Positions 1 through 64,000 of a stretch of 64,000 nucleotides of DNA are shown here, piece by piece. The notes beneath the pieces are model-generated. The model saw nothing but the letters and a program-made list of their open reading frames with translations, did no database searches and was not told the origin of the DNA. A program made the position numbers and the translations under genes. The stretch's first letter is position 1, and each line of letters opens with the position of its first letter. The stretch comes from Mycobacterium sp. UM_WGJ (lineage in GTDB: Bacteria; Actinomycetota; Actinomycetes; Mycobacteriales; Mycobacteriaceae). Where the stretch lies: the NCBI RefSeq assembly GCF_000455125.1, contig NZ_AUWR01000018.1, positions 62,001-126,000 of the forward strand, written 5' to 3'.

Positions 1-541
1 TCACACACGCGCTCAGCGACTGAATGATCCCGAAGTTGAGTGCCCCCTGGATCGCCGAGCGATCCTCGATCTTGATGCCGGTCAGGGCGTAGCCGACCGC
101 ACCCATCAACTCGAGGAACACGAACAGGTTGAACAGGTCGGATGCCAGCACGAAGCCGTTCATCGCCGCCAGGAAGATCAACAGCAGCGCGCCGAAGCGC
201 GTGCCGGCCTCGTCGAGACCGCGGCGACTGTAGAGCGCCGCGCACACGGTCAGGGAGCCGGCCAGCACCGCCAGTCCCGCCGAGAGTGGATCGGCGGCCA
301 TGGCGATGCCGACCGCCAGGCCGGAATGCGGGGGCCAGTCACCAACCCAGGCCACCACCGTGCGGCCCGACGCCGCTACCAACGCGCAGCCGGCACCCGC
401 AGTGCAGGCCGCCGCGACCGCCAGCACCAACGTATTGGCCACCGACCGAGTCACCCTGCCGCTCAGCGCCAGCAACAGACATGCCGCCAGGATCGGCACC
501 GCGACCAGCAGTGGCAACAAAGCGGCGTTGGCGGCCGGCAC
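1..541 (-). CDS. mrpD: Mrp/Mnh cation:proton antiporter subunit D (partial)
   Basis: This is the N-terminal 180 codons of a NuoL/M/N-like proton-translocating membrane subunit; the rest lies left of the window. The GTG at 541 is the only start that fits behind the preceding subunit, whose stop is at 548-550. The product opens with a long hydrophobic helix rich in Leu/Ala, and later shows a segment reading LFNLFVFLELM, a hallmark of the antiporter-like Nuo subunits. It is the last visible gene of an operon read leftward. In the Mrp complex this subunit carries part of the proton pathway and helps exchange cytoplasmic Na+ or K+ for H+. Subunit letter D rather than A is inferred from gene order and the short N-terminus. 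Confidence 0.85.
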   Translation of the reverse strand, partial: MPAANAALLPLLVAVPILAACLLLALSGRVTRSVANTLVLAVAAACTAGAGCALVAASGRTVVAWVGDWPPHSGLAVGIAMAADPLSAGLAVLAGSLTVCAALYSRRGLDEAGTRFGALLLIFLAAMNGFVLASDLFNLFVFLELMGAVGYALTGIKIEDRSAIQGALNFGIIQSLSACV

Positions 542-547
542 GGTGAT

Positions 548-892
548 TCAGCCCCGCAATGCCGACAGCTGATCCGGATCCAAGGTGTGGTGGCGCTTGT
601 GGACCTGAATGGCCAGTGCCAGAAGCAATGCGGTGACGGTGGCCTGAATGACGATGTCGGTGAGTGTCATCGCCTGGACCACGGGGTCGACCACAGCAGT
701 CGGCCCGGGAGAATCGACGAAGATCGGCGGCGCCGCGCCGTGCTGGTAGCCGACGGTCAACAGCAACAGGTAGGTGCCCGCCTGCGCCACCGACAGGCAT
801 ACCACTGCGTGAATCAGGTTGTGGCTGCGCATGATTCCGAAGGCTCCGACCAGTACCAGCCAGCCCGCCACGCCGTATATGTAGCTGCTCAC
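548..892 (-). CDS. mrpC: Mrp antiporter subunit C (NuoK-like)
   Basis: The 114-residue protein has three predicted membrane helices, like NuoK. It keeps the family features: an early loop GIMRSHNLIHAVVCLSV and a helix with TDIVIQATVTALLLAL, which carries the charged/polar residues of the proton channel, and ends in a short basic tail. The GTG start at 892 overlaps the stop of the upstream MrpB gene by four bases, so translation is probably coupled. It belongs to the chaB-mrp operon and acts in the cytoplasmic membrane as a small subunit of the cation/proton antiporter. Confidence 0.88.
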   Translation of the reverse strand: MSSYIYGVAGWLVLVGAFGIMRSHNLIHAVVCLSVAQAGTYLLLLTVGYQHGAAPPIFVDSPGPTAVVDPVVQAMTLTDIVIQATVTALLLALAIQVHKRHHTLDPDQLSALRG

Positions 893-1632
893 GATCCCTC
901 CCGTCGCGGTGCGACAGTGATCTCCTGGGCCAGGAACTGCGCCAGCAGTACGGTCATGCCGCACGCCACCGCGATACCGACCGCGGCGTTGAGCAGCGGT
1001 ACCGTCCCCGCGGACAGCAACTGGCCTCGGGTGCCGGTCGGCAATACGTTGAGCAGGAATGCTCCGCCGGCGACCAGGGCGGTGACGCCGATCGCGGCGA
1101 ACGCTGCTGCGCCCAGCGCCTCCCCGACGTCGAAGACGTTGACCGGCCGCAGCCGATCCAGCGCCCGGAAGCTTCCGGTGATGTAGAGCAGGTGCAGACC
1201 GGAAGCCAGCAGTACGCCGCCCTGGAAACCCCCACCCGGGGTCAGATGCCCGTGCACCACAACGTCGACACCCACCGCCAGGGTCACCGGCAGCAGGAGA
1301 TATCCGACGAACCGGGTGGCCTCCAGGGCAGTCCGGCGACCTGAGTTGTGATACTCGCGCTCCTCGACGGCCGGCCGCAGCAGGGCCATCACACCGGTCA
1401 CCGAGGCGACCAGAATGGTCTCCTCACCGAGCGTGTCCAGCGCGCGCTGGTCGAAGTTCACCGATGCCACCACGTTGGCGGTGGCGTGCGAAAACGCTGC
1501 CCGCACCGCAAGATCGCGGTAAACGTGATGCGCCTGCCCGAACGCGGGCAGGTCGGCGAATCCCAGCGCCAGCAGAATCCCCAGTCCGGCCGCCCCGGCC
1601 AGGAACAGCGCTGTGCGCCCAGCGTGGCTCAC
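889..1632 (-). CDS. mrpB: Mrp antiporter subunit B / MbhE-like fusion
   Basis: The 247-residue membrane protein combines two modules. Residues about 1-75 resemble the MbhE-type segment that in classical Mrp systems is the C-terminal end of MrpA, including the run TANVVASVNFDQRALDTLGE. Residues about 95-240 are a MnhB domain with HLTPGGGFQGGVLLAS, a strong family signature. The GTG start at 1632 overlaps the stop of the preceding DUF4040 gene by four bases. This arrangement is the archaeal/actinobacterial Mbh-like gene order, in which MrpA is split into smaller genes. It is part of a complex extruding Na+ or K+ using the proton gradient. Confidence 0.85.
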   Translation of the reverse strand: MSHAGRTALFLAGAAGLGILLALGFADLPAFGQAHHVYRDLAVRAAFSHATANVVASVNFDQRALDTLGEETILVASVTGVMALLRPAVEEREYHNSGRRTALEATRFVGYLLLPVTLAVGVDVVVHGHLTPGGGFQGGVLLASGLHLLYITGSFRALDRLRPVNVFDVGEALGAAAFAAIGVTALVAGGAFLLNVLPTGTRGQLLSAGTVPLLNAAVGIAVACGMTVLLAQFLAQEITVAPRREGS

Positions 1633-1880
1633 CGGCCGATCTCCCGGTGCCGGCGCTGCACCGTACGCACGGTGAGCATCACCATCAACGGCACCACCAC
1701 ACCGCCGATCAGCAACTGGGACAACGCCACGTCGGGCGCCTGCAGCAGCACGAACAAGACCGTGAGGGCCAAGCCGAAGACCGACAACATGATCGCCTGC
1801 CGCTGCGGCTCGCCGGTCAGCGCGACGATGGTCCCGATGATGCCGACCGTCGTGAGCGAGAACAGGACCAGGGTGGTCAT
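1629..1880 (-). CDS. DUF4040 (MbhD-like) antiporter subunit
   Basis: This 83-residue protein has three hydrophobic helices and the conserved stretch LLQAPDVALSQLLIGG, which is typical of the DUF4040/MbhD domain otherwise found inside MrpA. The ATG at 1880 overlaps the end of the MrpG gene by four bases, and its own stop overlaps the next gene by four bases. It is a membrane subunit of the Mrp/Mbh-type antiporter. The family assignment is firm; the individual role of this small subunit within the complex is not known from sequence. Confidence 0.85.
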   Translation of the reverse strand: MTTLVLFSLTTVGIIGTIVALTGEPQRQAIMLSVFGLALTVLFVLLQAPDVALSQLLIGGVVVPLMVMLTVRTVQRRHREIGR

Positions 1881-2170
1881 GACGGCGAGTCGGCTTCCAC
1901 CACACCGGCTTCGTGGGCGGTCAGCCGGGCGGTGGCCGCCGACATCACCGGCGCGGTCAGCAACACCAGCGCGGTGATCAGCAAGACCATCACCGACGCT
2001 TCGGAGAGGCCGCGTTGCACGATCAGCCCCAGCCCGGTCAGCGGGAAGCCGACAGACGTGGCGACGCTGAGCAGGTGCAGCCGGTCCAACACCGCACCGA
2101 GCGCCGCTGCCCCCACCGCGCAGCTCGCCATGACCGAGATGCCACCGAAGATCAACACCCAGGCGATCAT
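1877..2170 (-). CDS. mrpG: Mrp antiporter subunit G
   Basis: The 97-residue protein has three membrane helices and the MnhG/PhaG signature of a Gly/Ser-rich first helix followed by LGAVLDRLHLLSVATSVGFPLTGLG. The ATG at 2170 overlaps the MrpF stop by four bases; an open frame reaching up to 2362 is rejected because it would overlap MrpF extensively. It is an accessory membrane subunit of the cation/proton antiporter, in the unbroken overlap chain E-F-G-DUF4040-B-C-D. Confidence 0.87.
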   Translation of the reverse strand: MIAWVLIFGGISVMASCAVGAAALGAVLDRLHLLSVATSVGFPLTGLGLIVQRGLSEASVMVLLITALVLLTAPVMSAATARLTAHEAGVVEADSPS

Positions 2171-2421
2171 GGCTTGCTCGCCAGCAGCCGGGTGTAGACC
2201 AAGGTTCCGGGAAAGGTGATCAGCACCAACACCAGTGGAACGATCAGGGTCCAGTCCTGGTGCCACGAGGCGGCCAGCACCATCAAGGTGGCAATGGCGC
2301 CGACACCGGCGAATTCCAGCCCGACCAAGCGCCGCCGGGGTGCACCTCGCGAGGCCATCCACACTCCCGGCATGAACACCCCGGCCTGCAGCGCCAGTGC
2401 GGCCAGCTCGCCCGGGCTCAC
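2167..2421 (-). CDS. mrpF: Mrp antiporter subunit F
   Basis: This 84-residue protein starts at GTG 2421, overlapping the MrpE stop by four bases. It has two or three hydrophobic helices and a short basic loop (SRGAPRRRLVGLEF) after the first. Size, helix spacing and its place between MrpE and MrpG point to subunit F, although the sequence signature is weaker than for the neighbours. It would act in the cytoplasmic membrane as a minor subunit of the antiporter. Confidence 0.75.
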   Translation of the reverse strand: MSPGELAALALQAGVFMPGVWMASRGAPRRRLVGLEFAGVGAIATLMVLAASWHQDWTLIVPLVLVLITFPGTLVYTRLLASKP

Positions 2422-2900
2422 CGCTGCACCACCCTCTCCAGCGCGCCCGGTCGCTGCCCGACCCGGTGTACCCGCACCGAGTGCGCAGCCGCGTCGAGCA
2501 CCACTGTTCCCGGGGTGGTGGCCAGCGTCATGGTTGCGGCAGCACTGCGGGCGGCCGCCACCGCTGCCGGCTCCCGGGGCAATGTCACCGAGCCGACCGT
2601 CGACCGGGGACGCCGTGACGGGATCAGGACGTAGGCCCACACCTGGGCCGGTTGTGCCAGCAGCTCACTGGCAACAGCAGGCGCCCAGCGCAGCCATGCC
2701 GGTCGAAACCGCCAGTTGCCGCCGTTGGCCCGCCGTGCGGCGCGGGCAGCCACCGCACACGGCAGCGTGCACACGGCCGCGGCGACCAACTCTTGGGTGG
2801 TCCGCGCTGTCAGCGTCACCACCCACACCGCGCCGGTGGCCAGCCACCACAGCAGCGTTTCGCCTAAAACTCCCGTCAGCGGGCTATTTACCGCGGACAC
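2418..2900 (-). CDS. mrpE: Mrp antiporter subunit E
   Basis: The 160-residue protein resembles MnhE/PhaE. It has N-terminal hydrophobic helices followed by a soluble C-terminal part with a pattern like WAYVLIPSRRPRSTVGSVTLP and later ATTPGTVVLD, matching the family motif in which a central Thr-Pro-Gly-Thr precedes beta strands. The GTG at 2900 lies inside the 3-prime end of the upstream chaB gene, an overlap of 17 bases, with a purine-rich stretch just ahead. This physical overlap ties the antiporter to the ChaB/Rho-N gene and to its SigF-type promoter. Confidence 0.82.
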   Translation of the reverse strand: MSAVNSPLTGVLGETLLWWLATGAVWVVTLTARTTQELVAAAVCTLPCAVAARAARRANGGNWRFRPAWLRWAPAVASELLAQPAQVWAYVLIPSRRPRSTVGSVTLPREPAAVAAARSAAATMTLATTPGTVVLDAAAHSVRVHRVGQRPGALERVVQR

Positions 2901-3297
2901 GGCGGTTGTGCTTCTTGATCGCCGTGACCAGTTCGGATTTCCGCATCGTCGATCGTCCGTGAATGTCCAGCCGGCGGGCGACGTCCAGCAGATGCTGCTT
3001 GCTGGCGTTTGCGTCGACGCCCTCCGCGGACGGTCCGGAGTTGTTCGGGCCGCCTCCGGCCGCGCGCTTATCCGACGGGCCGCGCTTCTTTTTGGGCTCC
3101 CAATGGTCCCCGACCTTTTCGAAACTGTGCTTGAGCGCCGCATAGGCGACCCGGTGCGCGCGCTGCTCGCTGCCGTACTCCTTGGCGGCGGCGTCGTGCG
3201 CTTTGGCGAAGGTGCGTTGCGCCTTGGCGCCGGAGCGCTGCAGCGTGCTGGGCAACTCGCCGCGCTTGACGGTGCCGCTCTTCGTCGTCTTGGGCAT
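2884..3297 (-). CDS. chaB: ChaB family protein with Rho-N (SAP-like) tail
   Basis: The 137-residue protein has an N-terminal ChaB domain (residues about 5-70, with LPSTLQRSGAKAQRTFAKAHD and WEPKKKRGP) and a C-terminal Rho termination factor N-terminal-like motif (residues about 95-137, LLDVARRLDIHGRSTMRKSEL then IKKHNRR), a small nucleic-acid-binding fold. The start at 3297 is preceded by GGAGGT. ChaB proteins are named as cation-transport regulators; M. smegmatis has ChaB-like genes beside sigF. Here it overlaps mrpE by 17 bases, so it heads the Mrp antiporter operon. A SigF-like promoter lies 35 bases upstream. A role in controlling the antiporter is inference from position. Confidence 0.85.
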   Translation of the reverse strand: MPKTTKSGTVKRGELPSTLQRSGAKAQRTFAKAHDAAAKEYGSEQRAHRVAYAALKHSFEKVGDHWEPKKKRGPSDKRAAGGGPNNSGPSAEGVDANASKQHLLDVARRLDIHGRSTMRKSELVTAIKKHNRRVRGK

Positions 3298-3332
3298 GAG
3301 ACCTCCAATCACCGACTGCGATCGGAGTTGGT

Positions 3333-3357
3333 TACCCCCTGCCACGGCTGAGCAACC
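3333..3357 (-). promoter_or_regulatory. SigF-like promoter of chaB-mrp operon
   Basis: On the minus strand the sequence is GGTTG-N15-GGGTA, one mismatch in the -35 element relative to the mycobacterial SigF consensus GGTTT-N15/16-GGGTA. The -10 ends 35 bases before the chaB ATG. Confidence 0.6.
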
Positions 3358-3496
3358 ATTTCGGGGGCGTCCACATTCGTCGGCACGACGATCAGGCAAG
3401 CCGAATAATCGTGAATGCTGAACGCTTGGGTCAATTGCTCACCGGCAGTGCCCCATTCATCTCGGTGTACTTCGCGGGTATGCGCGGGGCCGACCG

Positions 3497-4015
3497 TCAC
3501 CAGCCCGTCGGATCGACCTGTCCCGCGGCATCTGAGGCGGCCGAGGGCTGCTGCAGCGCCAAGTCGTCCTCGTCCAGTACGGTCAGTGGGCAGTGGCAGC
3601 GTGACGTCAGCTCCGCGCCGACCGAGCCGAACAGCAGATGCCACAACCGCCAACGGCCGCTCGATCCGACAACGACCAGATCAGCTCGCCGGGACAAATC
3701 CTCCAGCGCGTCAACCGGATCGGTGAACTCCACTTGGGTGTTCAGCTGCGCGGGCGCGCCGTCCGAAGCGCTGTCCGTGGCGACACCGACGGCGTCATCG
3801 ACAATCCGTTGGACGCGCCGGTGCGGCAATTCATGCTGGCCGAACACCGCCCATCGGGCCATCAGAGGCGACAACCGGGTGGAGGCGGCGTGCACCAGGG
3901 TCAGCGGTAGCGCACGGCGTTCGGCCTCCTGCGCTCCCCACCGCACGGCGGCCCGCGATGCCGCGGACCCATCCACTCCGACGACTATTCCGGCACCTGC
4001 TGTATTCGAAGACAT
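3497..4015 (-). CDS. Universal stress protein (ATP-binding type)
   Basis: A single UspA domain of 172 residues. The N-terminal strand IVVGVDGSAASRAAVRW carries the nucleotide-contacting Asp, and the C-terminal part has the complete ATP-binding motif G-2x-G-9x-G-S (GSSGRWRLWHLLFGS), so this member should bind ATP. Family members help mycobacteria survive hypoxia and other stresses; many are SigF- or DosR-controlled. The gene stands alone, reading leftward, with a SigF-like promoter about 14 bases ahead of the start. Single-domain Usps are shorter than the two-domain mycobacterial types, so this is not Rv2623-like. Confidence 0.92.
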   Translation of the reverse strand: MSSNTAGAGIVVGVDGSAASRAAVRWGAQEAERRALPLTLVHAASTRLSPLMARWAVFGQHELPHRRVQRIVDDAVGVATDSASDGAPAQLNTQVEFTDPVDALEDLSRRADLVVVGSSGRWRLWHLLFGSVGAELTSRCHCPLTVLDEDDLALQQPSAASDAAGQVDPTGW

Positions 4016-4028
4016 AGTGGGCGCTGAT

Positions 4029-4054
4029 TAGCCATCGCGCCTTTGCGTCAAACC
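4029..4054 (-). promoter_or_regulatory. SigF-like promoter of usp
   Basis: On the minus strand GGTTT-N16-GGCTA: perfect -35, one mismatch in the -10 (consensus GGGTA). It ends 13 bases before the ATG, leaving at most a few bases of leader. Confidence 0.5.
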
Positions 4055-4078
4055 CCTACGCGTCATCGTTTCTGGCTT

Positions 4079-4213
4079 GGTATCAACGTGCCGCTGGGCC
4101 GCGCCGGTCAGCCGGCCGAACTGGCGTCCGCCTACGTGCTGCTTGCCTCGGACGACGCCAGCTACATCTCCGGGGCCCGTATTGCTGTCACTGGCGGCAA
4201 GCCCATCCTGTGA
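4079..4213 (+). pseudogene. C-terminal remnant of an SDR oxidoreductase
   Basis: The plus strand encodes about 44 residues ending at TGA 4211-4213 that match the C-terminal end of short-chain dehydrogenases of the glucose-dehydrogenase/YhdF type: PLGRAGQPAELASAYVLLAS, then a D-x-SYISG segment and a terminal VTGGKPIL. Nothing SDR-like precedes position 4079: the Rossmann fold and the catalytic Ser-Tyr-Lys are absent, and the upstream 60 bases hold the usp promoter of the other strand. It is therefore a decayed or deleted gene, unrelated in strand and frame to the intact SDR at 4220-5215. Confidence 0.75.
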
Positions 4214-4219
4214 GGCAGC

Positions 4220-5215
4220 TCAACGCGGGCGCCGCGCGGCCAGTACGCCGGCTCCGGCCATCCCCAGCGCGGTCGCGGCGACCAGACCCGGGTGCCGGGC
4301 CGCCCAGATCTGCGGGCTGTGCGCGTGTGAGGAGTCGTCGAACTCCCCGCGCGCCCCATGGTCGGTGGCGGCGTCCACCGGCTCCCACAGGTTGTGCGTC
4401 GCCTCGCCGTCGATGTATTCGCTGGTCTGTTGCGAGTCGTAGCCGGTGCGGGCCAGGTAGCGGTCGAGCAGCGGCGCGGCGAACTTCTGCGCCAGCAGCG
4501 TGGCCACGGTGCTGTCGCCCACCCAGTACTGCTTGTGACGCGGACGCGCGGCGGCTCGCAGCACGGTCCGAGCCACCAGCTCTGGTTGGTAGATCGGCGG
4601 CACCGGCTGCGGGTGCCGGGGCAGTCGGGAGAGCACCCAGGAGAACTGCGGGGTATTGACCGCCGGCATCTGCACGATAGTGATGTTCACCCGGGACCCG
4701 TCGTGTAGCAGTTCAGACCGCACTGACTCGGTGAATCCGTTGATCGCGTGTTTGGCTCCGCAGTACGCCGATTGCAGCGGGATGGATCGCTCCCCCAGCG
4801 CGGAACCGACCTGCACGATGGTGCCGTGATCGCGGGGCTTCATCTTCGCCAGCGCCACCATGGTGCCGTAGACGAAGCCGAGATAGCAGACCTCGGTCAC
4901 CCGTTTGAACTCCTCGGGCCCGATCTCGGTGAACGGGGCGAACACCGAAGTGAAGGCGACGTTGATCCAGGTGTCGATCGGACCGAACTCGGCTTCGACG
5001 CGATCGCCGGCGGCTTCGACGGCCGAATAGTCGGCGACGTCGGTCGGAATGGCCAGCGCAGCGCCGCCGGCCTGTTCGACATCGCTTGCCGCGCCGCGCA
5101 ATCCCGCCTCGCCGCGAGCGAGTAACGCCACCTTGGCTCCGCGCTCGCCGTACAGCTGCGCGACGGCGCGACCGATGCCGGCGCTGGCTCCGGTGATGAC
5201 GACGGTCTGAGTCAT
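4220..5215 (-). CDS. SDR family oxidoreductase with C-terminal membrane anchor
   Basis: The 331-residue protein has the NAD(P)-binding TGASAGIG at residues 7-14, and the active-site set Ser (QVGSALGERS) and Tyr-x3-Lys (AYCGAKHA). An extension of about 90 residues follows the SDR core and ends in a hydrophobic helix and Arg-rich tail (AARRPR), suggesting attachment to the membrane. The ATG at 5215 overlaps the stop of the GMC oxidoreductase gene by four bases. It is the last gene of a four-gene operon under a SigF-type promoter. The substrate is unknown. Confidence 0.88.
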   Translation of the reverse strand: MTQTVVITGASAGIGRAVAQLYGERGAKVALLARGEAGLRGAASDVEQAGGAALAIPTDVADYSAVEAAGDRVEAEFGPIDTWINVAFTSVFAPFTEIGPEEFKRVTEVCYLGFVYGTMVALAKMKPRDHGTIVQVGSALGERSIPLQSAYCGAKHAINGFTESVRSELLHDGSRVNITIVQMPAVNTPQFSWVLSRLPRHPQPVPPIYQPELVARTVLRAAARPRHKQYWVGDSTVATLLAQKFAAPLLDRYLARTGYDSQQTSEYIDGEATHNLWEPVDAATDHGARGEFDDSSHAHSPQIWAARHPGLVAATALGMAGAGVLAARRPR

Positions 5216-6882
5216 CGAACCCCCTTGTGTGTCGGTTTCTTCCCGGCCAGACGCTCGGCGAGCCGGGAGGCCAGTGCCATGATCGTCAACGCCGGGTTGG
5301 CCGAGCCCTGGGTCGGACACACCGAGCCGTCTGCGATGAACAGATTGGGCACCTCCCAGACCCGGTGGTCGGCGTCGACGACAGAATTCTCCGGTGCGGT
5401 CCCCATCCGGGCGCCGCCGATCAGGTGGGCGTAGCGCTGAATGGTCAGCACGTCCTGCGCCCCGGCCGCGTGCAGGATGTCGGTGATCACTTTGGTGGAG
5501 TACTCCATGTTCGCCTTGTCGTTGTCACACCGGGTGTAGTCCATTCGGGCCACCGGGATGCCGTAGCTGTCGGTTTCATCGGCCAGCGTGATCCGGTTGT
5601 CCGGCAGTGGCAGTAGCTCGTTCAGCACCCCGATCGTGCTCCAGTGGTTGTAGTCGCGCATGTATTCGCGCAGCGCCCGACCCCAGTGTCCGTCGGCAAG
5701 CACATGTTCGGCCCATCCGATGGGCAGTGGTGACACCGTCTGGATGGAGAATCCGCGGGCGAACCCCCGGGCGGCGTCGGTCTCGTAGAACTGTTCGCTG
5801 GACACCTCCGGCGGAGGTGCCTTGTACATCCGCAGCTCCTGCGACCAGCGGCCCGCGGTCTGGGCGGCGCCCTGCACCATGACGTAGCGCCCCACCATGT
5901 CGGTGTTGTTTCCCAACCCGTGCGGAAACCGAGGGCTGATCGAATTGAGCAGCAGCCGCGGGGTTTCGATCGAGTAGCAGGCGACCGCGACCACTTTGGC
6001 GCGTTGCAGGTGCTCGGTGCCGTGACGGTCGTAGTAGACGACACCGCGAGCTGCCCCGGTGTCGTCGAGCTCCACCCGGCAAGCCATGCACTCCGCGCGG
6101 ATCTCTACCCCGTGGGCCAGCGCATCGGGCAGGTGGGTGACATAGGGGCTGGCCTTGGCGTTGACCTTGCAGCCCTGCAGACAGTATCCGCGATAGATGC
6201 AGTGCGGCCGGTTTCCGAAGGTGCCGTTGACGATTCCGACCGGGCCCACTCGCATCTCGATGCCCAGATTGCGCGCGCCCTCCCAGAGCTTTGACGCGGC
6301 CCCGGAGACCGGGTGCGGCGACGCCGGGTAGCGGTGGGGATAGCCCCAGGGCCAGTTCTGTCCTGCCACCGGCAGTTCGGCCTCCAGCACCTCGTAGTGC
6401 CGGCGGATGTCCTCGTAGTCGATGGGCCAGTCCACCCCGACCCCATCGAGGCTGCGGGTGCGCAGATCGCTGGGGTGGAACCGAGGGCAGTACCCGGCGT
6501 AGTGCACCATCGAACCGCCGACTCCGCGACCAGAGTTGTTCTTGCCCAACTCGATCGGGTCGGCCCCGCCGATGATGCGCTTCTGGGTCCAGTACAGCGC
6601 GTGGGAGCCGGCTTCATCGGAGACCCAGTCGGTGTCGGGATGCCAGAACGGGCCCGCTTCGATGATCACCACGCGCCAGCCCGCCCGTGCCAGGCGCTGC
6701 GCCAGCACCGATCCGCCGGCCCCGGCACCGACGACTACCAGATCGACTTCGTCGTCTGTTGCATAGCGGCGCATGGTCTTCTCGCCGGGCAGTTGGCGCG
6801 ACTGCACGTCCAGCAAGAACCGTGAGTCGTTGTCGGGAGGGCCCAGCGACCCCTTGAGCAGGCCCCGCCAGAAATCGCCCAC
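5212..6882 (-). CDS. GMC-family FAD oxidoreductase
   Basis: The 556-residue protein has an N-terminal FAD-binding Rossmann motif GAGAGGSVLAQRLARAGW near residue 50 and a C-terminal GMC domain with CPTQGSANPALTIMALASRL near residue 530. It oxidises an alcohol or sugar, passing electrons from FAD to an acceptor. The partner gene just upstream encodes a gluconate 2-dehydrogenase subunit 3-like protein, as in three-subunit membrane sugar dehydrogenases; no cytochrome c subunit is seen here. The GTG start overlaps the upstream TAG by one base (TAGTG). A cluster of Cys at residues near 270-280 (CIYRGYCLQGC) is typical of this dehydrogenase subgroup. Confidence 0.9.
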   Translation of the reverse strand: MGDFWRGLLKGSLGPPDNDSRFLLDVQSRQLPGEKTMRRYATDDEVDLVVVGAGAGGSVLAQRLARAGWRVVIIEAGPFWHPDTDWVSDEAGSHALYWTQKRIIGGADPIELGKNNSGRGVGGSMVHYAGYCPRFHPSDLRTRSLDGVGVDWPIDYEDIRRHYEVLEAELPVAGQNWPWGYPHRYPASPHPVSGAASKLWEGARNLGIEMRVGPVGIVNGTFGNRPHCIYRGYCLQGCKVNAKASPYVTHLPDALAHGVEIRAECMACRVELDDTGAARGVVYYDRHGTEHLQRAKVVAVACYSIETPRLLLNSISPRFPHGLGNNTDMVGRYVMVQGAAQTAGRWSQELRMYKAPPPEVSSEQFYETDAARGFARGFSIQTVSPLPIGWAEHVLADGHWGRALREYMRDYNHWSTIGVLNELLPLPDNRITLADETDSYGIPVARMDYTRCDNDKANMEYSTKVITDILHAAGAQDVLTIQRYAHLIGGARMGTAPENSVVDADHRVWEVPNLFIADGSVCPTQGSANPALTIMALASRLAERLAGKKPTHKGVR

Positions 6883-7628
6883 TACGATTCCTCTTCTTGC
6901 ACCAGTTCCACCGGGTCTTTGGCGACGGCACCGCGGGTTTCGAACGGTTCCCGCACCGCCGACGGTCCGCTCGGACCGCCTAAACGCATGAAGCCGCGCG
7001 GGTAGGCCGGCCCCCCGAAACCGATCTCGTTCCACGCCCATGGATGGGAGTAGAACCCCGTCAGCATCATCCGCATGCACACCGACCAGGCTCGGTTCAC
7101 GTTGAGCTGTGACCAACTTCCGCCCTGCAGTTGGCCACGGGAGAACTGCCCCACCAGCGCCAGTTGGCTGGGCACGTCGGCCAGTGCCAGCGACGCCTTG
7201 TCGTACTGCGCGCTGGCGGCCTCGTCCAAGCCGCGGAGCACCAGATGCCAGGTGTCGCGATCATCAGGCATGTCCGCGTACTGATATCCGTCGAGTTGCC
7301 CGTCGGCGAGTTTGGCGTCGACGAACTCGGCCACCGGAACGCGAGGTTCGCTGTCTTGCGCCAGCACAATGTCGCAGAACGCCCGCAGCGTGGGTTCCTC
7401 CTCGGCGGTGAAGAATCGCAGCGGGCCGGGCGGATCCAGCCGGGCCAGCACTACCTTCCGGGTGGCCGCATCCCAGCTGTCTTGCGTCTCGAGCACGTCG
7501 AAGTCGGGGTAGCGGCCGATCATCTGCGGTGTGGTTCCGCGGCGTTGCTTGGGCAGCCACGACGGGTGCGGAGGTTGGCGATCTGCCCGCCGATTCGGCA
7601 GGTGATCGGGTCGCGAGGTGTCCGCCAT
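6882..7628 (-). CDS. Gluconate 2-dehydrogenase subunit 3-like protein
   Basis: This 248-residue protein resembles the small subunit that accompanies membrane-associated GMC dehydrogenases: after a Pro/Arg-rich N-terminus it has a segment beginning FFTAEEEPTLRAFCDIVL and, near the C-terminus, aromatic residues in a YSHPWAWNEIGFGGPAYPRG loop. The ATG at 7628 has GAGGTG ahead and is preferred over an in-frame GTG six bases upstream. The usual Tat signal is not obvious here. It likely stabilises or localises the downstream FAD subunit, with which it is translationally coupled. Confidence 0.8.
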   Translation of the reverse strand: MADTSRPDHLPNRRADRQPPHPSWLPKQRRGTTPQMIGRYPDFDVLETQDSWDAATRKVVLARLDPPGPLRFFTAEEEPTLRAFCDIVLAQDSEPRVPVAEFVDAKLADGQLDGYQYADMPDDRDTWHLVLRGLDEAASAQYDKASLALADVPSQLALVGQFSRGQLQGGSWSQLNVNRAWSVCMRMMLTGFYSHPWAWNEIGFGGPAYPRGFMRLGGPSGPSAVREPFETRGAVAKDPVELVQEEES

Positions 7629-7635
7629 GGGCACC

Positions 7636-8133
7636 TCAGCGTTCGCGGCGCAGCACCGCGGCCAATAGGCCCATCCCGCCGACCATGGCCATCAGGCCGG
7701 GCGCTGCGATCGGCGGCCCCATCGGGACGTTGTAGGACGCCATCTTCCAGCCGCCGGGCTTGCGAGCCACCCCGCGAGCATGCAGGTACTCACCCAGCAG
7801 GCCGTTGGCGGCGTACACCCCTGCGGTCAACGGCAGCCAGCGCTTGGCCCAGCGGCGCGAGGACACGCCACCGATCCCGGCGACCACCACCGGCGGCGTG
7901 ACCAGAACCGGGCTCCACATCCACTTGTTGCCGAACCCGGCCTTGTAATGCTCAAGATAGATTTCCGCGGTCGTGACCATCGCGGCGACCGCCGTCAGCG
8001 CCGACAAAGACCTTTCGAAGCGGCCATGCGCGACATTGCGCAACATCCGATCGACGATATCGCCAGCTTCGCCGATCCATTCCTCGTGGCTACCCACCCG
8101 CACACCGGACTCGCCTGTTTCCAGCAACATCAT
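7636..8133 (-). CDS. Membrane protein heading the GMC operon
   Basis: The 165-residue protein has an amphipathic N-terminal part with VDRMLRNVAHGRFERSLSAL followed by four hydrophobic stretches, the last (GLMAMVGGMGLLAAVL) near the C-terminus. The start is one of two tandem ATGs (8133 or 8130) after a GGGGGTG stretch. It is the first gene of the operon with the gluconate-dehydrogenase-like, GMC and SDR genes; a perfect SigF-pattern promoter lies 46 bases upstream. It may anchor the redox enzymes or carry electrons, but no heme or quinone motif is evident, so function is unknown. Confidence 0.8.
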   Translation of the reverse strand: MMLLETGESGVRVGSHEEWIGEAGDIVDRMLRNVAHGRFERSLSALTAVAAMVTTAEIYLEHYKAGFGNKWMWSPVLVTPPVVVAGIGGVSSRRWAKRWLPLTAGVYAANGLLGEYLHARGVARKPGGWKMASYNVPMGPPIAAPGLMAMVGGMGLLAAVLRRER

Positions 8134-8179
8134 CTGCGCACCCCCGTTCCGTTCGCCGATGTACCGCTGAACCCGGCGA

Positions 8180-8204
8180 TACCCCGGCCCCGTGGCGACC
8201 AAAC
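8180..8204 (-). promoter_or_regulatory. SigF promoter of the GMC oxidoreductase operon
   Basis: Minus strand GTTT-N16-GGGTA, an exact match; the -10 ends 46 bases upstream of the ATG at 8133. The divergent plus-strand gene at 8280 has only an imperfect GGTTT-N15-GGGGA match in the same gap. Confidence 0.75.
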
Positions 8205-8279
8205 ATCGTCCGGACTGATTTCCAGGTTTGGACAACCGTCGAACGGGGAACTGATCGGGTACAGATGAATGGAGGACGG

Positions 8280-8513
8280 ATGCGATTCGGTGGACTGGCC
8301 GGGGCAGTTGTGCTGATCTGGCTGCTAATCGGCGTGTTTGCGGCATGGCAGCGCGACTACTTCCACGGGAGCCAAACCAGTTGTGCTAATGCCGGAACGA
8401 TCGCTGTCACGACGTTGGCAGGTCCTTTGAACTACCTCGGGTTCAACCCGGTGGTGTCCGACTGTCATTTGCCGCAACCCTCATCGTTGGGTGCGGTCGG
8501 TTTGATTGTTTAA
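8280..8513 (+). CDS. Small membrane protein, function unknown
   Basis: The 77-residue protein has one N-terminal membrane helix (AGAVVLIWLLIGVFAAW) and then an extracytoplasmic part with two cysteines (SCANAGTIAV and VSDCHLPQP) that could form a disulphide. The start at 8280 follows GGAGGA at good spacing; an ATG 15 bases upstream is less likely. The next small gene begins 14 bases after it, so the two form a pair. I do not recognise the family. Confidence 0.72.
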   Translation: MRFGGLAGAVVLIWLLIGVFAAWQRDYFHGSQTSCANAGTIAVTTLAGPLNYLGFNPVVSDCHLPQPSSLGAVGLIV

Positions 8514-8527
8514 GAAAGGGATTGGTG

Positions 8528-8683
8528 ATGATTGTCCTCGGAGTGATCCTGCTCATTCTGGCGCTCATTTTCAAGATCAACATCCTGTGGACGATCGGCG
8601 TCATTCTGCTGGTTGTCGGCGCGGCACTGTGGATTCTGGGGGCGGTCGGTCGCCCGGTCGCGGGTCGGCGTTACTGGTATTGA
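8528..8683 (+). CDS. DUF6131-type small hydrophobic protein
   Basis: A 51-residue protein made of two hydrophobic helices and a basic end: MIVLGVILLILALIFKINIL, then a second helix, then GRPVAGRRYWY. It matches the small mycobacterial membrane proteins called DUF6131. A paralogue of identical length and the same C-terminal GRPV-GGRRYWY pattern lies at 31753-31908 in the hemerythrin operon. The repeated association with stress genes suggests an envelope or stress-related role, but no activity is known. Confidence 0.8.
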   Translation: MIVLGVILLILALIFKINILWTIGVILLVVGAALWILGAVGRPVAGRRYWY

Positions 8684-8782
8684 GCCGACCGCGGCGTGCC
8701 CACACCCAGTCGGGCGTGCTTCGAACAGTAGGCCTGGGGTGGCTCTGCGGCCCGTTCACGTCGGATGACAGGGGCACATGCG

Positions 8783-9739
8783 ATGACTGTCGGTGCCGGC
8801 ACTGATCGCGGTGTGTTCCGTCATATCGCGCTGTTGTACCGGTCACCGCAGGAGTATCTGGACTACCTGGTGGCCTACGTCACCGACAGCGTGGCCGCCG
8901 GAATTCCGGTCTTGGTGGCGGTGCCAGAACCCAACCTGTCGCTGCTTCGTGACGCCCTGCCCGCCGGAGCAGTCGAGTCGGTGAGCCTGTCCGATATGGC
9001 CCAGGTCGGGCGTAACCCCAGTCACATACTGGGCGGTGTCATGGAGGCGTTCGCCGCCCGACACCCGTCGGGACCGGTACGGATGGTCGGCGAGCCGGTC
9101 TGGAGCGGTCGGTCGAAGCTGGAGTATCCGGCCTGCGTGCAGCATGAGGCGCTGGTCAACGAGGCGTTCGCCGGCCGGGATATCACCGTGCTCTGCCCGT
9201 ACGACGCAGCAAGTCTGGACGCCGACATTCTCGTCGACGCTGAGATCACCCATCCAAGGCTGGGCCGTTTCGGACACCCGGAGCGCAACAGCGCCGGCTT
9301 CGCGCCCGAGGCCGCGTGGACGCGCTATAACGAGCCGCTGCCCGGCAGCCCCATGGCGGCGAGCTATACCCTGCACCGGCTCACCGACCTGGCCGGCGCC
9401 CGCAAATTCTCCGCCAAGTACGCCCGCTGGTTCGGATTCTCGACCGCCGACATCGCAGACCTGCAGCTGATCGTCAACGAGCTGGCATCCAACAGCCTGC
9501 AACACGGACTAGGCCCCTGCACTCTGTTGCTGTGGGCGGCGGACGACCAATTGATCTGTCAGGCACGCGATGCCGGCCGCATGACCGACCGGCTGGCCGG
9601 CCGGCGGGCGATCGTCAACGACTACGACCACGGATGCGGACTGTTCGTGGTCAATGCAACCGCGGACCTGGTACGTATCCACACCGCGGCGAGCGGTACC
9701 ACGGTGCAGGCGCATCTACGAATGAGGAAGTTGGCGTGA
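8783..9739 (+). CDS. MEDS-domain sensor with anti-sigma HATPase (RsbA-like)
   Basis: The 318-residue protein has an N-terminal MEDS (DcmR sensory) domain, residues about 5-165, opening with HIALLYRSPQEYLDYLVAYV, and a C-terminal GHKL kinase-like domain with the N-box LQLIVNELASNSLQHG and a G-box region DHGCGLFVVNATADLV. That is the arrangement of RsbA-type regulators, in which the kinase-like part binds a sigma factor or phosphorylates a STAS antagonist. The ATG at 8783 is preferred (AGGGG upstream); one at 8765 is possible. Its stop overlaps the next gene's ATG by one base, and that gene is MEDS-STAS, a ready partner. SigF as the target is inference from the locus. Confidence 0.85.
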   Translation: MTVGAGTDRGVFRHIALLYRSPQEYLDYLVAYVTDSVAAGIPVLVAVPEPNLSLLRDALPAGAVESVSLSDMAQVGRNPSHILGGVMEAFAARHPSGPVRMVGEPVWSGRSKLEYPACVQHEALVNEAFAGRDITVLCPYDAASLDADILVDAEITHPRLGRFGHPERNSAGFAPEAAWTRYNEPLPGSPMAASYTLHRLTDLAGARKFSAKYARWFGFSTADIADLQLIVNELASNSLQHGLGPCTLLLWAADDQLICQARDAGRMTDRLAGRRAIVNDYDHGCGLFVVNATADLVRIHTAASGTTVQAHLRMRKLA

Positions 9740-10566
9740 TGGGGGCGTATCGGGCGGACCGGACGGGCGAGTACGGCCATATCGGTTGGGAATACCAGGA
9801 CCATGCTGATTTCCTGCACCGCGCGGCAGAGTATGTCGCGGACGGTCTGAACCTCGACCAGCGAGTCGCCTACGTCGGCGCGGACGATCCGGCCACCATG
9901 CGAGCCGCCTTGGCCGCCGCCGGGCTGGGAAGTGGCTCGCGAGAGGTACACGTAAAGACCGTGCCGGAGCACTACCTGTTCCGCGGTGATGTCGTCGACG
10001 CTGAGCGCATGACCGAACGCTATGCGGCGGCAGCGGTCGCCGCAGTCGCTGCCGGCTACAGCGGCCTTCGGCTCGTCATCGATGTCACGCCCGTGGTGCG
10101 CACACCCGCACAACGCGACGCCCAAGCGGCCCTGGAATTCCTTGGAGACCGGCGAATCTCCACCCTGCCGGTCGCGGCGATGTGCGGTTACAACGTCGCT
10201 GAACTCGGTGATGCCGCGGCCGGGCTGTTGTGTCTGCACCCGGCGGCCGGCCCGAGCGCGGTGCCGTTCCAGTTGTATGCCCAGCCCGCTGGGCGCAACG
10301 CCATCGCACTAGCCGGCACACTCGACGCCGCCAGCGAGCCGCTGTTCCTCACCACCTTGCAGCGGGTCCTGCCGCTGCTGTCCCAGGACGTCCTCGAGAT
10401 CGACGCGCGGGAACTGGAATTCGTCGGGCACCGGCAACTCTGCCTGCTCGACCGCTACTGCGCCGCCCACGGCCGAACAGCGCTACTGCGCAGCGATCGG
10501 GCAGTCGTGCACCGGCTGGTCAGCCTCCTGGACTTCGCCAACGTTCGCATCGAGACGACGGCGTGA
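9739..10566 (+). CDS. MEDS-domain sensor with C-terminal STAS domain
   Basis: A 275-residue protein with a MEDS domain at residues about 10-180 (GWEYQDHADFLHRAAEYVAD opens it) and a STAS-like fold from about 185 on, with the segment ALAGTLDAASEPLFLTTL and LEIDARELEFVGHRQL where the phosphorylatable Ser would sit. The usual antagonist Ser is replaced by His-Arg-Gln in the visible alignment, so phosphoregulation is uncertain. The ATG overlaps the previous stop (TGATG), so synthesis is coupled to the MEDS-HATPase protein. The pair may sense the same ligand with opposite output. Confidence 0.82.
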   Translation: MGAYRADRTGEYGHIGWEYQDHADFLHRAAEYVADGLNLDQRVAYVGADDPATMRAALAAAGLGSGSREVHVKTVPEHYLFRGDVVDAERMTERYAAAAVAAVAAGYSGLRLVIDVTPVVRTPAQRDAQAALEFLGDRRISTLPVAAMCGYNVAELGDAAAGLLCLHPAAGPSAVPFQLYAQPAGRNAIALAGTLDAASEPLFLTTLQRVLPLLSQDVLEIDARELEFVGHRQLCLLDRYCAAHGRTALLRSDRAVVHRLVSLLDFANVRIETTA

Positions 10567-10607
10567 CGCTTATCGCCCAGTGGTACCTGATCGGCCTCTC
10601 GGCCGGC

Positions 10608-10649
10608 GAGGCCCGCTGCCGGGGAGAGCACTGACGGCAGCGGGGCCTC
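10608..10649. terminator. Hairpin terminator between convergent genes
   Basis: GAGGCCCGCTGCCG at 10608-10621 pairs with CGGCAGCGGGGCCTC at 10635-10649 (one bulged base). It lies 40 bases after the MEDS-STAS stop. No T-tract follows. The remainder of the 10567-10863 gap shows no convincing gene. Confidence 0.5.
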
Positions 10650-10863
10650 GTCGAGCCCTGCGGTGACATCGCTTGCAGCTCAGCGTACTTCGCTGCCACA
10701 TCGGTGGCTATGCGCACGCAGGCCCCGGTCTGCGTCGAACGCACTCACAATAGTCGGATAGCTGTGAGCGACGCACGTGTCACCGCCCGCTGTTGATCGC
10801 CTAATACCATCACCTCCCTTTCCGACAACCATTTGACGAAGGCCGTCGCCCGGCCCCTCTCGA

Positions 10864-11286
10864 TCAGACGTCAATGGCCCGCTCGCCGTGGCCACTCGCG
10901 ATCTTGATCCGCCGGGGCTTCGCCTTCTCGGCGACCGGAATTGTCAACCTCAGCACGCCGTCTTGATAGCTGGCCTGGATCTGGCTGGCGTCCAGATTGT
11001 CGCCGAGGAACAGTTGGCGGCTGAACACACCGCGTGGCCGTTCCGCGGACACCATCTCGCGGCTCTGGTCCAGCCCAGGACGCTCGGCATGCACCGTCAG
11101 CACGTTGCGTTCGACATCGAGATCGAGGGAATCCTCTGCCACCCCAGGCAGGTCGAACTCGACGATGAACTGGTCACCGTCACGCCAGGCATCCATCGGC
11201 ATGACCGCCGGCCGTGCCGCGGTGCCCAGCACCTGCTGGGTCCAGCGGTCGAGATCACGGAACGGGTCGGTACGCATCAACATCAT
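10864..11286 (-). CDS. Hsp20 / alpha-crystallin small heat-shock protein
   Basis: The 140-residue protein has the alpha-crystallin domain (residues about 30-130) with [20 protein letters not shown], the conserved [12 protein letters not shown] near residue 115, and a C-terminal I-x-I (RRIKI) that mediates oligomer assembly. It resembles mycobacterial Hsp18/Acr-type holdases that prevent aggregation in the cytoplasm. The start at 11286 follows AAGGAGGTGGAG; a longer frame from 11331 would place codons inside the promoter/operator, so it is rejected. It is divergent from a MerR regulator and has its own SigA-like promoter. Confidence 0.92.
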
Positions 11287-11313
11287 CTCCACCTCCTTGA
11301 ACTGCGGCAGATC

Positions 11314-11335
11314 ATCTATGTCCACCGACATAGAT
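11314..11335. promoter_or_regulatory. Palindromic operator between hsp20 and merR genes
   Basis: ATCTATGT-N6-ACATAGAT, a perfect 8-bp inverted repeat, lies at the expected transcription start of hsp20, three bases after its -10. The sequence differs from the HspR-box CTTGAGT-N7-ACTCAAG. The natural ligand would be the MerR protein encoded on the other strand. Confidence 0.65.
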
Positions 11336-11338
11336 TTT

Positions 11339-11367
11339 TATATAGCAGCTGTGGTAGCTTTGCGCAA
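11339..11367 (-). promoter_or_regulatory. SigA-like promoter of hsp20
   Basis: Minus strand TTGCGC (11367-11362), 17-base spacer, TATATA (11344-11339). This is the most AT-rich stretch of the surrounding 5 kb and reads toward hsp20. Confidence 0.6.
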
Positions 11368-11408
11368 GCGGAGTCCGAAGATTTTCCTACGAGTGGAAGC
11401 GACGAGCA

Positions 11409-11819
11409 GTGGCCGACGCGATGAATGCCCGGTCCGGGCTTGGGGTGTACGGCATCTCGGTGGCAGCTGAGTTGTCCGGAATCGGTCCGCAGACCTTGCG
11501 GCTCTACGAGAGCCGCGGCCTGCTGACCCCGGCGCGCACCGCGGGCGGGACGCGTCGCTACAGCGATGACGATATTGCGCGGCTTCGACGGATCACGGAG
11601 CTGGTAGACATCGGCATCAACGTGGCGGGTATCGGGCAGATCCTGGGCCTAGAAGCACGTAACGCCCGGTTGGAGTCCGACAACAGCAGACTGGAATCCG
11701 ACAACACCCGGCTCAAATCGGACAATTCCCAACTGAAAACGGACTATGCACTGCTCGCCGCCCAACGCGCGGACCCACCCCGAATGCGGAAACGAAAGGG
11801 TCATGATGACCAACCCTGA
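11409..11819 (+). CDS. MerR-family regulator (HspR-like) with heptad repeat tail
   Basis: The 136-residue protein has an N-terminal MerR helix-turn-helix (ISVAAELSGIGPQTLRLYES then GLLTPARTAGGTRRYSDDD), very close to HspR in style, and a C-terminal coiled coil in which the unit LESDN/LKSDN occurs four times at 7-residue spacing (residues about 80-110). The coiled coil should drive dimerisation. Start is GTG 11409; ATG 11421 is an alternative. It is divergent from hsp20 and likely represses it through the palindrome at 11314-11335. No metal-binding cysteines are present, so the signal is probably not a metal. Confidence 0.85.
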   Translation: MADAMNARSGLGVYGISVAAELSGIGPQTLRLYESRGLLTPARTAGGTRRYSDDDIARLRRITELVDIGINVAGIGQILGLEARNARLESDNSRLESDNTRLKSDNSQLKTDYALLAAQRADPPRMRKRKGHDDQP

Positions 11820-12015
11820 ACGGCTACCAGCGACCGAAGAAGTCCCGGAAGCAGATCTCGCCGAACAGCGCATCGCCGTCGACGCCAGCGACGACGACCG
11901 ACTGGATCCGACCGTCCTAGCTAACGCCGGCGACACCGACGCCAATCCGGCGGACGTGATCGATCAGGCCATCAGCGTTCCGCTGCCCGAGGAAGACTAC
12001 GACGCCGACCGGTAA
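11803..12015 (+). CDS. Small acidic protein, function unknown
   Basis: The 70-residue protein is strongly acidic and contains two imperfect repeats of the form A-D-(L/V)-x-(E/D)-Q (PEADLAEQRIAV and PADVIDQAISVPL), a pattern I associate with small actinobacterial hypothetical proteins. Tandem ATGs at 11803 and 11806 follow AAAGGG. It overlaps the end of the MerR gene by 17 bases and so is cotranscribed with it. Likely disordered; no enzymatic motif. Confidence 0.7.
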   Translation: MMTNPERLPATEEVPEADLAEQRIAVDASDDDRLDPTVLANAGDTDANPADVIDQAISVPLPEEDYDADR

Positions 12016-12032
12016 GTCGGCCCGCCCGGCAG

Positions 12033-12260
12033 CTATTCGGCCTTGACGACCTCGGCCTCGGCACGGCGAGAGGACCGGTTCCGGCGGCGATGACTGGTGT
12101 CACATAACGGGTAGTTGCCGCTGCGCCCGCACGTGCAGATGGCCACCATGAACCGATCCGATTCGACCACTCCATCGGGCGTCTCGATGCGCACCGGCCC
12201 CGACACCAGCACCGGGCCGTTGCGGACCGGCTTCACCAGGCGCGTACCGTCGCCGCTCAC
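12033..12260 (-). CDS. CDGSH iron-sulfur domain protein
   Basis: The 75-residue protein has the complete [2Fe-2S] ligand motif C-x-C-x2-S-x3-P-x-C-D-x-S-H (CTCGRSGNYPLCDTSH) at residues about 43-58, as in mitoNEET-type domains, with three Cys and one His as ligands. The basic tail is RRRNRSSRR. The GTG at 12260 overlaps the upstream methyltransferase stop by four bases. Such proteins act in redox or Fe-S handling; the specific role is unknown. Confidence 0.9.
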   Translation of the reverse strand: MSGDGTRLVKPVRNGPVLVSGPVRIETPDGVVESDRFMVAICTCGRSGNYPLCDTSHRRRNRSSRRAEAEVVKAE

Positions 12261-12952
12261 GGCTTGTCCGCCCGGATCACCACCAGCTGCTCTTCCCGGC
12301 AGCCGCGGGGCATTCGCCCGGTTCGTTCCAGCCAGTCGGCGCGCGATGAGAGCACTGGGCCGAACGGAATCCATTGGGACGCCACCACCTTGGCATCCAT
12401 ACCGCTTTCTCGTAACACCTTCAGCGACCGGCCGGCGTCTGCCAGTGCGGACTGTACAAGCAGCACCGAACCGCCGCTGCGTAGCAGCGTGGTGGCCGCG
12501 CGGCACAGCGGGTCGAGGATGACCCGGCCATCGATGCCGCCGTTCCACGACCACTCCGGGCCGCCCGCGGCGGGGATTTGGCCGCTGTGGCGCGGGCTGG
12601 GCACATAGGGCGGGTTGGACACGACCAAGTCGAAGGGTTCGCAGGCCAGCGCGCCGGTCCACGGGCCGTGCCGGATATCCACCTCGACTCCCGCGGCACG
12701 AGCGTTGTCCCGCGAACAGCGCACGGCGCGCGGGCAGATGTCGTACGCGGTGACGCTGTCGGCGCCCAGTTCAGCAGCCGCGATCGCCACCACCCCGGAC
12801 CCGGTGCACAGATCGAGTACCCTGCTCCGCCGGGCCAGGCCCGAGGATTCCATCGTGTCGATCAGCAGGTGCGAATCCTGCTGCGGGGCATAGACGCCCG
12901 TATGGGTCAGCAACTGAGGCCTGCTAGGGCAGGTAGCGGTGATGGGGTTCAC
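12257..12952 (-). CDS. HemK-type N5-glutamine methyltransferase-like protein
   Basis: A 231-residue class I methyltransferase with the SAM-binding motif VLDLCTGSGVVAIAAAELG (residues 45-63) and the catalytic NPPY (113-116), which in HemK/PrmC and MTQ2 positions a glutamine amide. It is smaller than PrmC and lacks its N-terminal domain, resembling stand-alone HemK2-like actinobacterial proteins. The target protein is unknown. It starts at GTG 12952, exactly 10 bases after a perfect SigF -10, so its message is probably leaderless, and it is coupled to the CDGSH gene. Confidence 0.85.
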   Translation of the reverse strand: MNPITATCPSRPQLLTHTGVYAPQQDSHLLIDTMESSGLARRSRVLDLCTGSGVVAIAAAELGADSVTAYDICPRAVRCSRDNARAAGVEVDIRHGPWTGALACEPFDLVVSNPPYVPSPRHSGQIPAAGGPEWSWNGGIDGRVILDPLCRAATTLLRSGGSVLLVQSALADAGRSLKVLRESGMDAKVVASQWIPFGPVLSSRADWLERTGRMPRGCREEQLVVIRADKP

Positions 12953-12962
12953 TTAGCCGGTT

Positions 12963-12987
12963 TACCCGGCCACAGCGGCGGACAAAC
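12963..12987 (-). promoter_or_regulatory. SigF promoter of methyltransferase-CDGSH operon
   Basis: Minus strand GTTT-N16-GGGTA, exact. The -10 is followed by 10 bases and then the GTG start codon. Confidence 0.78.
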
Positions 12988-13074
12988 GCCGATGATGATC
13001 ACGCGCGGACTGCAGGCACTGCTCAGTCCACGTTCGCGGGCATACCCGATCCGCGTCGCGGGTAGTCATCATCG

Positions 13075-14187
13075 ATGACCTTGCGCGCAGCTTCCGCGAT
13101 CCCGATCGAGTCCGTGAACGTCTCGGCCTACGCGATCCCCACCGACGCCCCGGAGTCCGACGGTACGCTGAGCTGGGACTCCACCACCTTTGTGCTGGTC
13201 AGCGTCCGCGCCGGCGGGCTCGTCGGAACCGGCTACACCTACGGCGGAACGGCGGTGGCCACCGTGGTGGAAGCCAAGCTGGCCGGCGTTATTACCGGCG
13301 AGGACGCGTTGCAACCGCCGGCCCGGTGGGCCGCGATGCAGCACGCGGTGCGCAACCTGGGCAAACCGGGCGTGGTCGCCGAGGCGATCTCGGCGGTTGA
13401 CATCGCACTGTGGGATCTACGGGCCCGCCTGCTCGATGAGCCGCTGGTCATCACCCTCGGCGCCGTCCACGACACCACCCCGATCTACGGCAGCGGCGGA
13501 TTCACCTCCTATGCCAACGACATCTTGTGCGAGCAGTTGTGCGGCTGGGCAGACGCCGGCATCCCCCGGGTCAAGATGAAGGTGGGTCGCGACCCGGATG
13601 CCGACGCCAACCGGGTGTCGGCGGCGCGCGCCGCGATCGGCGACGGGATCGAGTTGTTCGTCGACGCCAACGGCGCCTACCACCGCAAGCAGGCCCTGTG
13701 GTGGGCTCATCGCTTCGCCGATTTCGACGTGCGGTGGTTCGAGGAACCGGTCAGCTCTGATGATCTTGAGGGCCTGCACCAGCTGAGTCGCAACGGGCCG
13801 CCCGGGATGGACATCACCGCCGGAGAATACGGTTACCACCTGCCATATTTCGAGCTGATGCTGGCCGCCGGCGCGGTGGACTGCCTGCAGGCCGACGTCA
13901 CCCGTGCGCTCGGTATCACCGGTGTGCTCAAAGTCGGTGCGCTCTGCGACGCCCGCGGCGTCGACCTGTCGCTGCACTGCGCGCCGCAGATCAGCGCTCA
14001 GGTCGGCACGGCACTGTGGCATCTGCGCCATCTGGAGTACTTCCACGACCATGTCCGGATCGAAGGGCTGGCCTTCGACGGTGTGATCACCCCCGAGCCC
14101 GGCGGGGTGCTACGCCCGGACCGCACCTCCCCCGGACACGGGCTGAGCGTCAAACAGGTCGACCTCGACGAGTTCCGCGTCGCCTGA
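13075..14187 (+). CDS. Enolase-superfamily (mandelate racemase/muconate lactonizing type) enzyme
   Basis: The 370-residue barrel enzyme shows the KxK catalytic pair (Lys167, Lys169 in VKMKVG), and the three metal ligands on successive strands: Asp197 (VDANG), Glu223/224 (WFEEPV) and Glu251 (AGEYG). A later SLHCAPQ supplies the His of the last barrel strand. It should abstract a proton alpha to a carboxylate; substrate could be a sugar acid, dipeptide or muconate-like compound. No pathway genes flank it. The plus-strand gene stands alone between a SigF-driven methyltransferase and the TPP enzyme. Confidence 0.88.
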   Translation: MTLRAASAIPIESVNVSAYAIPTDAPESDGTLSWDSTTFVLVSVRAGGLVGTGYTYGGTAVATVVEAKLAGVITGEDALQPPARWAAMQHAVRNLGKPGVVAEAISAVDIALWDLRARLLDEPLVITLGAVHDTTPIYGSGGFTSYANDILCEQLCGWADAGIPRVKMKVGRDPDADANRVSAARAAIGDGIELFVDANGAYHRKQALWWAHRFADFDVRWFEEPVSSDDLEGLHQLSRNGPPGMDITAGEYGYHLPYFELMLAAGAVDCLQADVTRALGITGVLKVGALCDARGVDLSLHCAPQISAQVGTALWHLRHLEYFHDHVRIEGLAFDGVITPEPGGVLRPDRTSPGHGLSVKQVDLDEFRVA

Positions 14188-14341
14188 ATCCGAAGGCAGC
14201 GGCTGCTATCCCAGCCGCGAGGCGCAATTGCTTTTCCAGCCCGATCACGTTGACCCGGTCTACCGCCGCCATCCCCGCTACGAACCGGGTGTCCGGCCGG
14301 GCGGGAACCTGCCCGGTATGGCGATGTTTGAGCAAACTCAT
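14150..14341 (-). CDS. Possible small protein coupled to the TPP enzyme
   Basis: A 63-residue frame begins with an ATG that overlaps the TAA stop of the upstream TPP-enzyme gene (TAATG), a common coupling geometry. It opens MSLLKHRHTGQVPARPD and has a hydrophobic segment (LRLAAGIAAAAFGF), then an Arg-rich tail. Its last 38 bases lie inside the 3-prime end of the convergent enolase-superfamily gene, and I do not recognise the product. It may be real or chance. Confidence 0.3.
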   Translation of the reverse strand: MSLLKHRHTGQVPARPDTRFVAGMAAVDRVNVIGLEKQLRLAAGIAAAAFGFRRRGTRRGRPV

Positions 14342-16158
14342 TAGTCGTCCGTGTCGCGCAGATCGCGCACCGCCTGCCTGGCCGACTCGGTGAACTCGTG
14401 GATCTTCTGCTTGGCGTTCTTGGTGGCGATGTTGACGCGGTCCGGGTCTTTGATCATCGCCTTAGCGGTGTTCTTCGCGATGTCCATCCGGATCTGCGGC
14501 GGCACCGGTGCGATATCCGGGTCGACGACCACCTCCAGCACCACCGGGCTCGAGGCGGCCAGCGCCTGATCCCAGGCATGCCCGATGTCCTTCGGGTCAT
14601 CGCAGCGGATGCCGGTCAGCCCCAGCAGCTTGGCAAACTCGGCGTACGGCACATCCGGAATGCTTTGTGACCCTTCGAATTTCTTCTCCCCGCCCATCGC
14701 CCGCTGCTCGAAGGTGACCTGGTTGAGGTCCTGGTTGTTGAACACACAGAAGATCAGCGGGCCTTTGGACAGCCGCTCTTTATACCGCTTGACGGTGATC
14801 ATCTCGGCCATGCCGTTCATCTGGAAGACCCCGTCGCCGACCAGGGCGATCACCGGCCGGCCCGGGTGCGCCAGCTTGGCGGCGATCGCATACGGCGTGC
14901 CGGGTCCCATGGTGGCGAGATTGCCGGCCAGCGACGCGGCCATTCCCGGCCGCAGCCGCAGATGCCGAGCCCACCAGTTGGCCACCGAGCCGGCATCGGT
15001 GGTGATGACGGAGTTGTCGGGCAGCCGCTTGGACAGCTCATGCACCACCAGCTCGGGGTTGAGCGGGCTGGCCTTGTCGTGGGCCCGCTTGTCGAGCACC
15101 CGCCACCACTCCTGCACTTCGCCTTCGATCTTCTTCCGCCAGGACCGGTCGTCTTTGCGCTTGAGCAGTGGAATCAGCTCTTGAAGGGTGTCTTTGGAGT
15201 CGCCGATCAGATTGGCATCCATCGGATACCGGACTCCGATCATCCGGCCGTCGTGATTGATCTCCACACCCCGGCACTGGCCCTCCTTGGGAAGCCATTC
15301 GGAATAGGGGAAGCTGGAACCGATCATGAACAGGGTGTCGGCGCCCGACATCATCGCTTCGCTGGCCGTGGATCCCAGCAGCCCGATCGGACCGGTCACA
15401 TAGGGCAGATCATCGGGCAGCGAGGCCCGCCCCAGCGAGGTTTTGGCGACCCCGGCGCCAAGCAGCTCGGCCACCTGCACCACTTCGTCCGACGCGTCGG
15501 CCGCGCCGGCCCCGATCAGAATCGCCACCTTCTCGGCGTCATTGAGGATGTCGGCGGCCTTCTGCAACTCCGGTTGCGCCGGAAGCATCCGTGACCGAGA
15601 CCAACCGACACTGCTGAACACCGCGCCGTGCATCCGTGGCGGCGACGGCACCGCGTCCTCTTCGGCGACGTCCTCGGGCAGGATGATGGTGGCGACCGTC
15701 CGATTGGTCAGCGCCACCTTGCAGGCCCGGTCTACCAGGTGGCGCGCCTGTACCGGCGCCATGCAGGTTTGGATGAAGTCCGACGAGACGTCTTTGAACA
15801 ACGACATCGGGTCGATCTCCTGCTGGAAAGCCGCACCCAGCGACATCCGCTTCTGCTGGCCGACGATCGCGACCACCGGCTGGTGGTCGAGTTTGGCGTC
15901 ATAGAGCCCGTTGAGCAGGTGGATCGCGCCACCACCGGACGTGGCGAGACAGCAGGCGAGTTCGCCGGTGAACTTGGCATGGCCGGTGGCCATGAACGCA
16001 CCCATCTCCTCATGGCGGGGCTGGATCAGCTCCGGGTCCCCGTTGGCGCGATCCAAGGCGCCCAGCATCGAGAGGATGCCGTCACCGGGATACCCGAAGA
16101 TCCGGTGCACCCCCCACTGACGGAGCCTGTCGAGGATGAAATCCGCGGTTTTCGGCAT
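14341..16158 (-). CDS. Thiamine pyrophosphate-dependent enzyme (pyruvate oxidase/acetolactate synthase type)
   Basis: The 605-residue protein has the three domains of the family: an N-terminal PYR domain with FGYPGDGILSMLGAL and catalytic-Glu region LIQPRHEEMGAFMATGHAK, a central domain, and a C-terminal TPP domain with the GDG...N motif (VGDGVFQMNGMAEM, then FCVFNNQDLNQV). It is nearest to pyruvate oxidase/dehydrogenase-like enzymes (PoxB), which decarboxylate pyruvate, but mycobacterial members have no proven substrate. The ATG follows GAAGGGAG, and a perfect SigF promoter lies 27 bases ahead, overlapping the end of udgX. Confidence 0.9.
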   Translation of the reverse strand: MPKTADFILDRLRQWGVHRIFGYPGDGILSMLGALDRANGDPELIQPRHEEMGAFMATGHAKFTGELACCLATSGGGAIHLLNGLYDAKLDHQPVVAIVGQQKRMSLGAAFQQEIDPMSLFKDVSSDFIQTCMAPVQARHLVDRACKVALTNRTVATIILPEDVAEEDAVPSPPRMHGAVFSSVGWSRSRMLPAQPELQKAADILNDAEKVAILIGAGAADASDEVVQVAELLGAGVAKTSLGRASLPDDLPYVTGPIGLLGSTASEAMMSGADTLFMIGSSFPYSEWLPKEGQCRGVEINHDGRMIGVRYPMDANLIGDSKDTLQELIPLLKRKDDRSWRKKIEGEVQEWWRVLDKRAHDKASPLNPELVVHELSKRLPDNSVITTDAGSVANWWARHLRLRPGMAASLAGNLATMGPGTPYAIAAKLAHPGRPVIALVGDGVFQMNGMAEMITVKRYKERLSKGPLIFCVFNNQDLNQVTFEQRAMGGEKKFEGSQSIPDVPYAEFAKLLGLTGIRCDDPKDIGHAWDQALAASSPVVLEVVVDPDIAPVPPQIRMDIAKNTAKAMIKDPDRVNIATKNAKQKIHEFTESARQAVRDLRDTDD

Positions 16159-16185
16159 TGGTCGCTCCCTTCAACACGAAACGGT

Positions 16186-16209
16186 TACCCGCCCCTTGTT
16201 TTGTCAAAC
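16186..16209 (-). promoter_or_regulatory. SigF promoter of TPP enzyme gene
   Basis: Minus strand GTTT-N15-GGGTA, exact; the -35 overlaps the last codon of udgX. Distance from -10 to ATG is 27 bases. Confidence 0.78.
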
Positions 16210-16887
16210 GGCGGGGTGCACCAGCGGTGTCCCACCTCTGGTCACGGCGTCGCGGGCCACCCGCAGGTCATCGACGAACGCTTGGTAAGCCTGTGCATGC
16301 TGGTCGCTGCGGTCGCGCAGCACCGCCGAGGGATGAACGGTCGCCAGGACCCTGGGCCGACCGTTGGAACCCGCCAGACCAGGCAGGCACCGCAGCTCAC
16401 CGCGCCCGGTCGAGACACGGAACGACGCACCCAGCAGCGACTGCGCCGCCGTGGCGCCCAGGCAGATCACCACTTCTGGCCGCACCGAGTCGATCTCAGC
16501 GATCAACCACGGCCGGCACGCCACCACCTCGGTGCGGCCGGGCTTCTGGTGGATCCGGCGTTTGCCCTCGCGGCGAGTGAACTTGAAGTGCTTGACCGCG
16601 TTGGTCACATACATTTGCGCCGGGTCAATGCCCGCGTCGCGCACCGCACGGTCCAACAACCGCCCGGCCGGGCCGACGAAAGGGTGACCCTCGAGATCTT
16701 CGTGATCGCCCGGTTGCTCACCGACCAGCATCAGCGGCGCACCCCGGCGCCCCTCACCGAACACGGTTTGGGTCGCGTCACGGTAGAGCGTGCAACCGCG
16801 GCACTGGGCAGCCGCCTGACGCAGCGCGCCCAGCGTCCGCCGCTCCGGTAGGTAGCGCTGCGCCCCAGTCTCTTTCGTCGCTACCAT
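16204..16887 (-). CDS. udgX: UdgX-type uracil-DNA crosslinking protein
   Basis: A 227-residue family-4-like uracil-DNA glycosylase with GEQPGD at residues 56-61 and the UdgX-specific loop KRRIHQKP (109-116). In M. smegmatis UdgX the loop His attacks the abasic sugar after uracil excision and stays covalently bound to DNA; His113 is the equivalent here. Four cysteines (29, 32, 124, 142) fit the [4Fe-4S] cluster. The ATG overlaps the stop of the LLM oxidoreductase gene by one base (TAATG), so both are made together, from a SigF-like promoter. Confidence 0.93.
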   Translation of the reverse strand: MVATKETGAQRYLPERRTLGALRQAAAQCRGCTLYRDATQTVFGEGRRGAPLMLVGEQPGDHEDLEGHPFVGPAGRLLDRAVRDAGIDPAQMYVTNAVKHFKFTRREGKRRIHQKPGRTEVVACRPWLIAEIDSVRPEVVICLGATAAQSLLGASFRVSTGRGELRCLPGLAGSNGRPRVLATVHPSAVLRDRSDQHAQAYQAFVDDLRVARDAVTRGGTPLVHPAV

Positions 16888-17849
16888 TACGCCGACTCCG
16901 CGAGCTCGGGCGCGATCTCGGATTCCCAGAAGGCGAAGAAGCTCTCCTGGTCCGCTCCGATCTGCTGAACGTATACTTCGTCGAAACCGGCGTCGACGAA
17001 CTCGCGGATTCGGTCCAGATACGGCTTCGCTTCCGGCCCAGCAGGAACTGATCGTTCCACTGCCTCGGCGGTCACCAGGCTCGACGCCTGCTCGAAATGC
17101 GCTGGTGTGGGCAGGTTCTGACCTAGTTCGCCGGGAAGCTGCTCAATCGGCCAGGTGGCGTGCGCGGTACGCACCGCATCCTCTTTCGATGCTCCGTAAC
17201 AGACTTTGAACCCCGCTTGAGCGGGCTTGCCCACACCGCCGGCGTGATGGAACTCCGAAACCAGCTCCGCCGCCGGCATGCTGCACTGGTAGCCGTCGCC
17301 GATCCGGCCCGCCAGCCGCGCCGAGTGCGGACCGTAGCCCGAAACATAGATGGGAGTCGGCCGTGGCGGCAGTGTGTAGAGCCGGGCGTTCTCCACGGTG
17401 TAGTAACGCCCGTGGTGGTTGACCTGCGCGCCGGTGAACAGTTCACGGATCACCGCGACCGCCTCGTCGAGCATGCCGCGCCGGATGGCGGCCGTGGGCC
17501 AGCGGCGACCGGTGATGTGTTCGTTCAACGCCTCGCCGGTACCGACGCCCAAGGTGAAGCGGCCGTCGAGTAATGCGGCACTGGTCGCTGCCGCCTGCGC
17601 GATGACCACCGGATGGGTCCGCACGATCGGGCAGGTGACCGCGGTGGTGATCGGCAGCGTGCACGCCTGCGACAGCGCGCCGATGACCGACCACACGAAC
17701 GGACTGTTGCCCTGCCGGTCGTTCCAGGGATGGAAGTGATCGGAGATCCACAGCGCCTCGAAGCCCGCCTGCTGCGCCCGGACAGCTTGGCGAACCAGCT
17801 CGTTGGGAGGGAACTCCTCGCACGACAACGCATAACCCAGAGTCGTCAT
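16887..17849 (-). CDS. LLM-class F420-dependent oxidoreductase
   Basis: The 320-residue luciferase-like monooxygenase-fold protein resembles the TIGR03557 group related to F420-dependent glucose-6-phosphate dehydrogenase: YALSCEEFPPNELVRQAVRA at the start, EALWISDHFHPW, SVIGALSQACTLPITTAVTCP, and TLGVGTGEALNEHITG. It should use F420 to oxidise or reduce an unknown substrate. The start ATG at 17849 is 11 bases after a GGGTA -10. It is the first gene of a two-gene operon with udgX. Confidence 0.9.
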   Translation of the reverse strand: MTTLGYALSCEEFPPNELVRQAVRAQQAGFEALWISDHFHPWNDRQGNSPFVWSVIGALSQACTLPITTAVTCPIVRTHPVVIAQAAATSAALLDGRFTLGVGTGEALNEHITGRRWPTAAIRRGMLDEAVAVIRELFTGAQVNHHGRYYTVENARLYTLPPRPTPIYVSGYGPHSARLAGRIGDGYQCSMPAAELVSEFHHAGGVGKPAQAGFKVCYGASKEDAVRTAHATWPIEQLPGELGQNLPTPAHFEQASSLVTAEAVERSVPAGPEAKPYLDRIREFVDAGFDEVYVQQIGADQESFFAFWESEIAPELAESA

Positions 17850-17860
17850 GAGTCATGACA

Positions 17861-17884
17861 TACCCGTCGTGGCGGGGGCTAATC
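17861..17884 (-). promoter_or_regulatory. SigF-like promoter of LLM-udgX operon
   Basis: Minus strand GATT-N15-GGGTA, one mismatch in the -35. The start codon is 11 bases beyond the -10. Confidence 0.5.
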
Positions 17885-17998
17885 GTGGTCAGCGGTTCGG
17901 AATCATCTTCGCGCGTCCAGAGCGCGAGCCTGAGCATCAACATCGCCGGCGTACCTGCCGCGCTCAGATCCGTTGCCCACGCAGGCCATTCCGGCGCC

Positions 17999-18285
17999 AC
18001 CGACCGGGACTGTGGATTTCACCGCGCCCGCAGACCCGGGTGGCAGCGTGTCGGCGAGCCGAGCCAACGCACGTTCCACGGCACACAGGTCAGCGCCGCC
18101 GTCTTCGCACGCAAGGTCGCTATCGGCAATCGCAGATAGTCCGGCGGCGAAGCGGCGGGGCCAGATGGAAGACGGCTTCCCACCGGCCCGAACCGGGCCG
18201 GGTCGGCAAAGAGCAGCCGCGCACACAGCCGACTGCCGAGAAACCCGGCACCGCCGGTGATCAGTACCCGCCTCAGCGCTCGCAT
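17999..18285 (-). pseudogene. Fused remnants of UDP-sugar epimerase/decarboxylase and UDP-glucose 6-dehydrogenase
   Basis: On the minus strand the frame from 18285 begins MRALRRVLITGGAGFLGSRL, the NAD-binding start of an extended SDR of the UDP-glucuronate decarboxylase type. The text then jumps to fragments of a later part of the same family, EAVFHLAP in one frame and ASPPDYLRLPIATLR in another, showing loss of most of the gene. From 18118 to 17999 a third piece, GGADLCAVERALARLADTLP followed by KSTVPVG, matches UDP-glucose 6-dehydrogenase. No frame spans them. This is a collapsed nucleotide-sugar locus between the LLM-udgX promoter and mpt63. Confidence 0.75.
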
Positions 18286-18340
18286 GGCAACCACATCCGG
18301 ATGGGCCCGACCCCCCGATCGGGCCCATCTCGGGTCGGCG

Positions 18341-18820
18341 TCAGGCCTTGCTGGTCCAGATCAGCACGTCCTGCACACCGTCGTTGTAGACCACTCCGTC
18401 CGGCGGTGGGCCGGTGACATCGAAGTAGATCTTGCCGTTGGCGGCAGCCCCCTGACCGATCGGCCCGGGATTGATGCCCCCGGGCGTCGGCACCGTGTTG
18501 ATCACGCGGTAGGTCTCACTGTTGGCCGCCCTGGCGTTGAAGTCCGAGACGACGGGGGTCACCGTTCCGCGGTCGGCACGCGCCGTCACGTCGGCTTGAT
18601 ACAGCTTGCCTCGGGGTTGGTAGCCCGGAATGGTGATGTTGGCCGGCCCCAGGTTGCTGACCGTGTAGGACGTTGCCATCGCCCCATCGTTGAGCTGTTC
18701 GGGCGTGCCGAACGGTTGGATCGCCGGCTCGGCCATGGCGGTGGTCGCGGAGAAAACACTCACCGCGGCGATTCCTGCCGCGCCGGCGGCCGTCTTGGCT
18801 GCAGTCTTGGAGAGCTTCAC
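18341..18820 (-). CDS. mpt63: MPT63 family secreted antigen (DUF1942)
   Basis: The 159-residue protein has a Sec signal peptide (KTAAGAAGIAAVSVFSATTAMA) with cleavage near residue 30, then an immunoglobulin-like beta sandwich. Shared landmarks with M. tuberculosis MPT63 (Rv1926c) include ITIPGYQPRGKLYQA, VTPVVSDFNARAANSETYRV, GKIYFDVTGPPP and the terminal DVLIW. MPT63 is an abundant secreted antigen of unknown biochemical function. A perfect SigF promoter lies 71 bases upstream. Confidence 0.93.
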   Translation of the reverse strand: MKLSKTAAKTAAGAAGIAAVSVFSATTAMAEPAIQPFGTPEQLNDGAMATSYTVSNLGPANITIPGYQPRGKLYQADVTARADRGTVTPVVSDFNARAANSETYRVINTVPTPGGINPGPIGQGAAANGKIYFDVTGPPPDGVVYNDGVQDVLIWTSKA

Positions 18821-18891
18821 TTCTGACTCCTTCCATCGAGTCGATATTTCAGTGGCGGTCCGCTTTGCTGGAACACACCTGCCGCAACGCG

Positions 18892-18917
18892 TACCCTGCC
18901 CGGCCGACGGGGAAACC
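18892..18917 (-). promoter_or_regulatory. SigF promoter of mpt63
   Basis: Minus strand GGTTT-N16-GGGTA, an exact five-base -35 and -10. The 71-base leader carries GGAAGGAG ahead of the ATG. Confidence 0.78.
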
Positions 18918-19091
18918 CGGTGGTAGTTGCGCAGCGTCTGGAAATTGTGGATAGTTACGTCGCTCGGGCGTTCAGGATGCAGCGCCGGTCTGGATCGTCC
19001 GTGCGCTCATTCCTGCGATTCCAGGCTGCGGTTTGCCCGCCGGCCGTTGGAATCAGCTCATACTGTTGGAGTACGAGAAGGCGGGTATGCG

Positions 19092-19760
19092 GTGGTCGGG
19101 GATGTCAACGCGTCGTTCACGACGCCAATGGGCGATGACTCCGAGATCCACAGTGATCTCGACCTGGTAGTCGGCCACGGCGAGCCGCAGCGGGTCGGCC
19201 GGTTCCATTACTGGCTTGGCGAGCAGCGCTGGGAGTGGTCGGATACGGTCGCCCGCATGCACGGCTACGAGCCGGGCACGGTGACACCCAGCACGGAGTT
19301 GCTGCTGCAACACAAACATCCCGAGGACCGCGCCGAGGTGGCCGCGGTGCTCGAGCGTGTCGTGCAGGGCGAGCCGTTCAGCAGCCGGCACCGGATTATC
19401 GACACCGCTGGGCAGGTGCACTGGGTGATCGTGGTCGGGGATCGCATGCTCGACGACCACGACAGGGTGACCGGCACGGCCGGCTTCTATGTGGACGTCA
19501 CCGATGTGTTGCAGGCCGACGTCAGCGCTGCGGTCTCCGAGGTCGCCCAGTCACGTGCGGTGATCGAGCAGGCCAAGGGCGTGCTGATGGTGGCGTACGG
19601 GATCTCCGCCGAGCGCGCGTTCGACATTCTGGTGTGGCGCTCTCAGGAGACCAACGTCAAGGTGCGCGACCTGGCAGCCCGCTTCCTGGCTGCTTACACC
19701 GGCAGGCTGCCGGCCGCTGCGCTCTCCGATCTGGACCACACTCTGTTGACCGTTACCTGA
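19092..19760 (+). CDS. PAS-ANTAR regulator
   Basis: The 222-residue protein has a PAS domain (residues about 35-150) with FHYWLGEQRWEWSDTVARMH and the fold end TGTAGFYVDVTD, followed by an ANTAR RNA-binding domain (about 150-215) with SRAVIEQAKGVLMVAYGISA and AFDILVWRSQETNVKVRDLA. ANTAR proteins bind paired stem-loops in mRNA leaders to prevent termination; PAS provides sensing. GTG 19092 is the preferred start; ATG 19128 is an alternative, and GGGTA directly ahead may be part of a promoter. It precedes the CheB gene on the same strand. Confidence 0.85.
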   Translation: MVGDVNASFTTPMGDDSEIHSDLDLVVGHGEPQRVGRFHYWLGEQRWEWSDTVARMHGYEPGTVTPSTELLLQHKHPEDRAEVAAVLERVVQGEPFSSRHRIIDTAGQVHWVIVVGDRMLDDHDRVTGTAGFYVDVTDVLQADVSAAVSEVAQSRAVIEQAKGVLMVAYGISAERAFDILVWRSQETNVKVRDLAARFLAAYTGRLPAAALSDLDHTLLTVT

Positions 19761-19800
19761 GCAACGCGCGAAGACTACGCTGAACAGCACCGCCCGCTGA

Positions 19801-19826
19801 GGTTGCCTATGCAGCCGGAGTGGGTA
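19801..19826 (+). promoter_or_regulatory. SigF-like promoter of cheB cluster
   Basis: GGTTG-N16-GGGTA, one mismatch in the -35; the -10 ends 23 bases before the cheB ATG. Confidence 0.5.
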
Positions 19827-19849
19827 GCCACCTGAAGGTGGAGAGTGCG

Positions 19850-20854
19850 ATGGCAGGGAACACCGGTCCCCTCAACGTTGTCGGCGTAGGCGCGTCGGCC
19901 GGCGGGGTGGAGGCGCTGAAGAGCTTCGCGGCAGCGTTGCCCCAGAGTTTGCCCTGCGCCGTCCTGGTCGTCCTGCACATTCCACCGGGAGCGCCCAGTG
20001 TGCTCGCCCGAATCCTGGACCGGGCCGGCCCGCTGGCGGCAGAGACCGCGAACCCGGGGACCCCGATGGAGCACGGCAAGATCTACGCCGCCGCGCCCGG
20101 CCACCACCTCCTGGCCGACGACGGGCGGATGGCACCGTCGGAAGGTCCCACCGAGAACGGGCACCGCCCCGCCATCAACGCGCTGTTTCGATCGATCGCG
20201 CTGGCCCATGGCCGGCGTGCTATCGGAGTGCTGTTGTCCGGAGTACTGGACGACGGTGTGGTGGGGTTGGCCGCCATCCGATCGCGCGGCGGGGCGACGA
20301 TCGCCCAATCCCCCACCGATGCAATGTTCCCGGCCATGCCGAACAACGCGATCAACGCAGGCGTGGTCGACCATCAGGCGCCGGCGGCAGAGATCGGCGA
20401 CCTGCTGGAGAAGCTGGCTGATCGAGAGCTTGAGGAAACCGAGATGGAGCCCGACATCAGAATGGAGCTGGAGAACCGCATCGCGATGGCCCGGCCCTTC
20501 GCGACCGATTTCGACACCGAGCAACTCGGTCCGCCGTCCGGCTACATCTGCCCCGACTGCAACGGTGCGTTGATCACAGTGAGCGACGGAAACTATCGCT
20601 GCCACGTCGGTCATGCCTGGACCGGCGACGCGCTGCTGCGGGCCCGCGACAGTGAGGTCGAAAGCGCGCTGTGGGTAGCGGTTCGCAGCCTGCAGGAGAA
20701 GGCCAAACTGTCGCGCCGGCTCGCCGATCAGGTCCGCCCCGGCATCTTGAGCGACCACTACGAGGTACTGGCCCGGGAGGCCGAACACGCTACCTCAGTC
20801 CTCGGCCGGCGGTTGGCCGCCGTCTACGGTGCGCAGGAGGACGGCCCTGAGTAG
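19850..20854 (+). CDS. CheB-type methylesterase without receiver domain
   Basis: The 334-residue protein consists of a CheB catalytic domain with its triad: Ser in GVGASAGGVEAL, His in VLVVLHIPPGAPS, and Asp in GVLLSGVLDDG. A C-terminal part of about 130 residues contains a zinc-ribbon-like CPDCNGALITV followed by YRCHVGHAW. There is no receiver domain, so it is not phosphorylation-controlled in the usual way. Chemotaxis receptors and flagella are absent, and the neighbours are CheR-PAS and STAS-HATPase proteins, so it probably serves a non-chemotactic sensory system. Start ATG 19850 follows GGTGGAG. Confidence 0.9.
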   Translation: MAGNTGPLNVVGVGASAGGVEALKSFAAALPQSLPCAVLVVLHIPPGAPSVLARILDRAGPLAAETANPGTPMEHGKIYAAAPGHHLLADDGRMAPSEGPTENGHRPAINALFRSIALAHGRRAIGVLLSGVLDDGVVGLAAIRSRGGATIAQSPTDAMFPAMPNNAINAGVVDHQAPAAEIGDLLEKLADRELEETEMEPDIRMELENRIAMARPFATDFDTEQLGPPSGYICPDCNGALITVSDGNYRCHVGHAWTGDALLRARDSEVESALWVAVRSLQEKAKLSRRLADQVRPGILSDHYEVLAREAEHATSVLGRRLAAVYGAQEDGPE

Positions 20855-21602
20855 CGCACCGAGTCAGCTGACGGTGACATTGGCCACCGTCGCAGGGGTG
20901 TGTCTGTTGACTGCTACCGGGACATTGGACAGCAGCACCTACCTCGAGCTGCGCGACAGCGTGATCAAGGCGGCTCTCGACGAACCCCCCGCCGTGCTGG
21001 TCGACGTCAGCCGGCTCGATGTCCCGGCGCCCTCGGCGTGGTCGGTGTTCACCAGCGCTCGCTGGCATGTCAGCACCTGGCCCGATATTCCGATCCTGCT
21101 GGTCTGTCCGCGACCGAACGTGGCCGCCCGGATCTCGAGCACCGGCGTGACCCGCTACGTCGCGGTGCACGCCGATGTCGAGTCCGCGGTGGCGTCGCTG
21201 GCGGATGGCCCGTATCCACGGCGCCGGGCCCGTATCGCCCTTTCGCATTCGCTGAGCAGTCTGCGCGGTTCCCGCGACTTCGTGGCCGAGTGGCTGACCC
21301 ACTGGTCGCAGACCCCGCTGATCCCCACCGCGAAAGTGGTCGTCGATGTGTTGGTGGAGAACGTGCTGTGCCACACCGACAGTCCGCCCGTGCTATTGCT
21401 GGAATACGCCGGCTCCACAGTCACTATCGCGGTCCAGGACACCAATTCCAGCCCGGCGATGCTCCGCGAAGGCGTCGACGGCGGCCCCGAGTGGTCCTCC
21501 GGCCTGGCGGTGCTCAGTGCCCTGTGCAGCGCCTGGGGCAGCAGCCCCACTCCGAACGGCAAGACGGTGTGGGCGGTACTGGGCCCGGAGGACCGGCTTT
21601 GA
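20829..21602 (+). CDS. STAS-HATPase fusion regulator
   Basis: A 257-residue protein joins a STAS domain (residues about 10-115; GVCLLTATGTLDSSTYLEL) to a GHKL kinase-like domain (about 125-250) with N-box VVVDVLVENVLCHTD and the end SSGLAVLSALCSAWG. Antagonist and kinase modules are usually on separate proteins, so the fusion is notable. GTG 20829 is given as start, but an AGGAGG at 20835-20840 sits seven bases before an in-frame CTG at 20847, which may be the true start. It overlaps the end of cheB and lies directly before the cheR-PAS gene. Confidence 0.82.
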   Translation: MRRRTALSSAPSQLTVTLATVAGVCLLTATGTLDSSTYLELRDSVIKAALDEPPAVLVDVSRLDVPAPSAWSVFTSARWHVSTWPDIPILLVCPRPNVAARISSTGVTRYVAVHADVESAVASLADGPYPRRRARIALSHSLSSLRGSRDFVAEWLTHWSQTPLIPTAKVVVDVLVENVLCHTDSPPVLLLEYAGSTVTIAVQDTNSSPAMLREGVDGGPEWSSGLAVLSALCSAWGSSPTPNGKTVWAVLGPEDRL

Positions 21603-21673
21603 CCTTCACCGACCCGGACCCTCGCGCGAGTAGTGTTTGCGGTCGCGGGAATTCTCCGAGCGGACGGGGCGAG

Positions 21674-23528
21674 ATGGACGGGCAGAACGAAGGGCCGGAC
21701 GAGGCGTTCGAGGCCCTGTTGCGATACCTGCGGGACTCCCGGGGCTTCGACTTCACCGGCTATAAACGCGCTTCGCTGATGCGCCGGGTACGCCACCGGA
21801 TGAGCCAGGCCGGATACGACACCTTCGAACAGTATCTCGACGTCCTGCAGGCCAGTTCCGACGAGTTCGCGGCGCTGTTCAACACCATCTTGATCAATGT
21901 GACGGCGTTCTTCCGAGACCCCGACACCTGGGAATACATCAGCACCGACATCATCCCGCGGATCGTGGCCGAGCGGGGTCCCGACGACCCGATCCGGGTC
22001 TGGAGCGCCGGTTGCGCCTCCGGCCAGGAGGCCTACACCCTGGCGATTCTGCTGGCCGAAGCACTCGGCACCGAGGAGTTCCGGCAGCGGGTGAAGATCT
22101 ACGCCACCGACGTCGACGAAGACGCCCTCAGTGAGGCCCGGGCGGCCACCTACGACGCCAAAGCCGTCGAATCGGTGCCGCCGCAGTACCTGGACCGCTA
22201 CTTCGAACAGGTCAACGGACGGTACGTCTTTCACAAAGACTTGCGCCGCGGGGTGATCTTGCGGTCGCAACGACCTGGTCAGGGACGCGCCGATCTCGCG
22301 GGTGGACCTGCTGGTGTGCCGCAACACCTTGATGTACATGAACGCCGAGACGCAACGCAATGTGTTGGGCCGCTTGCATTTTGCATTGTCAGCGCAGGGA
22401 ACCCTGTTTCTCGGCCACGCCGAGATGCTGCTGAGCCACAGCGATCGCTTCAGCCCCCTGAGCCTCAAGCATCGGATCTTCCGCAAGGCGGCCGGCTCGC
22501 ACAGCGGCCTGGATCGCTACGACCCGGCGGCGTCGATGTACGAGCGGCACGGTGAGCTTGCCGGTCTGGTGACGGTGCGCGAAATGGCATTTCGGGCAAG
22601 CCCGGTGGCGCAGATCGTGGTGACCGGCGAAGACACCGTGGCGATGATCAACCAGCAGGCCGAGACGATGTTCGGACTGTCCGCCCGCGATATCGGGCGA
22701 CTGCTGCGCGACTTGGAGGTTTCCTACCGCCCGGTGGAGCTGCGTGCCTATCTGGAGCAGGCCAAGGTGGACCGGCGTTCGGCCCGTGTCCAGGACGTCA
22801 GCTGGCAGCGCCCCGGCCTTGACACCATCTGGTTCGAGATCCATATCAACCCCCTGGTGGACGCCGAGAACGGCCTGCTGGGCGTCTCGATCGTGTTTTT
22901 CGACGTGACCGCGACTCGGGCATTGGTCGACAAGGTGGTCGCGACCAACCGGCAACTCGAGGCGGCCTATGAGGAGTTGCAATCCACCAACGAAGAGCTC
23001 GAGACGACCAACGAAGAGCTGCAGTCGACGGTAGAAGAACTGGAAACCACGAACGAGGAATTGCAGTCCACCAACGAAGAGCTCGAAACCATGAACGAGG
23101 AGCTGCAATCGACCAACGACGAGTTGCACACCATCAACGACGCGCTGCGGGAACGCAGCATCGAACTGGACGACGCACGCAACTTCCTCGATTCACTGGT
23201 CAATTCGGTGCATCTCGGCATGGTGGTGGTGGACCGGGAGATGCGGGTGGTGGTGTGGAACCGCGGCTGTGAGGAACTGTGGGGCCTGCGGTCTGACGAG
23301 ACGGTCGGTTCGGTGCTGACCAGCCTCGATATCGGGCTTCCGATGGACAACGTCCGACCGTTGATCGGCAACGCATTCGTCGATCCGGACAATCCGGGTG
23401 AGACGCACGTCGAGGCCGTCAATCGCCGTGGCCGCTCGACAAAAGTCCGGGTGACGTGTGCCGGGTTCCAGGCGCCTTCGGAGGGTGGGGTGAATGGGGC
23501 GTTACTGCTGATGGAGGTCCAGGCCTGA
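21674..23528 (+). pseudogene. CheR methyltransferase-PAS protein, frameshifted
   Basis: The 5-prime part (21674 to about 22260) encodes a CheR domain: FDFTGYKRASLMRRVRHRM, NVTAFFRDPDTWEY, the SAM motif VWSAGCASGQEAYTLAILLA and IYATDVDEDAL. The rest of the domain (DLLVCRNTLMYMNAETQ), a PAS segment, a long coiled coil of repeated EELQSTNEELETTN units and a second PAS domain continue in the next frame to 23528. One extra G at 22261 (CTTGCGGTCGC instead of CTTCGGTCGC) explains the break; removing it gives 617 residues and the family motif FGRNDLVRDAPISRVD. Whether this is a real mutation or a sequence error cannot be told here. Confidence 0.82.
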
Positions 23529-23886
23529 GCAGATCGGCCCCTCGAGTCTGCTCGGCAGCGGCATGCTCGTGCTCCTGGGCCGCCTGACGGTGAGCTTCGG
23601 CAGCGTCCAGGTGTGAGTCGCTGTCGCCCTTGCCGGCAAACAATGCGGCCTGCTCATGCGCGGCAGCTGCCTTCAGGTGCGCCGCGACCGCATCCCGGTG
23701 CCTGGCAGCGGCGTCGCGGTGCGCCCGCTCGGCTCGCTCCCGTGACTCGTCGGCGTGCAGGCGGGCAACACCCACATTGTTCGGGGTCACCGTTTTGCCC
23801 GCAGCCAACTCGGCGCGTCGTAGCTGCAGCTCCTCGGCCCGAAGCCGCGCCAGCTCGCCGCGTGCAGCCGCCGCCGACGGGCTCAT
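23419..23886 (-). CDS. Ala/His-rich coiled-coil protein, function unknown
   Basis: The 155-residue protein is mostly alpha-helical with repeated Ala-His-Arg-Ala units (RDAAARHRDAVAAHLKAAAA then AEAHRQAAQEHEHAAAEQ). Its last 110 bases overlap the convergent CheR-PAS gene, where composition looks like a shadow; true function may reside in the first 110 residues. The ATG overlaps the stop of the GAF-ANTAR gene by four bases, so it belongs to that transcript. I do not recognise the family. Confidence 0.68.
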   Translation of the reverse strand: MSPSAAAARGELARLRAEELQLRRAELAAGKTVTPNNVGVARLHADESRERAERAHRDAAARHRDAVAAHLKAAAAHEQAALFAGKGDSDSHLDAAEAHRQAAQEHEHAAAEQTRGADLLRPGPPSAVTPHSPHPPKAPGTRHTSPGLLSSGHGD

Positions 23887-24611
23887 CGATGGCTCACCAC
23901 CTGCTGTGCCACGCCGGCCAACGGGGTGTTGGAGTTCTGCGACAGTCGCTTGAGCAGCTCGAAGGCCTGCAACGCATCGATGCCGAACCGCTCCATCAGC
24001 ATGCCTTTCGCCTGACCGATGACGTCACGAGAGGCCAGCGCACTGCGGAACTGTTCGTCGCGGCGAACCATGTGCCAGGCCAGCGCGGCGTGGGTCGCCA
24101 GGATCAAACCCAACTCCACCGCGTCATCGTCGAAAGCGTTGTCGGTCTGAGAGTAGAAGTTCAGCGCGCCGGTGCTGCCTTCACCGGTGAACAGTTCGAA
24201 CGCCAGGATGGACCGAATCGGTGTCGTGGCCGCGACCTCCCGGCAGTACGACGGCCAGCGCTCCTCGGAGCAGACGTCATCCAGGCGAACCACATGCTGT
24301 TTCCAGGCCGCGGCCAGACACGGCCCCTCGCGCTGCTTGCGCTGAATGTCGTCAAGGACCGCCGGGTACGGGTCGGTGGCCGACAGGGTCTGCACATCAC
24401 CGGTCGACGTGGTGAGCGTGACACCGGCATGCTGAGCAGAGGGCATGTGTGCCAGCAGGTTCACCAGCAGCTCATCGAGCGCGCCCTCGGGTTCGACGCC
24501 CGAGCGCTGATTCAAGGTGTGCACCAGGTCCGCCACGTCGCGCATCATGTCGTTGCGGCTCGTCACCGCCATGTCGTCGCTCCGCCCATCTTCCCCACTA
24601 GATGGATCCAT
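23883..24611 (-). CDS. GAF-ANTAR regulator
   Basis: The 242-residue protein has a GAF domain (residues about 30-165) with HAGVTLTTSTGDVQTLSATD and GPCLAAAWKQHVVRLDD, then a C-terminal ANTAR domain (about 170-240), SRDVIGQAKGMLMERFGIDA and AFELLKRLSQNSNT. GAF may sense a small molecule or redox state; ANTAR acts on RNA leaders. The ATG at 24611 follows CGGAGGAAC. It is the second PAS/GAF-ANTAR protein within 5 kb, on the opposite strand to the first. Confidence 0.88.
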   Translation of the reverse strand: MDPSSGEDGRSDDMAVTSRNDMMRDVADLVHTLNQRSGVEPEGALDELLVNLLAHMPSAQHAGVTLTTSTGDVQTLSATDPYPAVLDDIQRKQREGPCLAAAWKQHVVRLDDVCSEERWPSYCREVAATTPIRSILAFELFTGEGSTGALNFYSQTDNAFDDDAVELGLILATHAALAWHMVRRDEQFRSALASRDVIGQAKGMLMERFGIDALQAFELLKRLSQNSNTPLAGVAQQVVSHR

Positions 24612-24723
24612 GTTCCTCCGATCATCCAGTCGCAGCAACCACTTCAAACGTTGCGTACGCCGATCCGGGCCGGAACCAAGGGCTTGCCAGATAACGCTCA
24701 GGTGTTACACGGGGCGGGGGCCG

Positions 24724-25949
24724 TCACCGCGCCCCGGACGCCCGGGCCGCGATGCGCCCCGGCCCTGCTGCCGGCAGTAGGCGGTCGTACACCCGCAGCG
24801 TGTCGGTGGCGATCCGCTCCCAGGAGTACCTCGAACGGGCCCGGTCTCGCCCGGCCTTGCCGAAGCCGGAGGCGGCGCGCCGATCCCGCAGGATGGCGGT
24901 GATGGCATTGGCACAGGCCCGCGGCTCCTTCGGCGGTATCAGCAGGCCCGTCACATCGTGGACGACCGTATCGAGCATGCCTCCCACCGCCGACGCCACC
25001 ACCGGTACCCCGCACGCCATCGCCTCCAGTGGCACGATGCCGAAGGGCTCGTACCAGGGCGTGCAGGCAACGACATCGGCAGACCGCAGCAGCGCCGGCA
25101 TCTCGGCGCGGGCGACGGAGCCGTACAGCGACACCCGTTCTGCGACACCGAGGTCGGCGGCCAGCTTGAGCAGCCGGCAGGCTTCCGGCACGGTGTCGAG
25201 TTCGGCCCGTGGGGGTCCGCCGGCGATCACCAACTCGGCGCTGGGCACCGTGGTCAGTGCCTCTATCACCGTGTCGAATCCTTTGCGGGGGACGAACCGG
25301 CCGACCGCCACGATGCGCGGCCGACCCGTGTGGGCCGCGGTCGGACCGTGCGGGCAGAACCGCTCCACGTCGACACCGCACGGGACCACCGAGATCCGCA
25401 ACCGGTCGCGCCCGAGCCGCATCAACTCGAAAACCTCATCACTACAGCCGGCGGTCACCCATGTCGCCTCGTGGGCGACGCGGGTCTCGAGCCGCAGCCG
25501 TTCGGCGGGGCTGGTGTCGCGGTGCCCCTGGTGGCGTTGCTTGACCACGCCTAACGCATGAAAGGTCTGAACCGTGGGCACCCGGCGGCGCTTGGCGGCC
25601 AGCTGGGCGGCGATCCCGGACATCCAGAAATGTGCGTGCGCGATGTCGGGCCGCTCGCGGTCCCACTGGGCGTCCAAGTACCGCCCGAAGGCGACCATGT
25701 ACTGCAACAGTTCATCTTTGGGCACCTGGCGAGGCGGTCCCACCGGCAGTGGACCACCGTGTAGCCCTGCTCGGTGCGCACCCGCTCGGGCAGATCAGGA
25801 TTATCGCGACGAGTGTAGACGTCAACCTGGTGGCCGCGGCGGGCCAACGCCGCCGACAGCTCGGCGACGTGGACGTTCTGGCCACCGGCGTCGGCACCGC
25901 CAAGCGCAGCCAACGGACTGGCATGTTCGGAAATCATTGCGATCTTCAC
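24724..25949 (-). pseudogene. GT4-family glycosyltransferase, frameshifted
   Basis: Codons from 25949 encode a GT-B N-terminal domain: KIAMISEHASPLAALGGADA, then HVAELSAALARRGHQVDVYT and GYTVVH. The continuation is in another frame from about 25747 to 24724 (VPKDELLQYMVAFGRYLDAQ, VGRFVPRKGFDTVIEAL, PWYEPFGIVPLEAMACGVPV), with the family E-x7-E motif. Reading CACTGCCGG as CACGTGCCGG, that is restoring one lost base near 25749, gives a 408-residue protein. It overlaps the start of the next glycosyltransferase transcript by four bases at 25946-25949. Loss of function or sequence error are both possible. Confidence 0.8.
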
Positions 25950-26953
25950 GGCAGTACTCCCCCGCTACTCCCGGCGCGCCATTGCGCCTCGATGACCTCG
26001 TCCCACTGCCGCAGGAAGCGGTCGAGACCGAAGTGCTCCATGGCGTAGTTGCGGGCCGCCTTGCCCACCACCTCGGCCAGGTAGCGGTCGGCGACCAGCC
26101 CACTGAGGGCAGCCCGCAAGGTGTCGATGTCCGCACTGACGACACCCGCCTCCGGGGGCACCACCATCGGCGCCATCGTGGCCGCCACCGCCACCACCGG
26201 CATCCCCAGGAACATGGCCTCCAGCAGCGACAGACCCAGCGACGTCCAGCGCGCGGTGTGCAGGTAGACCCGGCGGTGTGCCAGTTCCTTCATCAGCTGG
26301 TTGGTGCGCAGGTCCCCGTGGCCGACGACACCTGCGCACCGCTGCGCCGGGTCGTTGAGGTCCTCGCTTCCGATCCCCCACACGTCGACCGGCACAGACT
26401 GCCCCAAGGCGCCCAGCAGGTCCGCGCCGACGGTGCGCCACCGCCGCAGCGGTTCGTTGATCAGGGCACCGGCCGCCGCGATGTCCCCGGTGTACAGATG
26501 GCCAGGGTCGGCGATCCCATGATCGATGACCATGGTCGGCGCCCGGCCGTTGTCCCACATCAGCTGGTTGAAGGCGGTGACGTGGACCAACGGGATGTCA
26601 TCGCGGTCGGCGATCGGGTGCAGGCTCTCCACCACGAACGGCCGCGGGGTGTTGTGCTCGACGTACACGGCAGGAACGTCGATCCCGAGCCGGCGGCCCA
26701 GCAGCCGCGCCGCCAATTCCAGCTCATGCGGTCGCTGCAGCACCACCAGATCGATCTCTTGGTCACGCAATTCCGTCAGCGGCACCTCCCGCGCCTGCGG
26801 CCAGTCGCGACCGCACAGTCCGCGCCCGTCCGGATCGCCCGGGGCGTTGACCGGAATGAGGTAGCGGTGCCCGCCGGCGACGAAGGATTCCATCCACGAG
26901 CCGTGCACGTGCCAGACGAGCACCGAACGCCGGGTGATCTGCGGAAATGCCAC
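25946..26953 (-). CDS. Glycosyltransferase (GT-B fold)
   Basis: The 335-residue protein resembles group 1-type glycosyltransferases: RSVLVWHVHGSWMESFVAGG at the start, VYVEHNTPRPF, HGIADPGHLYTGD and the nucleotide-sugar region LGLSLLEAMFLGMPVVAVAA. A donor such as GDP-mannose or UDP-glucose and acceptor are unknown. GTG 26953 is exactly 10 bases after a perfect SigF -10, with no Shine-Dalgarno, so the transcript is probably leaderless. It is translationally coupled to the second, frameshifted glycosyltransferase. Confidence 0.85.
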   Translation of the reverse strand: MAFPQITRRSVLVWHVHGSWMESFVAGGHRYLIPVNAPGDPDGRGLCGRDWPQAREVPLTELRDQEIDLVVLQRPHELELAARLLGRRLGIDVPAVYVEHNTPRPFVVESLHPIADRDDIPLVHVTAFNQLMWDNGRAPTMVIDHGIADPGHLYTGDIAAAGALINEPLRRWRTVGADLLGALGQSVPVDVWGIGSEDLNDPAQRCAGVVGHGDLRTNQLMKELAHRRVYLHTARWTSLGLSLLEAMFLGMPVVAVAATMAPMVVPPEAGVVSADIDTLRAALSGLVADRYLAEVVGKAARNYAMEHFGLDRFLRQWDEVIEAQWRAGSSGGVLP

Positions 26954-26963
26954 AATCGGTTGT

Positions 26964-26987
26964 TACCCCAGACGCCGGGGTCTAAAC
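26964..26987 (-). promoter_or_regulatory. SigF promoter of glycosyltransferase operon
   Basis: Minus strand GTTT-N15-GGGTA, exact, followed by 10 bases and the GTG start codon. Confidence 0.78.
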
Positions 26988-27232
26988 GTGGAAATGGCCA
27001 CCGAAGCGTTTTGCTGCAAGGGAATTCGCGGACGGTCGGCAAATGCTTCGTTACCGAACCGTTGCACAGTGACGAGGATCGGCGTAGGTTCGTTAGCAGG
27101 TTGAGTTCACAGCCACCCGGAAAGACGCGTCACCCACGCTAGCCGGGGGCTTGCTCCCGGCATCTGATCCGTGAAGGTGTAACTCGCATCGACGCGATCC
27201 ACAGTACGAGTTTCGACTGATGGAGTAATTCA

Positions 27233-27667
27233 ATGCCCGCTTTAAAGACCGCCGGTTCGGTGTCCCCGGCGAACCGAATAAATTCCCTTCCACCCTCTGA
27301 TACCTGGGCGAGCCGCACCGCGCGTTCGGTCACCCGGTGGGGCCGCTCCGGCGCGGTTATAAGTGTGGGCGGTGAGCTTGACGCCGCCAATGCCAGCCAG
27401 CTGGCCGATTACGTGCAACGCTGCGCGGGCTACTGCGAGTGGGTGGTACTGGACCTCAATGACCTGGAATTCATTGGCACCGCCGGCTTTTCGGCACTGA
27501 AGGCCATTTGCGACCGGTGCGCCGAAACCATGGTCTACTGCACCACGGTGCCCGGCGTCGCGGTAGCGCGATTGTTGCGAATCTGCGACCCCGGTAACGC
27601 TCTGCCGACGACCTCGTCAGTGGCCGACGCGCTGGCCGGCGTCGAGGGTTTCCGGCACATCCGCTAA
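27233..27667 (+). CDS. STAS-domain anti-sigma factor antagonist
   Basis: A 144-residue single-domain STAS protein: GAVISVGGELDAANASQLADYV, then VVLDLNDLEFIGTAGFSAL, in which the antagonist Ser position reads Thr (FIGTAG), still phosphorylatable. It would bind an RsbW-type anti-sigma factor and release the sigma factor. The ATG follows a GGAG at longer than usual spacing. The 245-base gap ahead holds a stem-loop (27142-27161). RsfA/RsfB-type antagonists control SigF in M. tuberculosis, so SigF is a fair guess. Confidence 0.88.
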   Translation: MPALKTAGSVSPANRINSLPPSDTWASRTARSVTRWGRSGAVISVGGELDAANASQLADYVQRCAGYCEWVVLDLNDLEFIGTAGFSALKAICDRCAETMVYCTTVPGVAVARLLRICDPGNALPTTSSVADALAGVEGFRHIR

Positions 27668-28950
27668 CCCTCACGTCCCCCGGCGAGTTGGCGTGCCCGC
27701 GCCTCACTCTCCACAGCCGGCCCTGAGCCGGGCAGTCGCCTTCCCGCGACTTCGGGAGTGAAGACCAGCGCGAGCGCCCCGATGGCTCCGGCGGCTACCA
27801 GCAGGTAGGCCGGGGCCATCGGATTACCGGTGCGTGCGACCAGCGTCTCGGCTATCAGCGGCGTGGTGCCGCCGAACGCCGAGACCGACAGGTTGAAGCC
27901 GATGGCCAGCGCCCCGTAGCGCACCCGGGTGGGAAACAGGGCGGGCAGCGTCCCCGGCAGTGTCGCATCGAAGCACAGCAGCATCAGCCCGACCAGCAGA
28001 ACCCCGGCGAACGCAGTTGGATAGTTGTGGGCGGAGCGGATCAGGCCGAATGCCGGAACCGAAAGAGCCAGCAGCATGGCACATCCCGTCCACAGCACCG
28101 GTTTGACCCCGACGCGATCGGACAACCGGGCCACCAAGACCACGGTGGCCATCAGAACCAGCAGCGTCAGCACGATCAGCAACAGGCCGGCGGTGTCTGG
28201 AATCTCCGCGGTGGTCTGCAGGTAGGTGGGCAGATAGCCGGTGAGCAGATAGTCGGTGACGTTGTAAGTCAAGACCAGTGCGACACACAGCAGCAGGGGC
28301 CGCCACTGCTTGGCGGTGCGCCGCAGCTGCCTCGCGGCGGAGTCGTCGGGCTCATCGCGCCGACCGCCCGCCTGCTGATAAGCCGGTGATTCGTCCAGAT
28401 GCAACCGGAGGTAGAGAGCGGCCAGCCCGAGCGGAGCGCTGAGCAACAACGGAATTCGCCACCCCCAACTGACCATTGCCTCGTCACTCAGCCGACTCTG
28501 CAGTGCGGTGACCAGCAGACCCGCGACGACGTAGCCGGCCTGCGAACTCAGCGGAAGAAATCCGGCCATCATGCCGCGCTTGTTGTCGGGGGCCTGTTCG
28601 CCGACGTAGACCATCGCGCCGACGTATTCACCGCCGGCGGAGAAGCCCTGCATCATTCGCGTCGCGACGAGCAGCACGGGGGCCGCGACGCCGATAGCGC
28701 TATAGCTCGGAAGCAGCCCGGTGGCGGTGGTGCCGAGCGTCATCAGCAGCAGGGTGGTGACCAGCACCGGTTTACGTCCGATCCGATCGCCGAGCGGGCC
28801 GAAGACCAATCCGCCGATCGGGCGCACCGCGAACGCTGCGGCCAGGGTGCCGAACGCGCCGATCAGGCTGCCGGCGCCGTTGCCCGGGTAGAACACCCGC
28901 GCGATAGTGGTGGCCAGATAGCCGTAGACACCGAAGTCGTACCACTCCAT
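27664..28950 (-). CDS. MFS transporter, metabolite:H+ symporter type
   Basis: The 428-residue protein has 12 predicted helices and the MHS signatures EWYDFGVYGYLATTIARVFY at the very start and RPIGGLVFGPLGDRIGRKPV (the MFS loop 2-3 motif). Organic cations or acids (proline/betaine, dicarboxylates) are typical substrates. In-frame sequence upstream of the ATG reads VRRSIRGTAIGNF, as in family members, with no ATG/GTG/TTG available, so the natural start is unclear (see findings). Its stop overlaps that of the convergent STAS gene. Confidence 0.85.
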   Translation of the reverse strand: MEWYDFGVYGYLATTIARVFYPGNGAGSLIGAFGTLAAAFAVRPIGGLVFGPLGDRIGRKPVLVTTLLLMTLGTTATGLLPSYSAIGVAAPVLLVATRMMQGFSAGGEYVGAMVYVGEQAPDNKRGMMAGFLPLSSQAGYVVAGLLVTALQSRLSDEAMVSWGWRIPLLLSAPLGLAALYLRLHLDESPAYQQAGGRRDEPDDSAARQLRRTAKQWRPLLLCVALVLTYNVTDYLLTGYLPTYLQTTAEIPDTAGLLLIVLTLLVLMATVVLVARLSDRVGVKPVLWTGCAMLLALSVPAFGLIRSAHNYPTAFAGVLLVGLMLLCFDATLPGTLPALFPTRVRYGALAIGFNLSVSAFGGTTPLIAETLVARTGNPMAPAYLLVAAGAIGALALVFTPEVAGRRLPGSGPAVESEARARQLAGGREG

Positions 28951-29062
28951 GAAGTTGCCGATGGCGGTGCCGCGGATCGAGCGCCGGACTTGGTCGGGAT
29001 CGGCGACCCGGATCTGCTCGCGCCGCCAGCGTCCTCGGCGGTTCCTGCGGCCGGCCAGTGGG

Positions 29063-29767
29063 CTATCCCACGCGGCCCTGGAGCAGCTGACGAGCGGCGA
29101 AGTCGGCTCCCTGCTGAACCATCGTCGCGTCGTCGCCGGCGTAGCTGTCGTGCGCCGCGAAGTTCATGCCGTCGGAGCACACCGCGTCCTCTACCGCGCA
29201 GACCTGCAGGGTCTTTGCCTGATACAGGGGTCCGATCGCAATCGTCGGCTCGTTGAGAAAATTCATCGCGCGCTCGTTGGGCATGGCGAACAACACCACC
29301 GCGGCGACATGATCGGCAACGTCCGGGTCGAGCGGTTTGGGTACCGTTGCCGGATCTACCCCGTCGGGTACCTGGGCAGAGGTGACGAAACCCATCACCG
29401 CGGCGCCTTGGGAGTAGCCACCCAGCACCATCTTTGTGTTGGGGCAATTGGTCGCTCGGGAGACGACGTGCGCCCCCGCGTCCCGTACGCCATCGACTCC
29501 GGTGTCCCACTGATCGGTGGCCGGATAGTTGACCGCATACACGGCCGGACTGTAGCCCAGGCGTGCGTTCAGCGCGTTGAGGAACGCCTGCCCCGTCGGT
29601 CCTACGCCGGTCGGCTCACCGGTTCCGCGCGCGAAGACCACTTCGGTGTTGGGACAGGGTGCAGCCCGCGCGGCGGGAACGCCGGGGGCGAAAAGCATTG
29701 TGGCACCGGCGGCCGACGCAGCGATCGCCAGAGCGCCAAGGAAGGAGGTGGGGTCAAGCTCGGACAT
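29063..29767 (-). CDS. Cutinase-family serine esterase, secreted
   Basis: A 234-residue alpha/beta hydrolase with a signal peptide (residues about 10-36, ending PAARAAPC) and mycobacterial cutinase-like features: CPNTEVVFARGTGEPTGVG, the nucleophile in GGYSQGAAVMG, catalytic Asp in CAVEDAVCSDG and His in FAAHDSYAGD. Paired cysteines near these motifs form the usual disulphides. Homologues (Culp proteins) hydrolyse lipid esters in the cell envelope. It reads leftward, upstream of the MFS gene, and shares no visible SigF promoter. Confidence 0.92.
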   Translation of the reverse strand: MSELDPTSFLGALAIAASAAGATMLFAPGVPAARAAPCPNTEVVFARGTGEPTGVGPTGQAFLNALNARLGYSPAVYAVNYPATDQWDTGVDGVRDAGAHVVSRATNCPNTKMVLGGYSQGAAVMGFVTSAQVPDGVDPATVPKPLDPDVADHVAAVVLFAMPNERAMNFLNEPTIAIGPLYQAKTLQVCAVEDAVCSDGMNFAAHDSYAGDDATMVQQGADFAARQLLQGRVG

Positions 29768-29838
29768 GTCGGTGTAGGTGCCCGCCGTGGCGCCGCCTCA
29801 AACAGCATGCACGGAAATTTTTTTCGGTAGTGCTATGA

Positions 29839-30972
<1,134 letters not shown>

Positions 30973-30993
30973 CCGTCTGACAGGCGACCTGGC

Positions 30994-31746
30994 TCAGGAC
31001 GGCCCGGCCCGCAACGCCGCCTGCACCGCCGATGCCACGCCGTCGAGCCAGGGTTCGCCGTGTCCGGGAAGTACGGTTTTTGCGCCCGTGTCGGCCAGCG
31101 CGGTCAATGAGGCCAGCGCTTCGCTGCTGTCCGCCGTCGCGGCACCCGAGACGATCTGCGGGCCCGCAACGCCGGTGTAGGGATCCAGAGTGACCAGCGC
31201 GTCCCCGGAGATGAGGGTGTTGCGGTCTGCCAGGTGCAATCCGCAGTGCCCCAGCGTATGACCGGGACTGAACACCACCCGCGGCCGGCCGGGTACATCG
31301 AGCACGCTGCCCGCGCCATAGCAGGTGGTGTCGGTGATGCCCCGCACCAACAGAGCGCCGGAAGCGGCCATCTTCGCCTGGTAGCGAATCGATCTCGGAT
31401 AGCGCAGCGGATAGATCAAGCGGCTGCGTTCGTGAGCATATCGATAGGGATGCGCGGCAAGGTACTGATCCGCAGCGTGCACCCACACCGGCACCTGCCA
31501 CCGCTGACGCGCCCGCCGGGCCGAGCCGACATGGTCGAAATGCGCGTGGGTCAACACCACAGCTGCCACATCTTCGGCGGAGCGCCCGAGTTGACCCAGG
31601 GCCGATTCGATGTGCCTGAAGGTGGCCGGTAAACCGGTGTCGACAACGGTGACACCGCTGTCATCTTCGATCAGATAGACGTTGACCGCCGCATGTGCCA
31701 GCCGGTGGACTCCGTCGGCGACATTGCGCTCAAACACGGCCGGCAC
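30994..31746 (-). CDS. MBL-fold metallohydrolase
   Basis: A 250-residue metallo-beta-lactamase-fold enzyme with the metal motif THAHFDHVG (residues about 64-72), then PGHTLGHCG, the bridging Asp in LISGDALV and C-terminal PGHGEPW. Substrate is unknown; the family includes glyoxalase II, lactonases and quorum-quenching enzymes. Its start is six bases after the stop of the DUF6131 gene, within the hemerythrin operon. Confidence 0.9.
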   Translation of the reverse strand: MPAVFERNVADGVHRLAHAAVNVYLIEDDSGVTVVDTGLPATFRHIESALGQLGRSAEDVAAVVLTHAHFDHVGSARRARQRWQVPVWVHAADQYLAAHPYRYAHERSRLIYPLRYPRSIRYQAKMAASGALLVRGITDTTCYGAGSVLDVPGRPRVVFSPGHTLGHCGLHLADRNTLISGDALVTLDPYTGVAGPQIVSGAATADSSEALASLTALADTGAKTVLPGHGEPWLDGVASAVQAALRAGPS

Positions 31747-31752
31747 GGTGGA

Positions 31753-31908
31753 TCAGTACCAGTAGCGTCTGCCGCCAACCGGGCGCCCGACCGCTCCCAG
31801 CAGCCAGAACACCGCTCCGACGACCAGCAGGACGATCCCGATCGCCCACAGGACGTAGACGTTGAAGACCAGCCCCAGGATCAGCAGCAACAACCCGAGG
31901 CCGATCAC
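31753..31908 (-). CDS. DUF6131-type small hydrophobic protein
   Basis: The 51-residue protein (GTG start 31908) has two helices, GLGLLLLILGLVFNVYVLW and LLVVGAVFWLLGAVG, and ends RPVGGRRYWY. It is the paralogue of the protein at 8528-8683, of the same length and end. It overlaps the upstream hemerythrin stop by four bases and is followed closely by the MBL gene, so all three are one transcript. Confidence 0.8.
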   Translation of the reverse strand: MIGLGLLLLILGLVFNVYVLWAIGIVLLVVGAVFWLLGAVGRPVGGRRYWY

Positions 31909-32468
31909 GAGTCATACCCCAGGATCGCGTCACGGGCCCGGTCAATCATCGAGGCAAAGGGCCCCACCAGCGCATTGGCCAGCGCGCTCTCGACCCCCGC
32001 GCGCGGCCTGGTCGGCGCGATCGCCTCAGCGAGCTTGACCGCCCGCTGCAGCCGCTGCAGCTCATCGTCGCTGAGTTCGGCCTGCAACTCGGAGAATTCC
32101 TCGTGTTCCTCGTGTTCGGCGTGGTCGATCACGTCGTCGCGCAGTTCCCGCAGCTTCTCGGTGAAGAACTCCGAATCGACGTCGACGTCCTCCAGCTGGG
32201 CCAGCATCGTCTTGGCCTGCTTCTCCTCTTCCAGCCGCGCGCTGATCACCTCACGGCCGTGGTCGAGTTCGCGGGCGGCCCGGGGATGCACGATCCCCTC
32301 TTCGGCTGTTTCATGCACCGCCAACAGCCGGCGCAGCCGGATGAAGGACTCCTCGCGTTCGTCCCCGGCCGCCAACAGTGTCTCGTCGAACAGCGTCTTG
32401 ATGCGCTGGTGCTGCTCGGTGAGGAAATCGACTACGTCACTCCTGCTGTGCAATGTCGTCTGTGCCAT
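31905..32468 (-). CDS. Hemerythrin HHE domain protein
   Basis: The 187-residue helical protein has an HHE-type diiron site: DFLTEQHQRIKTLF (first His), LLAVHETAEEGIVHP and DDVIDHAEHEEHEEF provide further His/Glu ligands. A C-terminal tail follows. Such proteins bind oxygen, NO or peroxide; M. smegmatis and M. tuberculosis hemerythrin-like proteins belong to the SigF regulon. ATG 32468 comes exactly 10 bases after a perfect SigF -10, so it is likely leaderless. It heads an operon with DUF6131 and MBL genes. Confidence 0.92.
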   Translation of the reverse strand: MAQTTLHSRSDVVDFLTEQHQRIKTLFDETLLAAGDEREESFIRLRRLLAVHETAEEGIVHPRAARELDHGREVISARLEEEKQAKTMLAQLEDVDVDSEFFTEKLRELRDDVIDHAEHEEHEEFSELQAELSDDELQRLQRAVKLAEAIAPTRPRAGVESALANALVGPFASMIDRARDAILGYDS

Positions 32469-32478
32469 GGCTTTGGGC

Positions 32479-32503
32479 TACCCCGACCAGATGGGGGCAA
32501 AAC
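32479..32503 (-). promoter_or_regulatory. SigF promoter of hemerythrin-DUF6131-MBL operon
   Basis: Minus strand GTTT-N16-GGGTA, exact; 10 bases from the -10 to ATG 32468. Confidence 0.78.
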
Positions 32504-32515
32504 CCGCGCCGGGCC

Positions 32516-33977
32516 TTATGCCACCACCCGGATGTGTTCCAACGACGAATCGGCGGCGTCGGGCAATGTCATCCCGGCCGTCAGCCCGGACCGCAGATAG
32601 TCGATGACCGCGCTGTTGAGGCGCTCGCCGGGCACCACCGCCGGCACGCCGGGCGGGTACGGCGTGATCTGTTCGGCCGCGATACGTCCGGCGGCCTGCG
32701 ACGCGGCGACCATCTCGGTGGGGCCGAAGAACGCGTCGCGGGGTAGCTGCACGGTCTCCAGTTGAATCTCTTGCGGCGAAGGCAGACGGATCGGCGGCGG
32801 TGGTTCGAAAGCAGTTGCGGCGCTGCGCCAACCGGTGAGCGCATCAAGCAGCCGGTCGGTGGTTCCGCGGTCATCGGCAAAGGACAGGGTGGCCAGGATG
32901 CGCCGGTGATCGGCCAAACCCACATCGAGGCAGCGTTGTTCGCGCAGCCAGTCGCGGGCTTGATAGCCCGACGTCCCGGTCGCCGACACATCCACCAGCA
33001 CCTGCAGCCGATCCAGATCGTGGGATGCCTCCGTGCCCAACAGGACGTCCTCGAGCACCTCGACATCGGGAATCTCCGCGATACGCCGGCGCACGTCACG
33101 CGCCCGCTTGCACGCGGCGTCCAGCAGTTCGTGGCCGTGCCGCACCATCTGGCGCCGCCAACCGTCCAGCGCCGCGTAGATCGGCACACTGGGGCTGGTG
33201 GTCATCAACAGATCCGCGCATGCCGTCAGTCTTGCCCGATCGATGAGATCACCCTGGAGGTGGTAGACGGAGCCCTGCTCGAATCCGGCGCCCATCTTGT
33301 GCACGCTGACCACGCAAACGTCCGCACCGGCGTCCATCGCCCAGGTCGGCAGGTCCTCGTGAAAAGGCAGGTGCGCTCCCCAGGCTTCGTCGACGATCAG
33401 CGGTTTGCCGCGCTGATGACAGATCTCGGCGATGGCAGCCAGGTCCGCGCAAGTGCCGTACGGCGAGGGACTGACGATCAGCGCGCCCGCGGCATCGGGA
33501 TTCTCCTCCCAGGCACCGGCGACCCGTTCGGGTAACGGCGGGTGGCACAGATGCCGTTCGGCGTCCCAGCGCGGCGTGATCCAGCGCGGCTGGATTCCGG
33601 AGAAGATCAGCCCGCCAACAATCGATTTGTGGCTGTCACGAGGCAGCAGCAGACCCCCGGAAGCTCCCCCGGCGACCGCCATCATGGCCGCGCGAACCGA
33701 CAGTGAACTGCCGCAGGTGGAGAAGAACGCCGTTTCGGCACCGACCGCGTCGGCCATCAACTGCTCGGCGTCGGTCAGAACGTTCCCGCGCGCCTCCCAG
33801 TCGTCCAAACCGCCAGCGGGCGAGCACGTCGGCGCGAAAGAGATCGCGCCCCAACGTGTCGCGCACCGACTGGTCGGCACCCCGGCCCTGGCGGTGTCCC
33901 GGCGGGCTGAAGCCGTACCGATCCTTGCGTTGGTAATCGGCCAGGGCTTCCAGCACAGGTGCTCGGCGCTGATCCAT
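32516..33977 (-). pseudogene. Orn/Lys/Arg decarboxylase-type PLP enzyme, frameshifted
   Basis: From ATG 33977 the frame gives the family start (APVLEALADYQRKDRYGFSP, then DTLGRDLFRADVL); from about 33815 the protein goes on in the next frame: GGLDDWEARGNVLTDAEQLM, AETAFFSTCGSSLSVRAAMM, the PLP-lysine region VVSVHKMGAGFEQGSVYHL, and a C-terminal domain ending SLEHIRVVA. One extra base in a GGG run (33818-33820) accounts for the break; corrected length is 486 residues. The group includes arginine/lysine/ornithine decarboxylases that make polyamines. It is third in the DJ-1 operon, driven by a SigF promoter. A sequence error cannot be excluded. Confidence 0.82.
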
Positions 33978-33995
33978 CGGCGGGCCGCCTGCCCG

Positions 33996-34343
33996 TCAGC
34001 GCCGGAAGGCGATCATCAGCGCCAACAGATCGATCCCCAAAAGCGCCCACCCGGCCACCGGCACCAGGAACCCGCGCCGGCGGCCCGCCGTGACGAACGA
34101 AGCCAGGATGGTCAGTGCGGCGATGGCCGGAGCGCCGTAGTACAGCAGGCCGAAGACCACGCCGCTGGGCCCCAGGTCGGGGCAGTCGGCGGTGCTGCAG
34201 GCGGCGGTACTCATCACCGCACCCATTGCGACCACCATCACCAACGCGGCTCCCGCGGCGGTCAAGAGCGCCGACACCCAGTTGACCCAGAGCCGCGCAC
34301 GACGGTTGTCGGTCTTGACCGGCACCGGCATCGGCTCTGCCAT
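33996..34343 (-). CDS. Small membrane protein, 3 helices
   Basis: The 115-residue protein has three hydrophobic helices separated by a periplasmic-type loop with two Cys (AACSTADCPD) and a short LYYGAPA segment. A paralogue of the same architecture is at 50811-51206. The ATG overlaps the DJ-1 gene's TGA (TGATG). It sits between the DJ-1 and PLP decarboxylase genes. Function unknown; the reciprocal pattern with its paralogue (both close to SigF promoters) suggests envelope stress. Confidence 0.8.
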   Translation of the reverse strand: MAEPMPVPVKTDNRRARLWVNWVSALLTAAGAALVMVVAMGAVMSTAACSTADCPDLGPSGVVFGLLYYGAPAIAALTILASFVTAGRRRGFLVPVAGWALLGIDLLALMIAFRR

Positions 34344-34912
34344 CACAGCGTCGCCCCGCGTACCGCGAGCTCCTCCACCAGGGCATCGCAAAAGGCCGGC
34401 AGGTCATCGGGTTTACGGCTCGACAACAGGATCGACGGCCCGCAGTCGCAGCGCACCAACTCCTCATCGACCCAATCGCCGCCCGCATTGATGATGTCGG
34501 TACGCACACTCGGCCACGAGGTGATGCGCCGGCCGGCAACAACACCGGCTTCCACCAGCGTCCACGGACCGTGGCAGATAACAGCGACCGGTTTACCGGC
34601 CTCGAAGAATTCCCGGACGAACGACACCGCGCGTTCATCGGTGCGCAACTGGTCAGGGTTGGCCACCCCGCCCGGCAGGACCAGCGCATCGAAGTCGTCC
34701 GCCGAGACATCCTTGACTTGTCGATCGACGCCGAATTTGTCGGCAGGATCCAGATGGTTGAAGGCCTGAACGGGCCCCTCGGCTGTCGACACCAGCATGG
34801 GATGTGCACCGGCTTCCGCCGTGGCACGCCACGGTTCAGTCAGCTCTACCTGTTCGACGCCCTCGGGCGCCACCAGAAACGCGACCCGTCGTCCTTCCAG
34901 CGATCCGGACAT
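34343..34912 (-). CDS. DJ-1/PfpI family protein
   Basis: A 189-residue flavodoxin-like protein with RRVAFLVAPEGVEQVELTEP at the start, DFDALVLPGGVANPDQLR and the nucleophilic elbow AVICHGPWTLVEAG carrying the reactive Cys. Family members are glyoxalases III, deglycases or chaperones. The ATG 34912 is preceded by AAGGAGAGGT. It is the first gene of the operon that includes the membrane protein and the PLP decarboxylase, and has a perfect SigF promoter 48 bases upstream. Confidence 0.92.
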   Translation of the reverse strand: MSGSLEGRRVAFLVAPEGVEQVELTEPWRATAEAGAHPMLVSTAEGPVQAFNHLDPADKFGVDRQVKDVSADDFDALVLPGGVANPDQLRTDERAVSFVREFFEAGKPVAVICHGPWTLVEAGVVAGRRITSWPSVRTDIINAGGDWVDEELVRCDCGPSILLSSRKPDDLPAFCDALVEELAVRGATL

Positions 34913-34960
34913 GACCTCTCCTTTCCATGCTGCGGACAGCGCGCCCAACACCGACCGGCA

Positions 34961-34985
34961 TACCCGGCCCCCCTGGCCCACAAAC
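34961..34985 (-). promoter_or_regulatory. SigF promoter of DJ-1 operon
   Basis: Minus strand GTTT-N16-GGGTA, exact. It is divergent from the lipoprotein promoter at 34991-35016 on the other strand. Confidence 0.78.
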
Positions 34986-34990
34986 GAAGC

Positions 34991-35016
34991 GGTGTAGGAG
35001 TGCGCGTGTGGGGGTA
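34991..35016 (+). promoter_or_regulatory. SigF-like promoter of lipoprotein gene
   Basis: GGTGT-N16-GGGTA, one mismatch in the -35, then 10 bases to ATG 35027. Only 5 bases separate its -35 from that of the divergent DJ-1 promoter. Confidence 0.55.
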
Positions 35017-35026
35017 CCCGGCGGTC

Positions 35027-36058
35027 ATGAATTGGCGGGCCGAGTTCGGGACGGCAGTGGTCGGCATACTGGCGTGTGCCGGCTGCGCAGCACCGGGCTC
35101 GCAGAGCGCACCGCCAGCCGTTTCAGTGCAGGTGCAGATGCCGCTACACGCACCGGTGTGGTCCTATGCGACTGGGGCGCTGCTCGCCCTCACCGACGAC
35201 GGGCGAGTGGCGGCAGTCGATCACCCCGCCAACCCCGACACGGTGGAAACCCGGTGGTCGGATCCACTGGACGCCGGACGAAACATGCAAATCAGTCGCG
35301 CCGATGATCGGACCGTGTTCGTGCCGCAGCCGGCGCGCAACCGAGTAGCAGAGGTCGAGTTGACCGGCCTGCGCCAAGTCGGCGACATCGACGCCGGGCC
35401 CGCTCCCGCCTACCTGTCCGAAGATGCCGGGATGCGGGTGCTGCTCGCGTTGTCCGCCGACGGCGCGACGGTGACCCCGGTGGACGAGTTGGGTCTACGG
35501 AAGCTGCCGAGCGCGCAGGTGTCGGCGGGCGGCACCGGTGTGATCGACGGCGCCAATCGCGGCCGCGCGATCGAATTCCACGTTTACGGCCCCGACGGCG
35601 TCTCCTACTTCAAGGGGCCGTCCTCACCACCGGAGCCGCGCGGCCACTACGACACAACCGTTTTCGCCGCCGCGGGTGACGGTACGGCGGCCGGCCGGGT
35701 GTATCTGGCAGACGTCCGGCGCGACACGCTGTACGCCGTCGAGGCCTCACGCGGCGGGGACGGCTTGGAACAGATCGGCCGGACTCCGGTCTCCTCGCCG
35801 ATCCGCTACCTCGGCTCCGACGACACCCGGGTGTATGCCGCCACCGACACCGGCGTAGCGGTCTTCGAGTCGGCAGCCTTCACCGGCTATCCCCACGCCA
35901 GCATCCCGGTGCTGCGCGTCATTGACTACCGGGCCGGTCTACCGTCCGGGCCGGCCCGGTCCGCCCCTCTGTCCGGCATGGCGATCGGCCCTGACCGGAT
36001 ATATCTGACCCTGCGGGGCCAGCCGGTCGTGGCCAGCGTCGCCAAACCGCGGCTATGA
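35027..36058 (+). CDS. Putative lipoprotein with beta-propeller-like repeats
   Basis: The 343-residue protein has a lipoprotein-like signal (TAVVGILACAGCAAPGS; the Cys at about residue 19 is the best lipidation site). The rest has repeating strand-turn units such as SYATGALLALTDDGRVAAVD and YLADVRRDTLYAVEASRG, suggesting a YncE-like propeller. No catalytic motif is seen. The ATG is 10 bases after a SigF-like -10 and the mRNA would be leaderless. It overlaps the next gene by four bases. Confidence 0.78.
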   Translation: MNWRAEFGTAVVGILACAGCAAPGSQSAPPAVSVQVQMPLHAPVWSYATGALLALTDDGRVAAVDHPANPDTVETRWSDPLDAGRNMQISRADDRTVFVPQPARNRVAEVELTGLRQVGDIDAGPAPAYLSEDAGMRVLLALSADGATVTPVDELGLRKLPSAQVSAGGTGVIDGANRGRAIEFHVYGPDGVSYFKGPSSPPEPRGHYDTTVFAAAGDGTAAGRVYLADVRRDTLYAVEASRGGDGLEQIGRTPVSSPIRYLGSDDTRVYAATDTGVAVFESAAFTGYPHASIPVLRVIDYRAGLPSGPARSAPLSGMAIGPDRIYLTLRGQPVVASVAKPRL

Positions 36059-36342
36059 GCACCATCGACATCGACGATGACGTCGCGGTGCTCACCGAGC
36101 AGCTGCGCGCGCTTCAGGATCTGGGGCAGCACAGCGAAATCGACGACGAACAGGTCTACGACCTGAGCATCCGGTGGGGCACCGCGATGGCCGGGCGGCT
36201 TCGCCGACTAGTGTATTGCCACAGCCGTGGTCTGCTCGACGACGACGCCGAGCGCCGCTTTGCGCTGGTCTGCGAGGAGCTACGCGATGTGGCGGATCTG
36301 GTGAAGCGATTCGATCTGGCCCGCCCCGACCTACCCCGCTGA
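36055..36342 (+). CDS. Small acidic helical protein, unknown
   Basis: The 95-residue protein is helical with a middle segment SIRWGTAMAGRLRRLVYCHSRG. Its ATG overlaps the stop of the lipoprotein gene by four bases, so it is the second gene of that transcript. I do not recognise the family. Confidence 0.72.
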   Translation: MSTIDIDDDVAVLTEQLRALQDLGQHSEIDDEQVYDLSIRWGTAMAGRLRRLVYCHSRGLLDDDAERRFALVCEELRDVADLVKRFDLARPDLPR

Positions 36343-36349
36343 ATGACTT

Positions 36350-36394
36350 TGCGCCCACGGCGCAGGAGTGCGACTTCACCCCGCCGTGGGCGCA
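36350..36394. terminator. Bidirectional terminator hairpin
   Basis: TGCGCCCACGGCG (36350-36362) and CGCCGTGGGCGCA (36382-36394) form a perfect 13-bp stem with a 19-base loop, between the convergent genes ending at 36342 and 36412. No T-tract. Confidence 0.7.
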
Positions 36395-36411
36395 GGGCCG
36401 ACGCCGGGCAG

Positions 36412-36678
36412 CTAGCCGAGGAATTCCTGGTATCGCAGCCGAATCGCGGCTCGCGGTTGCGGGCAGGAGGGGTTACGGCAGGTCAGCGCAATGAGGTAGG
36501 CGTCATGCTCTTCATCGAGGAACAGGAAACCCAGGTACAGCGCGCGCCCCACCGCGAAGTCGGTTCCACCACAGCCCGCACAGTGCCCGCCACGCACCAT
36601 GACCAGTTCCGATACCCGATCACGGGCGGCCTGGCCCACCTCGATCAGTTCCGGGCGGGCCTCTTCCAGTGCTGTCAT
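36412..36678 (-). CDS. Cys-rich (zinc-ribbon-like) small protein
   Basis: The 88-residue protein has two Cys pairs, GGHCAGCGGTDF and TCRNPSCPQPRAA, that could bind zinc, and DEEHDAYLIALTC between them. The ATG lies two bases after the TGA of the molybdopterin oxidoreductase gene, so it is cotranscribed. Role unknown; perhaps assembly of the redox complex. Confidence 0.72.
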   Translation of the reverse strand: MTALEEARPELIEVGQAARDRVSELVMVRGGHCAGCGGTDFAVGRALYLGFLFLDEEHDAYLIALTCRNPSCPQPRAAIRLRYQEFLG

Positions 36679-36679
36679 G

Positions 36680-38167
36680 TCAGATCTCCCCGTCCATGCC
36701 GTAGTAGACCTTGTCCTCGCGCCAGCCACCGCGTCCCTTCCCGATGTGGGCGTAGTCGTCGACGAACTCGATCTGATTGATCCACTTGACCATTTTGAAG
36801 CCGACCTGGGTCTCGGCTCGTAGCCGCAACGGCGCACCGTGCTTGATCGGCAGCGGCTTTCCGTTCATCGCGTACGCCAGCAGCATCTGCGGCTTATGGG
36901 CCAGTTGGAGATCGAAGACCTCGTAGAACTGGCCCCCGCCCTCCGCGCTCGGCTCGTCGGTGCTGTTGTCCTGCATGCTCATAAAGCAGATATAGCGGGC
37001 CTGCGGCATCGGCCGCACCAGATCGACCAGGGCGCCCAGCGGAAGACCGGTCCATTCGCCGATGGATGTCCAGCCCTGCACACAATTGTGCAGCACCCGC
37101 TGGGTCTGCGGCTCCGCCAGGGCGCGCAGTGCGGTCAGATCCAGTGTCACCGGTCGCTCTACCAATCCCCCGACCCGCAGGCGCCAGTCGACGAAGTTGT
37201 GCACCGCCATCACCTTGTAGTGCTCGGAGGTCGGCGGCTTGCCGTTGACCCGGTGCTCGGCGGACAACATTCGCGCCGGGTAGTTCTGCCGGGAGTCCAA
37301 GCGGCGCAACAGGCCCTTGCGCGGCACGGCGATCAGGGCCCCGAGCACGCGGCGCACCGACGGCGGGTTGCGCCGACTCCAGACCGTCGCCGCGACGTGG
37401 ATGGCGACGATCGCCGCCACGATGAGCAACGACAGCGCGGTCGCCAGATACACGTTGCGGACCGACCCGAAGATCATCAAGGCGGTCAGTCGGCCCCAGC
37501 CCCAGAAGAACAGCATCGACAGGTGGATCGCGATGAACACCATAAACGCCGCCAGGCCGAGGAAATGCAGGCTGCGGGCGGCCTGCCGGCCGCCGAACAT
37601 CCGCACGTATCGCGGGAACCGTGCCTCGATCGCCGGTGACTGCGCGGCACCGGTGAGTATCTGAAATGGCGCCAGGCCGAAGATCACACCGGCGTAGGTC
37701 AGCTTCTGAATGGCGTCCAGCGGTTCGCCCGGCAACAGCGGCGGCAGGTTGAAACTGGCGTAGGTGACGATGTCGTTCCACGCCTCGGAGAAGATCGACC
37801 AGGAATACGGCCAGTACCGGTGCCACTGCCCGGTCACGAAAAGCAGGATGTAATAAGACACTCCGACCAGAATCCAGCCGATGACCGCGGCGAAGTGCCA
37901 GTGCCGGCCCATCCCCAGCTCTTTGTGGCCGGGCAGTGCGATCAGCGGGTGGTAGTCCTCCTCCTCGTCCAGGGTGTCGTAAAGCCGGTCGGTGGGCATC
38001 GTCTTGCGGGTGAACCGGGCCCATTCCGTTCCGGGCGCGCTGTCGGCGTGCCAGTACAGCTTCGGATGGGTGGACAGAATCTCGATGCCGCTACGCAACA
38101 GCAGCGTCAGGAATAAGACGTTGAGCCAGTGGTCGATTCGTAACCAGGCCGGGAAGTCGAGCGTCAT
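36680..38167 (-). CDS. Fused cytochrome b561-type membrane / molybdopterin oxidoreductase
   Basis: The 495-residue protein joins an N-terminal cytochrome b561-like membrane part (residues about 1-280; helices with RIDHWLNVLFLTLLLRSGIE, MGRHWHFAAVIGWILVGVSY, LHFLGLAAFMVFIAIHLSM, containing paired His) to a C-terminal sulfite-oxidase-fold Mo-pterin domain with the ligand Cys in RVLHNCVQGWTSIGEWTGL, and MQDNSTDEPSAEGG. Electrons would pass between the membrane heme and molybdenum. The ATG overlaps the upstream stop (TGATG). A Rieske partner was once encoded two genes upstream but is now deleted. Confidence 0.85.
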   Translation of the reverse strand: MTLDFPAWLRIDHWLNVLFLTLLLRSGIEILSTHPKLYWHADSAPGTEWARFTRKTMPTDRLYDTLDEEEDYHPLIALPGHKELGMGRHWHFAAVIGWILVGVSYYILLFVTGQWHRYWPYSWSIFSEAWNDIVTYASFNLPPLLPGEPLDAIQKLTYAGVIFGLAPFQILTGAAQSPAIEARFPRYVRMFGGRQAARSLHFLGLAAFMVFIAIHLSMLFFWGWGRLTALMIFGSVRNVYLATALSLLIVAAIVAIHVAATVWSRRNPPSVRRVLGALIAVPRKGLLRRLDSRQNYPARMLSAEHRVNGKPPTSEHYKVMAVHNFVDWRLRVGGLVERPVTLDLTALRALAEPQTQRVLHNCVQGWTSIGEWTGLPLGALVDLVRPMPQARYICFMSMQDNSTDEPSAEGGGQFYEVFDLQLAHKPQMLLAYAMNGKPLPIKHGAPLRLRAETQVGFKMVKWINQIEFVDDYAHIGKGRGGWREDKVYYGMDGEI

Positions 38168-38595
38168 CAGTCGTACCAGTCTGTGCGCTGCCCGAACGCC
38201 ACGTTGACCCCGGACAGCACCGTCAGATACAGCCCCAGGAAGCCCCCGGCGCATGCCAACGCGAGGTTTCCTGGGGCCAGGTCCCAGCGCCCTGTCAGCG
38301 CCGGCAGGCCCGGCAGGCTCACCAGGCGGCTGATCGGATAGCCGATCACGAATGCGGTGCACAGGGCGCCGCCGGCCCACCATCCCACGGTCGGCACGAT
38401 GTCGTTGATGTCGATCCAGGTGAGGCCGGTGGTGACGAGGCAGCCGGCGATCAGCGCGACGCAGTAGGCCTGGAAATAGCCGGGAGCACCGATGGCGGTG
38501 GCCAACAGGTAGGCGTGTACACCCGCCATGCCCAGCAGCGCGGCGTCAGCGGCCAGCGTGACAGTGCGCGGCAGGTTGAACGCGATGCTTCTCAT
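38167..38595 (-). CDS. Membrane protein of the molybdopterin oxidoreductase operon
   Basis: A 142-residue protein with about four helices (AADAALLGMAGVHAYLLATA, GYFQAYCVALIAGCLVTTGL, and others). The ATG overlaps the last codons of a Rieske remnant by four bases (ATGA) and its stop overlaps the molybdopterin oxidoreductase start by one base, so the three were a coupled unit. Likely a quinone- or heme-associated subunit, but no His pairs are clear. Confidence 0.78.
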   Translation of the reverse strand: MRSIAFNLPRTVTLAADAALLGMAGVHAYLLATAIGAPGYFQAYCVALIAGCLVTTGLTWIDINDIVPTVGWWAGGALCTAFVIGYPISRLVSLPGLPALTGRWDLAPGNLALACAGGFLGLYLTVLSGVNVAFGQRTDWYD

Positions 38596-38720
38596 TGCGG
38601 GTCTACCCTGCAAACTTCGATCCGGCCGCCGACTTCCCGGCATTGCAGGGCCGGCTGGCGTCCGGTGGCCGGCCCGCGCAGCAGCGCACCGTCGCAGACG
38701 TCGAAGCGTGAGCCATCGCA
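38592..38720 (-). pseudogene. C-terminal remnant of a Rieske [2Fe-2S] protein
   Basis: In the frame ending at 38592 the sequence starts abruptly at CDGSRFDVCDGALLRGPATG and continues PALQCREVGGRIEV, the part following the second cluster-binding loop of Rieske ferredoxins (normally CPxHGSRFD). The first C-x-H loop and the second Cys-His pair are missing. The gene stop overlaps the next ATG by four bases, as in an intact operon. The upstream end runs into the DUF1360 gene in a different frame, so a deletion is inferred. Confidence 0.75.
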
Positions 38721-39127
38721 CGCGCCACCCACATGTCCAGGCAGAACGGGCAGGTCAACAGCTCCCCCAGGCTGTGACGCCACCCGCTGGAGTGTCTGGT
38801 CTGCTCCATCACCTCGGCGGGGCCGCCGGTGCCGGTGTACTCGGTGAAGGGCGCGCGTAGCGGGCTGGTCACCGCATCCTTGGCTAACGTGCGAGACAGC
38901 TTGTGGGTCCCCAGCGTCACCGTCAGCAGGTCGGCGGCCGACCAGCCCGGCGGCAGGCGGCGGCCGGTGGCCGCGGCGGCCACGGTTACCGCCGCGACCA
39001 ACCCGCCATAGACCAGCAGCACCATCACGTATCCCCCCAGCGGACGCGGGTTGTCGCCGCGGTACGCGTCGGCCTCCCGCTTGGCCGCGTCCGCAAGGGT
39101 GCTGCCGGCCCCGGTCGATTGAGTCAC
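38603..39127 (-). CDS. DUF1360 protein with deleted C-terminus
   Basis: The first 135 residues fit DUF1360: a helix LGGYVMVLLVYGGLVAAVTV, then TLGTHKLSRTLAKDAVTSPL, RAPFTEYTGTGGPAE and ELLTCPFCLDMWVA with its paired Cys. The last 38 residues (after about 38723) are Arg/Pro/Ala-rich, overlap the Rieske remnant in another frame and do not resemble the family, whose membrane helix after CPFC is lost. The product is probably non-functional or altered. It starts three bases after the hemophore gene's stop. Confidence 0.75.
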   Translation of the reverse strand: MTQSTGAGSTLADAAKREADAYRGDNPRPLGGYVMVLLVYGGLVAAVTVAAAATGRRLPPGWSAADLLTVTLGTHKLSRTLAKDAVTSPLRAPFTEYTGTGGPAEVMEQTRHSSGWRHSLGELLTCPFCLDMWVARAMAHASTSATVRCCAGRPPDASRPCNAGKSAAGSKFAG

Positions 39128-39130
39128 CGC

Positions 39131-39565
39131 TCAGTACTTGTCACAAGTCTTGGCGATGGGCCCGACGAGGTTGACGTACTGCGCCGCCTCCGGCACCGCC
39201 TGGGCCTGCTCAAGCATCTGCTCACGCTGCGGCGGCGGTGAGGCGAGGAAGTTCTGCAGAAACGACTGCGCCATCGGTGCCGCATTGAATTGTGCTGCGG
39301 CATCAGGTGATTGAGCATTCATTGCCGCTACCACCTGGGAATAGCTGCATGTCGTGTTCACCGCAGGGTTCTGCGACCATTGGCTTGGCTGGCCCGGTTG
39401 GCCCGGTTGGACCGGCTGTCCGGGTTGGGCCGGTTGAGTCGGCTGCCCCGGCTGGGCCGGCTGGGTCGGCTGGGTCGGCGCGGCGTTTGCCAGTCCGGTG
39501 CCGCTCGCCAACGCCAGCGCCATGCCGCCGGCGGCGGCAAGCCTGGTCAAAGACGTTGTGATCAT
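39131..39565 (-). CDS. Hemophore-like (MHB family) secreted protein
   Basis: A 144-residue precursor with a signal peptide (residues 1-28, ending GLANA), a low-complexity linker of repeated Q-P-x-Q-P-G (residues about 30-60) and a helical domain of the Rv0203 hemophore type: TTCSYSQVVAAMNAQSPDAA, then AAPMAQSFLQNFLASPPPQR, and the terminal Cys in KTCDKY. The two Cys would form a disulphide. The protein likely binds heme outside the cell. The ATG follows GGGGAGAATCC. Confidence 0.85.
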   Translation of the reverse strand: MITTSLTRLAAAGGMALALASGTGLANAAPTQPTQPAQPGQPTQPAQPGQPVQPGQPGQPSQWSQNPAVNTTCSYSQVVAAMNAQSPDAAAQFNAAPMAQSFLQNFLASPPPQREQMLEQAQAVPEAAQYVNLVGPIAKTCDKY

Positions 39566-39663
39566 TGGATTCTCCCCTTCAATCCTGCAATTCATGTTTG
39601 CCACATGTTCCGTCGACGACGGCACCGAACTAGGCTTGCCGTTTTCGCCCGGGCTAAACCACG

Positions 39664-39688
39664 GTTTGCCCCTCGGTTGTATTGGGTA
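39664..39688 (+). promoter_or_regulatory. SigF promoter of cutinase-like gene
   Basis: GTTT-N16-GGGTA, exact. It covers the TTG at 39682, so translation must start downstream, at GTG 39703, 14 bases after the -10. Confidence 0.75.
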
Positions 39689-39702
39689 TCGAACGAATTG
39701 CT

Positions 39703-40377
39703 GTGATTACTCGGATTCTCACCGTGGCGATGCTGTCTGGCTGGACGCTGTTGTCTTCGCCGGCCGGCGGCGAAGCGGTCGCCGCCGGCTGCCCGGACGT
39801 CCAGGTGGTGTTCGCGCGCGGCACCGGCGAACCGCCTGGCGTCGGATGGATAGGCCAGCAGTTCATCGACGCACTGCGGTGGCGCACCTGGGGTCGCCAA
39901 GTCGACGTCTACCCGGTCAACTTTCCGGCCGTACCCGATTTCGGCCCGTCCGCCGCCGGAGTCACCGACGCGGCCGGCCACATCCGCGACATGGCAGCGG
40001 GTTGTCCGAGTACCCAGCTGGTCCTTGGCGGGTACTCGCGTGGCGCTGCGCTGATCGGGTACGTCACCGAACCGACGGCCGGTGGGCTCGCGGACCCACT
40101 GCCGCCCGAGGCGGCGGACCACGTCGCCGCCGTGGCGCTGCTGGGAAGGCCGTCGGAGGCCTTCCTGAACTCCATCGGTGCGCCACCGGTGACGGTGGGG
40201 CCGGGCTACGCGGCCAAGACGATCGATCTGTGCGCGCTCGGCGATCCGGTCTGCTCGGCGGGCGGCGATGGCGCGGCCCACGCGGCATACGCGGCTAACG
40301 GCATGACAGCGCAAGCGGCCGACTTCGTCGTCGAGCACCTGGTGCAGCCGGGAAGCAATCCAGGTCAGTCGCTTTGA
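39703..40377 (+). CDS. Cutinase-family esterase, secreted
   Basis: The 224-residue protein has a signal peptide (residues 1-26) ending GGEAVAAG, then CPDVQVVFARGTGEPPGVGW, the nucleophile in GGYSRGAALIGYV, Asp in CALGDPVCSAGG and His in AAHAAYAANG. It is a paralogue of the cutinase at 29063-29767. The GTG start at 39703 is chosen because the alternative TTG 39682 lies within a SigF -10. Envelope lipid esters are probable substrates. Confidence 0.9.
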   Translation: MITRILTVAMLSGWTLLSSPAGGEAVAAGCPDVQVVFARGTGEPPGVGWIGQQFIDALRWRTWGRQVDVYPVNFPAVPDFGPSAAGVTDAAGHIRDMAAGCPSTQLVLGGYSRGAALIGYVTEPTAGGLADPLPPEAADHVAAVALLGRPSEAFLNSIGAPPVTVGPGYAAKTIDLCALGDPVCSAGGDGAAHAAYAANGMTAQAADFVVEHLVQPGSNPGQSL

Positions 40378-40476
40378 CCGTCAAGCCGGGCCGCGCGGCG
40401 CGCCGGCCCTGGCGGGCACCGCAACCTGCATGACCATCGGTGACTAGCCGCCCCCGGCAGCGGGTATGCCCCGGCC

Positions 40477-42249
40477 ATGGACGAGGGATCTCCGCTGCTC
40501 GAACATTTCCCGCCGCAGGTATTGCGCCAGTATGCGTTGATCGCAGACGGTGAGCGCGGGATCCTGGTCGGGCCACGAGGCGACTTCTGCTGGATGTGCC
40601 TGCCCCGATGGGACAGTCCGGCCGTGTTCAGTTCGCTCCTCGGTGGGCCGGGGGTCTATGCCGTCACCCCGGAGTTGCGCTACGTCTGGGGCGGCCGATA
40701 CGAGGAGCGATCGCTGATCTGGCGTTCTCGCTGGGTCACCACCGATGGGATCGTGGAATGCCGCGAGGCCCTGGCCTTCCCCGGGGACATGCACACGGCC
40801 GTGGTGTTACGCCGCATCCAGGCACTCGACCGGCCGATGCGAATGCAGGTCGCGCTCGACGTTCGCGCCGAGTTCGGCGCCACCGCGATGTCGGAACTGT
40901 CCTGCGAAGGGGGGCTCTGGACCGGGCGGTCGGGGCCGCACCGTTTCCGGTGGACGGGCGGCGCCGAGGCCCGTCGCGCCGCCGACGGGTCGCTGCGCAT
41001 GGTGCTCGACGTCGCGCCCGGACGCGATCACGACCTGGTGCTGGAGTTGTCCGATCGCGAACTGCCGGCGCAACCGGTGAGCGCAGACCTGGCCTGGGAC
41101 GGCACCGAAAACGCCTGGCAACAAGCTGTTCCGGAGATCACCGGCACCCTGGCCGACGTCGATGCGCAACTCTCCTATGCGGTATTGCGGGGCTTGACCA
41201 GCACTGGCGGCGGAATGGTCGCGGCCGCCACGATGTCGCTGCCGGAGCGGGCCAGTGAAGGGCGCAACTACGACTATCGCTACTGCTGGATTCGCGACCA
41301 GTGTTACACCGGACAGGCGATCGCCGCCGCGGGCCCGCACCCGCTGCTCGACGACGCCGTCCGGTTCGTCACCGAGCGCGTCCTAGACGACGGACCTGAC
41401 CTGCGACCGGCCTACTGCGTCGACGCCACGATGGCGCCGCCGGAACACGATCTGCCACTGCCCGGCTACCCGGGCGCGGTCGTCAAAACCGGCAATTGGG
41501 TCGGCGACCAGTTCCAGCTCGACAACTTCGGCGAGGCACTGCTGCTGCTGGCCGCCGCAGGACGCCTGGACCGGCTCGACAGCACCCATTGGCGTGCGGT
41601 GCACGTCTTGGTGGACGCAATCGAAAAGCGTTGCGCCGAGCCAGACGCCGGAATCTGGGAACTGGACGACCAACGCTGGGCCCACTCCCGGCTGATGTGC
41701 GCCGCCGGACTGCGCCGAATAGCCGGCGTGGCGTCATTGGCCGAAGGTGCCCGCTGGCAGCAGCTGGCCGACAAGCTGGTCAGCGATACCAGCACGGACT
41801 GCCTGCACCGCGACGGCAGGTGGCAACGCGCGCCGCAGGATTCCGGAGTCGACGCGGCCCTGCTGCTTCCGGCCCTACGCGGAGCCGTCCCTGCCGACGA
41901 TGCCCGCACCCTGGCGACGCTGGCCGCGGTGCGCGACGAGCTCACCCAGGATGGCTTCGTCTACCGCTACCGGCCCGACCAGCGCGGCCTCGGGGAGGCC
42001 GAAGGGGCGTTCCTGTTGTGCAACTTCGTGATGGCGCTGGCAGATCATCAGCAGGGCAACAACCTTGCCGCACTGCAGTGGTTCGAACGGGGCCGTACCG
42101 CGTGCGGCCCGTCCGGACTGCTCGCCGAGGAGTATGACGTCGGGCAACGTCAGTTGCGCGGCAACCTGCCGCAGGCGTTCGCGCACGCCTTGCTGTTCGA
42201 GTCCGCGCACGTGTTGGGCAACTCCATCACGGCTCATCTCATGGCTTGA
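40477..42249 (+). CDS. Glycoside hydrolase family 15 protein
   Basis: The 590-residue protein has an N-terminal beta-sandwich (residues about 10-210, YALIADGERGILVGPRGDF) and a C-terminal (alpha/alpha)6 barrel with GRNYDYRYCWIRDQ, GNWVGDQFQLDNFGEALLLL and a later DVGQRQLRGNLPQAF. Actinobacterial members are glucoamylases or trehalases; trehalase activity has been shown for mycobacterial GH15. A GGGTA is 10 bases before the ATG, but no proper -35 is present. It overlaps the convergent alcohol dehydrogenase gene by 11 bases. Confidence 0.9.
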   Translation: MDEGSPLLEHFPPQVLRQYALIADGERGILVGPRGDFCWMCLPRWDSPAVFSSLLGGPGVYAVTPELRYVWGGRYEERSLIWRSRWVTTDGIVECREALAFPGDMHTAVVLRRIQALDRPMRMQVALDVRAEFGATAMSELSCEGGLWTGRSGPHRFRWTGGAEARRAADGSLRMVLDVAPGRDHDLVLELSDRELPAQPVSADLAWDGTENAWQQAVPEITGTLADVDAQLSYAVLRGLTSTGGGMVAAATMSLPERASEGRNYDYRYCWIRDQCYTGQAIAAAGPHPLLDDAVRFVTERVLDDGPDLRPAYCVDATMAPPEHDLPLPGYPGAVVKTGNWVGDQFQLDNFGEALLLLAAAGRLDRLDSTHWRAVHVLVDAIEKRCAEPDAGIWELDDQRWAHSRLMCAAGLRRIAGVASLAEGARWQQLADKLVSDTSTDCLHRDGRWQRAPQDSGVDAALLLPALRGAVPADDARTLATLAAVRDELTQDGFVYRYRPDQRGLGEAEGAFLLCNFVMALADHQQGNNLAALQWFERGRTACGPSGLLAEEYDVGQRQLRGNLPQAFAHALLFESAHVLGNSITAHLMA

Positions 42250-43417
42250 GCACGACCTTCACCGCGCCGTCGCGTTTCTCCTGAAACATCTGGTAAGCCT
42301 GTGGCGCCTGCTCCAGTGGCAGTTCGTGGGTAGCGAAGGTGTCGACACCCAACGGGTCGTCGTCGGTCAACAGCGGCATCAGCGCGTCCACGCGCGGCTT
42401 GACGTTGGCCTGCCCCATCCGCACCGTGATCTGCTTGTCGAACAAGGTGAACATCGGCAACGGGTCGAGTTTGCCGCCATACACACCGACGATCGAGAGG
42501 GTGCCGCCGCGGCGCACAATATCGATCGCGGCGTACAGCGCGGCGAGCCGGTCGATACCGGCCTTGTTGATCAACGGTCCGGCCACGGCGTCCGGCAGCA
42601 GCGAGCTGAGCTGCTGCACGGCCTTGGCGCCGGCGGAGCCGTGCGCCTCCATACCGACAGCATCGATCACCGCATCGGTGCCGCGGCCGTCCGTGCGGTC
42701 ACGAATCACCTCACCGATATCGGATACCTCACTCAGGTCGACGATTTCGATCCCCCGCCTTGCCAGCCGGCCCAGCCGCTCAGGCACCAGATCCACGCCG
42801 ATCACCCGGGCCCCCTGATGGGTGGCGATGCGGGCCGCCATGTCGCCGATCGGTCCGAGTCCCAGCACCGTCACGGAGCCGCCGTCGGGTATCGCCGCGT
42901 AGTCAACCGCCTGCATCGCGGTCGGCAGCACATCGGACAGATACACGAAACGCGAATCCGGCGGCCCGTCGGGAACTTTGATGTGGGTGTATTGCGCCTG
43001 CGGCACGCGCAGGTACTGTGCCTGCGCGCCCGGAACCTGCCCGTAGAGCTTGGAGTAACCGAACAGGGCAGCGCCGGTGTCCTGCTCGCGGACCCGGGTG
43101 GTGTCGCATTGGGTCGGCAGACCGCGTTTGCACATGCAGCAATGCCCACAGGCGATCTGAAACGGGATGACCACCCGGTCACCGGGTTTGAGATTGCTGA
43201 CCTCACCACCGACCTCGGTCACGATGCCGATCGGCTCATGGCCCAGGATGTCGCCGGGATCCATGAACGGACCGAGCACCTCATAGAGATGCAGATCCGA
43301 CCCGCAGATGTTGGTCGTCGTCACTTCGATGACGGCGTCGGTCGGCTTCTCGATCACCGGGTCGGGGACCGTGTCGACCTGTACTTTGCGCTTGCCCTGC
43401 CATGTGACTGCCCGCAT
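42239..43417 (-). CDS. Zinc-dependent alcohol dehydrogenase (FdhA-like)
   Basis: The 392-residue MDR enzyme has catalytic zinc ligands (NICGSDLHLY and GHEPIGIV), structural-zinc cysteines in CGHCCMCKRGLPTQC, and the NAD-binding VLGLGPIGDMAARIA. It resembles glutathione-independent formaldehyde dehydrogenases, which use NAD to oxidise aldehydes or alcohols. The ATG follows GGAGGCGACC. A perfect SigF promoter is 38 bases upstream, divergent from that of the Mn-catalase. Confidence 0.92.
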   Translation of the reverse strand: MRAVTWQGKRKVQVDTVPDPVIEKPTDAVIEVTTTNICGSDLHLYEVLGPFMDPGDILGHEPIGIVTEVGGEVSNLKPGDRVVIPFQIACGHCCMCKRGLPTQCDTTRVREQDTGAALFGYSKLYGQVPGAQAQYLRVPQAQYTHIKVPDGPPDSRFVYLSDVLPTAMQAVDYAAIPDGGSVTVLGLGPIGDMAARIATHQGARVIGVDLVPERLGRLARRGIEIVDLSEVSDIGEVIRDRTDGRGTDAVIDAVGMEAHGSAGAKAVQQLSSLLPDAVAGPLINKAGIDRLAALYAAIDIVRRGGTLSIVGVYGGKLDPLPMFTLFDKQITVRMGQANVKPRVDALMPLLTDDDPLGVDTFATHELPLEQAPQAYQMFQEKRDGAVKVVLKP

Positions 43418-43455
43418 CGGGTCGCCTCCGTCGTATCGCGCGAACACCGACGGGC

Positions 43456-43480
43456 TACCCGCCCGCAGCGCGGCGCAAAC
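43456..43480 (-). promoter_or_regulatory. SigF promoter of alcohol dehydrogenase
   Basis: Minus strand GTTT-N16-GGGTA, exact; part of a divergent pair with 43507-43530. Confidence 0.78.
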
Positions 43481-43506
43481 ACGCGTCGACTGGGTCCGAG
43501 TCGCAC

Positions 43507-43530
43507 GTTTAGCCGGGGTGCCCACGGGTA
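43507..43530 (+). promoter_or_regulatory. SigF promoter of Mn-catalase
   Basis: GTTT-N15-GGGTA, exact; 41-base leader with AGGGAG before the ATG. Confidence 0.78.
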
Positions 43531-43571
43531 CGCAGCCGTCATCGATTCAGCACCGCTATTAGGGAGCCAAC

Positions 43572-44462
43572 ATGTTCGTGCACAACAAGGAGATGCAGTT
43601 CGAGGTCCGGGTCGAACGGCCCGATCCACGGTTCGCCAACCTGTTGCAGGAGCAGTTCGGTGGTGAGAACGGTGAGCTCAAGGCGGCGATGCAATACTTC
43701 ACCCAGGCGTTCCTGCTGCGTCGCAAAAACCCGAAGATGTATGACCTGTTCATGGATATCGCCACCGAGGAGCTCAGCCACCTTGAGATGGTCGGCTCGC
43801 TGATCACCATGCTGCTCGACGGCCTCAACGACGATCTGAAGAACGCCAACGAGCGCTGCGATTGGATGCCCGCGGTGGCCGGCCGCGACGGTCGCGAGCA
43901 GATCATCCACCAGGTTGCGCTCAATCCGCTGCACTTCGTGGAGACCGGCGGCGGCCCGCACGTCAGCAATGCAATGGGCACACCCTTCACCGGGGCGTAC
44001 ATCAACGCCAATGGCGACCCGTCGGTGGACCTGCGCAGCAACCTCGGGGCCGAATCACGGGCCAAGGTGGTCTACGAATACCTCAAGCAGTTCACCGATG
44101 ACCCCGGCGTTCAGGACACTCTGACCTTCCTGATGACCCGTGAGGTCACCCACTTCCAGCAATTCACCGCCGCGCTCAACGAGCTGCCGGTCAACTTCCC
44201 GCCCGGCCAGGCGCCCGGCGACGAGCGCTTTCAGAACGTGGCATTCAACATGTCCGAAGGCGAGACCAGCCGGGGACCGTGGAACCAAGGCCAGGGCCCG
44301 TGGCCCAATGGCATGGAGTGGGACTACGTCAAGCGCCCGTCCCGGGATTGGCTCGGTGGTTCTGTACGGAAAAACCTTGGGCCGCAGGATAACCCGGAGG
44401 GCAGTCCCGCTGTGCACGCCGACAAGCCCTTCGCGCACCAACAGCACACCGCCACCGCGTAG
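43572..44462 (+). CDS. Manganese catalase
   Basis: The 296-residue ferritin-fold protein has the dimanganese ligands in helices ENGELKAAMQYFTQAFLLRR (Glu), ATEELSHLEMVG (Glu, His), ESRAKVVYEYLKQF (Glu) and MTREVTHFQQFTAAL (Glu, His). It decomposes hydrogen peroxide without heme, in the cytoplasm. M. smegmatis carries a SigF-regulated Mn-catalase-like gene. The C-terminus is Pro/His-rich. A small gene follows 42 bases downstream, likely on the same transcript. Confidence 0.94.
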   Translation: MFVHNKEMQFEVRVERPDPRFANLLQEQFGGENGELKAAMQYFTQAFLLRRKNPKMYDLFMDIATEELSHLEMVGSLITMLLDGLNDDLKNANERCDWMPAVAGRDGREQIIHQVALNPLHFVETGGGPHVSNAMGTPFTGAYINANGDPSVDLRSNLGAESRAKVVYEYLKQFTDDPGVQDTLTFLMTREVTHFQQFTAALNELPVNFPPGQAPGDERFQNVAFNMSEGETSRGPWNQGQGPWPNGMEWDYVKRPSRDWLGGSVRKNLGPQDNPEGSPAVHADKPFAHQQHTATA

Positions 44463-44504
44463 CCCAGCCTGCCGGCGTCGCGGCCGCACATGGGAGCCAC
44501 ATCT

Positions 44505-44657
44505 ATGACATACCGTCCTGACGAACAGCCCAAGAACAAGACGTCCTCGGAGAGCACCGTCGATCGCCTCGAGAAGAAGGTCGCCGAAGAATACGGAACC
44601 GAATCCAGGGCACGCGAAACGCCCAAACGTGGCGTCCCGGACGAGCCGCCCGATTAG
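44505..44657 (+). CDS. Small hydrophilic protein downstream of Mn-catalase
   Basis: A 50-residue charged protein: MTYRPDEQPKNKTSSESTVD, then RLEKKVAEEYGTESRARETP, no Cys or hydrophobic part, probably disordered with one helix. The ATG at 44505 follows GGGAGCC. It lies directly after the catalase gene and ends 23 bases before the convergent hemerythrin gene's stop. Function unknown. Confidence 0.68.
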   Translation: MTYRPDEQPKNKTSSESTVDRLEKKVAEEYGTESRARETPKRGVPDEPPD

Positions 44658-44680
44658 GCGCCCTCGTCAGCTCTTAGGCG

Positions 44681-45265
44681 TCAACTCTTAGGCGCATCGG
44701 GCGGATTGTCCGCCACCCGCCCGCTCAACTGGTCGCGCAGATGGTCGACAACGGCAGCGGCCATTCCCACGGTGTTCTGAGCCAAGCCGCCCGACGGGGC
44801 ATTGGGATGTGGCCGGGTCGCCGCGATCTTCTTGGCGGTTTGCAGCTTGTCACCCAGCTGCTCAAGATCGTCTGCACTGACCGCCCCTCTGAACCGCGGC
44901 CACACCACATTCTCTTCGTAACTGATGTGCTCCCTTGCCACCGTGACGAATTCGCTCAGCGCCCGGTGATACTCGAGCTCACCCGGCTGACCGTCCTCAA
45001 GCTCCTGCAGCAGCACCTTGCCCGCTTCCTCCTGGGCGATGGCGTGGTCCGCCAAATCATCGCCATCTTCGAGGGCCGCGCGGACCGCCGGCCAGAACAG
45101 CTGTTCCTCGATGGACTCGTGCTGGGACTCGGCGATCACCAAGTTGGTGACCATGGTCGCCAACCCGCTCTGCTGCGCCCCGTCGCCCTGCGGCGCGCCG
45201 TCGAGTACCTGCAACATGCCCAACACGCTCTCGTGGTCGGCGCGAAGAAAGCTCAATGCGTCCAC
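44681..45265 (-). CDS. Hemerythrin HHE domain protein
   Basis: The 194-residue protein starts at GTG 45265 after GGGGAGGAAA. HHE ligands are visible in FLRADHESVLGMLQ, IAESQHESIEEQLFWPAV, LADHAIAQEEA and VAREHISYEENVVWPRFR, which together provide the His and Glu ligands of a diiron site. It is a second hemerythrin-like protein in this window, distinct from 31905-32468. A perfect SigF promoter lies 50 bases upstream. A 14-bp tandem duplication surrounds its stop. Confidence 0.92.
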   Translation of the reverse strand: MDALSFLRADHESVLGMLQVLDGAPQGDGAQQSGLATMVTNLVIAESQHESIEEQLFWPAVRAALEDGDDLADHAIAQEEAGKVLLQELEDGQPGELEYHRALSEFVTVAREHISYEENVVWPRFRGAVSADDLEQLGDKLQTAKKIAATRPHPNAPSGGLAQNTVGMAAAVVDHLRDQLSGRVADNPPDAPKS

Positions 45266-45315
45266 GGGTTTCCTCCCCTCGCTGGCGGGTCCGGATCCGA
45301 ACCCGCCTGGTCGCA

Positions 45316-45339
45316 TACCCGCCGGGATGGGACCGAAAC
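45316..45339 (-). promoter_or_regulatory. SigF promoter of second hemerythrin
   Basis: Minus strand GTTT-N15-GGGTA, exact; divergent with 45362-45385. Confidence 0.78.
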
Positions 45340-45361
45340 CCGCGCTCCTTGGCACCCGCAC

Positions 45362-45385
45362 GTTTCACCACCGCCTCGCGGGGTA
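45362..45385 (+). promoter_or_regulatory. SigF promoter of FAD-Rieske oxidoreductase
   Basis: GTTT-N15-GGGTA, exact, then 10 bases to ATG 45396. Confidence 0.78.
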
Positions 45386-45395
45386 CTGATCGACC

Positions 45396-46901
45396 ATGAC
45401 CTCGTTGTGGCTCGCCGACCGGATCGAGACATCACCGGCTTCGGGCACCGCCGAAGATGTGCCCGGTGTCGCCGACGTGGTGGTGGCGGGCGCCGGTATC
45501 ACCGGTTTGATGACCGCGGTGCTGCTGGCGCGCGCCGGCCGCCACGTGCTGGTGCTGGAGGCCAGGACGGTCGGAGCCTGCGCGACCGGCAACACCACCG
45601 CCAAGATCAGCCTGCTGCAGGGCACCCAGCTGTCGACGATCTCGGCGAAACAGGGCAAAAGCCTGGCCGCTGCCTACCTGGACGGCAACCGCGCCGGACA
45701 GGACTGGCTGCTGTCGTTCTGCGCGGCTGCCGGGGTGCCGATCCAGCGGGAGGACGCTTACAGTTTCGCCCAGTCCGAGCGTGGGGTGGCGGCGGCGCGG
45801 GCCGAGTTCGAGGCCTGCCGCGCATTGGGTCTGCCGGCGACATGGGAGGCGCACGCTGACGTACCGTTCGACTACCACGGCGGTGTCCGCCTGATCGCAC
45901 AGGCACAGTTCGACCCCATGCCGTTCCTCGATGCGCTGCGCGCCGAGCTGCTCGCCCACGGTGGCCAACTTCTGGAACACACCCGGGTACAGCAGGTTTC
46001 GAGCAACCGTCACGGAGTTCGACTCGAAGTCGACGGCCCGCACAGGCGCGCCGAACTGCAGGCCACTCAACTGGTGCTGGCCACCGGAATCCCGATCCTG
46101 GACCGCGGCGGATACTTTGCCCGCGTCAAACCCAGCCGGTCATACTGCATGGCGTTCGACGTGCCCGGCGAGGTCACCCGCCCCATGATGATCTCCACCG
46201 ATTCGCCGACCCGGTCGCTGCGCTACGCCCCGGTCAACGGCTCGGAACTGCTCCTGGTCGGCGGGGCGGGCCACACCGTCGGCCGCGAAAAGCACCCGAC
46301 GGATGCGCTGGCCGAACTCGAGTCGTGGGCGGTCCGGCATTACCCGGGCGCCATCCGCACGCACCTGTGGTCCGCGCAGGACTACGCACCCGTCGATGAG
46401 CTGCCCTACGTCGGCCCCATTCTTCCGGAGAACGAAACCATCTACGTGGCAACCGGGTTCAACAAATGGGGCATGACCAACGGGGCGGCCGCCGCGCTGG
46501 CGTTGTCGGGCCGACTGCTCGGCAAACGACCGAAGTGGGACCGAGCGTTCGCCAGCTGGAGAACCAGCGAGCTACGCGGCCTGCCGACGGCCCTGGCAGC
46601 CAATCTCTCGGTCGGCCTCAATCTGGCGAAGGGCTGGATCACGCCGACGGCCCACATCGGCCAGCAATGCCTGGGCACCGACTCGGGCGTGGTCAGCGGA
46701 CCCCCGTGGCGACTGCAGGCCAAGTGCCGGGTGGACGGCGTTGAACACCGCCTCTCCCCGGTCTGCCCCCACCTGGGTGGCATCGTCACCTGGAACGACG
46801 CCGACCGGGCCTGGGAGTGCCCGCTGCACGGGTCGCGCTTCGCTCCCGACGGGACCCTGCTGGAAGGCCCGGCCACCCGCGGCCTGACCGCCGGCAGCTG
46901 A
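45396..46901 (+). CDS. FAD-dependent oxidoreductase with C-terminal Rieske domain
   Basis: A 501-residue protein: DAO-type FAD domain (VVVAGAGITGLMTAVLLARA near residue 28 and YVATGFNKWGMTNGAAAALA near 355) and a C-terminal Rieske domain (residues about 410-500) with both cluster loops, CPHLGG and CPLHGSRFAPDG. Such proteins oxidise an amine or similar donor, passing electrons to the [2Fe-2S] centre. The gene is leaderless by promoter position and is divergent from the hemerythrin gene. It ends 20 bases before the sigF stop. Confidence 0.92.
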   Translation: MTSLWLADRIETSPASGTAEDVPGVADVVVAGAGITGLMTAVLLARAGRHVLVLEARTVGACATGNTTAKISLLQGTQLSTISAKQGKSLAAAYLDGNRAGQDWLLSFCAAAGVPIQREDAYSFAQSERGVAAARAEFEACRALGLPATWEAHADVPFDYHGGVRLIAQAQFDPMPFLDALRAELLAHGGQLLEHTRVQQVSSNRHGVRLEVDGPHRRAELQATQLVLATGIPILDRGGYFARVKPSRSYCMAFDVPGEVTRPMMISTDSPTRSLRYAPVNGSELLLVGGAGHTVGREKHPTDALAELESWAVRHYPGAIRTHLWSAQDYAPVDELPYVGPILPENETIYVATGFNKWGMTNGAAAALALSGRLLGKRPKWDRAFASWRTSELRGLPTALAANLSVGLNLAKGWITPTAHIGQQCLGTDSGVVSGPPWRLQAKCRVDGVEHRLSPVCPHLGGIVTWNDADRAWECPLHGSRFAPDGTLLEGPATRGLTAGS

Positions 46902-46921
46902 GCAGCCGCCGACGAGCAGGC

Positions 46922-47710
46922 CTATTGCAGCTGATCGCGCAGCTTAGCCAGCGATTTGGCCAGCAGGCGCGACACGTGCATCTGCGAAATGCCGACCCGC
47001 TCGGCGATCTGGGTCTGGGTCATCGATTCGAAGAACCGCAGCACCAGCACCGTGCGTTCGCGCTCCGGCAGGGCATCCAGCAAGGGCCGCAACGCCTCCC
47101 GATCCTCGATGCGGTCCATCCGGGCGTCGACGTCGCCGAGGGTGTCGGCGATCGAGCGGACGTCGTCCTCGTCCGAGCTGCCGCCGCCGTCGATCGACAG
47201 CGTGTTGTACGAGCTGCCCGCGACCAGTCCTTCGACCACCTCGTCGCGGCTCAACTCAAGCTCGCCCGCCAGCTCGGAGGGGGTCGGCGCCCGCCCCAGG
47301 CGTTGCGACAGCTCAGCTGTGGCGACGCCCAACCGAAGATGCAGCTCTTTGAGCCGGCGGGGCACTTTGACCGACCAGCTGTTGTCGCGGAAGTGCCGGC
47401 GGACCTCGCCCATGATCGTCGGAACCGCGAACGAGACGAAATCCGAGCCGGTTTCGACGTCGAAGCGCGTCACGGCGTTGACCAGACCCACCCGCGCTAC
47501 TTGAACCAGGTCGTCCCGCAGCTCTCCGCGCCCCTCGAACCGGCGAGCGATGTGGTCCGCCAGCGGCAGACACCGTTCCACGATCTTGTCTTTGCGGTTC
47601 CGGAAGTCGGGCGAGTCGGCGTCATATTGGGCGAGCTCGCGAAACATGTCGCCGACGTCGGCGTATTCCGATCCGGACTGTGAGCCGCTGCCGGCGGCAC
47701 GCGGGCTCAC
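46922..47710 (-). CDS. sigF: Alternative sigma factor SigF
   Basis: The 262-residue SigB/SigF-type sigma factor has region 2 with HIARRFEGRGELRDDLVQVA and FDVETGSDFVSFAVPTIMGE, region 3 KVPRRLKELHLRLGVATAEL, and region 4 LPERERTVLVLRFFESMTQT then GISQMHVSRLLAKSLAKL. It directs RNA polymerase to GTTT-N15/16-GGGTA promoters, of which at least 13 exact copies occur in this window. The GTG start overlaps rsbW by four bases. Equivalent to Rv3286c. Confidence 0.95.
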   Translation of the reverse strand: MSPRAAGSGSQSGSEYADVGDMFRELAQYDADSPDFRNRKDKIVERCLPLADHIARRFEGRGELRDDLVQVARVGLVNAVTRFDVETGSDFVSFAVPTIMGEVRRHFRDNSWSVKVPRRLKELHLRLGVATAELSQRLGRAPTPSELAGELELSRDEVVEGLVAGSSYNTLSIDGGGSSDEDDVRSIADTLGDVDARMDRIEDREALRPLLDALPERERTVLVLRFFESMTQTQIAERVGISQMHVSRLLAKSLAKLRDQLQ

Positions 47711-48144
47711 CGCCCGGAGTCCGCCCGGCGGGTTGTCAACGTGACACCGAATACCTCACCCGCACCGTTGGAGTCGTGCCCGTCCCGGAATGCCTCGACG
47801 TCATCGACCAGCGAGGTGAGCACGTGCCAGCTGAAGCTTCCCGGGGTCAGTACGCCGGCCCCGTCACCGGCTGCCGACGCCTGGACCGTCACATGGTCGT
47901 CGTGTGGGTCGATGACGACAGACAGCATCGCGCCGGGGGCGGCGCTCCGGATCAGCTGGGTGCACAGCTCGTCGATCGCCAGCCGCAGATCAGCGACGGT
48001 GTCGACGTCAAGATCCTCGTAGGTGGCGATCGCACCGACCAGCATGCGCACCACCGCCAGACTTTCCAGCCTGGGCTTTACCCGCAGTTCGACGGCCCGT
48101 TCACTGCAAGAACGCTGAGTCCGGTCACTGTCAATGTCGGTCAT
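47707..48144 (-). CDS. rsbW: Anti-sigma F factor RsbW (UsfX)
   Basis: The 145-residue GHKL protein has the N-box in VADLRLAIDELCTQLIRSA and a later SFSWHVLTSLVDDVEAFRDG. It binds and holds SigF until an antagonist (RsfA/RsfB-like STAS protein) releases it; the STAS proteins in this window are candidates. The ATG at 48144 follows GGGAGG. Coupled to sigF by a four-base overlap. Equivalent to Rv3287c. Confidence 0.92.
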   Translation of the reverse strand: MTDIDSDRTQRSCSERAVELRVKPRLESLAVVRMLVGAIATYEDLDVDTVADLRLAIDELCTQLIRSAAPGAMLSVVIDPHDDHVTVQASAAGDGAGVLTPGSFSWHVLTSLVDDVEAFRDGHDSNGAGEVFGVTLTTRRADSGR

Positions 48145-48296
48145 GAGGCCTCCCGGCGAAATCGGACCGAGACTACTGCTGCGTGTCAATCGACTGCTCA
48201 CCACCCTCGCCTGCAGGCACCCTCGCGTATTCCGCCTTCAGCCGACATCGTCAGCACCCAACGCCGGCTGCCCGGAGATCAGTCATGGGATGTCTG

Positions 48297-48321
48297 TACC
48301 CGATCACCGGGGAACTCAATC
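48297..48321 (-). promoter_or_regulatory. Possible SigF autoregulatory promoter of rsbW-sigF
   Basis: Minus strand GATT-N16-GGGTA, one mismatch; it would give a leader of about 145 bases before rsbW. The M. tuberculosis usfX-sigF operon is autoregulated. The rest of the 48145-48391 gap shows no gene. Confidence 0.4.
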
Positions 48322-48391
48322 ATCGATTTCGCACATCGGCCACAGCGCGGACCGGCCGGAATACCGGCCGGGCCGACTTGACCCCCTCGGG

Positions 48392-48703
48392 TTAACTCGT
48401 GGAGGGCTGCTGACGCAGCTCGGCGTGCGCCAAGTGCCACTGGTGGTTCACCCTGCCGATCCGGCGATGCTCGAGCAGCAGCCACACCGTGCCCAGCGCG
48501 GCGGCGAGCACCGCGATGACCGCGACCTCCACACCCTGCCGGTCGTGTCCGGTCCCGAATGCGGCGAGGCAACCGATACCGGCCACCATGCCCACCACCA
48601 GCAGGGAGTAGCCCGGCCAACCCAAGACGTCGATCATGGCGCGGCCCGCGTGGGGCCGCGTCGTCCGGACATGGTCGACGGGGTCATGAAACGTGTCGCC
48701 CAT
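48392..48703 (-). CDS. usfY: UsfY-type membrane protein
   Basis: A 103-residue protein starting MGDTFHDPVDHVRTTRPHAG, followed by two membrane helices (WPGYSLLVVGMVAGIGCLAA and VEVAVIAVLAAALGTVWLLL) and EHRRIGRVNHQW, as in Rv3288c (UsfY). The ATG is preceded by GGAGGAGG. It is upstream of rsbW-sigF on the same strand but separated by 247 bases. Function unknown; SigF-linked in other mycobacteria. Confidence 0.93.
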   Translation of the reverse strand: MGDTFHDPVDHVRTTRPHAGRAMIDVLGWPGYSLLVVGMVAGIGCLAAFGTGHDRQGVEVAVIAVLAAALGTVWLLLEHRRIGRVNHQWHLAHAELRQQPSTS

Positions 48704-48868
48704 TGCAATTCCTCCTCCTGGACAGCAACCCGGAGCCGCCCCAGAAGTCAACCCGTGTGACGTGACCCGTCCGCGACCCGAAACTATCGTATGCCGATAC
48801 ATTGGGCGGCGCCCGGTTTGCAGGATGTTCACAGTCATGCAACAGCGATGCCGATGCCAATGCTCGGA

Positions 48869-49249
48869 TCAGTCCACCCCCATGATCGGCACCGCGCTGA
48901 CCAGCAAGACGACCAGCATCAACGTCAATAGGAACCATCCGGCGCCCTGCCAGCCCCACCAGGTACCCCGCGCGCGCCACACCCGGTAGGTGCGCACAAA
49001 CGCACGCAACCCACCGGCGGCCAGAATCACCGGGGCGCCGACGGCGAGAACGGTCCGGTAGGGCCGTCCGCACCCCGCCGTGACCGAGTGCGGTTCGCAG
49101 GTGCCCACCCACAGCACCGCTATCACGACAAACGCCAGCGCGGTGGCGGTGATCATTCCGGCGAATCGAGCGGCCGCGCGGACCTCCTGGTCCTCCTGGC
49201 CCAGTCGGTCGCCACCGGGCGTGGAGCGCGGCGGTGTGCGCGGTGTCAC
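48869..49249 (-). CDS. Small membrane protein (Rv3289c position)
   Basis: The 126-residue protein has three or four helices (MITATALAFVVIAVLWVGTC, VLAVGAPVILAAGGLRAFV, GWFLLTLMLVVLLVSAVPIM) and two Cys (TCEPHSVTAGCGRP) in one loop. Length and position next to usfY fit the small transmembrane protein at Rv3289c in M. tuberculosis, though I cannot align them here. Start GTG 49249. Loop Cys and helix spacing resemble the membrane paralogues at 33996 and 50811. Confidence 0.75.
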   Translation of the reverse strand: MTPRTPPRSTPGGDRLGQEDQEVRAAARFAGMITATALAFVVIAVLWVGTCEPHSVTAGCGRPYRTVLAVGAPVILAAGGLRAFVRTYRVWRARGTWWGWQGAGWFLLTLMLVVLLVSAVPIMGVD

Positions 49250-49309
49250 ATCTCCTACCGTCCGCGCTGATCAACTCTGCGTCAAGGCGATTCATTCGCC
49301 TGGGTCCAC

Positions 49310-49334
49310 GTTTGGGCGCACGGCTGCCCGGGAA
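49310..49334 (+). promoter_or_regulatory. SigF-like promoter of csbD
   Basis: GTTT-N16-GGGAA, one mismatch in the -10; about 63 bases ahead of the csbD ATG. Confidence 0.5.
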
Positions 49335-49397
49335 GCCTTGCCGTTGTGGCGGGCCTCTACACCGCGGGGGCTGTCACAGAATACGAAGGGAGCACCT

Positions 49398-49637
49398 ATG
49401 TCGGACGACAAGAACAGCGCTACCGAGGACGGCATCCGCGGCGCCGTGGAGGGCGTCAAGGGCAAGGCCAAGGAAGCACTAGGGGCCGTGACCGGCAACG
49501 ACGAGCTGGCCCGCGAGGGCCGGGCGCAGCAGGACAAGGGCGAAGCGCAGCGCGACGCCGCCAAACACCAAGCCGAGGCCGAATCGGCCCGGGCGGGTGC
49601 CAAGGCAGCCGAGGCGCGCGAGCAGTCGCACCAGTAG
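49398..49637 (+). CDS. CsbD family stress protein
   Basis: The 79-residue hydrophilic protein opens with ATEDGIRGAVEGVKGKAKEALG and VTGNDELAREGRAQQDKGEA, the CsbD signature, then an Ala/Glu/Lys-rich helical tail. CsbD proteins are abundant general-stress proteins (SigB-controlled in Bacillus) of unknown mechanism. The ATG follows AAGGGAG. A terminator hairpin follows directly. Confidence 0.92.
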   Translation: MSDDKNSATEDGIRGAVEGVKGKAKEALGAVTGNDELAREGRAQQDKGEAQRDAAKHQAEAESARAGAKAAEAREQSHQ

Positions 49638-49650
49638 CCCGAGGGGAAGG

Positions 49651-49681
49651 CAGGCCCGGTCCGCCTGGCGGGCCGGGCCTG
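49651..49681 (+). terminator. Terminator hairpin of csbD
   Basis: CAGGCCCGG (49651-49659) pairs with CCGGGCCTG (49673-49681), 14 bases after the csbD stop; the loop can pair further. No T-tract. Confidence 0.65.
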
Positions 49682-49695
49682 TCGCCGCGTGAAGG

Positions 49696-49720
49696 GGTTA
49701 CTTCTTGGGTGCAGCGGGTA
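49696..49720 (+). promoter_or_regulatory. SigF-like promoter of GlnR-like regulator
   Basis: GGTTA-N15-GGGTA, one mismatch in the -35; 46 bases to the ATG at 49767. Confidence 0.5.
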
Positions 49721-49766
49721 GTAAAAGCCTTGAGGCTGCATAGCATCCATGGGTTGGAGCCAGGCG

Positions 49767-50441
49767 ATGGAGATCGTGTTACTGACCGACCGCGACGAAT
49801 TCGCGGGGTCACTGTCGGGGTTGGCTGTCTTCGGGCATTCGATCGTCCGCAGGCCGCTGACCGTCACCGCGCGAGCCGACTGCCGTGACGCGAAAGCCGT
49901 ACTGGTGGACGGCTGTGTTGATGTGACGGCAGCGCGGGAGAGCTGTCGCAAACTCGGAGCCTGGGCGCCGTCGGCCGCCGTCTTGGCCGTCGTCGCCGCC
50001 GACGACTTCCCGTCAGTCGGCCTCGACTGGCACGTCGACGATGTCCTGATCGCGACCGCGGGTTCAGCCGAGGCGAGCGCGCGGCTGCGCCTGGCATTGG
50101 CCCGTCGGCGCGAACCCGCCTCTAACGCGGTGCATTTCGGCGCCTTGGTCATCCACCCGGACAGTTTCAACGCGTCACTGTCGAATCGCGATCTCGACCT
50201 CACGCTCACCGAATTCAAACTGCTCAGCTACCTGGTACAGCACGCCGGCCAAGCATTCACCCGGGCCCGGCTGCTGCGCGAGATATGGGGCGGCGAGGGC
50301 GGCCGTCGCAAAGTCGACGTTCACGTGCAGCGGTTGCGCGCCAAGCTCGGCGCCGACCACGAGTCGATCATCGACACGGTCCGTGGCGTCGGATACATGG
50401 CGCCGGAACTGCCCCAGCCGCAATGGGCCATCGCCAACTGA
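49767..50441 (+). CDS. GlnR-like atypical response regulator
   Basis: The 224-residue protein has an atypical receiver (EIVLLTDRDEFAGSLSGLAV, LAVVAADDFPSVGLDWHVDD) lacking the standard acidic pocket, and an OmpR-type winged helix with DLTLTEFKLLSYLVQHAGQAF, TRARLLREIWG and VDVHVQRLRAKLGADHESII. It resembles GlnR, the orphan nitrogen regulator, throughout both domains, but no histidine kinase is near. ATG 49767 is chosen for its GGAG; 49749 is also possible. A SigF-like promoter points to a stress-linked transcription factor, so a second GlnR-family member is likely. Confidence 0.85.
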   Translation: MEIVLLTDRDEFAGSLSGLAVFGHSIVRRPLTVTARADCRDAKAVLVDGCVDVTAARESCRKLGAWAPSAAVLAVVAADDFPSVGLDWHVDDVLIATAGSAEASARLRLALARRREPASNAVHFGALVIHPDSFNASLSNRDLDLTLTEFKLLSYLVQHAGQAFTRARLLREIWGGEGGRRKVDVHVQRLRAKLGADHESIIDTVRGVGYMAPELPQPQWAIAN

Positions 50442-50455
50442 GAGAGCCAGACACC

Positions 50456-50779
50456 ATGACAGAGCAACCCGATTCCGATTCAGCGGCCACCGACACCACC
50501 GGCGACGACACGCTGCCGCCGAGCGAGGCCACCGACTCCGACGAGCTGCGCGACGACGACGGCGACGCAACCGTCGGTCCACCGGACGCCTGGCAAGCCG
50601 CCGACAGCGAGACCGCGCACGAGTCGTTGGACGCCAAACTGGCTGCCGAGCAACCCGATGTGGCCGGTCCTGACCACGATCCCGACGAAGCTGACGAAGC
50701 GGTAGGGGGCGGTCGACACCGAGCGCAGGTGTCCGGCACCCCCGAAGACGGCGACTCGTTCTTCACCGTCGAGGAGTGA
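50456..50779 (+). CDS. Acidic disordered protein (DUF5709-like)
   Basis: A 107-residue protein of strongly acidic composition with HESLDAKLAAEQPDVAGPDH, which recalls the ESLD-x-L-AxExPDV pattern of DUF5709 proteins, and an end of FFTVEE. No structured domain is evident. It starts 15 bases after the GlnR-like regulator, so it is cotranscribed. Function unknown. Confidence 0.7.
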   Translation: MTEQPDSDSAATDTTGDDTLPPSEATDSDELRDDDGDATVGPPDAWQAADSETAHESLDAKLAAEQPDVAGPDHDPDEADEAVGGGRHRAQVSGTPEDGDSFFTVEE

Positions 50780-50810
50780 ACTCGGTAGTGGTTTTCGCAG
50801 GCCGGATCCG

Positions 50811-51206
50811 TCAGAACATCACAACCAAAGCGGCCAAGTCGGCCAGCAACAGCGTCCACCCGCACGCCCAGACCACCATCCCGCGGGGATGCGTCGCCAG
50901 GAAGAAGGCGAGGAACAGCGTCAGCGCCGCTACGCCGGCCGCTCCGTGATACAGCACGCCGAACAGCGAGCCGTTCACCTTCAGGTCCGGGCACGCCGCC
51001 CTGTTACACAGCGCGGTGCCGGACACCCTGGCCAGCGCGAACGCCATCAGCAGTGCGGCGGCCGGTGCGGTCAGCAGCGACAGCGCCCAGTTCACCCACG
51101 TCCAATCGCGGGGTGGCGCCTCGGGCGGCGCGGCGCCTGCCGCGCGCGGGTGTGCATCGGCGAAGATCGGCCGGACCGCCGTCGCACCGTCATCCAGAAT
51201 GATCAT
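50811..51206 (-). CDS. Small membrane protein, paralogue of 33996-34343
   Basis: The 131-residue protein has three helices, NWALSLLTAPAAALLMAFAL, YHGAAGVAALTLFLAFFLAT and VVWACGWTLLLADLAALVVM, with a two-Cys loop (TALCNRAACPDLKVNG) and YHGAAG where the paralogue reads YYGAPA. Both begin with a W-V-N-W segment before helix 1. A perfect SigF promoter is 35 bases upstream. Function unknown. Confidence 0.8.
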   Translation of the reverse strand: MIILDDGATAVRPIFADAHPRAAGAAPPEAPPRDWTWVNWALSLLTAPAAALLMAFALARVSGTALCNRAACPDLKVNGSLFGVLYHGAAGVAALTLFLAFFLATHPRGMVVWACGWTLLLADLAALVVMF

Positions 51207-51241
51207 CCCCGCCTCCGATCACCGAAATCACCGAGTCCGGA

Positions 51242-51266
51242 TACCCCGCGGCGACGAGCCCAAAAC
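51242..51266 (-). promoter_or_regulatory. SigF promoter of small membrane protein
   Basis: Minus strand GTTT-N16-GGGTA, exact; 35 bases before the ATG at 51206, in the gap shared with lhr. Confidence 0.75.
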
Positions 51267-51311
51267 CGCAGCGCGGGAGCATTCCGGCCGCGAACTTGGC
51301 ACCATGGCTGG

Positions 51312-54300
51312 GTGAGCCCACAAGACCGAGGAACCCCGGCGTCGCTGGCTCGGTTCTCGGCGCTGACCCGGGACTGGTTCACCGGCACCTTCACCGCGCC
51401 GACGCCCGCGCAAGAGCAGGCCTGGTCGGCGATCGCCGACGGCCACAACACCCTCGTGGTCGCCCCAACCGGGTCCGGTAAGACGCTGGCGGCTTTCCTG
51501 TGGGCACTGGATCAACTGACCGCGCAGCCCGGTCAGAGCACCCGGGTGCTCTACATCTCGCCGCTCAAAGCGCTGGCCGTCGACGTCGAGCGAAACCTGC
51601 GCACTCCGTTGGCCGGCATCGCCCGGATGGCCGCCCGCCGCGAGCTGCCCGCTCCCGGCATCACCGTGGGTGTGCGTTCCGGCGACACCTCACCGGCGCG
51701 GCGCCGCGAGTTGGTCGCCAAGCCGCCCGACATTCTGATCACCACCCCGGAGTCGCTGTTTCTGATGCTGACGTCGGCGGCGCGGGAGACGTTGACCGAC
51801 GTGCGCACGGTGATCGTCGACGAGGTACACGCGGTGGCGGGGACCAAACGTGGTGCGCACCTGGCACTGTCCCTGGAACGCCTCGACGCGATGCTCGAGC
51901 ATCCCGCTCAGCGAATCGGGCTGAGCGCCACGGTACGCCCGCCCGAAGAGGTCGCCCGGTTCCTGTCCGGGCAGTCCCCCACCACGATCGTGACTCCCCC
52001 CGCCGCCAAGACGTTCGATCTGACGGTGCAGGTCCCGGTGCCCGACATGGCCAATCCGGCCGAGGGCACCGTCTGGCCCGAGGTCGAAGAACGCATCGTC
52101 GACCTGATCGAGGCCCACCGGTCCTCGATCGTGTTCACCAACTCGCGGCGGCTCGCCGAGCGACTGACCGCTCGGCTCAACGAAATTCACGCAGAACGTT
52201 ACGCCGACTCCACGGAGCCGACCGCACCCCTGGCACGAGCTCACCACGGCTCGGTATCACTGCAGACCCGAGCCGACGTCGAGGAGGACCTCAAGAGCGG
52301 CCGGTTGCGCGCGGTGGTGGCGACCTCGAGCCTGGAGCTGGGTATCGATATGGGTGCGGTCGACCTGGTCATCCAGATCGAGGCACCGCCGTCGGTGGCC
52401 AGTGGCCTGCAGCGCGTCGGCCGGGCCGGACACCAGGTCGGCGAGATCTCCTCGGGCGTACTGATTCCCAAGCACCGGACCGATCTGATCGGCTGCGCGG
52501 TCGCGGTACACCGGATGCTCGCGGGCCAGATCGAGACCCTGACGGTACCGGCCAATCCCCTGGACATCCTGGCTCAGCACACGGTGGCCGCGGCCGCGCT
52601 GGAGCCACTGGATGCCGAATTCTGGTTCGACACCGTGCGCCGCAGCGCCCCGTTCGCCACTCTGTCGCGCGGTGTCTTCGAGGCAACATTGGATCTGCTC
52701 TCCGGTAAATACCCCTCGACCGAATTCGCGGAACTGCGGCCACGTTTGGTATATGACCGCGACACCGGCACCCTGACTGGCCGGCCCGGCGCGCAACGGC
52801 TGGCCGTCACCTCCGGTGGCGCCATCCCGGACCGCGGACTGTTCGCGGTGTACCTGGCGGGCGCGGAAAAGCCCTCCCGGGTCGGCGAACTCGATGAGGA
52901 GATGGTCTACGAGTCGCGTCCCGGCGATGTCATCTCGCTGGGCGCCACCACCTGGCGGATCACCGAGATCACGCACGACCGGGTGCTGGTAGCGCCCGCC
53001 CCCGGCCAGCCAGGCCGACTGCCGTTCTGGCACGGCGACGGTGTCGGGCGGCCCGCCGAGCTGGGTGCGGCGCTCGGCGCGCTCACCGGCGAGCTGGCCG
53101 GGCTTGACCCAGAGTCGTTCGACAAGCGCTGCGCGGGCTTGGGTTTCGACGACTACGCGGTCGACAATCTGAGGCGGCTACTCGACGATCAACGTGCCGC
53201 CACCGGGACGGTACCCACCGACACCACGCTGCTAGTGGAACGGTTCCGCGACGAGCTCGGTGACTGGCGGGTGGTCCTGCACTCGCCGTACGGGCTGCGC
53301 GTGCACGGGCCGTTGGCATTGGCGGTGGGCCGGCGACTGCACGAGCGCTACGGCATCGACGAGAAGCCGACGGCCTCCGACGACGGCATCGTGGTCCGGC
53401 TGCCCGATACCGACTCCGGTGCAGAAGCCCCCGGCGCTGAACTCTTCGTGTTCGACGCGGACGAGATCGAGCCGGTCGTCACCGCCGAGGTGGGCGGCTC
53501 CGCCTTGTTCGCCTCCCGGTTCCGGGAATGCGCGGCCCGGGCATTGCTGTTGCCCCGCCGGCACCCCGGCCGGCGCACACCGCTGTGGCAGCAACGCCAG
53601 CGGGCCGCCCAACTGCTCGACGTGGCCCGCCGATATCCAACCTTCCCGATCGTGCTGGAGACGGTGCGCGAATGCCTGCAAGACGTCTACGACGTCCCCG
53701 CGCTGACGGCGCTGATGGCGCAGATCGCCCAACGCCGGGTGCGGGTGTCCCAAGTCGAGACCGCCACCCCGTCCCCGTTCGCGGCGTCACTGCTGTTCGG
53801 CTATGTCGGGGCGTTCATGTACGAAGGCGACAGTCCGCTGGCGGAGCGCCGCGCGGCGGCCTTGTCCCTGGATCCCACGCTGCTGGCGCAGTTGTTGGGC
53901 CGAGTCGAGCTGCGCGAACTGCTCGACCCCGACGTGATGAAGGGCCTCACCGAACAACTGCAGCACCTGACTCCGGAGAAGGCCGCCCGCGACGCCGAAG
54001 GGGTGGCCGATCTGCTGCGACTGCTCGGTCCGCTGACCACCGAAGAGGTGAGTGCCCGCGCCGCGGGCGCAGCGGTGGGCGGTTGGCTGGAACACCTGTT
54101 GGCCACCCGGCGGGTGCTCACGGTGGCATTCGGCGGGCACCGCTGGTGGGTGGCGATCGAGGACATCGGGCGGCTGCGCGACGGCCTCGGGGTAGCGGTG
54201 CCGCCCGGGGTGCCGACCGGCTTCACCGACCCGGTTGCCGATCCGCTGGGCGACCTGCTGGGCCGATTCGCCCGCACCAGGGGGCCGTTCACCACCGGGC

Positions 54301-55763
54301 AGGCCGCAGACCGATTCGGGCTGGGTGTGCGGGTGGCGGCCGATGCGCTCGGTCGACTGGCCGCCGACACCCGGGTGGTGCGCGGCGAGTTCGCCGATTT
54401 CCCGGACTCCCCCGGCGAACAGTGGTGCGACAGCGAGGTGCTGCGGATCCTGCGGCGCCGGTCACTGGCCGCGCTGCGCTCGGCCATCGAACCGGTGTCA
54501 CCGGCCGCCTACGGACGTTTCCTGCCGGCCTGGCAGCAGATCGGCACCCCCGACGCCACCGCCAGCGGTGTCGACGGGCTGGCCGGGGTGATCGAGCAAC
54601 TGGCCGGCGTGGCTCTGCCGGCGTCGGCGGTCGAGCCGTTGATCTTCGGCCCGCGGGTGCGCGACTACTCACCGGCCATGCTCGACGAACTGCTGGCTTC
54701 CGGGGAAGTGCTGTGGTCCGGCGCCGGCGCCCCAGCCGGCAGCGCCCCGGCCACCGACGGCTGGATCAGCTTTCACACCGCGGATTCGGCGCCGCTGACG
54801 TTGACACCGGGGACGCCGATCGAATTCGGCGACGCCCACCGGGCGATTCTGGACGCCCTGGGCGGCGGCGGCGCCTTCTTCTTCCGCCAACTGTGCGGTG
54901 ACGCCAGCGAGGCGGAACGCAAAGCGGCACTGTGGGAACTGATCTGGGCTGGATGGATCACCGGCGATACCTTCGCTCCGGTGCGCGCGGTGCTGGCCGG
55001 CACCCGACGCGCCACCCCGGCGCACCGCAGCAGACGCCCACCCCGGCTCAGTCGTTACAGCGTCGCCCACGCCACGGCCCGCGCCGCCGACCCGGCAGTG
55101 GCCGGACGCTGGTCGCTATTGCCTGCCCCACAGGAGGATTCGACTCTGCGGGCGCATCACACCGCTGAGATGCTGCTGCACCGCCACGGCGTGCTGACCC
55201 GCGGGGCGGTCGCCGCCGAGGCCATACCCGGCGGTTTCGCCAACGTCTACAAGGTGCTGACCGCGTTCGAGGATGCCGGGCGTTGCCAGCGGGGCTATTT
55301 CATCGAGTCATTGGGCGCAGCGCAATTCGCGCTGGCCTCCACCGTGGACCGGCTGCGCGGCTATCTCGACAGTGTCGACCCGACCCGGCCCGACTACCAC
55401 GCGGTGGCGCTGGCCGCCGCCGACCCGGCCAACCCGTACGGCGCGGCGCTGAGCTGGCCGGCGCACCCGGCGGCGGCCCGGCCGGGTCGCAAGGCGGGTG
55501 CGCTGGTGGTCCTGGTCGACGGGGAGCTGGCATGGTTCGTGGAGCGCGGCGGCCGGACGCTGTTGAACTTCGCCGGCACCGCCGAGGCGCAGCGTGCGGC
55601 CGCCGGGGCGCTGACGCGGCTGATCAGCGACCGGCGGGTCGACGGGATTCTCATCGAGCGGGTCGACGGCGTGCCGGTCCTGGAGTTGCCCGACTCGCCG
55701 ACACTGGAGGCGTTGACCGAGGCCGGGTTCTCCCGTACCCCGCGCGGATTGCGGATGCGCTGA
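51312..55763 (+). CDS. lhr: ATP-dependent helicase Lhr
   Basis: The 1483-residue SF2 helicase has Walker A APTGSGKT at 51-58, DEVH at 170-173, SATVRPP (motif III), and motif [11 protein letters not shown] near residue 365. Beyond the core come winged-helix and Lhr-specific domains and a long C-terminal part, as in mycobacterial Lhr (about 1510 residues), a 3-prime to 5-prime DNA-RNA translocase linked to DNA repair. GTG 51312 is the likely start; the open frame extends farther upstream, but that overlaps the membrane-protein gene. It is coupled to nei by TGATG. Confidence 0.95.
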
Positions 55764-56527
55764 TGCCCGAGGGGGATACCGTTTTTCATACCGCCACGGT
55801 GCTGGCCGCCGCGTTGACGGGAAAGACCTTGACCCGCTGCGATATCCGGGTTCCGCGGTACGCCGGTGTCGATCTGAGCGGTCGGCGCGTCGACGAGGTG
55901 ATCAGCCGCGGCAAGCATCTGTTCGTCCGGGTCGGACCGGCCAGCATCCATTCGCATCTGAAAATGGAGGGCAGCTGGCGGGTGGGGCGACGTCCTGCCC
56001 GACCCGGCCCGTTCGATCATCGGGTACGAATCATCTTGGAGGCGGGCCCTGTTCGTGCCACCGGTATCGACCTTGGTGTGCTCGAGGTGCTGGACCGCCA
56101 CCAGGACGACGACGCCGTCGCGCACCTGGGGCCGGATCTGCTCGGCGCCGACTGGGATCCGGCGGCGGCCGCCGCACGGCTGGTCGCCGATCCGCAGCGT
56201 CCGCTGGCCTCGGCGCTGTTGGATCAGACGGTGATGGCCGGGATCGGCAATGTCTACTGCAACGAGTTGTGCTTCGTCGTCGGCTGGTTGCCGATGACAC
56301 CGGTCGCCGAACTGAAGGATCCGCGTCGGCTGGTGTCGCGGGCACGCGAGATGTTGTGGGCGAACCGGTTGCGCTGGTCGCGCTGTACCACCGGCGACAC
56401 CCGACCGGGCCGACAGCTGTGGGTGTACGGCCGAGCCGGCCTGCCGTGTCGGCGATGCGGTACCGGTGTGGTGTCCGACCGCAACGGCGAGCGGATTCAG
56501 TTCTGGTGCCCGTCCTGTCAGCGCTGA
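55763..56527 (+). CDS. nei: Endonuclease VIII-type DNA glycosylase Nei
   Basis: A 254-residue Fpg/Nei enzyme with the catalytic N-terminal Pro-Glu ([11 protein letters not shown]), a helix-two-turn-helix segment including [12 protein letters not shown], and a C-terminal zinc finger with CRRCGTG and FWCPSCQR. It excises oxidised pyrimidines and cleaves the abasic strand. ATG 55763 overlaps the lhr stop by one base, the same pair as Rv3296-Rv3297. Confidence 0.95.
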
Positions 56528-56557
56528 CGCCGAGAACTTCGGGCCGCTGACAGAACC

Positions 56558-56589
56558 GAAGCCGGCCAGCTGTCTTGCTGGCCGGCTTC
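56558..56589 (+). terminator. Terminator after nei
   Basis: GAAGCCGGCCAGC (56558-56570) pairs perfectly with GCTGGCCGGCTTC (56577-56589) around a 6-base loop; convergent with the lipoprotein gene ending at 56627. Confidence 0.78.
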
Positions 56590-56626
56590 CGGCTGTGCTG
56601 TGAGGACTACCCGAGGGCGCGGTCGA

Positions 56627-57052
56627 TCACGGCCACCCTCCGCAGCCCACACCGGGCACGCAGCCCCCGCCGCCGCCGGGACCCCCCCAACCGGTGGGGC
56701 CGCCCGGGATCTGGCCGCCGCCACCGCCAGGACCGCCGCTACCGGTCGGGCCGCCGGGAATCTCGCCGCCACCTCCGCCGGGGCCACCGCCGCCGGTGGG
56801 GCCACCCGGAATCTGGCCGCCACCGCCACCGGGTCCGCCACCACCGGTCGGGCCACCGGGCTCGCCCGGGTTTTCGGGGCCCGGCCCGCCGGGTACCGGC
56901 TCAGGTGGGGTCTCAGTCGTGGTGGTCGTCGTGGTGCTGGTCGTGGTCGTGGTGGTGCTGGGTCCTTCTTCGTTGGTGCCGCTGCAGCCGGCTGCGACCA
57001 GCGCGACTGCACTGCCGAGCACCGCGATCGTCATCTTGCTGTGTGCCTTCAT
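56627..57052 (-). CDS. Gly/Pro-rich putative lipoprotein
   Basis: The 141-residue protein has a lipoprotein signal with lipobox VAAGC (Cys at residue 23), a Thr run (residues about 32-46) and four imperfect copies of a 17-residue unit of the form GGPTGGGGPGGGGGxIP, ending CVPGVGCGGW. It would be exported and anchored, with an extended low-complexity tail. No homologue is recognised. In M. tuberculosis the locus after nei holds lpqC, not seen here. Confidence 0.75.
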   Translation of the reverse strand: MKAHSKMTIAVLGSAVALVAAGCSGTNEEGPSTTTTTTSTTTTTTTETPPEPVPGGPGPENPGEPGGPTGGGGPGGGGGQIPGGPTGGGGPGGGGGEIPGGPTGSGGPGGGGGQIPGGPTGWGGPGGGGGCVPGVGCGGWP

Positions 57053-57129
57053 CAGAATTGGACTCCCCTCTGCTCCGGTCGTGCCTTCCTGTACCCAGGA
57101 CTGCCGCCGCCGAAACCCGGCGCCCAGCG

Positions 57130-58002
57130 TCAGTTCGTGTCGAGGTCTCGTTCGCTCACGAAGGCGCGGGGCCGGCCGCTGAATGGATCGTCGAACTCCA
57201 GCCGGTGGGCCAGCAGCCGCAAAGGCTGCGAGAAGTCGTCCGGTGCAACATCGATGACCTGCGGATACAGCGGGTCGCCGTCGATCGGGAGACCGAGTGA
57301 GGCCAGGTGAACGCGCAACTGGTGGGTGCGCCCGGTGCGCGGGATAAGCCGGTAGCGGCCATCACCCACCGACTCGACCCAAGTCTCGGCGTTCGGCTCA
57401 CCGGGTTCCTCACGCGCCTGCAGCCGACCGCGTTCCTTGATGATCCGACTGCGCACCAGCTGCGGGAACGCGACGGTCGGCTCGGCGGAGGACCGCGCCA
57501 GGTATTGCTTGCGTACCGCGCCGCGGGCGAACAGGGTCTGGTAGGGCCCGCGCAGCTCTCGGCGGGTGGTGAACAGCAGCACCCCGGCGGTGAGTCGATC
57601 CAGCCGGTGCGCCGGGCTCAGCTCCGGAAGGTCCAGTTCGCGCCGCAGCCGTACCAGCGCGGTCTGGGCCACATGGCGGCCACGCGGCATGGTGGCCAGG
57701 AAGTGCGGCTTGTCGACCACCACCAGGTCGGCGTCGCGGTGCAGCACCGGAAGGTCGAACGGTACCGGCACCTCGTCCGGCAAGTCGCGATACAGGTACA
57801 CGTGCGACCCGGCCGGCAGTGCCGTCGTGTCGTCGATCACTACCCCATCTGCGGTAACCACTTCGCCCGCAGCCACTTTCGCCGCCGCAGCTGCACCGAA
57901 CCGGGAATGCAGCTCGGCGGCGACCGGGCCGCCGTGCAGGCGCAGACGTGCCGGCCCCAAGCCGTCGCGTACCGGCAGCGGGGCGGCCCGGCGACGCGTC
58001 AT
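57130..58002 (-). CDS. RluA-family pseudouridine synthase
   Basis: A 290-residue protein with an S4-like N-terminal part and the RluA catalytic motif AHRLDRLTAGVLLFTTRR in which the Asp of HRLDRLT is the nucleophile. C-terminal LIPRTGRTHQLRVHLASLGL and IDGDPLYPQV are standard. It converts uridine to pseudouridine in rRNA or tRNA. Same position as Rv3300c relative to lhr-nei and glpD. Confidence 0.93.
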   Translation of the reverse strand: MTRRRAAPLPVRDGLGPARLRLHGGPVAAELHSRFGAAAAAKVAAGEVVTADGVVIDDTTALPAGSHVYLYRDLPDEVPVPFDLPVLHRDADLVVVDKPHFLATMPRGRHVAQTALVRLRRELDLPELSPAHRLDRLTAGVLLFTTRRELRGPYQTLFARGAVRKQYLARSSAEPTVAFPQLVRSRIIKERGRLQAREEPGEPNAETWVESVGDGRYRLIPRTGRTHQLRVHLASLGLPIDGDPLYPQVIDVAPDDFSQPLRLLAHRLEFDDPFSGRPRAFVSERDLDTN

Positions 58003-58252
58003 CGCCGTTGCAGATCGAAGGACGGCGCGCTGTCGGCGAGTCGACTCGCGCCGGCCGACGATCCGCGGCCGAAGAGCGGGGGGCGACCAGACGTCAAGGG
58101 AGAACCTTTGATTCGGTGACGGAGAGCCAGGGGCACGGGCCTCGACGCTGAATGACGGTCTCGTTCAGCGGTACGCCGGCGGGCAGCCGACCTGCCCACC
58201 GTACCGGGGCCGACAGCCATTCCGCCAAGTCAGCGGGGCCCGGGTGCAGAAC

Positions 58253-58294
58253 GACACATCGGCCACAACCGTCGGGGGTTGTGGCCGATGTGTC
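58253..58294 (-). terminator. Terminator hairpin after secreted protein gene
   Basis: A perfect 18-bp stem, arms 58253-58270 and 58277-58294 with a 6-base loop, 24 bases past the stop of the gene at 58319-59218. The sequence GACACATCGGCCACAACC and its complement are unusually long. The 58003-58252 stretch holds no gene. Confidence 0.8.
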
Positions 58295-58318
58295 TAATTC
58301 GGCGCGGACTACTCCGGC

Positions 58319-59218
58319 TCAGCTGAGGCCGAGCATGCTGAAGAGGCCCAGGTCACCCAGGAAGTCCGTCAGCGTGGTGGCATCGGTCACCGCGGTCGCC
58401 CCGGTGCCTAGCAGGGCGGTCAGCAGGGCTCCCAGCGTCTGGTCGCCCAGAACTCCGCTGCCGTCCGGGTCGGCGAGTGTCCCGCCGACCACCATGCTGT
58501 CGATGAACTGATCCCAACCGGCGCCGAGCTGGGTGGAGGTAATACCCAGCAGGCTCGCGATGGTGGCGTCGGTCATCCCGTTGGCGTCGAGCATGTCGTT
58601 GATCGAGGTCGTGGCGTCGATCCCCAACATGCTGTCGAGCAGGCTTGCCAGGGTGTCGGTCGGCGACAGGTTAAGGAACGGTAGGTCCAGCAGGCCGGCG
58701 TATTGGCCGAGACCGAAGTAGCCCAGCAGCGTGCCGATTTCCGTGGCAGCCCCGTCACCACCGATGAAGCCACCGATCAAGCTGTCGATCGGAATCGAGC
58801 CCAGGGGGTGCCCACCGAACTCCACATCGTTGAGCAGCGCGGTGAGGTCGGTGGAGAGCAGGCCCAAGGTGGCGTCGTCCAGCGTCATGCCGTCCGGGTT
58901 CAGCGCAGCCAGCAGGGTGGCGAGGCTCGAGGTGGTGGAGATGCCGTCGCCGAAGATCCCCAGCACCTGGCCCATGTTGCCGAAGTCGATGGCGTTCAGC
59001 AGGCTCTGCAGGCTCTCGGTGAACGTCGGGAAGGTGTCGGCGGTGAGCACGTAGTCGTGTTGCACGGAAGCGGTGAGGCCGGCGGTAATCGTCGGCGCCG
59101 CGGCGGCGCCGCCGAATAGAGCCGCACCAGCTAATGCGGTTCCAGCCGCGAGCGCGCCGGCTTTAGCCACAAAGCCGCGCCCCTCTATCGGCGCGACAAC
59201 AGTGGAGCAAGTAGACAT
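58319..59218 (-). CDS. Secreted protein of unknown family (paralogue A)
   Basis: The 299-residue protein begins with a signal-like region (KAGALAAGTALAGAALFGGA) after an N-terminal extension and continues with Leu/Thr/Asp/Gly-rich helical repeats: TFPTFTESLQSLLNAIDFG, SLATLLAALNPDGMTL, DTLASLLDSMLGIDATTS. The end GDQTLGALLTALLGTGATAV parallels the second protein. No catalytic motif, Cys or PE/PPE signature. The ATG follows AGAAGGGGGACC. Read together with 59721-60800 it defines a two-member family. Confidence 0.8.
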   Translation of the reverse strand: MSTCSTVVAPIEGRGFVAKAGALAAGTALAGAALFGGAAAAPTITAGLTASVQHDYVLTADTFPTFTESLQSLLNAIDFGNMGQVLGIFGDGISTTSSLATLLAALNPDGMTLDDATLGLLSTDLTALLNDVEFGGHPLGSIPIDSLIGGFIGGDGAATEIGTLLGYFGLGQYAGLLDLPFLNLSPTDTLASLLDSMLGIDATTSINDMLDANGMTDATIASLLGITSTQLGAGWDQFIDSMVVGGTLADPDGSGVLGDQTLGALLTALLGTGATAVTDATTLTDFLGDLGLFSMLGLS

Positions 59219-59668
59219 GAATGGGTCCCCCTTCTGGGATCGAACATTAAGACGATGCGATTACCACATCGGCATTAACTTATTATGAGCTCAGTCTTGT
59301 GTCAACGGTTTTATGGGCCGTTCTTCCGGATCCAGCAACGCCTACCCACAGCAAACTTCCAGTTCATCCCGACAACTGTGAAAACTGGGCAACGACCTCT
59401 GACGATGCTCGGCAGGGCGTAAGGCCGCCCGCGAGCAGCAAGAAGCTCAGCGTTTTCTCGGCCTTTTCATCCCAGCCGGTCACGCCCTACGTCAGATCGA
59501 TGGCGAATGGCCCTTAACATAGCTTCATAACAGTCAATCGGTATGGAATTTACGGGGCAAAAATACTTGAGCTATTTTGCGACATGGAACGAAATTCCTG
59601 CACAACGCGCCCTATTTTATAGACAGCAAATTCACAGTGCGTTTATCGCGCATTCAGTACAGACAAAA
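59219..59668. other. AT-rich intergenic stretch without a gene
   Basis: About 450 bases between the two secreted-protein genes contain no supported coding frame. The part from about 59515 to 59665 is clearly less GC-rich than its neighbours (runs such as AAAAATACTTGAGCTATTTT), which may mark a junction of acquired DNA. Confidence 0.55.
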
Positions 59669-59704
59669 GCCACGCCCGGCCTGCGGGGACAGACCGGGCG
59701 TGGC
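59669..59704 (-). terminator. Rho-independent-type terminator
   Basis: On the minus strand GCCACGCCCGG and CCGGGCGTGGC form an 11-bp stem (59694-59704 with 59669-59679), followed by TTTTGT. It lies 17 bases past the stop of the gene at 59721-60800. Confidence 0.82.
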
Positions 59705-59720
59705 GAGAGGGGTCGAGCCG

Positions 59721-60800
59721 CTAGGGGGTCAGCAGGCCGAAGGCTTCCAACAAGTCGGTGACCAGTGTGTCGCCGGTGATCGCCAGGGTGCTGCCGTCGG
59801 GCAGAAAGCTGGCCAGGAAGGTGCCCAGGCTCTGCTCACCCCAGGTTTCGCCGGAGGGATCGAGCAGCGTCCCGCCGAACGGGAGGCCGTCGAGGTACTT
59901 GTCCCAGGTCTGCGCGGGATTCAAGCTGAACAACAGCGCCAGCGTCGCGTTGTCCATGGTGGTGCTGTTGGTGGAGCTGACCGGCAGGATGTGCAGGTAC
60001 TCCCCCAGCGTGTAGGCGCTGCCGGCCAGAACGGTGGTGGCGCCGAGGCCCGAGTACGCGTGTTGGGTGATGTCGGCGGTAGGAACGGTCAGTATCGCGC
60101 TCAACCAGTCGACCAGCGAGCTGTTTACGGTCAGATCGGGATGGCTGGTGATATTCAGCAAGGCGCCGCAGGTCAGGGTGCAGTCGTCGACGTTCAGGTT
60201 CTCCAGACCCAGCGCGTTGATCATGCCGGCGAACTGACCGAGCAGAGTTCCCAAGCCCACCGCGTTGGCCAGGTCGGTCAGCGAATGCGCACCGGCACCG
60301 TCGCCCAGAACGACATCCACCAGCTCACCGAGGTCCACGTTGCCGATCGGCACGCCGTCCACCAAGAACAGACTGCCGGTACCCAGCAGCGACTGCACCG
60401 CGGCGTTCGAGCTGTAGAGCGGCTCGGTGAGCGAGATCCCGAAGAGGTCGGCGATGCCGGCCAGGGTGGTGGAGTCGGGATTGAACGAGGCCAGCAGGGC
60501 CGATACATCCGAGCTGACACTCAGCGGCGTGCTGGTCCCGGGGACATTGCCCAGGGCGGCCAGCACCTGATTGAGATCCCCCAGCGACATGGTGTCCAGC
60601 AGGGCCTGCAGGCTCTGCGTGAATGTCGGGTACGCCGTCAGCACCACTTGGTGCTGCGTCGAGGCGGTCGACGGGCCGGGGAGCTGCGGGCCGCCCGCAC
60701 CGGCACCGAGCAGGCCGGTCCCGGCGACCACGGCGACGGCTAGCGCGCCCCCCAGTACGGACAGCTGGCGAGAGCGCCACACCCCGATTCCACCCGCCAT
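59721..60800 (-). CDS. Secreted protein of unknown family (paralogue B)
   Basis: A 359-residue protein with a signal peptide (SVLGGALAVAVVAGTGLLGA) and the same pattern as paralogue A: AYPTFTQSLQALLDTMSLGD, TPLSVSSDVSALLASFNPDS, and the end WGEQSLGTFLASFLPDGSTL then ITGDTLVTDLLEAFGLLTP. One Cys pair (DDCTLTCGA) is the only obvious local feature. ATG 60800 is chosen; an open frame reaching to 60881 has no better start. Role unknown. Confidence 0.8.
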   Translation of the reverse strand: MAGGIGVWRSRQLSVLGGALAVAVVAGTGLLGAGAGGPQLPGPSTASTQHQVVLTAYPTFTQSLQALLDTMSLGDLNQVLAALGNVPGTSTPLSVSSDVSALLASFNPDSTTLAGIADLFGISLTEPLYSSNAAVQSLLGTGSLFLVDGVPIGNVDLGELVDVVLGDGAGAHSLTDLANAVGLGTLLGQFAGMINALGLENLNVDDCTLTCGALLNITSHPDLTVNSSLVDWLSAILTVPTADITQHAYSGLGATTVLAGSAYTLGEYLHILPVSSTNSTTMDNATLALLFSLNPAQTWDKYLDGLPFGGTLLDPSGETWGEQSLGTFLASFLPDGSTLAITGDTLVTDLLEAFGLLTP

Positions 60801-60957
60801 GACCCGCCCCTTCCCCGCGCCCGGATCCCGCAAGTGATCCGGCTCATGGCAGAAAATAGCCCTGTCCGAAATGTGTGTCAAACAGATGTGAATGCTGATA
60901 TCAGCCTAAAAGGCCGGAATAATTCCTAGAATCGTACCCACAGTAATGACATCCTGT

Positions 60958-62670
60958 TCAGGTAAGCGGAATCGGCTCCAGAATTTCGGCCCGCGCCTCG
61001 GGGGCGCTGACGCGCAGCGCATCCGCCGACGCGTCGTCGGGCTGTTCCTGCGACAGGATCTCGGCCTCCACCCGCGCGGTGTAGTTGGCCACCTCCCGCT
61101 CGACGGCCGCATCGTCCCAGCCGAGCACCGCCGCCATCACTTCGGCGACCTCGCGCGCACAGTTCACCCCACGGTGGGCGTACTCGATGGAGATCCGGGT
61201 CCGCCGGGCCAACACGTCTTCCAGATGCAAGGCACCCTCGGCGGCGACCGCGTAAGCGACTTCCACCTTCAGGTAGGTGGGCGCCTCGGCGATCGGGTCC
61301 AGCAGATCCGGTTGTCCGTCGGCCAACGCCAGCACGTCATGGATCAGCGAGCCGTAGCGATCCAGCAGATGCCGCACCCGGTAGGGGTGCAGGCCCTGGT
61401 GGGCACCCACGTGTTCGGCCTGGTTGACCAGCGCGAAATAGCCGTCGGCGCCCAGCAGCGGCACCTTCTCGGTGATCGAGGGCGCCACCCGCGTCGGGAT
61501 GTACTCGGCGGCGGCGTCGATCGCGTCAGCGGCCATCACCCGGTAGGTGGTGTACTTGCCGCCGGCGATCGCCACCAGGCCCGGCGCCGGAACCGCGACC
61601 GCGTGCTCGCGCGACAGCTTCGAGGTGTCGTCGTTCTCCCCCGCCAGCAGCGGCCGCAGCCCGGCGTACACACCTTCGATGTCGGCGTGGGTCAACGGCG
61701 TGGCCAGGGCGGTGTTGACGTGGGTCAGGATGTAGTCGATGTCGGCCTTGGTGGCCGCCGGATGGGCCAGATCCAGGTTCCAGTCGGTGTCGGTGGTGCC
61801 GATGATCCAGTGGGTGCCCCACGGGATGACGAACAGCACCGACTTCTCGGTCCGCAGGATGATCGCCGCTTCCGAAACGATCCGGTCCCGCGGCACCACG
61901 ATGTGCACGCCCTTGGAAGCCCGGACGTGGAACCGACCGCGCTGGCGCGACAGCGCCTGGATCTCATCGGTCCACACCCCGGTGGCGTTGACCACGACGT
62001 GGCCGTGGACTTCGGTAACTGCACCGTCCTCGGAGTCGCGGACCCGCACGCCGGTCACCCGGTCACCTTCGCGCAGTAGCGCGACGACCTGGCTGGAGGT
62101 ACGGATCACCGCCCCGTAGTGCCCCGCGGTGCGCGCGACGGTGAGGGTGTGGCGGGCGTCGTCGACGACCGTGTCGTAGTAGCGAATCCCGCCGATCAAC
62201 GCGCTGCGCTTCAGTCCCGGGCACAGGCGCAGTGCGCCCGCGCGCGTCAGATGCCGTTGCGCGGGAACAGATTTCGCCCCACCCAGTTGGTCGTAGAGGA
62301 AGATCCCGCTGGCCACATACGGGCGTTCCCACCACCGCCGGGTCAGGGGGTACAGAAACGGCAGTGGCTTGACCAGGTGCGGCGCCAGCGTGGTCAGCGA
62401 CAGCTCGCGTTCGTGCAGTGCCTCGCGCACCAGCCCGAACTCCAACTGCTCGAGGTAGCGCAGTCCACCGTGGAACATCTTCGAACTTCGGCTCGACGTC
62501 CCGGCGGCGAAGTCACGCGCCTCGACCAGTGCCACCTTGAGGCCACGGGTGGCGGCGTCGAGTGCGCAGCCGGCGCCCACCACCCCGGCGCCGATCACCA
62601 CTACGTCGAACTGCTCACTGCCCAGTCGTTCCCAGGCTCGTGCTCGTTGGTCCGGTCCCAGCGTGCTCAC
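60958..62670 (-). CDS. glpD: Glycerol-3-phosphate dehydrogenase (FAD)
   Basis: The 570-residue GlpD-type flavoprotein has the FAD motif VVVIGAGVVGAGCALDAATR near residue 23, SSRSSKMFHGGLRYLEQLEF, SKGVHIVVPRDRI, GTTDTDWNLDL and IAGGKYTTYRVMA, and a C-terminal helical domain. It oxidises glycerol-3-phosphate to dihydroxyacetone phosphate, passing electrons to quinone at the membrane. Same locus as glpD2 (Rv3302c), next to lpdA. Confidence 0.95.
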   Translation of the reverse strand: MSTLGPDQRARAWERLGSEQFDVVVIGAGVVGAGCALDAATRGLKVALVEARDFAAGTSSRSSKMFHGGLRYLEQLEFGLVREALHERELSLTTLAPHLVKPLPFLYPLTRRWWERPYVASGIFLYDQLGGAKSVPAQRHLTRAGALRLCPGLKRSALIGGIRYYDTVVDDARHTLTVARTAGHYGAVIRTSSQVVALLREGDRVTGVRVRDSEDGAVTEVHGHVVVNATGVWTDEIQALSRQRGRFHVRASKGVHIVVPRDRIVSEAAIILRTEKSVLFVIPWGTHWIIGTTDTDWNLDLAHPAATKADIDYILTHVNTALATPLTHADIEGVYAGLRPLLAGENDDTSKLSREHAVAVPAPGLVAIAGGKYTTYRVMAADAIDAAAEYIPTRVAPSITEKVPLLGADGYFALVNQAEHVGAHQGLHPYRVRHLLDRYGSLIHDVLALADGQPDLLDPIAEAPTYLKVEVAYAVAAEGALHLEDVLARRTRISIEYAHRGVNCAREVAEVMAAVLGWDDAAVEREVANYTARVEAEILSQEQPDDASADALRVSAPEARAEILEPIPLT

Positions 62671-62732
62671 GTGTGCCAGGCTACGTGGCCGCCCGCCCCG
62701 ACACTCTGTGACGCTCGGTTCAGCACTGCTGC

Positions 62733-64000
62733 TCAGTCGAGGTCGTCGTGCGTCATCAGCCGGCGGGCCGCTTCGGTGAGCGAGCCCGACAGCGACGGAT
62801 AGACCGCCAGCGTCTGGGCCAGGTCGGCCACCGTGATCCGGTTCTGCACCGCCAGCGCGATCGGCAGGATCAGCTCGGAGGCGATCGGGGCCACCACCAC
62901 CCCGCCGATCACCGTGCCGGTGGCCGGCCGGCAGAACAGCTTGAGGAAGCCGTAGCGCATCCGGCTCATCTTCGCCCGAGCGTTGGTCTGCAACGGCAGC
63001 ATGACGGTCCGGGCCGGAACCGTGCCGTCGTCGATCTGGGACTGCGGCACCCCGACCGCGGCGATCTCTGGCCGGGTGAACACCGCGGCCGCCACCGTAC
63101 GCAGCCGGATCGGAGCCACCGCGTCGCCCAGCGCGTGATACATCGCGATCCGGCCCTGCATGGCCGCGACCGACGCCAACGGCAGCAGGCCGGTGCAGTC
63201 ACCGGCCGCGTAGATCCCGGGTACCGACGTCCGCGATACCCGGTCCACCTGCAGGTAGTTGCCCGGCGCGAGCTTGATCCCGACCCGCTCCAGGCCCAGT
63301 CCGGACGTGTTGGGCACGGAGCCGACCGTCATCAGCGCATGGCTGCCCGCCACGGTGCGGCCATCGGTCATGGTGACCAGCACCCCGTCGCCCTCGCGGG
63401 TCACGGAGGCGGCCCGGGCGTTCTTGACCAGGGTCACGCCGCGTTCGGCGAAAACAGTCTCGAGCACCCGAGCGGCGTCGGGATCCTCGTGCGGCAGCAC
63501 CCGGTCACGGCTGGCCACCACTGTCACCTTGACGCCGAGTTCGGTGTAGGCGTTGGCGAACTCCGCGCCGGTGACCCCCGAACCCACCACGACGAGGTGC
63601 TCGGGCAACGTGTGCAGGTCATAAAGCTGGCGCCAGGTCAGGATGCGTTCGCCGTCCGGCTCGGCGCTGGGCAAGGTGCGCGGGCTGGCCCCGGTGGCGA
63701 TCAACACCACATCGGCGTCGAGCACACGCTGCCCTCCTCCGTCGTGCTCGGCGACCAGAATCCGATGATGAGCCAGGCCGGATTCGGCGTCGATCAGTTC
63801 CCCGCGGCCGGCGATGACCTGGACTCCGGAGTTGATCAGCTGCGTGCGGATGTCATCGGACTGCGCCGCGGCCAGGGACTTCACCCGCTCATGGATCTGA
63901 TTCAGCTCGATCTGGGCGTCGGTGAAGTGGATGTCGAAACCCAGGTGCGGGGCACGCCGTAGCTCGGTGCGCACCCCCGACGAGGCGATGAAGGTCTTGG
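62733..64000 (-). CDS. lpdA: NAD(P)H-quinone dehydrogenase LpdA (partial)
   Basis: The visible 422 codons encode most of a flavoprotein disulphide reductase-like enzyme; the N-terminal FAD motif and the start lie right of the window. Present are the NAD-binding HLVVVGSGVTGAEFANAYTE, GIYAAGDCTGLLPLASVAAM (second FAD site) and the dimer domain with AAAVFTRPEIAAVGVPQSQI. It closely resembles Rv3303c, which lacks lipoamide dehydrogenase activity and reduces quinones. Coding order next to glpD is as in M. tuberculosis. Confidence 0.95.
   Translation of the reverse strand, partial: KTFIASSGVRTELRRAPHLGFDIHFTDAQIELNQIHERVKSLAAAQSDDIRTQLINSGVQVIAGRGELIDAESGLAHHRILVAEHDGGGQRVLDADVVLIATGASPRTLPSAEPDGERILTWRQLYDLHTLPEHLVVVGSGVTGAEFANAYTELGVKVTVVASRDRVLPHEDPDAARVLETVFAERGVTLVKNARAASVTREGDGVLVTMTDGRTVAGSHALMTVGSVPNTSGLGLERVGIKLAPGNYLQVDRVSRTSVPGIYAAGDCTGLLPLASVAAMQGRIAMYHALGDAVAPIRLRTVAAAVFTRPEIAAVGVPQSQIDDGTVPARTVMLPLQTNARAKMSRMRYGFLKLFCRPATGTVIGGVVVAPIASELILPIALAVQNRITVADLAQTLAVYPSLSGSLTEAARRLMTHDDLD

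Follow-up and report, generated by a model that had tools for sequence, protein, structure and literature searches.

The sigF locus and a likely promoter of its own

The window analyzed here, a 64-kb stretch of mycobacterial DNA, contains sigF (46922..47710, minus strand), encoding a protein with Pfam sigma-70 regions 2, 3, and 4 and 98% identity to Mycolicibacter SigF, and the overlapping anti-sigma factor gene rsbW/usfX (47707..48144, minus strand; Pfam HATPase_c_2, 27.5 bits against a cut-off of 27.4). A mycobacterial SigF regulon calls for a sigF orthologue and an RsbW partner, and both are present; an rsbW homologue also adjoins sigF in all 27 non-Mycolicibacter regions. At E 1e-40, the genome encodes a single SigF-type gene, as do genomes G000, G016, and G022. 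Judged by its SigF, the genome belongs to Mycolicibacter (Mycobacterium terrae complex); in the SigF tree, 14 Mycolicibacter sequences fall on one side of a branch with support 99. Mycolicibacter is described here as a group of soil mycobacteria. A site with one mismatch to the SigF consensus (8/9 match; 48297..48321, minus strand) lies 152 bases before rsbW, and an 8/9 site is found 108-169 bases before rsbW in all eight other Mycolicibacter islands. This site is likely the autoregulatory promoter of rsbW-sigF.

SigF-type sites and the genes they head

The consensus was scored with spacers of 15 and 16 bases (published form, GTTT-N14-19-GGGTA), and genes were called with a simple codon-usage finder. 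All 13 exact GTTT-N15/16-GGGTA sites of the original prediction were recovered at their coordinates, 3 on the plus and 10 on the minus strand, and the proposed placement held as well: every one is intergenic and on the right strand, with a start codon 11-73 bases away. Twelve of the 13 are on the accA3 side of sigF and one is on the rsbW side.

On the minus strand (fractions give the orthologues with an exact site), these sites head genes g14-g11, which encode an unknown protein, a gluconate-dh3 protein, a GMC oxidoreductase, and an SDR (8180..8204; 5/5); a methyltransferase and CDGSH pair at 12033-12913 (12963..12987; 3/7, with 8/9 in 1/7); a thiamine-pyrophosphate enzyme at 14341-16158 (16186..16209; 5/5); a DUF1942 protein at 18341-18820 (18892..18916; 6/6); and two glycosyltransferases at 24724-26923 (26964..26987; 4/5, with 8/9 in 1/5). 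Farther along, they precede a unit of hemerythrin, DUF6131, and metallo-lactamase fold proteins at 30994-32468 (32479..32503; 5/5), and another at 32516-34951 (34961..34985; 5/6) that encodes a DJ-1/PfpI protein, a small protein without a Pfam match, which we take to be UsfY-like, and an Orn/Lys/Arg decarboxylase. A plus-strand site (39664..39688; 8/8) heads cutinase and GH15 glycosidase genes at 39724-42249. Two divergent pairs follow: a zinc alcohol dehydrogenase at 42239-43417 (43456..43480, minus; 4/4) with a manganese catalase at 43572-44462 (43507..43530, plus; 1/1), and a hemerythrin at 44681-45265 (45316..45339, minus; 1/1) with an FAD oxidoreductase carrying a Rieske domain at 45396-46901 (45362..45385, plus; 4/4). 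The site beyond sigF (51242..51266, minus; 4/7) precedes a small protein without a Pfam match (50811-51206). One exact match had been overlooked (57092..57116, minus): it lies past lhr and nei and is followed, after about 40 bases, by a lipoprotein-like frame of 141 codons that starts at 57052. A site at a similar position (+8.6 to +10.5 kb) is present in seven of the eight other Mycolicibacter regions; no such site was found within 10 kb of sigF in G064 (locus L134).

The eight predicted one-mismatch sites are all present, although three of them start one base farther on than given (at 19802, 34992, and 49697). Besides the rsbW site, they precede a ChaB-family gene at 2884-3297 (3333..3356, minus; 8/9 in 6/7 orthologues), a universal stress protein gene at 3497-3976 (4029..4053, minus; 4/4), a luciferase-like gene at 16887-17849 (17861..17884, minus; no orthologue in other islands at the cut used), a CsbD-like gene at 49398-49637 (49310..49334, plus; 7/7), and a gene for a GlnR-type regulator at 49749-50441 (49697..49720, plus; 7/7). 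The other two are doubtful: one overlaps the called start (19820) of a CheB gene (19802..19826, plus; 2/2), and the other is 109 bases before the gene at 35126-36058 (34992..35016, plus; 3/3). A further conserved one-mismatch site that had been missed (29779..29803, minus; 6/6) precedes a cutinase gene (29063-29767, start at 29767). By our own count over accA3-sigF and from sigF to just past nei, about 20-24 transcription units in this genome have an exact or one-mismatch SigF-type promoter, mostly at the correct distance.

The island also encodes signaling proteins. Paired sensor genes, MEDS-HATPase and MEDS-STAS (8783..10566, plus strand; STAS below the Pfam cut-off), lack a SigF site and are found in seven and four, respectively, of the eight other islands. 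A block with Pfam matches to PAS-ANTAR, CheB, STAS, CheR-PAS, and GAF-ANTAR spans 19092..24572. Both the pair and the block are likely inputs to the SigF switch. A separate STAS-domain protein (Pfam; 27233..27667, plus strand) is likely an anti-anti-sigma factor; among the 27 non-Mycolicibacter regions, 24 have its homologue 0.24-0.31 kb from sigF, but in G000, G022, and G016 the distance is 14-20 kb. Most of these island sensors (MEDS, ANTAR, CheR, and STAS) lack SigF sites, which counts against the regulon picture.

Site density

The lack of any excess over the genome-wide match density had been named as the observation that would speak against clustering; in this region, matches are about 30 times as dense as in the genome on average. 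The 4.47-Mb genome contains 33 exact sites (a reversed control pattern gives 9 matches), of which 14 are in the window and 2 just to its left, where the genome rate predicts about 0.4 per 60 kb. When 33 sites were placed at random 200,000 times, no 43.1-kb stretch ever received more than 7. Positions 1-51300 of the window hold 13 exact sites; 100 first-order Markov resamplings gave 0.09 on average and never more than 2. When one mismatch is allowed, the count is 34 (exact sites included), against a resampled mean of 5.8 and a maximum of 13. An artefact of chance or composition, to which we give practically no weight, is thus refuted by genome density, random placement, and resampling, as well as by the conservation of the sites among orthologues described below.

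Of the 72 genes from accA3 to lhr, 14 are preceded within 150 bases of the start by an exact site and 9 by one with a single mismatch; the background, taken from the regions around sigF in 27 genomes outside Mycolicibacter, is 8/1194 and 23/1194 (Fisher p ~2e-13 and ~7e-6, respectively), with genes from -1 to +8 kb of sigF and weak gene calls removed from the background and the island count unfiltered. For the 17 exact sites outside the island, all of which were fetched, a rough rule gives 7 with a clear downstream start and at most 10 with a possible one; of the credible sites, the island may therefore hold more than 16/33.

The island across Mycolicibacter

The island characterizes the Mycolicibacter clade, and its growth lies mainly in the accA3-sigF interval. 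Among the best 80 of 296 SigF loci, 4-11 sites occur within 10 kb of sigF in all 11 Mycolicibacter loci and 0-3 in the 69 others. For the wider comparison, 30 genomes were chosen for sigF on long contigs from 58 with a SigF match. Among the matches listed, nine Mycolicibacter genomes together have 252 exact sites, of which 102 are in the stretches of 60-89 kb taken around sigF, and in each genome the island stretch holds a quarter to nearly half of the exact sites. The 27 non-Mycolicibacter genomes have 37 of 1102 in a 60-kb frame that is lopsided (-45 to +15 kb); extending it to +30 kb in four of the 27 added no sites, and 18 of the 27 have 0-1 sites near sigF. The accA3-sigF gap measures 9.5-56 kb in the seven of nine Mycolicibacter regions with both genes (in G022 and G060, accA3 is outside the fetched stretch) versus 0.03-12.9 kb in the 27 other genomes. 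The ranges overlap: Mycolicibacter genome G061 has a gap of 9.5 kb and non-Mycolicibacter genome G014 one of 12.9 kb. In G061, only 6 of 23 exact sites are in the stretch, one of these past accA3.

The site is retained ahead of 55 of 64 Mycolicibacter orthologues, incompletely for g65 (4/7) and g22 (4/7 with 8/9 matches counted). The boxes are 87-88% identical, against 57% for spacers and 61-70% for flanks; the promoters are thus kept better than their surroundings, as expected of a SigF regulon. Island size and gene content vary between species. For seven island genes searched in nine Mycolicibacter genomes (E 1e-50), close homologues (76% or more) are at the sigF locus or nowhere, with one to five first-look candidates unscored in three genomes. 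In a literature search judged by titles and abstract openings, we found no earlier account of a Mycolicibacter SigF island.

The same genes in other lineages

In six of eight other mycobacteria, orthologues of island genes are spread over several loci, about 4-6 places per chromosome; in the remaining two, G029 and G020, orthologues were not found for most of the ten genes searched. A site at 8/9 or better precedes 34 of the 45 orthologues in other lineages that reached 45% identity over 60% of the length, 18 of them exact, compared with 31/1194 background genes, with 330 upstream bases searched for orthologues and 180 for background. All but two of the 34 sites are at most 134 bases upstream of the aligned start, and these two, both for g44, are 28-29 bases downstream of it; retention is weak for g44, g24, and g14. 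Only four of the 45, three in G020 and one in G009, are within 60 kb of sigF.

One relative, G031, has a 60-kb cluster with 21 island homologues and 8 exact sites that is separated from sigF by about 300 kb and whose order matches the island only locally. Gathering, therefore, does not need sigF as a neighbor, and one shared older cluster is possible. In G023, two island homologues are adjacent on a contig other than that of sigF (among the matches listed). When the alcohol dehydrogenase and the GH15 protein were used as queries, the best matches included Rhodococcus and Streptomyces plasmids; three Rhodococcus plasmid regions have five (R. koreensis), one (USK10), and no (RHA1) exact sites.

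Signs of a mobile element were sought as well. No integrase or transposase was found in 69 scanned proteins (60 from the window and 9 more; the left flank and the first seven window genes were partly scanned), no tRNA in the 64-kb window, and no Rfam match at gathering thresholds. GC content, at 66.7%, is close to the values of 68.4 and 68.7% for the short window flanks. A classical mobile genomic island is marked by an integrase or transposase, a tRNA end, aberrant base composition, and flanking direct repeats; this reading was rejected on the first three counts within the stretches scanned.

Nature and origin of the island

The original prediction that a SigF regulon has been gathered around sigF is well supported by the site density, the presence of sigF and rsbW, the conserved promoters, and the occurrence of site-bearing orthologues mostly apart from one another elsewhere. 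We propose, with a probability of about 0.8, that the region is a putative SigF-controlled general-stress island whose modules were gathered between accA3 and sigF. SigF would be held by RsbW and freed under stress by STAS antagonists and sensors encoded in or near the island; RNA polymerase with SigF would then start transcription from the rsbW-sigF promoter and from those of the island, so inducing catalases, hemerythrins, CsbD, ChaB, the universal stress protein, dehydrogenases, and cutinases. Modules of one to four genes, which are apart in several other mycobacteria, would have had SigF promoters already in place; they would have joined in the accA3-sigF interval before the Mycolicibacter species sampled here split, with gains and losses since. 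That the sites serve another sigma factor, or more than one, is very unlikely: the motif is tied to SigF by Mycobacterium smegmatis deletion arrays, according to PMC4694148, sigF is inside the island with a near-match before its own operon, and no second such sigma gene appeared in this genome at the cut-off used.

A less probable origin is acquisition in one block, whereby a ready-made SigF-controlled stress cluster, like that of G031 or the Rhodococcus plasmids, entered beside sigF and was then rearranged. The G031 cluster away from sigF, the adjacent pair in G023, and the R. koreensis plasmid would fit such a source. The lack of mobile-element genes and of a tRNA in the stretches scanned speaks against it, as do the GC content close to that of the flanks, the merely local agreement in order with G031, the differences in island size and content between species, and identities to other mycobacteria (45-77%) that overlap those of lhr and nei (70-76%). 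Less probable still is a regulon already clustered in the ancestor of the genus and dispersed in most lineages. Part of the same genes is clustered in G020 and G031, and a SigF stress cluster adjoins sigF in M. smegmatis (PMC5445863), but the places differ (Mycolicibacter has the cluster mostly toward accA3, M. smegmatis toward rsbW, and G031 300 kb off), most non-Mycolicibacter genomes have hardly any sites near sigF, and the accA3-sigF gap is at most 12.9 kb in all 27.

Returning to gathered modules, we suggest only tentatively that closeness to sigF is favored: ready-made SigF modules could accumulate there repeatedly, toward accA3 in Mycolicibacter and toward rsbW in M. smegmatis, as linkage (joint transfer, or a sigma factor made near its targets) would raise the response. 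If so, the variable 9.5-56 kb interval and modules that are here or nowhere in the clade would be accretion caught in progress. Many of these genes, promoters included, are scattered in several relatives, gathered in one clade, and gathered elsewhere in another relative. The contrast offers a natural experiment on whether bacterial regulons cluster through joint transfer, through co-regulation, or by chance. In the M. terrae complex, one locus would give much of the SigF regulon.

Comparison with known systems

Alternative sigma factor regulons are usually dispersed over the chromosome. The scattered mycobacterial SigF regulon shares the sigma factor, the motif, and many genes with the Mycolicibacter island and differs in occupying several places per chromosome (about 4-6) instead of one. 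The R. koreensis R85 plasmid (L304) resembles the island in its decarboxylase, TPP enzyme, enolase-like, GH15, and SDR homologues and its five exact sites; unlike the island, its cluster is plasmid-borne, limited to these five homologues, and has no sigma factor annotated in 41.7 kb.

A SigF stress cluster near sigF is already known from M. smegmatis, on the other side of the gene: according to PMC5445863 and PMC4694148, MSMEG_1750/1766-1804 similarly combines many SigF-dependent genes with GTTT-N14-19-GGGTA motifs near sigF. Among ten tested kinds of island genes, four are SigF-dependent there by name (methylase, Mn catalase, S-(hydroxymethyl)glutathione dehydrogenase, and FAD oxidoreductase), and both clusters include, again by name, UsfY and methylase genes (PMC4694148). 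The hydroxymethylglutathione dehydrogenase, Mn catalase, and arginine decarboxylase, likewise matched by name, are far from the M. smegmatis sigF cluster. By locus numbers, that cluster is on the rsbW side of sigF (MSMEG_1804), with an acyl-CoA carboxylase gene, MSMEG_1807, three numbers past it; the Mycolicibacter island does not share this position and extends mostly on the accA3 side.

Genomic context of sigF

The window corresponds to bases 62001-126000 of contig 18 of a 4.47-Mb mycobacterial genome. It encodes sigF (46922-47710, minus strand) and rsbW, the gene of its anti-sigma partner (47707-48144, minus strand). Sequence searches showed that this SigF shares 98% identity with its Mycolicibacter heraklionensis and M. 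icosiumassiliensis counterparts, and all eleven best named matches were from Mycolicibacter. A quick SigF tree with 93 rows separates all 14 from Mycolicibacter, among them the window and genomes G022 and G016, from the rest at a branch whose support is 99.

Concentration and placement of SigF sites

All 13 exact SigF sites of the original prediction are present in the window, and a 14th was found at 57092-57116. Resampled window sequence yielded a mean of 0.09 exact matches (13 observed) and 5.8 matches with up to one mismatch (34 observed). Genome-wide, 33 exact matches were detected versus 9 for the reversed control pattern; 16 of these 33 lie at about 53.5-119 kb of contig 18, confirming the claimed clustering by sigF. 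Under random placement of sites (200,000 trials), 13 in 43 kb was never reached, the maximum being 7. The predicted position near gene starts also held: by gene calls, the 13 sites are intergenic, on the same strand as the gene, and 11-73 bases before the start codon. Between accA3 and lhr, an exact site lies within 150 bases upstream of 14 of the 72 genes and a one-mismatch site upstream of 9, compared to 8 and 23, respectively, of 1194 genes around sigF in 27 other mycobacteria (excluding those from -1 to +8 kb of sigF and weak gene calls). The observation is right and stronger than sequence alone could tell, and its interpretation as a SigF regulon gathered around sigF is supported.

The sequences of the predicted one-mismatch sites are correct, but that at 19802 overlaps the start of its gene and that at 34992 is far from its gene. 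Those at the ChaB, universal stress protein, CsbD, and GlnR-type genes and at rsbW-sigF are kept in nearly all orthologues found. A conserved cutinase site (29779-29803) was absent from the prediction. Two further exact sites lie left of the window, one at a small gene without a Pfam match, where the site falls inside the called start, and one at a luciferase-like gene.

Conservation within Mycolicibacter and scattered orthologues elsewhere

We compared nine Mycolicibacter sigF regions, in seven of which the stretch examined includes accA3 (biotin carboxylase, by Pfam), whereas in G022 and G060 accA3 falls outside. The accA3-sigF gap is 9.5 kb in G061, 14.9 kb in G065, 25.2 kb in G062, 33.3 kb in G016, 41.5 kb in G067, 53.0 kb in G064, and 56.1 kb in the window's genome (G000), versus 0.03-12.9 kb in the 27 other mycobacteria, with overlapping ranges (G061 vs the non-Mycolicibacter G014). 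The distance between sigF and a STAS gene is 0.24-0.31 kb in 24 of these 27 genomes and 14-20 kb in G000, G022, and G016. In the Mycolicibacter islands, that is, the accA3-sigF interval and the site-rich stretch past sigF to just beyond nei, exact sites are kept ahead of 55 of the 64 orthologues of the 13 genes. Alignments made blind to the sites showed identity to the window of 87% for GTTT and 88% for GGGTA, against 57% for the spacer and 61 and 70% for the flanks. Across the nine genomes, close homologues (at least 76% identity) of seven island genes were either located at sigF or undetected, the remaining matches showing at most 39% identity.

Among the best 80 of 296 loci, all 11 from Mycolicibacter have 4-11 exact sites less than 10 kb from sigF, and all 69 others 0-3, often one exact site 1-2 kb before sigF; some of the loci span less than 20 kb. 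The 60 kb around sigF hold 14/33, 12/31, and 11/24 of the genome's sites in the three Mycolicibacter genomes of the genus sample, and 0-4 sites in the 27 other genomes. Ten island genes were searched in eight complete or near-complete genomes; in six of these (G006, G009, G011, G012, G031, and G045), the orthologues occupy about 4-6 places and frequently form pairs (methyltransferase and PfpI; Mn catalase and hemerythrin). Of 45 orthologues of these ten genes, 34 carry a SigF site of at least 8/9 (18 exact), mostly 10-100 bases ahead of the start. Among the matches listed from 60 genomes, the decarboxylase, GH15, alcohol dehydrogenase, and Hsp20 genes are mostly apart. Thus, the regulon either predates its gathering in Mycolicibacter or became scattered in other lineages.

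The 5.1-Mb mycobacterial genome G029 encodes hardly any of the ten genes and shows no excess of exact sites (19 vs 25 for the reversed control), and 27 bases separate its accA3 from sigF, possibly reflecting a decayed SigF regulon.

Putative inputs to the SigF switch

In M. smegmatis, RsbW is reported to bind SigF and antagonists such as RsfB to free it (PMC7693655). The island encodes STAS, PAS-ANTAR, GAF-ANTAR, CheB, and CheR-PAS proteins, and a gene pair (8783-10566, plus strand) in which MEDS (DcmR-type) sensory domains are fused to an anti-sigma type HATPase in one protein and a STAS-like domain in the other; the two may form a paired input to the switch. Most sensor and STAS-type genes lack SigF sites, as expected of inputs needed before stress. 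Judging by families and promoters, RsbW would hold SigF until antagonists release it, and SigF would then activate its own promoter (48297-48321) along with the island genes.

The CheR-PAS gene (21674-23525, plus strand) has an apparent frameshift near 22230-22300; single-frame homologues of 617-619 aa (G022 and G064) align to it in two pieces, and the break could be either a draft error or real. Two small DUF6131 proteins of the island (8525-8683 and 31753-31908) share the same GRRYWY ending.

Other clusters of putative SigF-dependent genes

Genome G031 carries a second large stress cluster, a 60-kb stretch (C1:2305000-2364999) rich in SigF sites, with 8 exact ones and 21 island homologues (at least 45% identity), about 300 kb from its sigF at 2.661 Mb. 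In G020, some oxidoreductase, TPP, and GH15 genes lie 20-26 kb from sigF, and a stress gene cluster on a Rhodococcus koreensis plasmid comprises five island homologues with five exact GTTT-N15/16-GGGTA sites in 41.7 kb. Together with the M. smegmatis cluster, these suggest that SigF genes may have been gathered more than once; a mobile pool common to them or a single older cluster could also lie behind the several clusters.

The literature searched yielded no description of such clustering for Mycolicibacter. Clustering near sigF is already known in M. smegmatis, where PMC5445863 delimits a stress cluster, MSMEG_1750-1804, and Table 1 of PMC4694148 places SigF-dependent genes among MSMEG_1766-1803. 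By these locus numbers, the M. smegmatis cluster is on the rsbW side of sigF, whereas the bulk of the Mycolicibacter island is on the opposite side.
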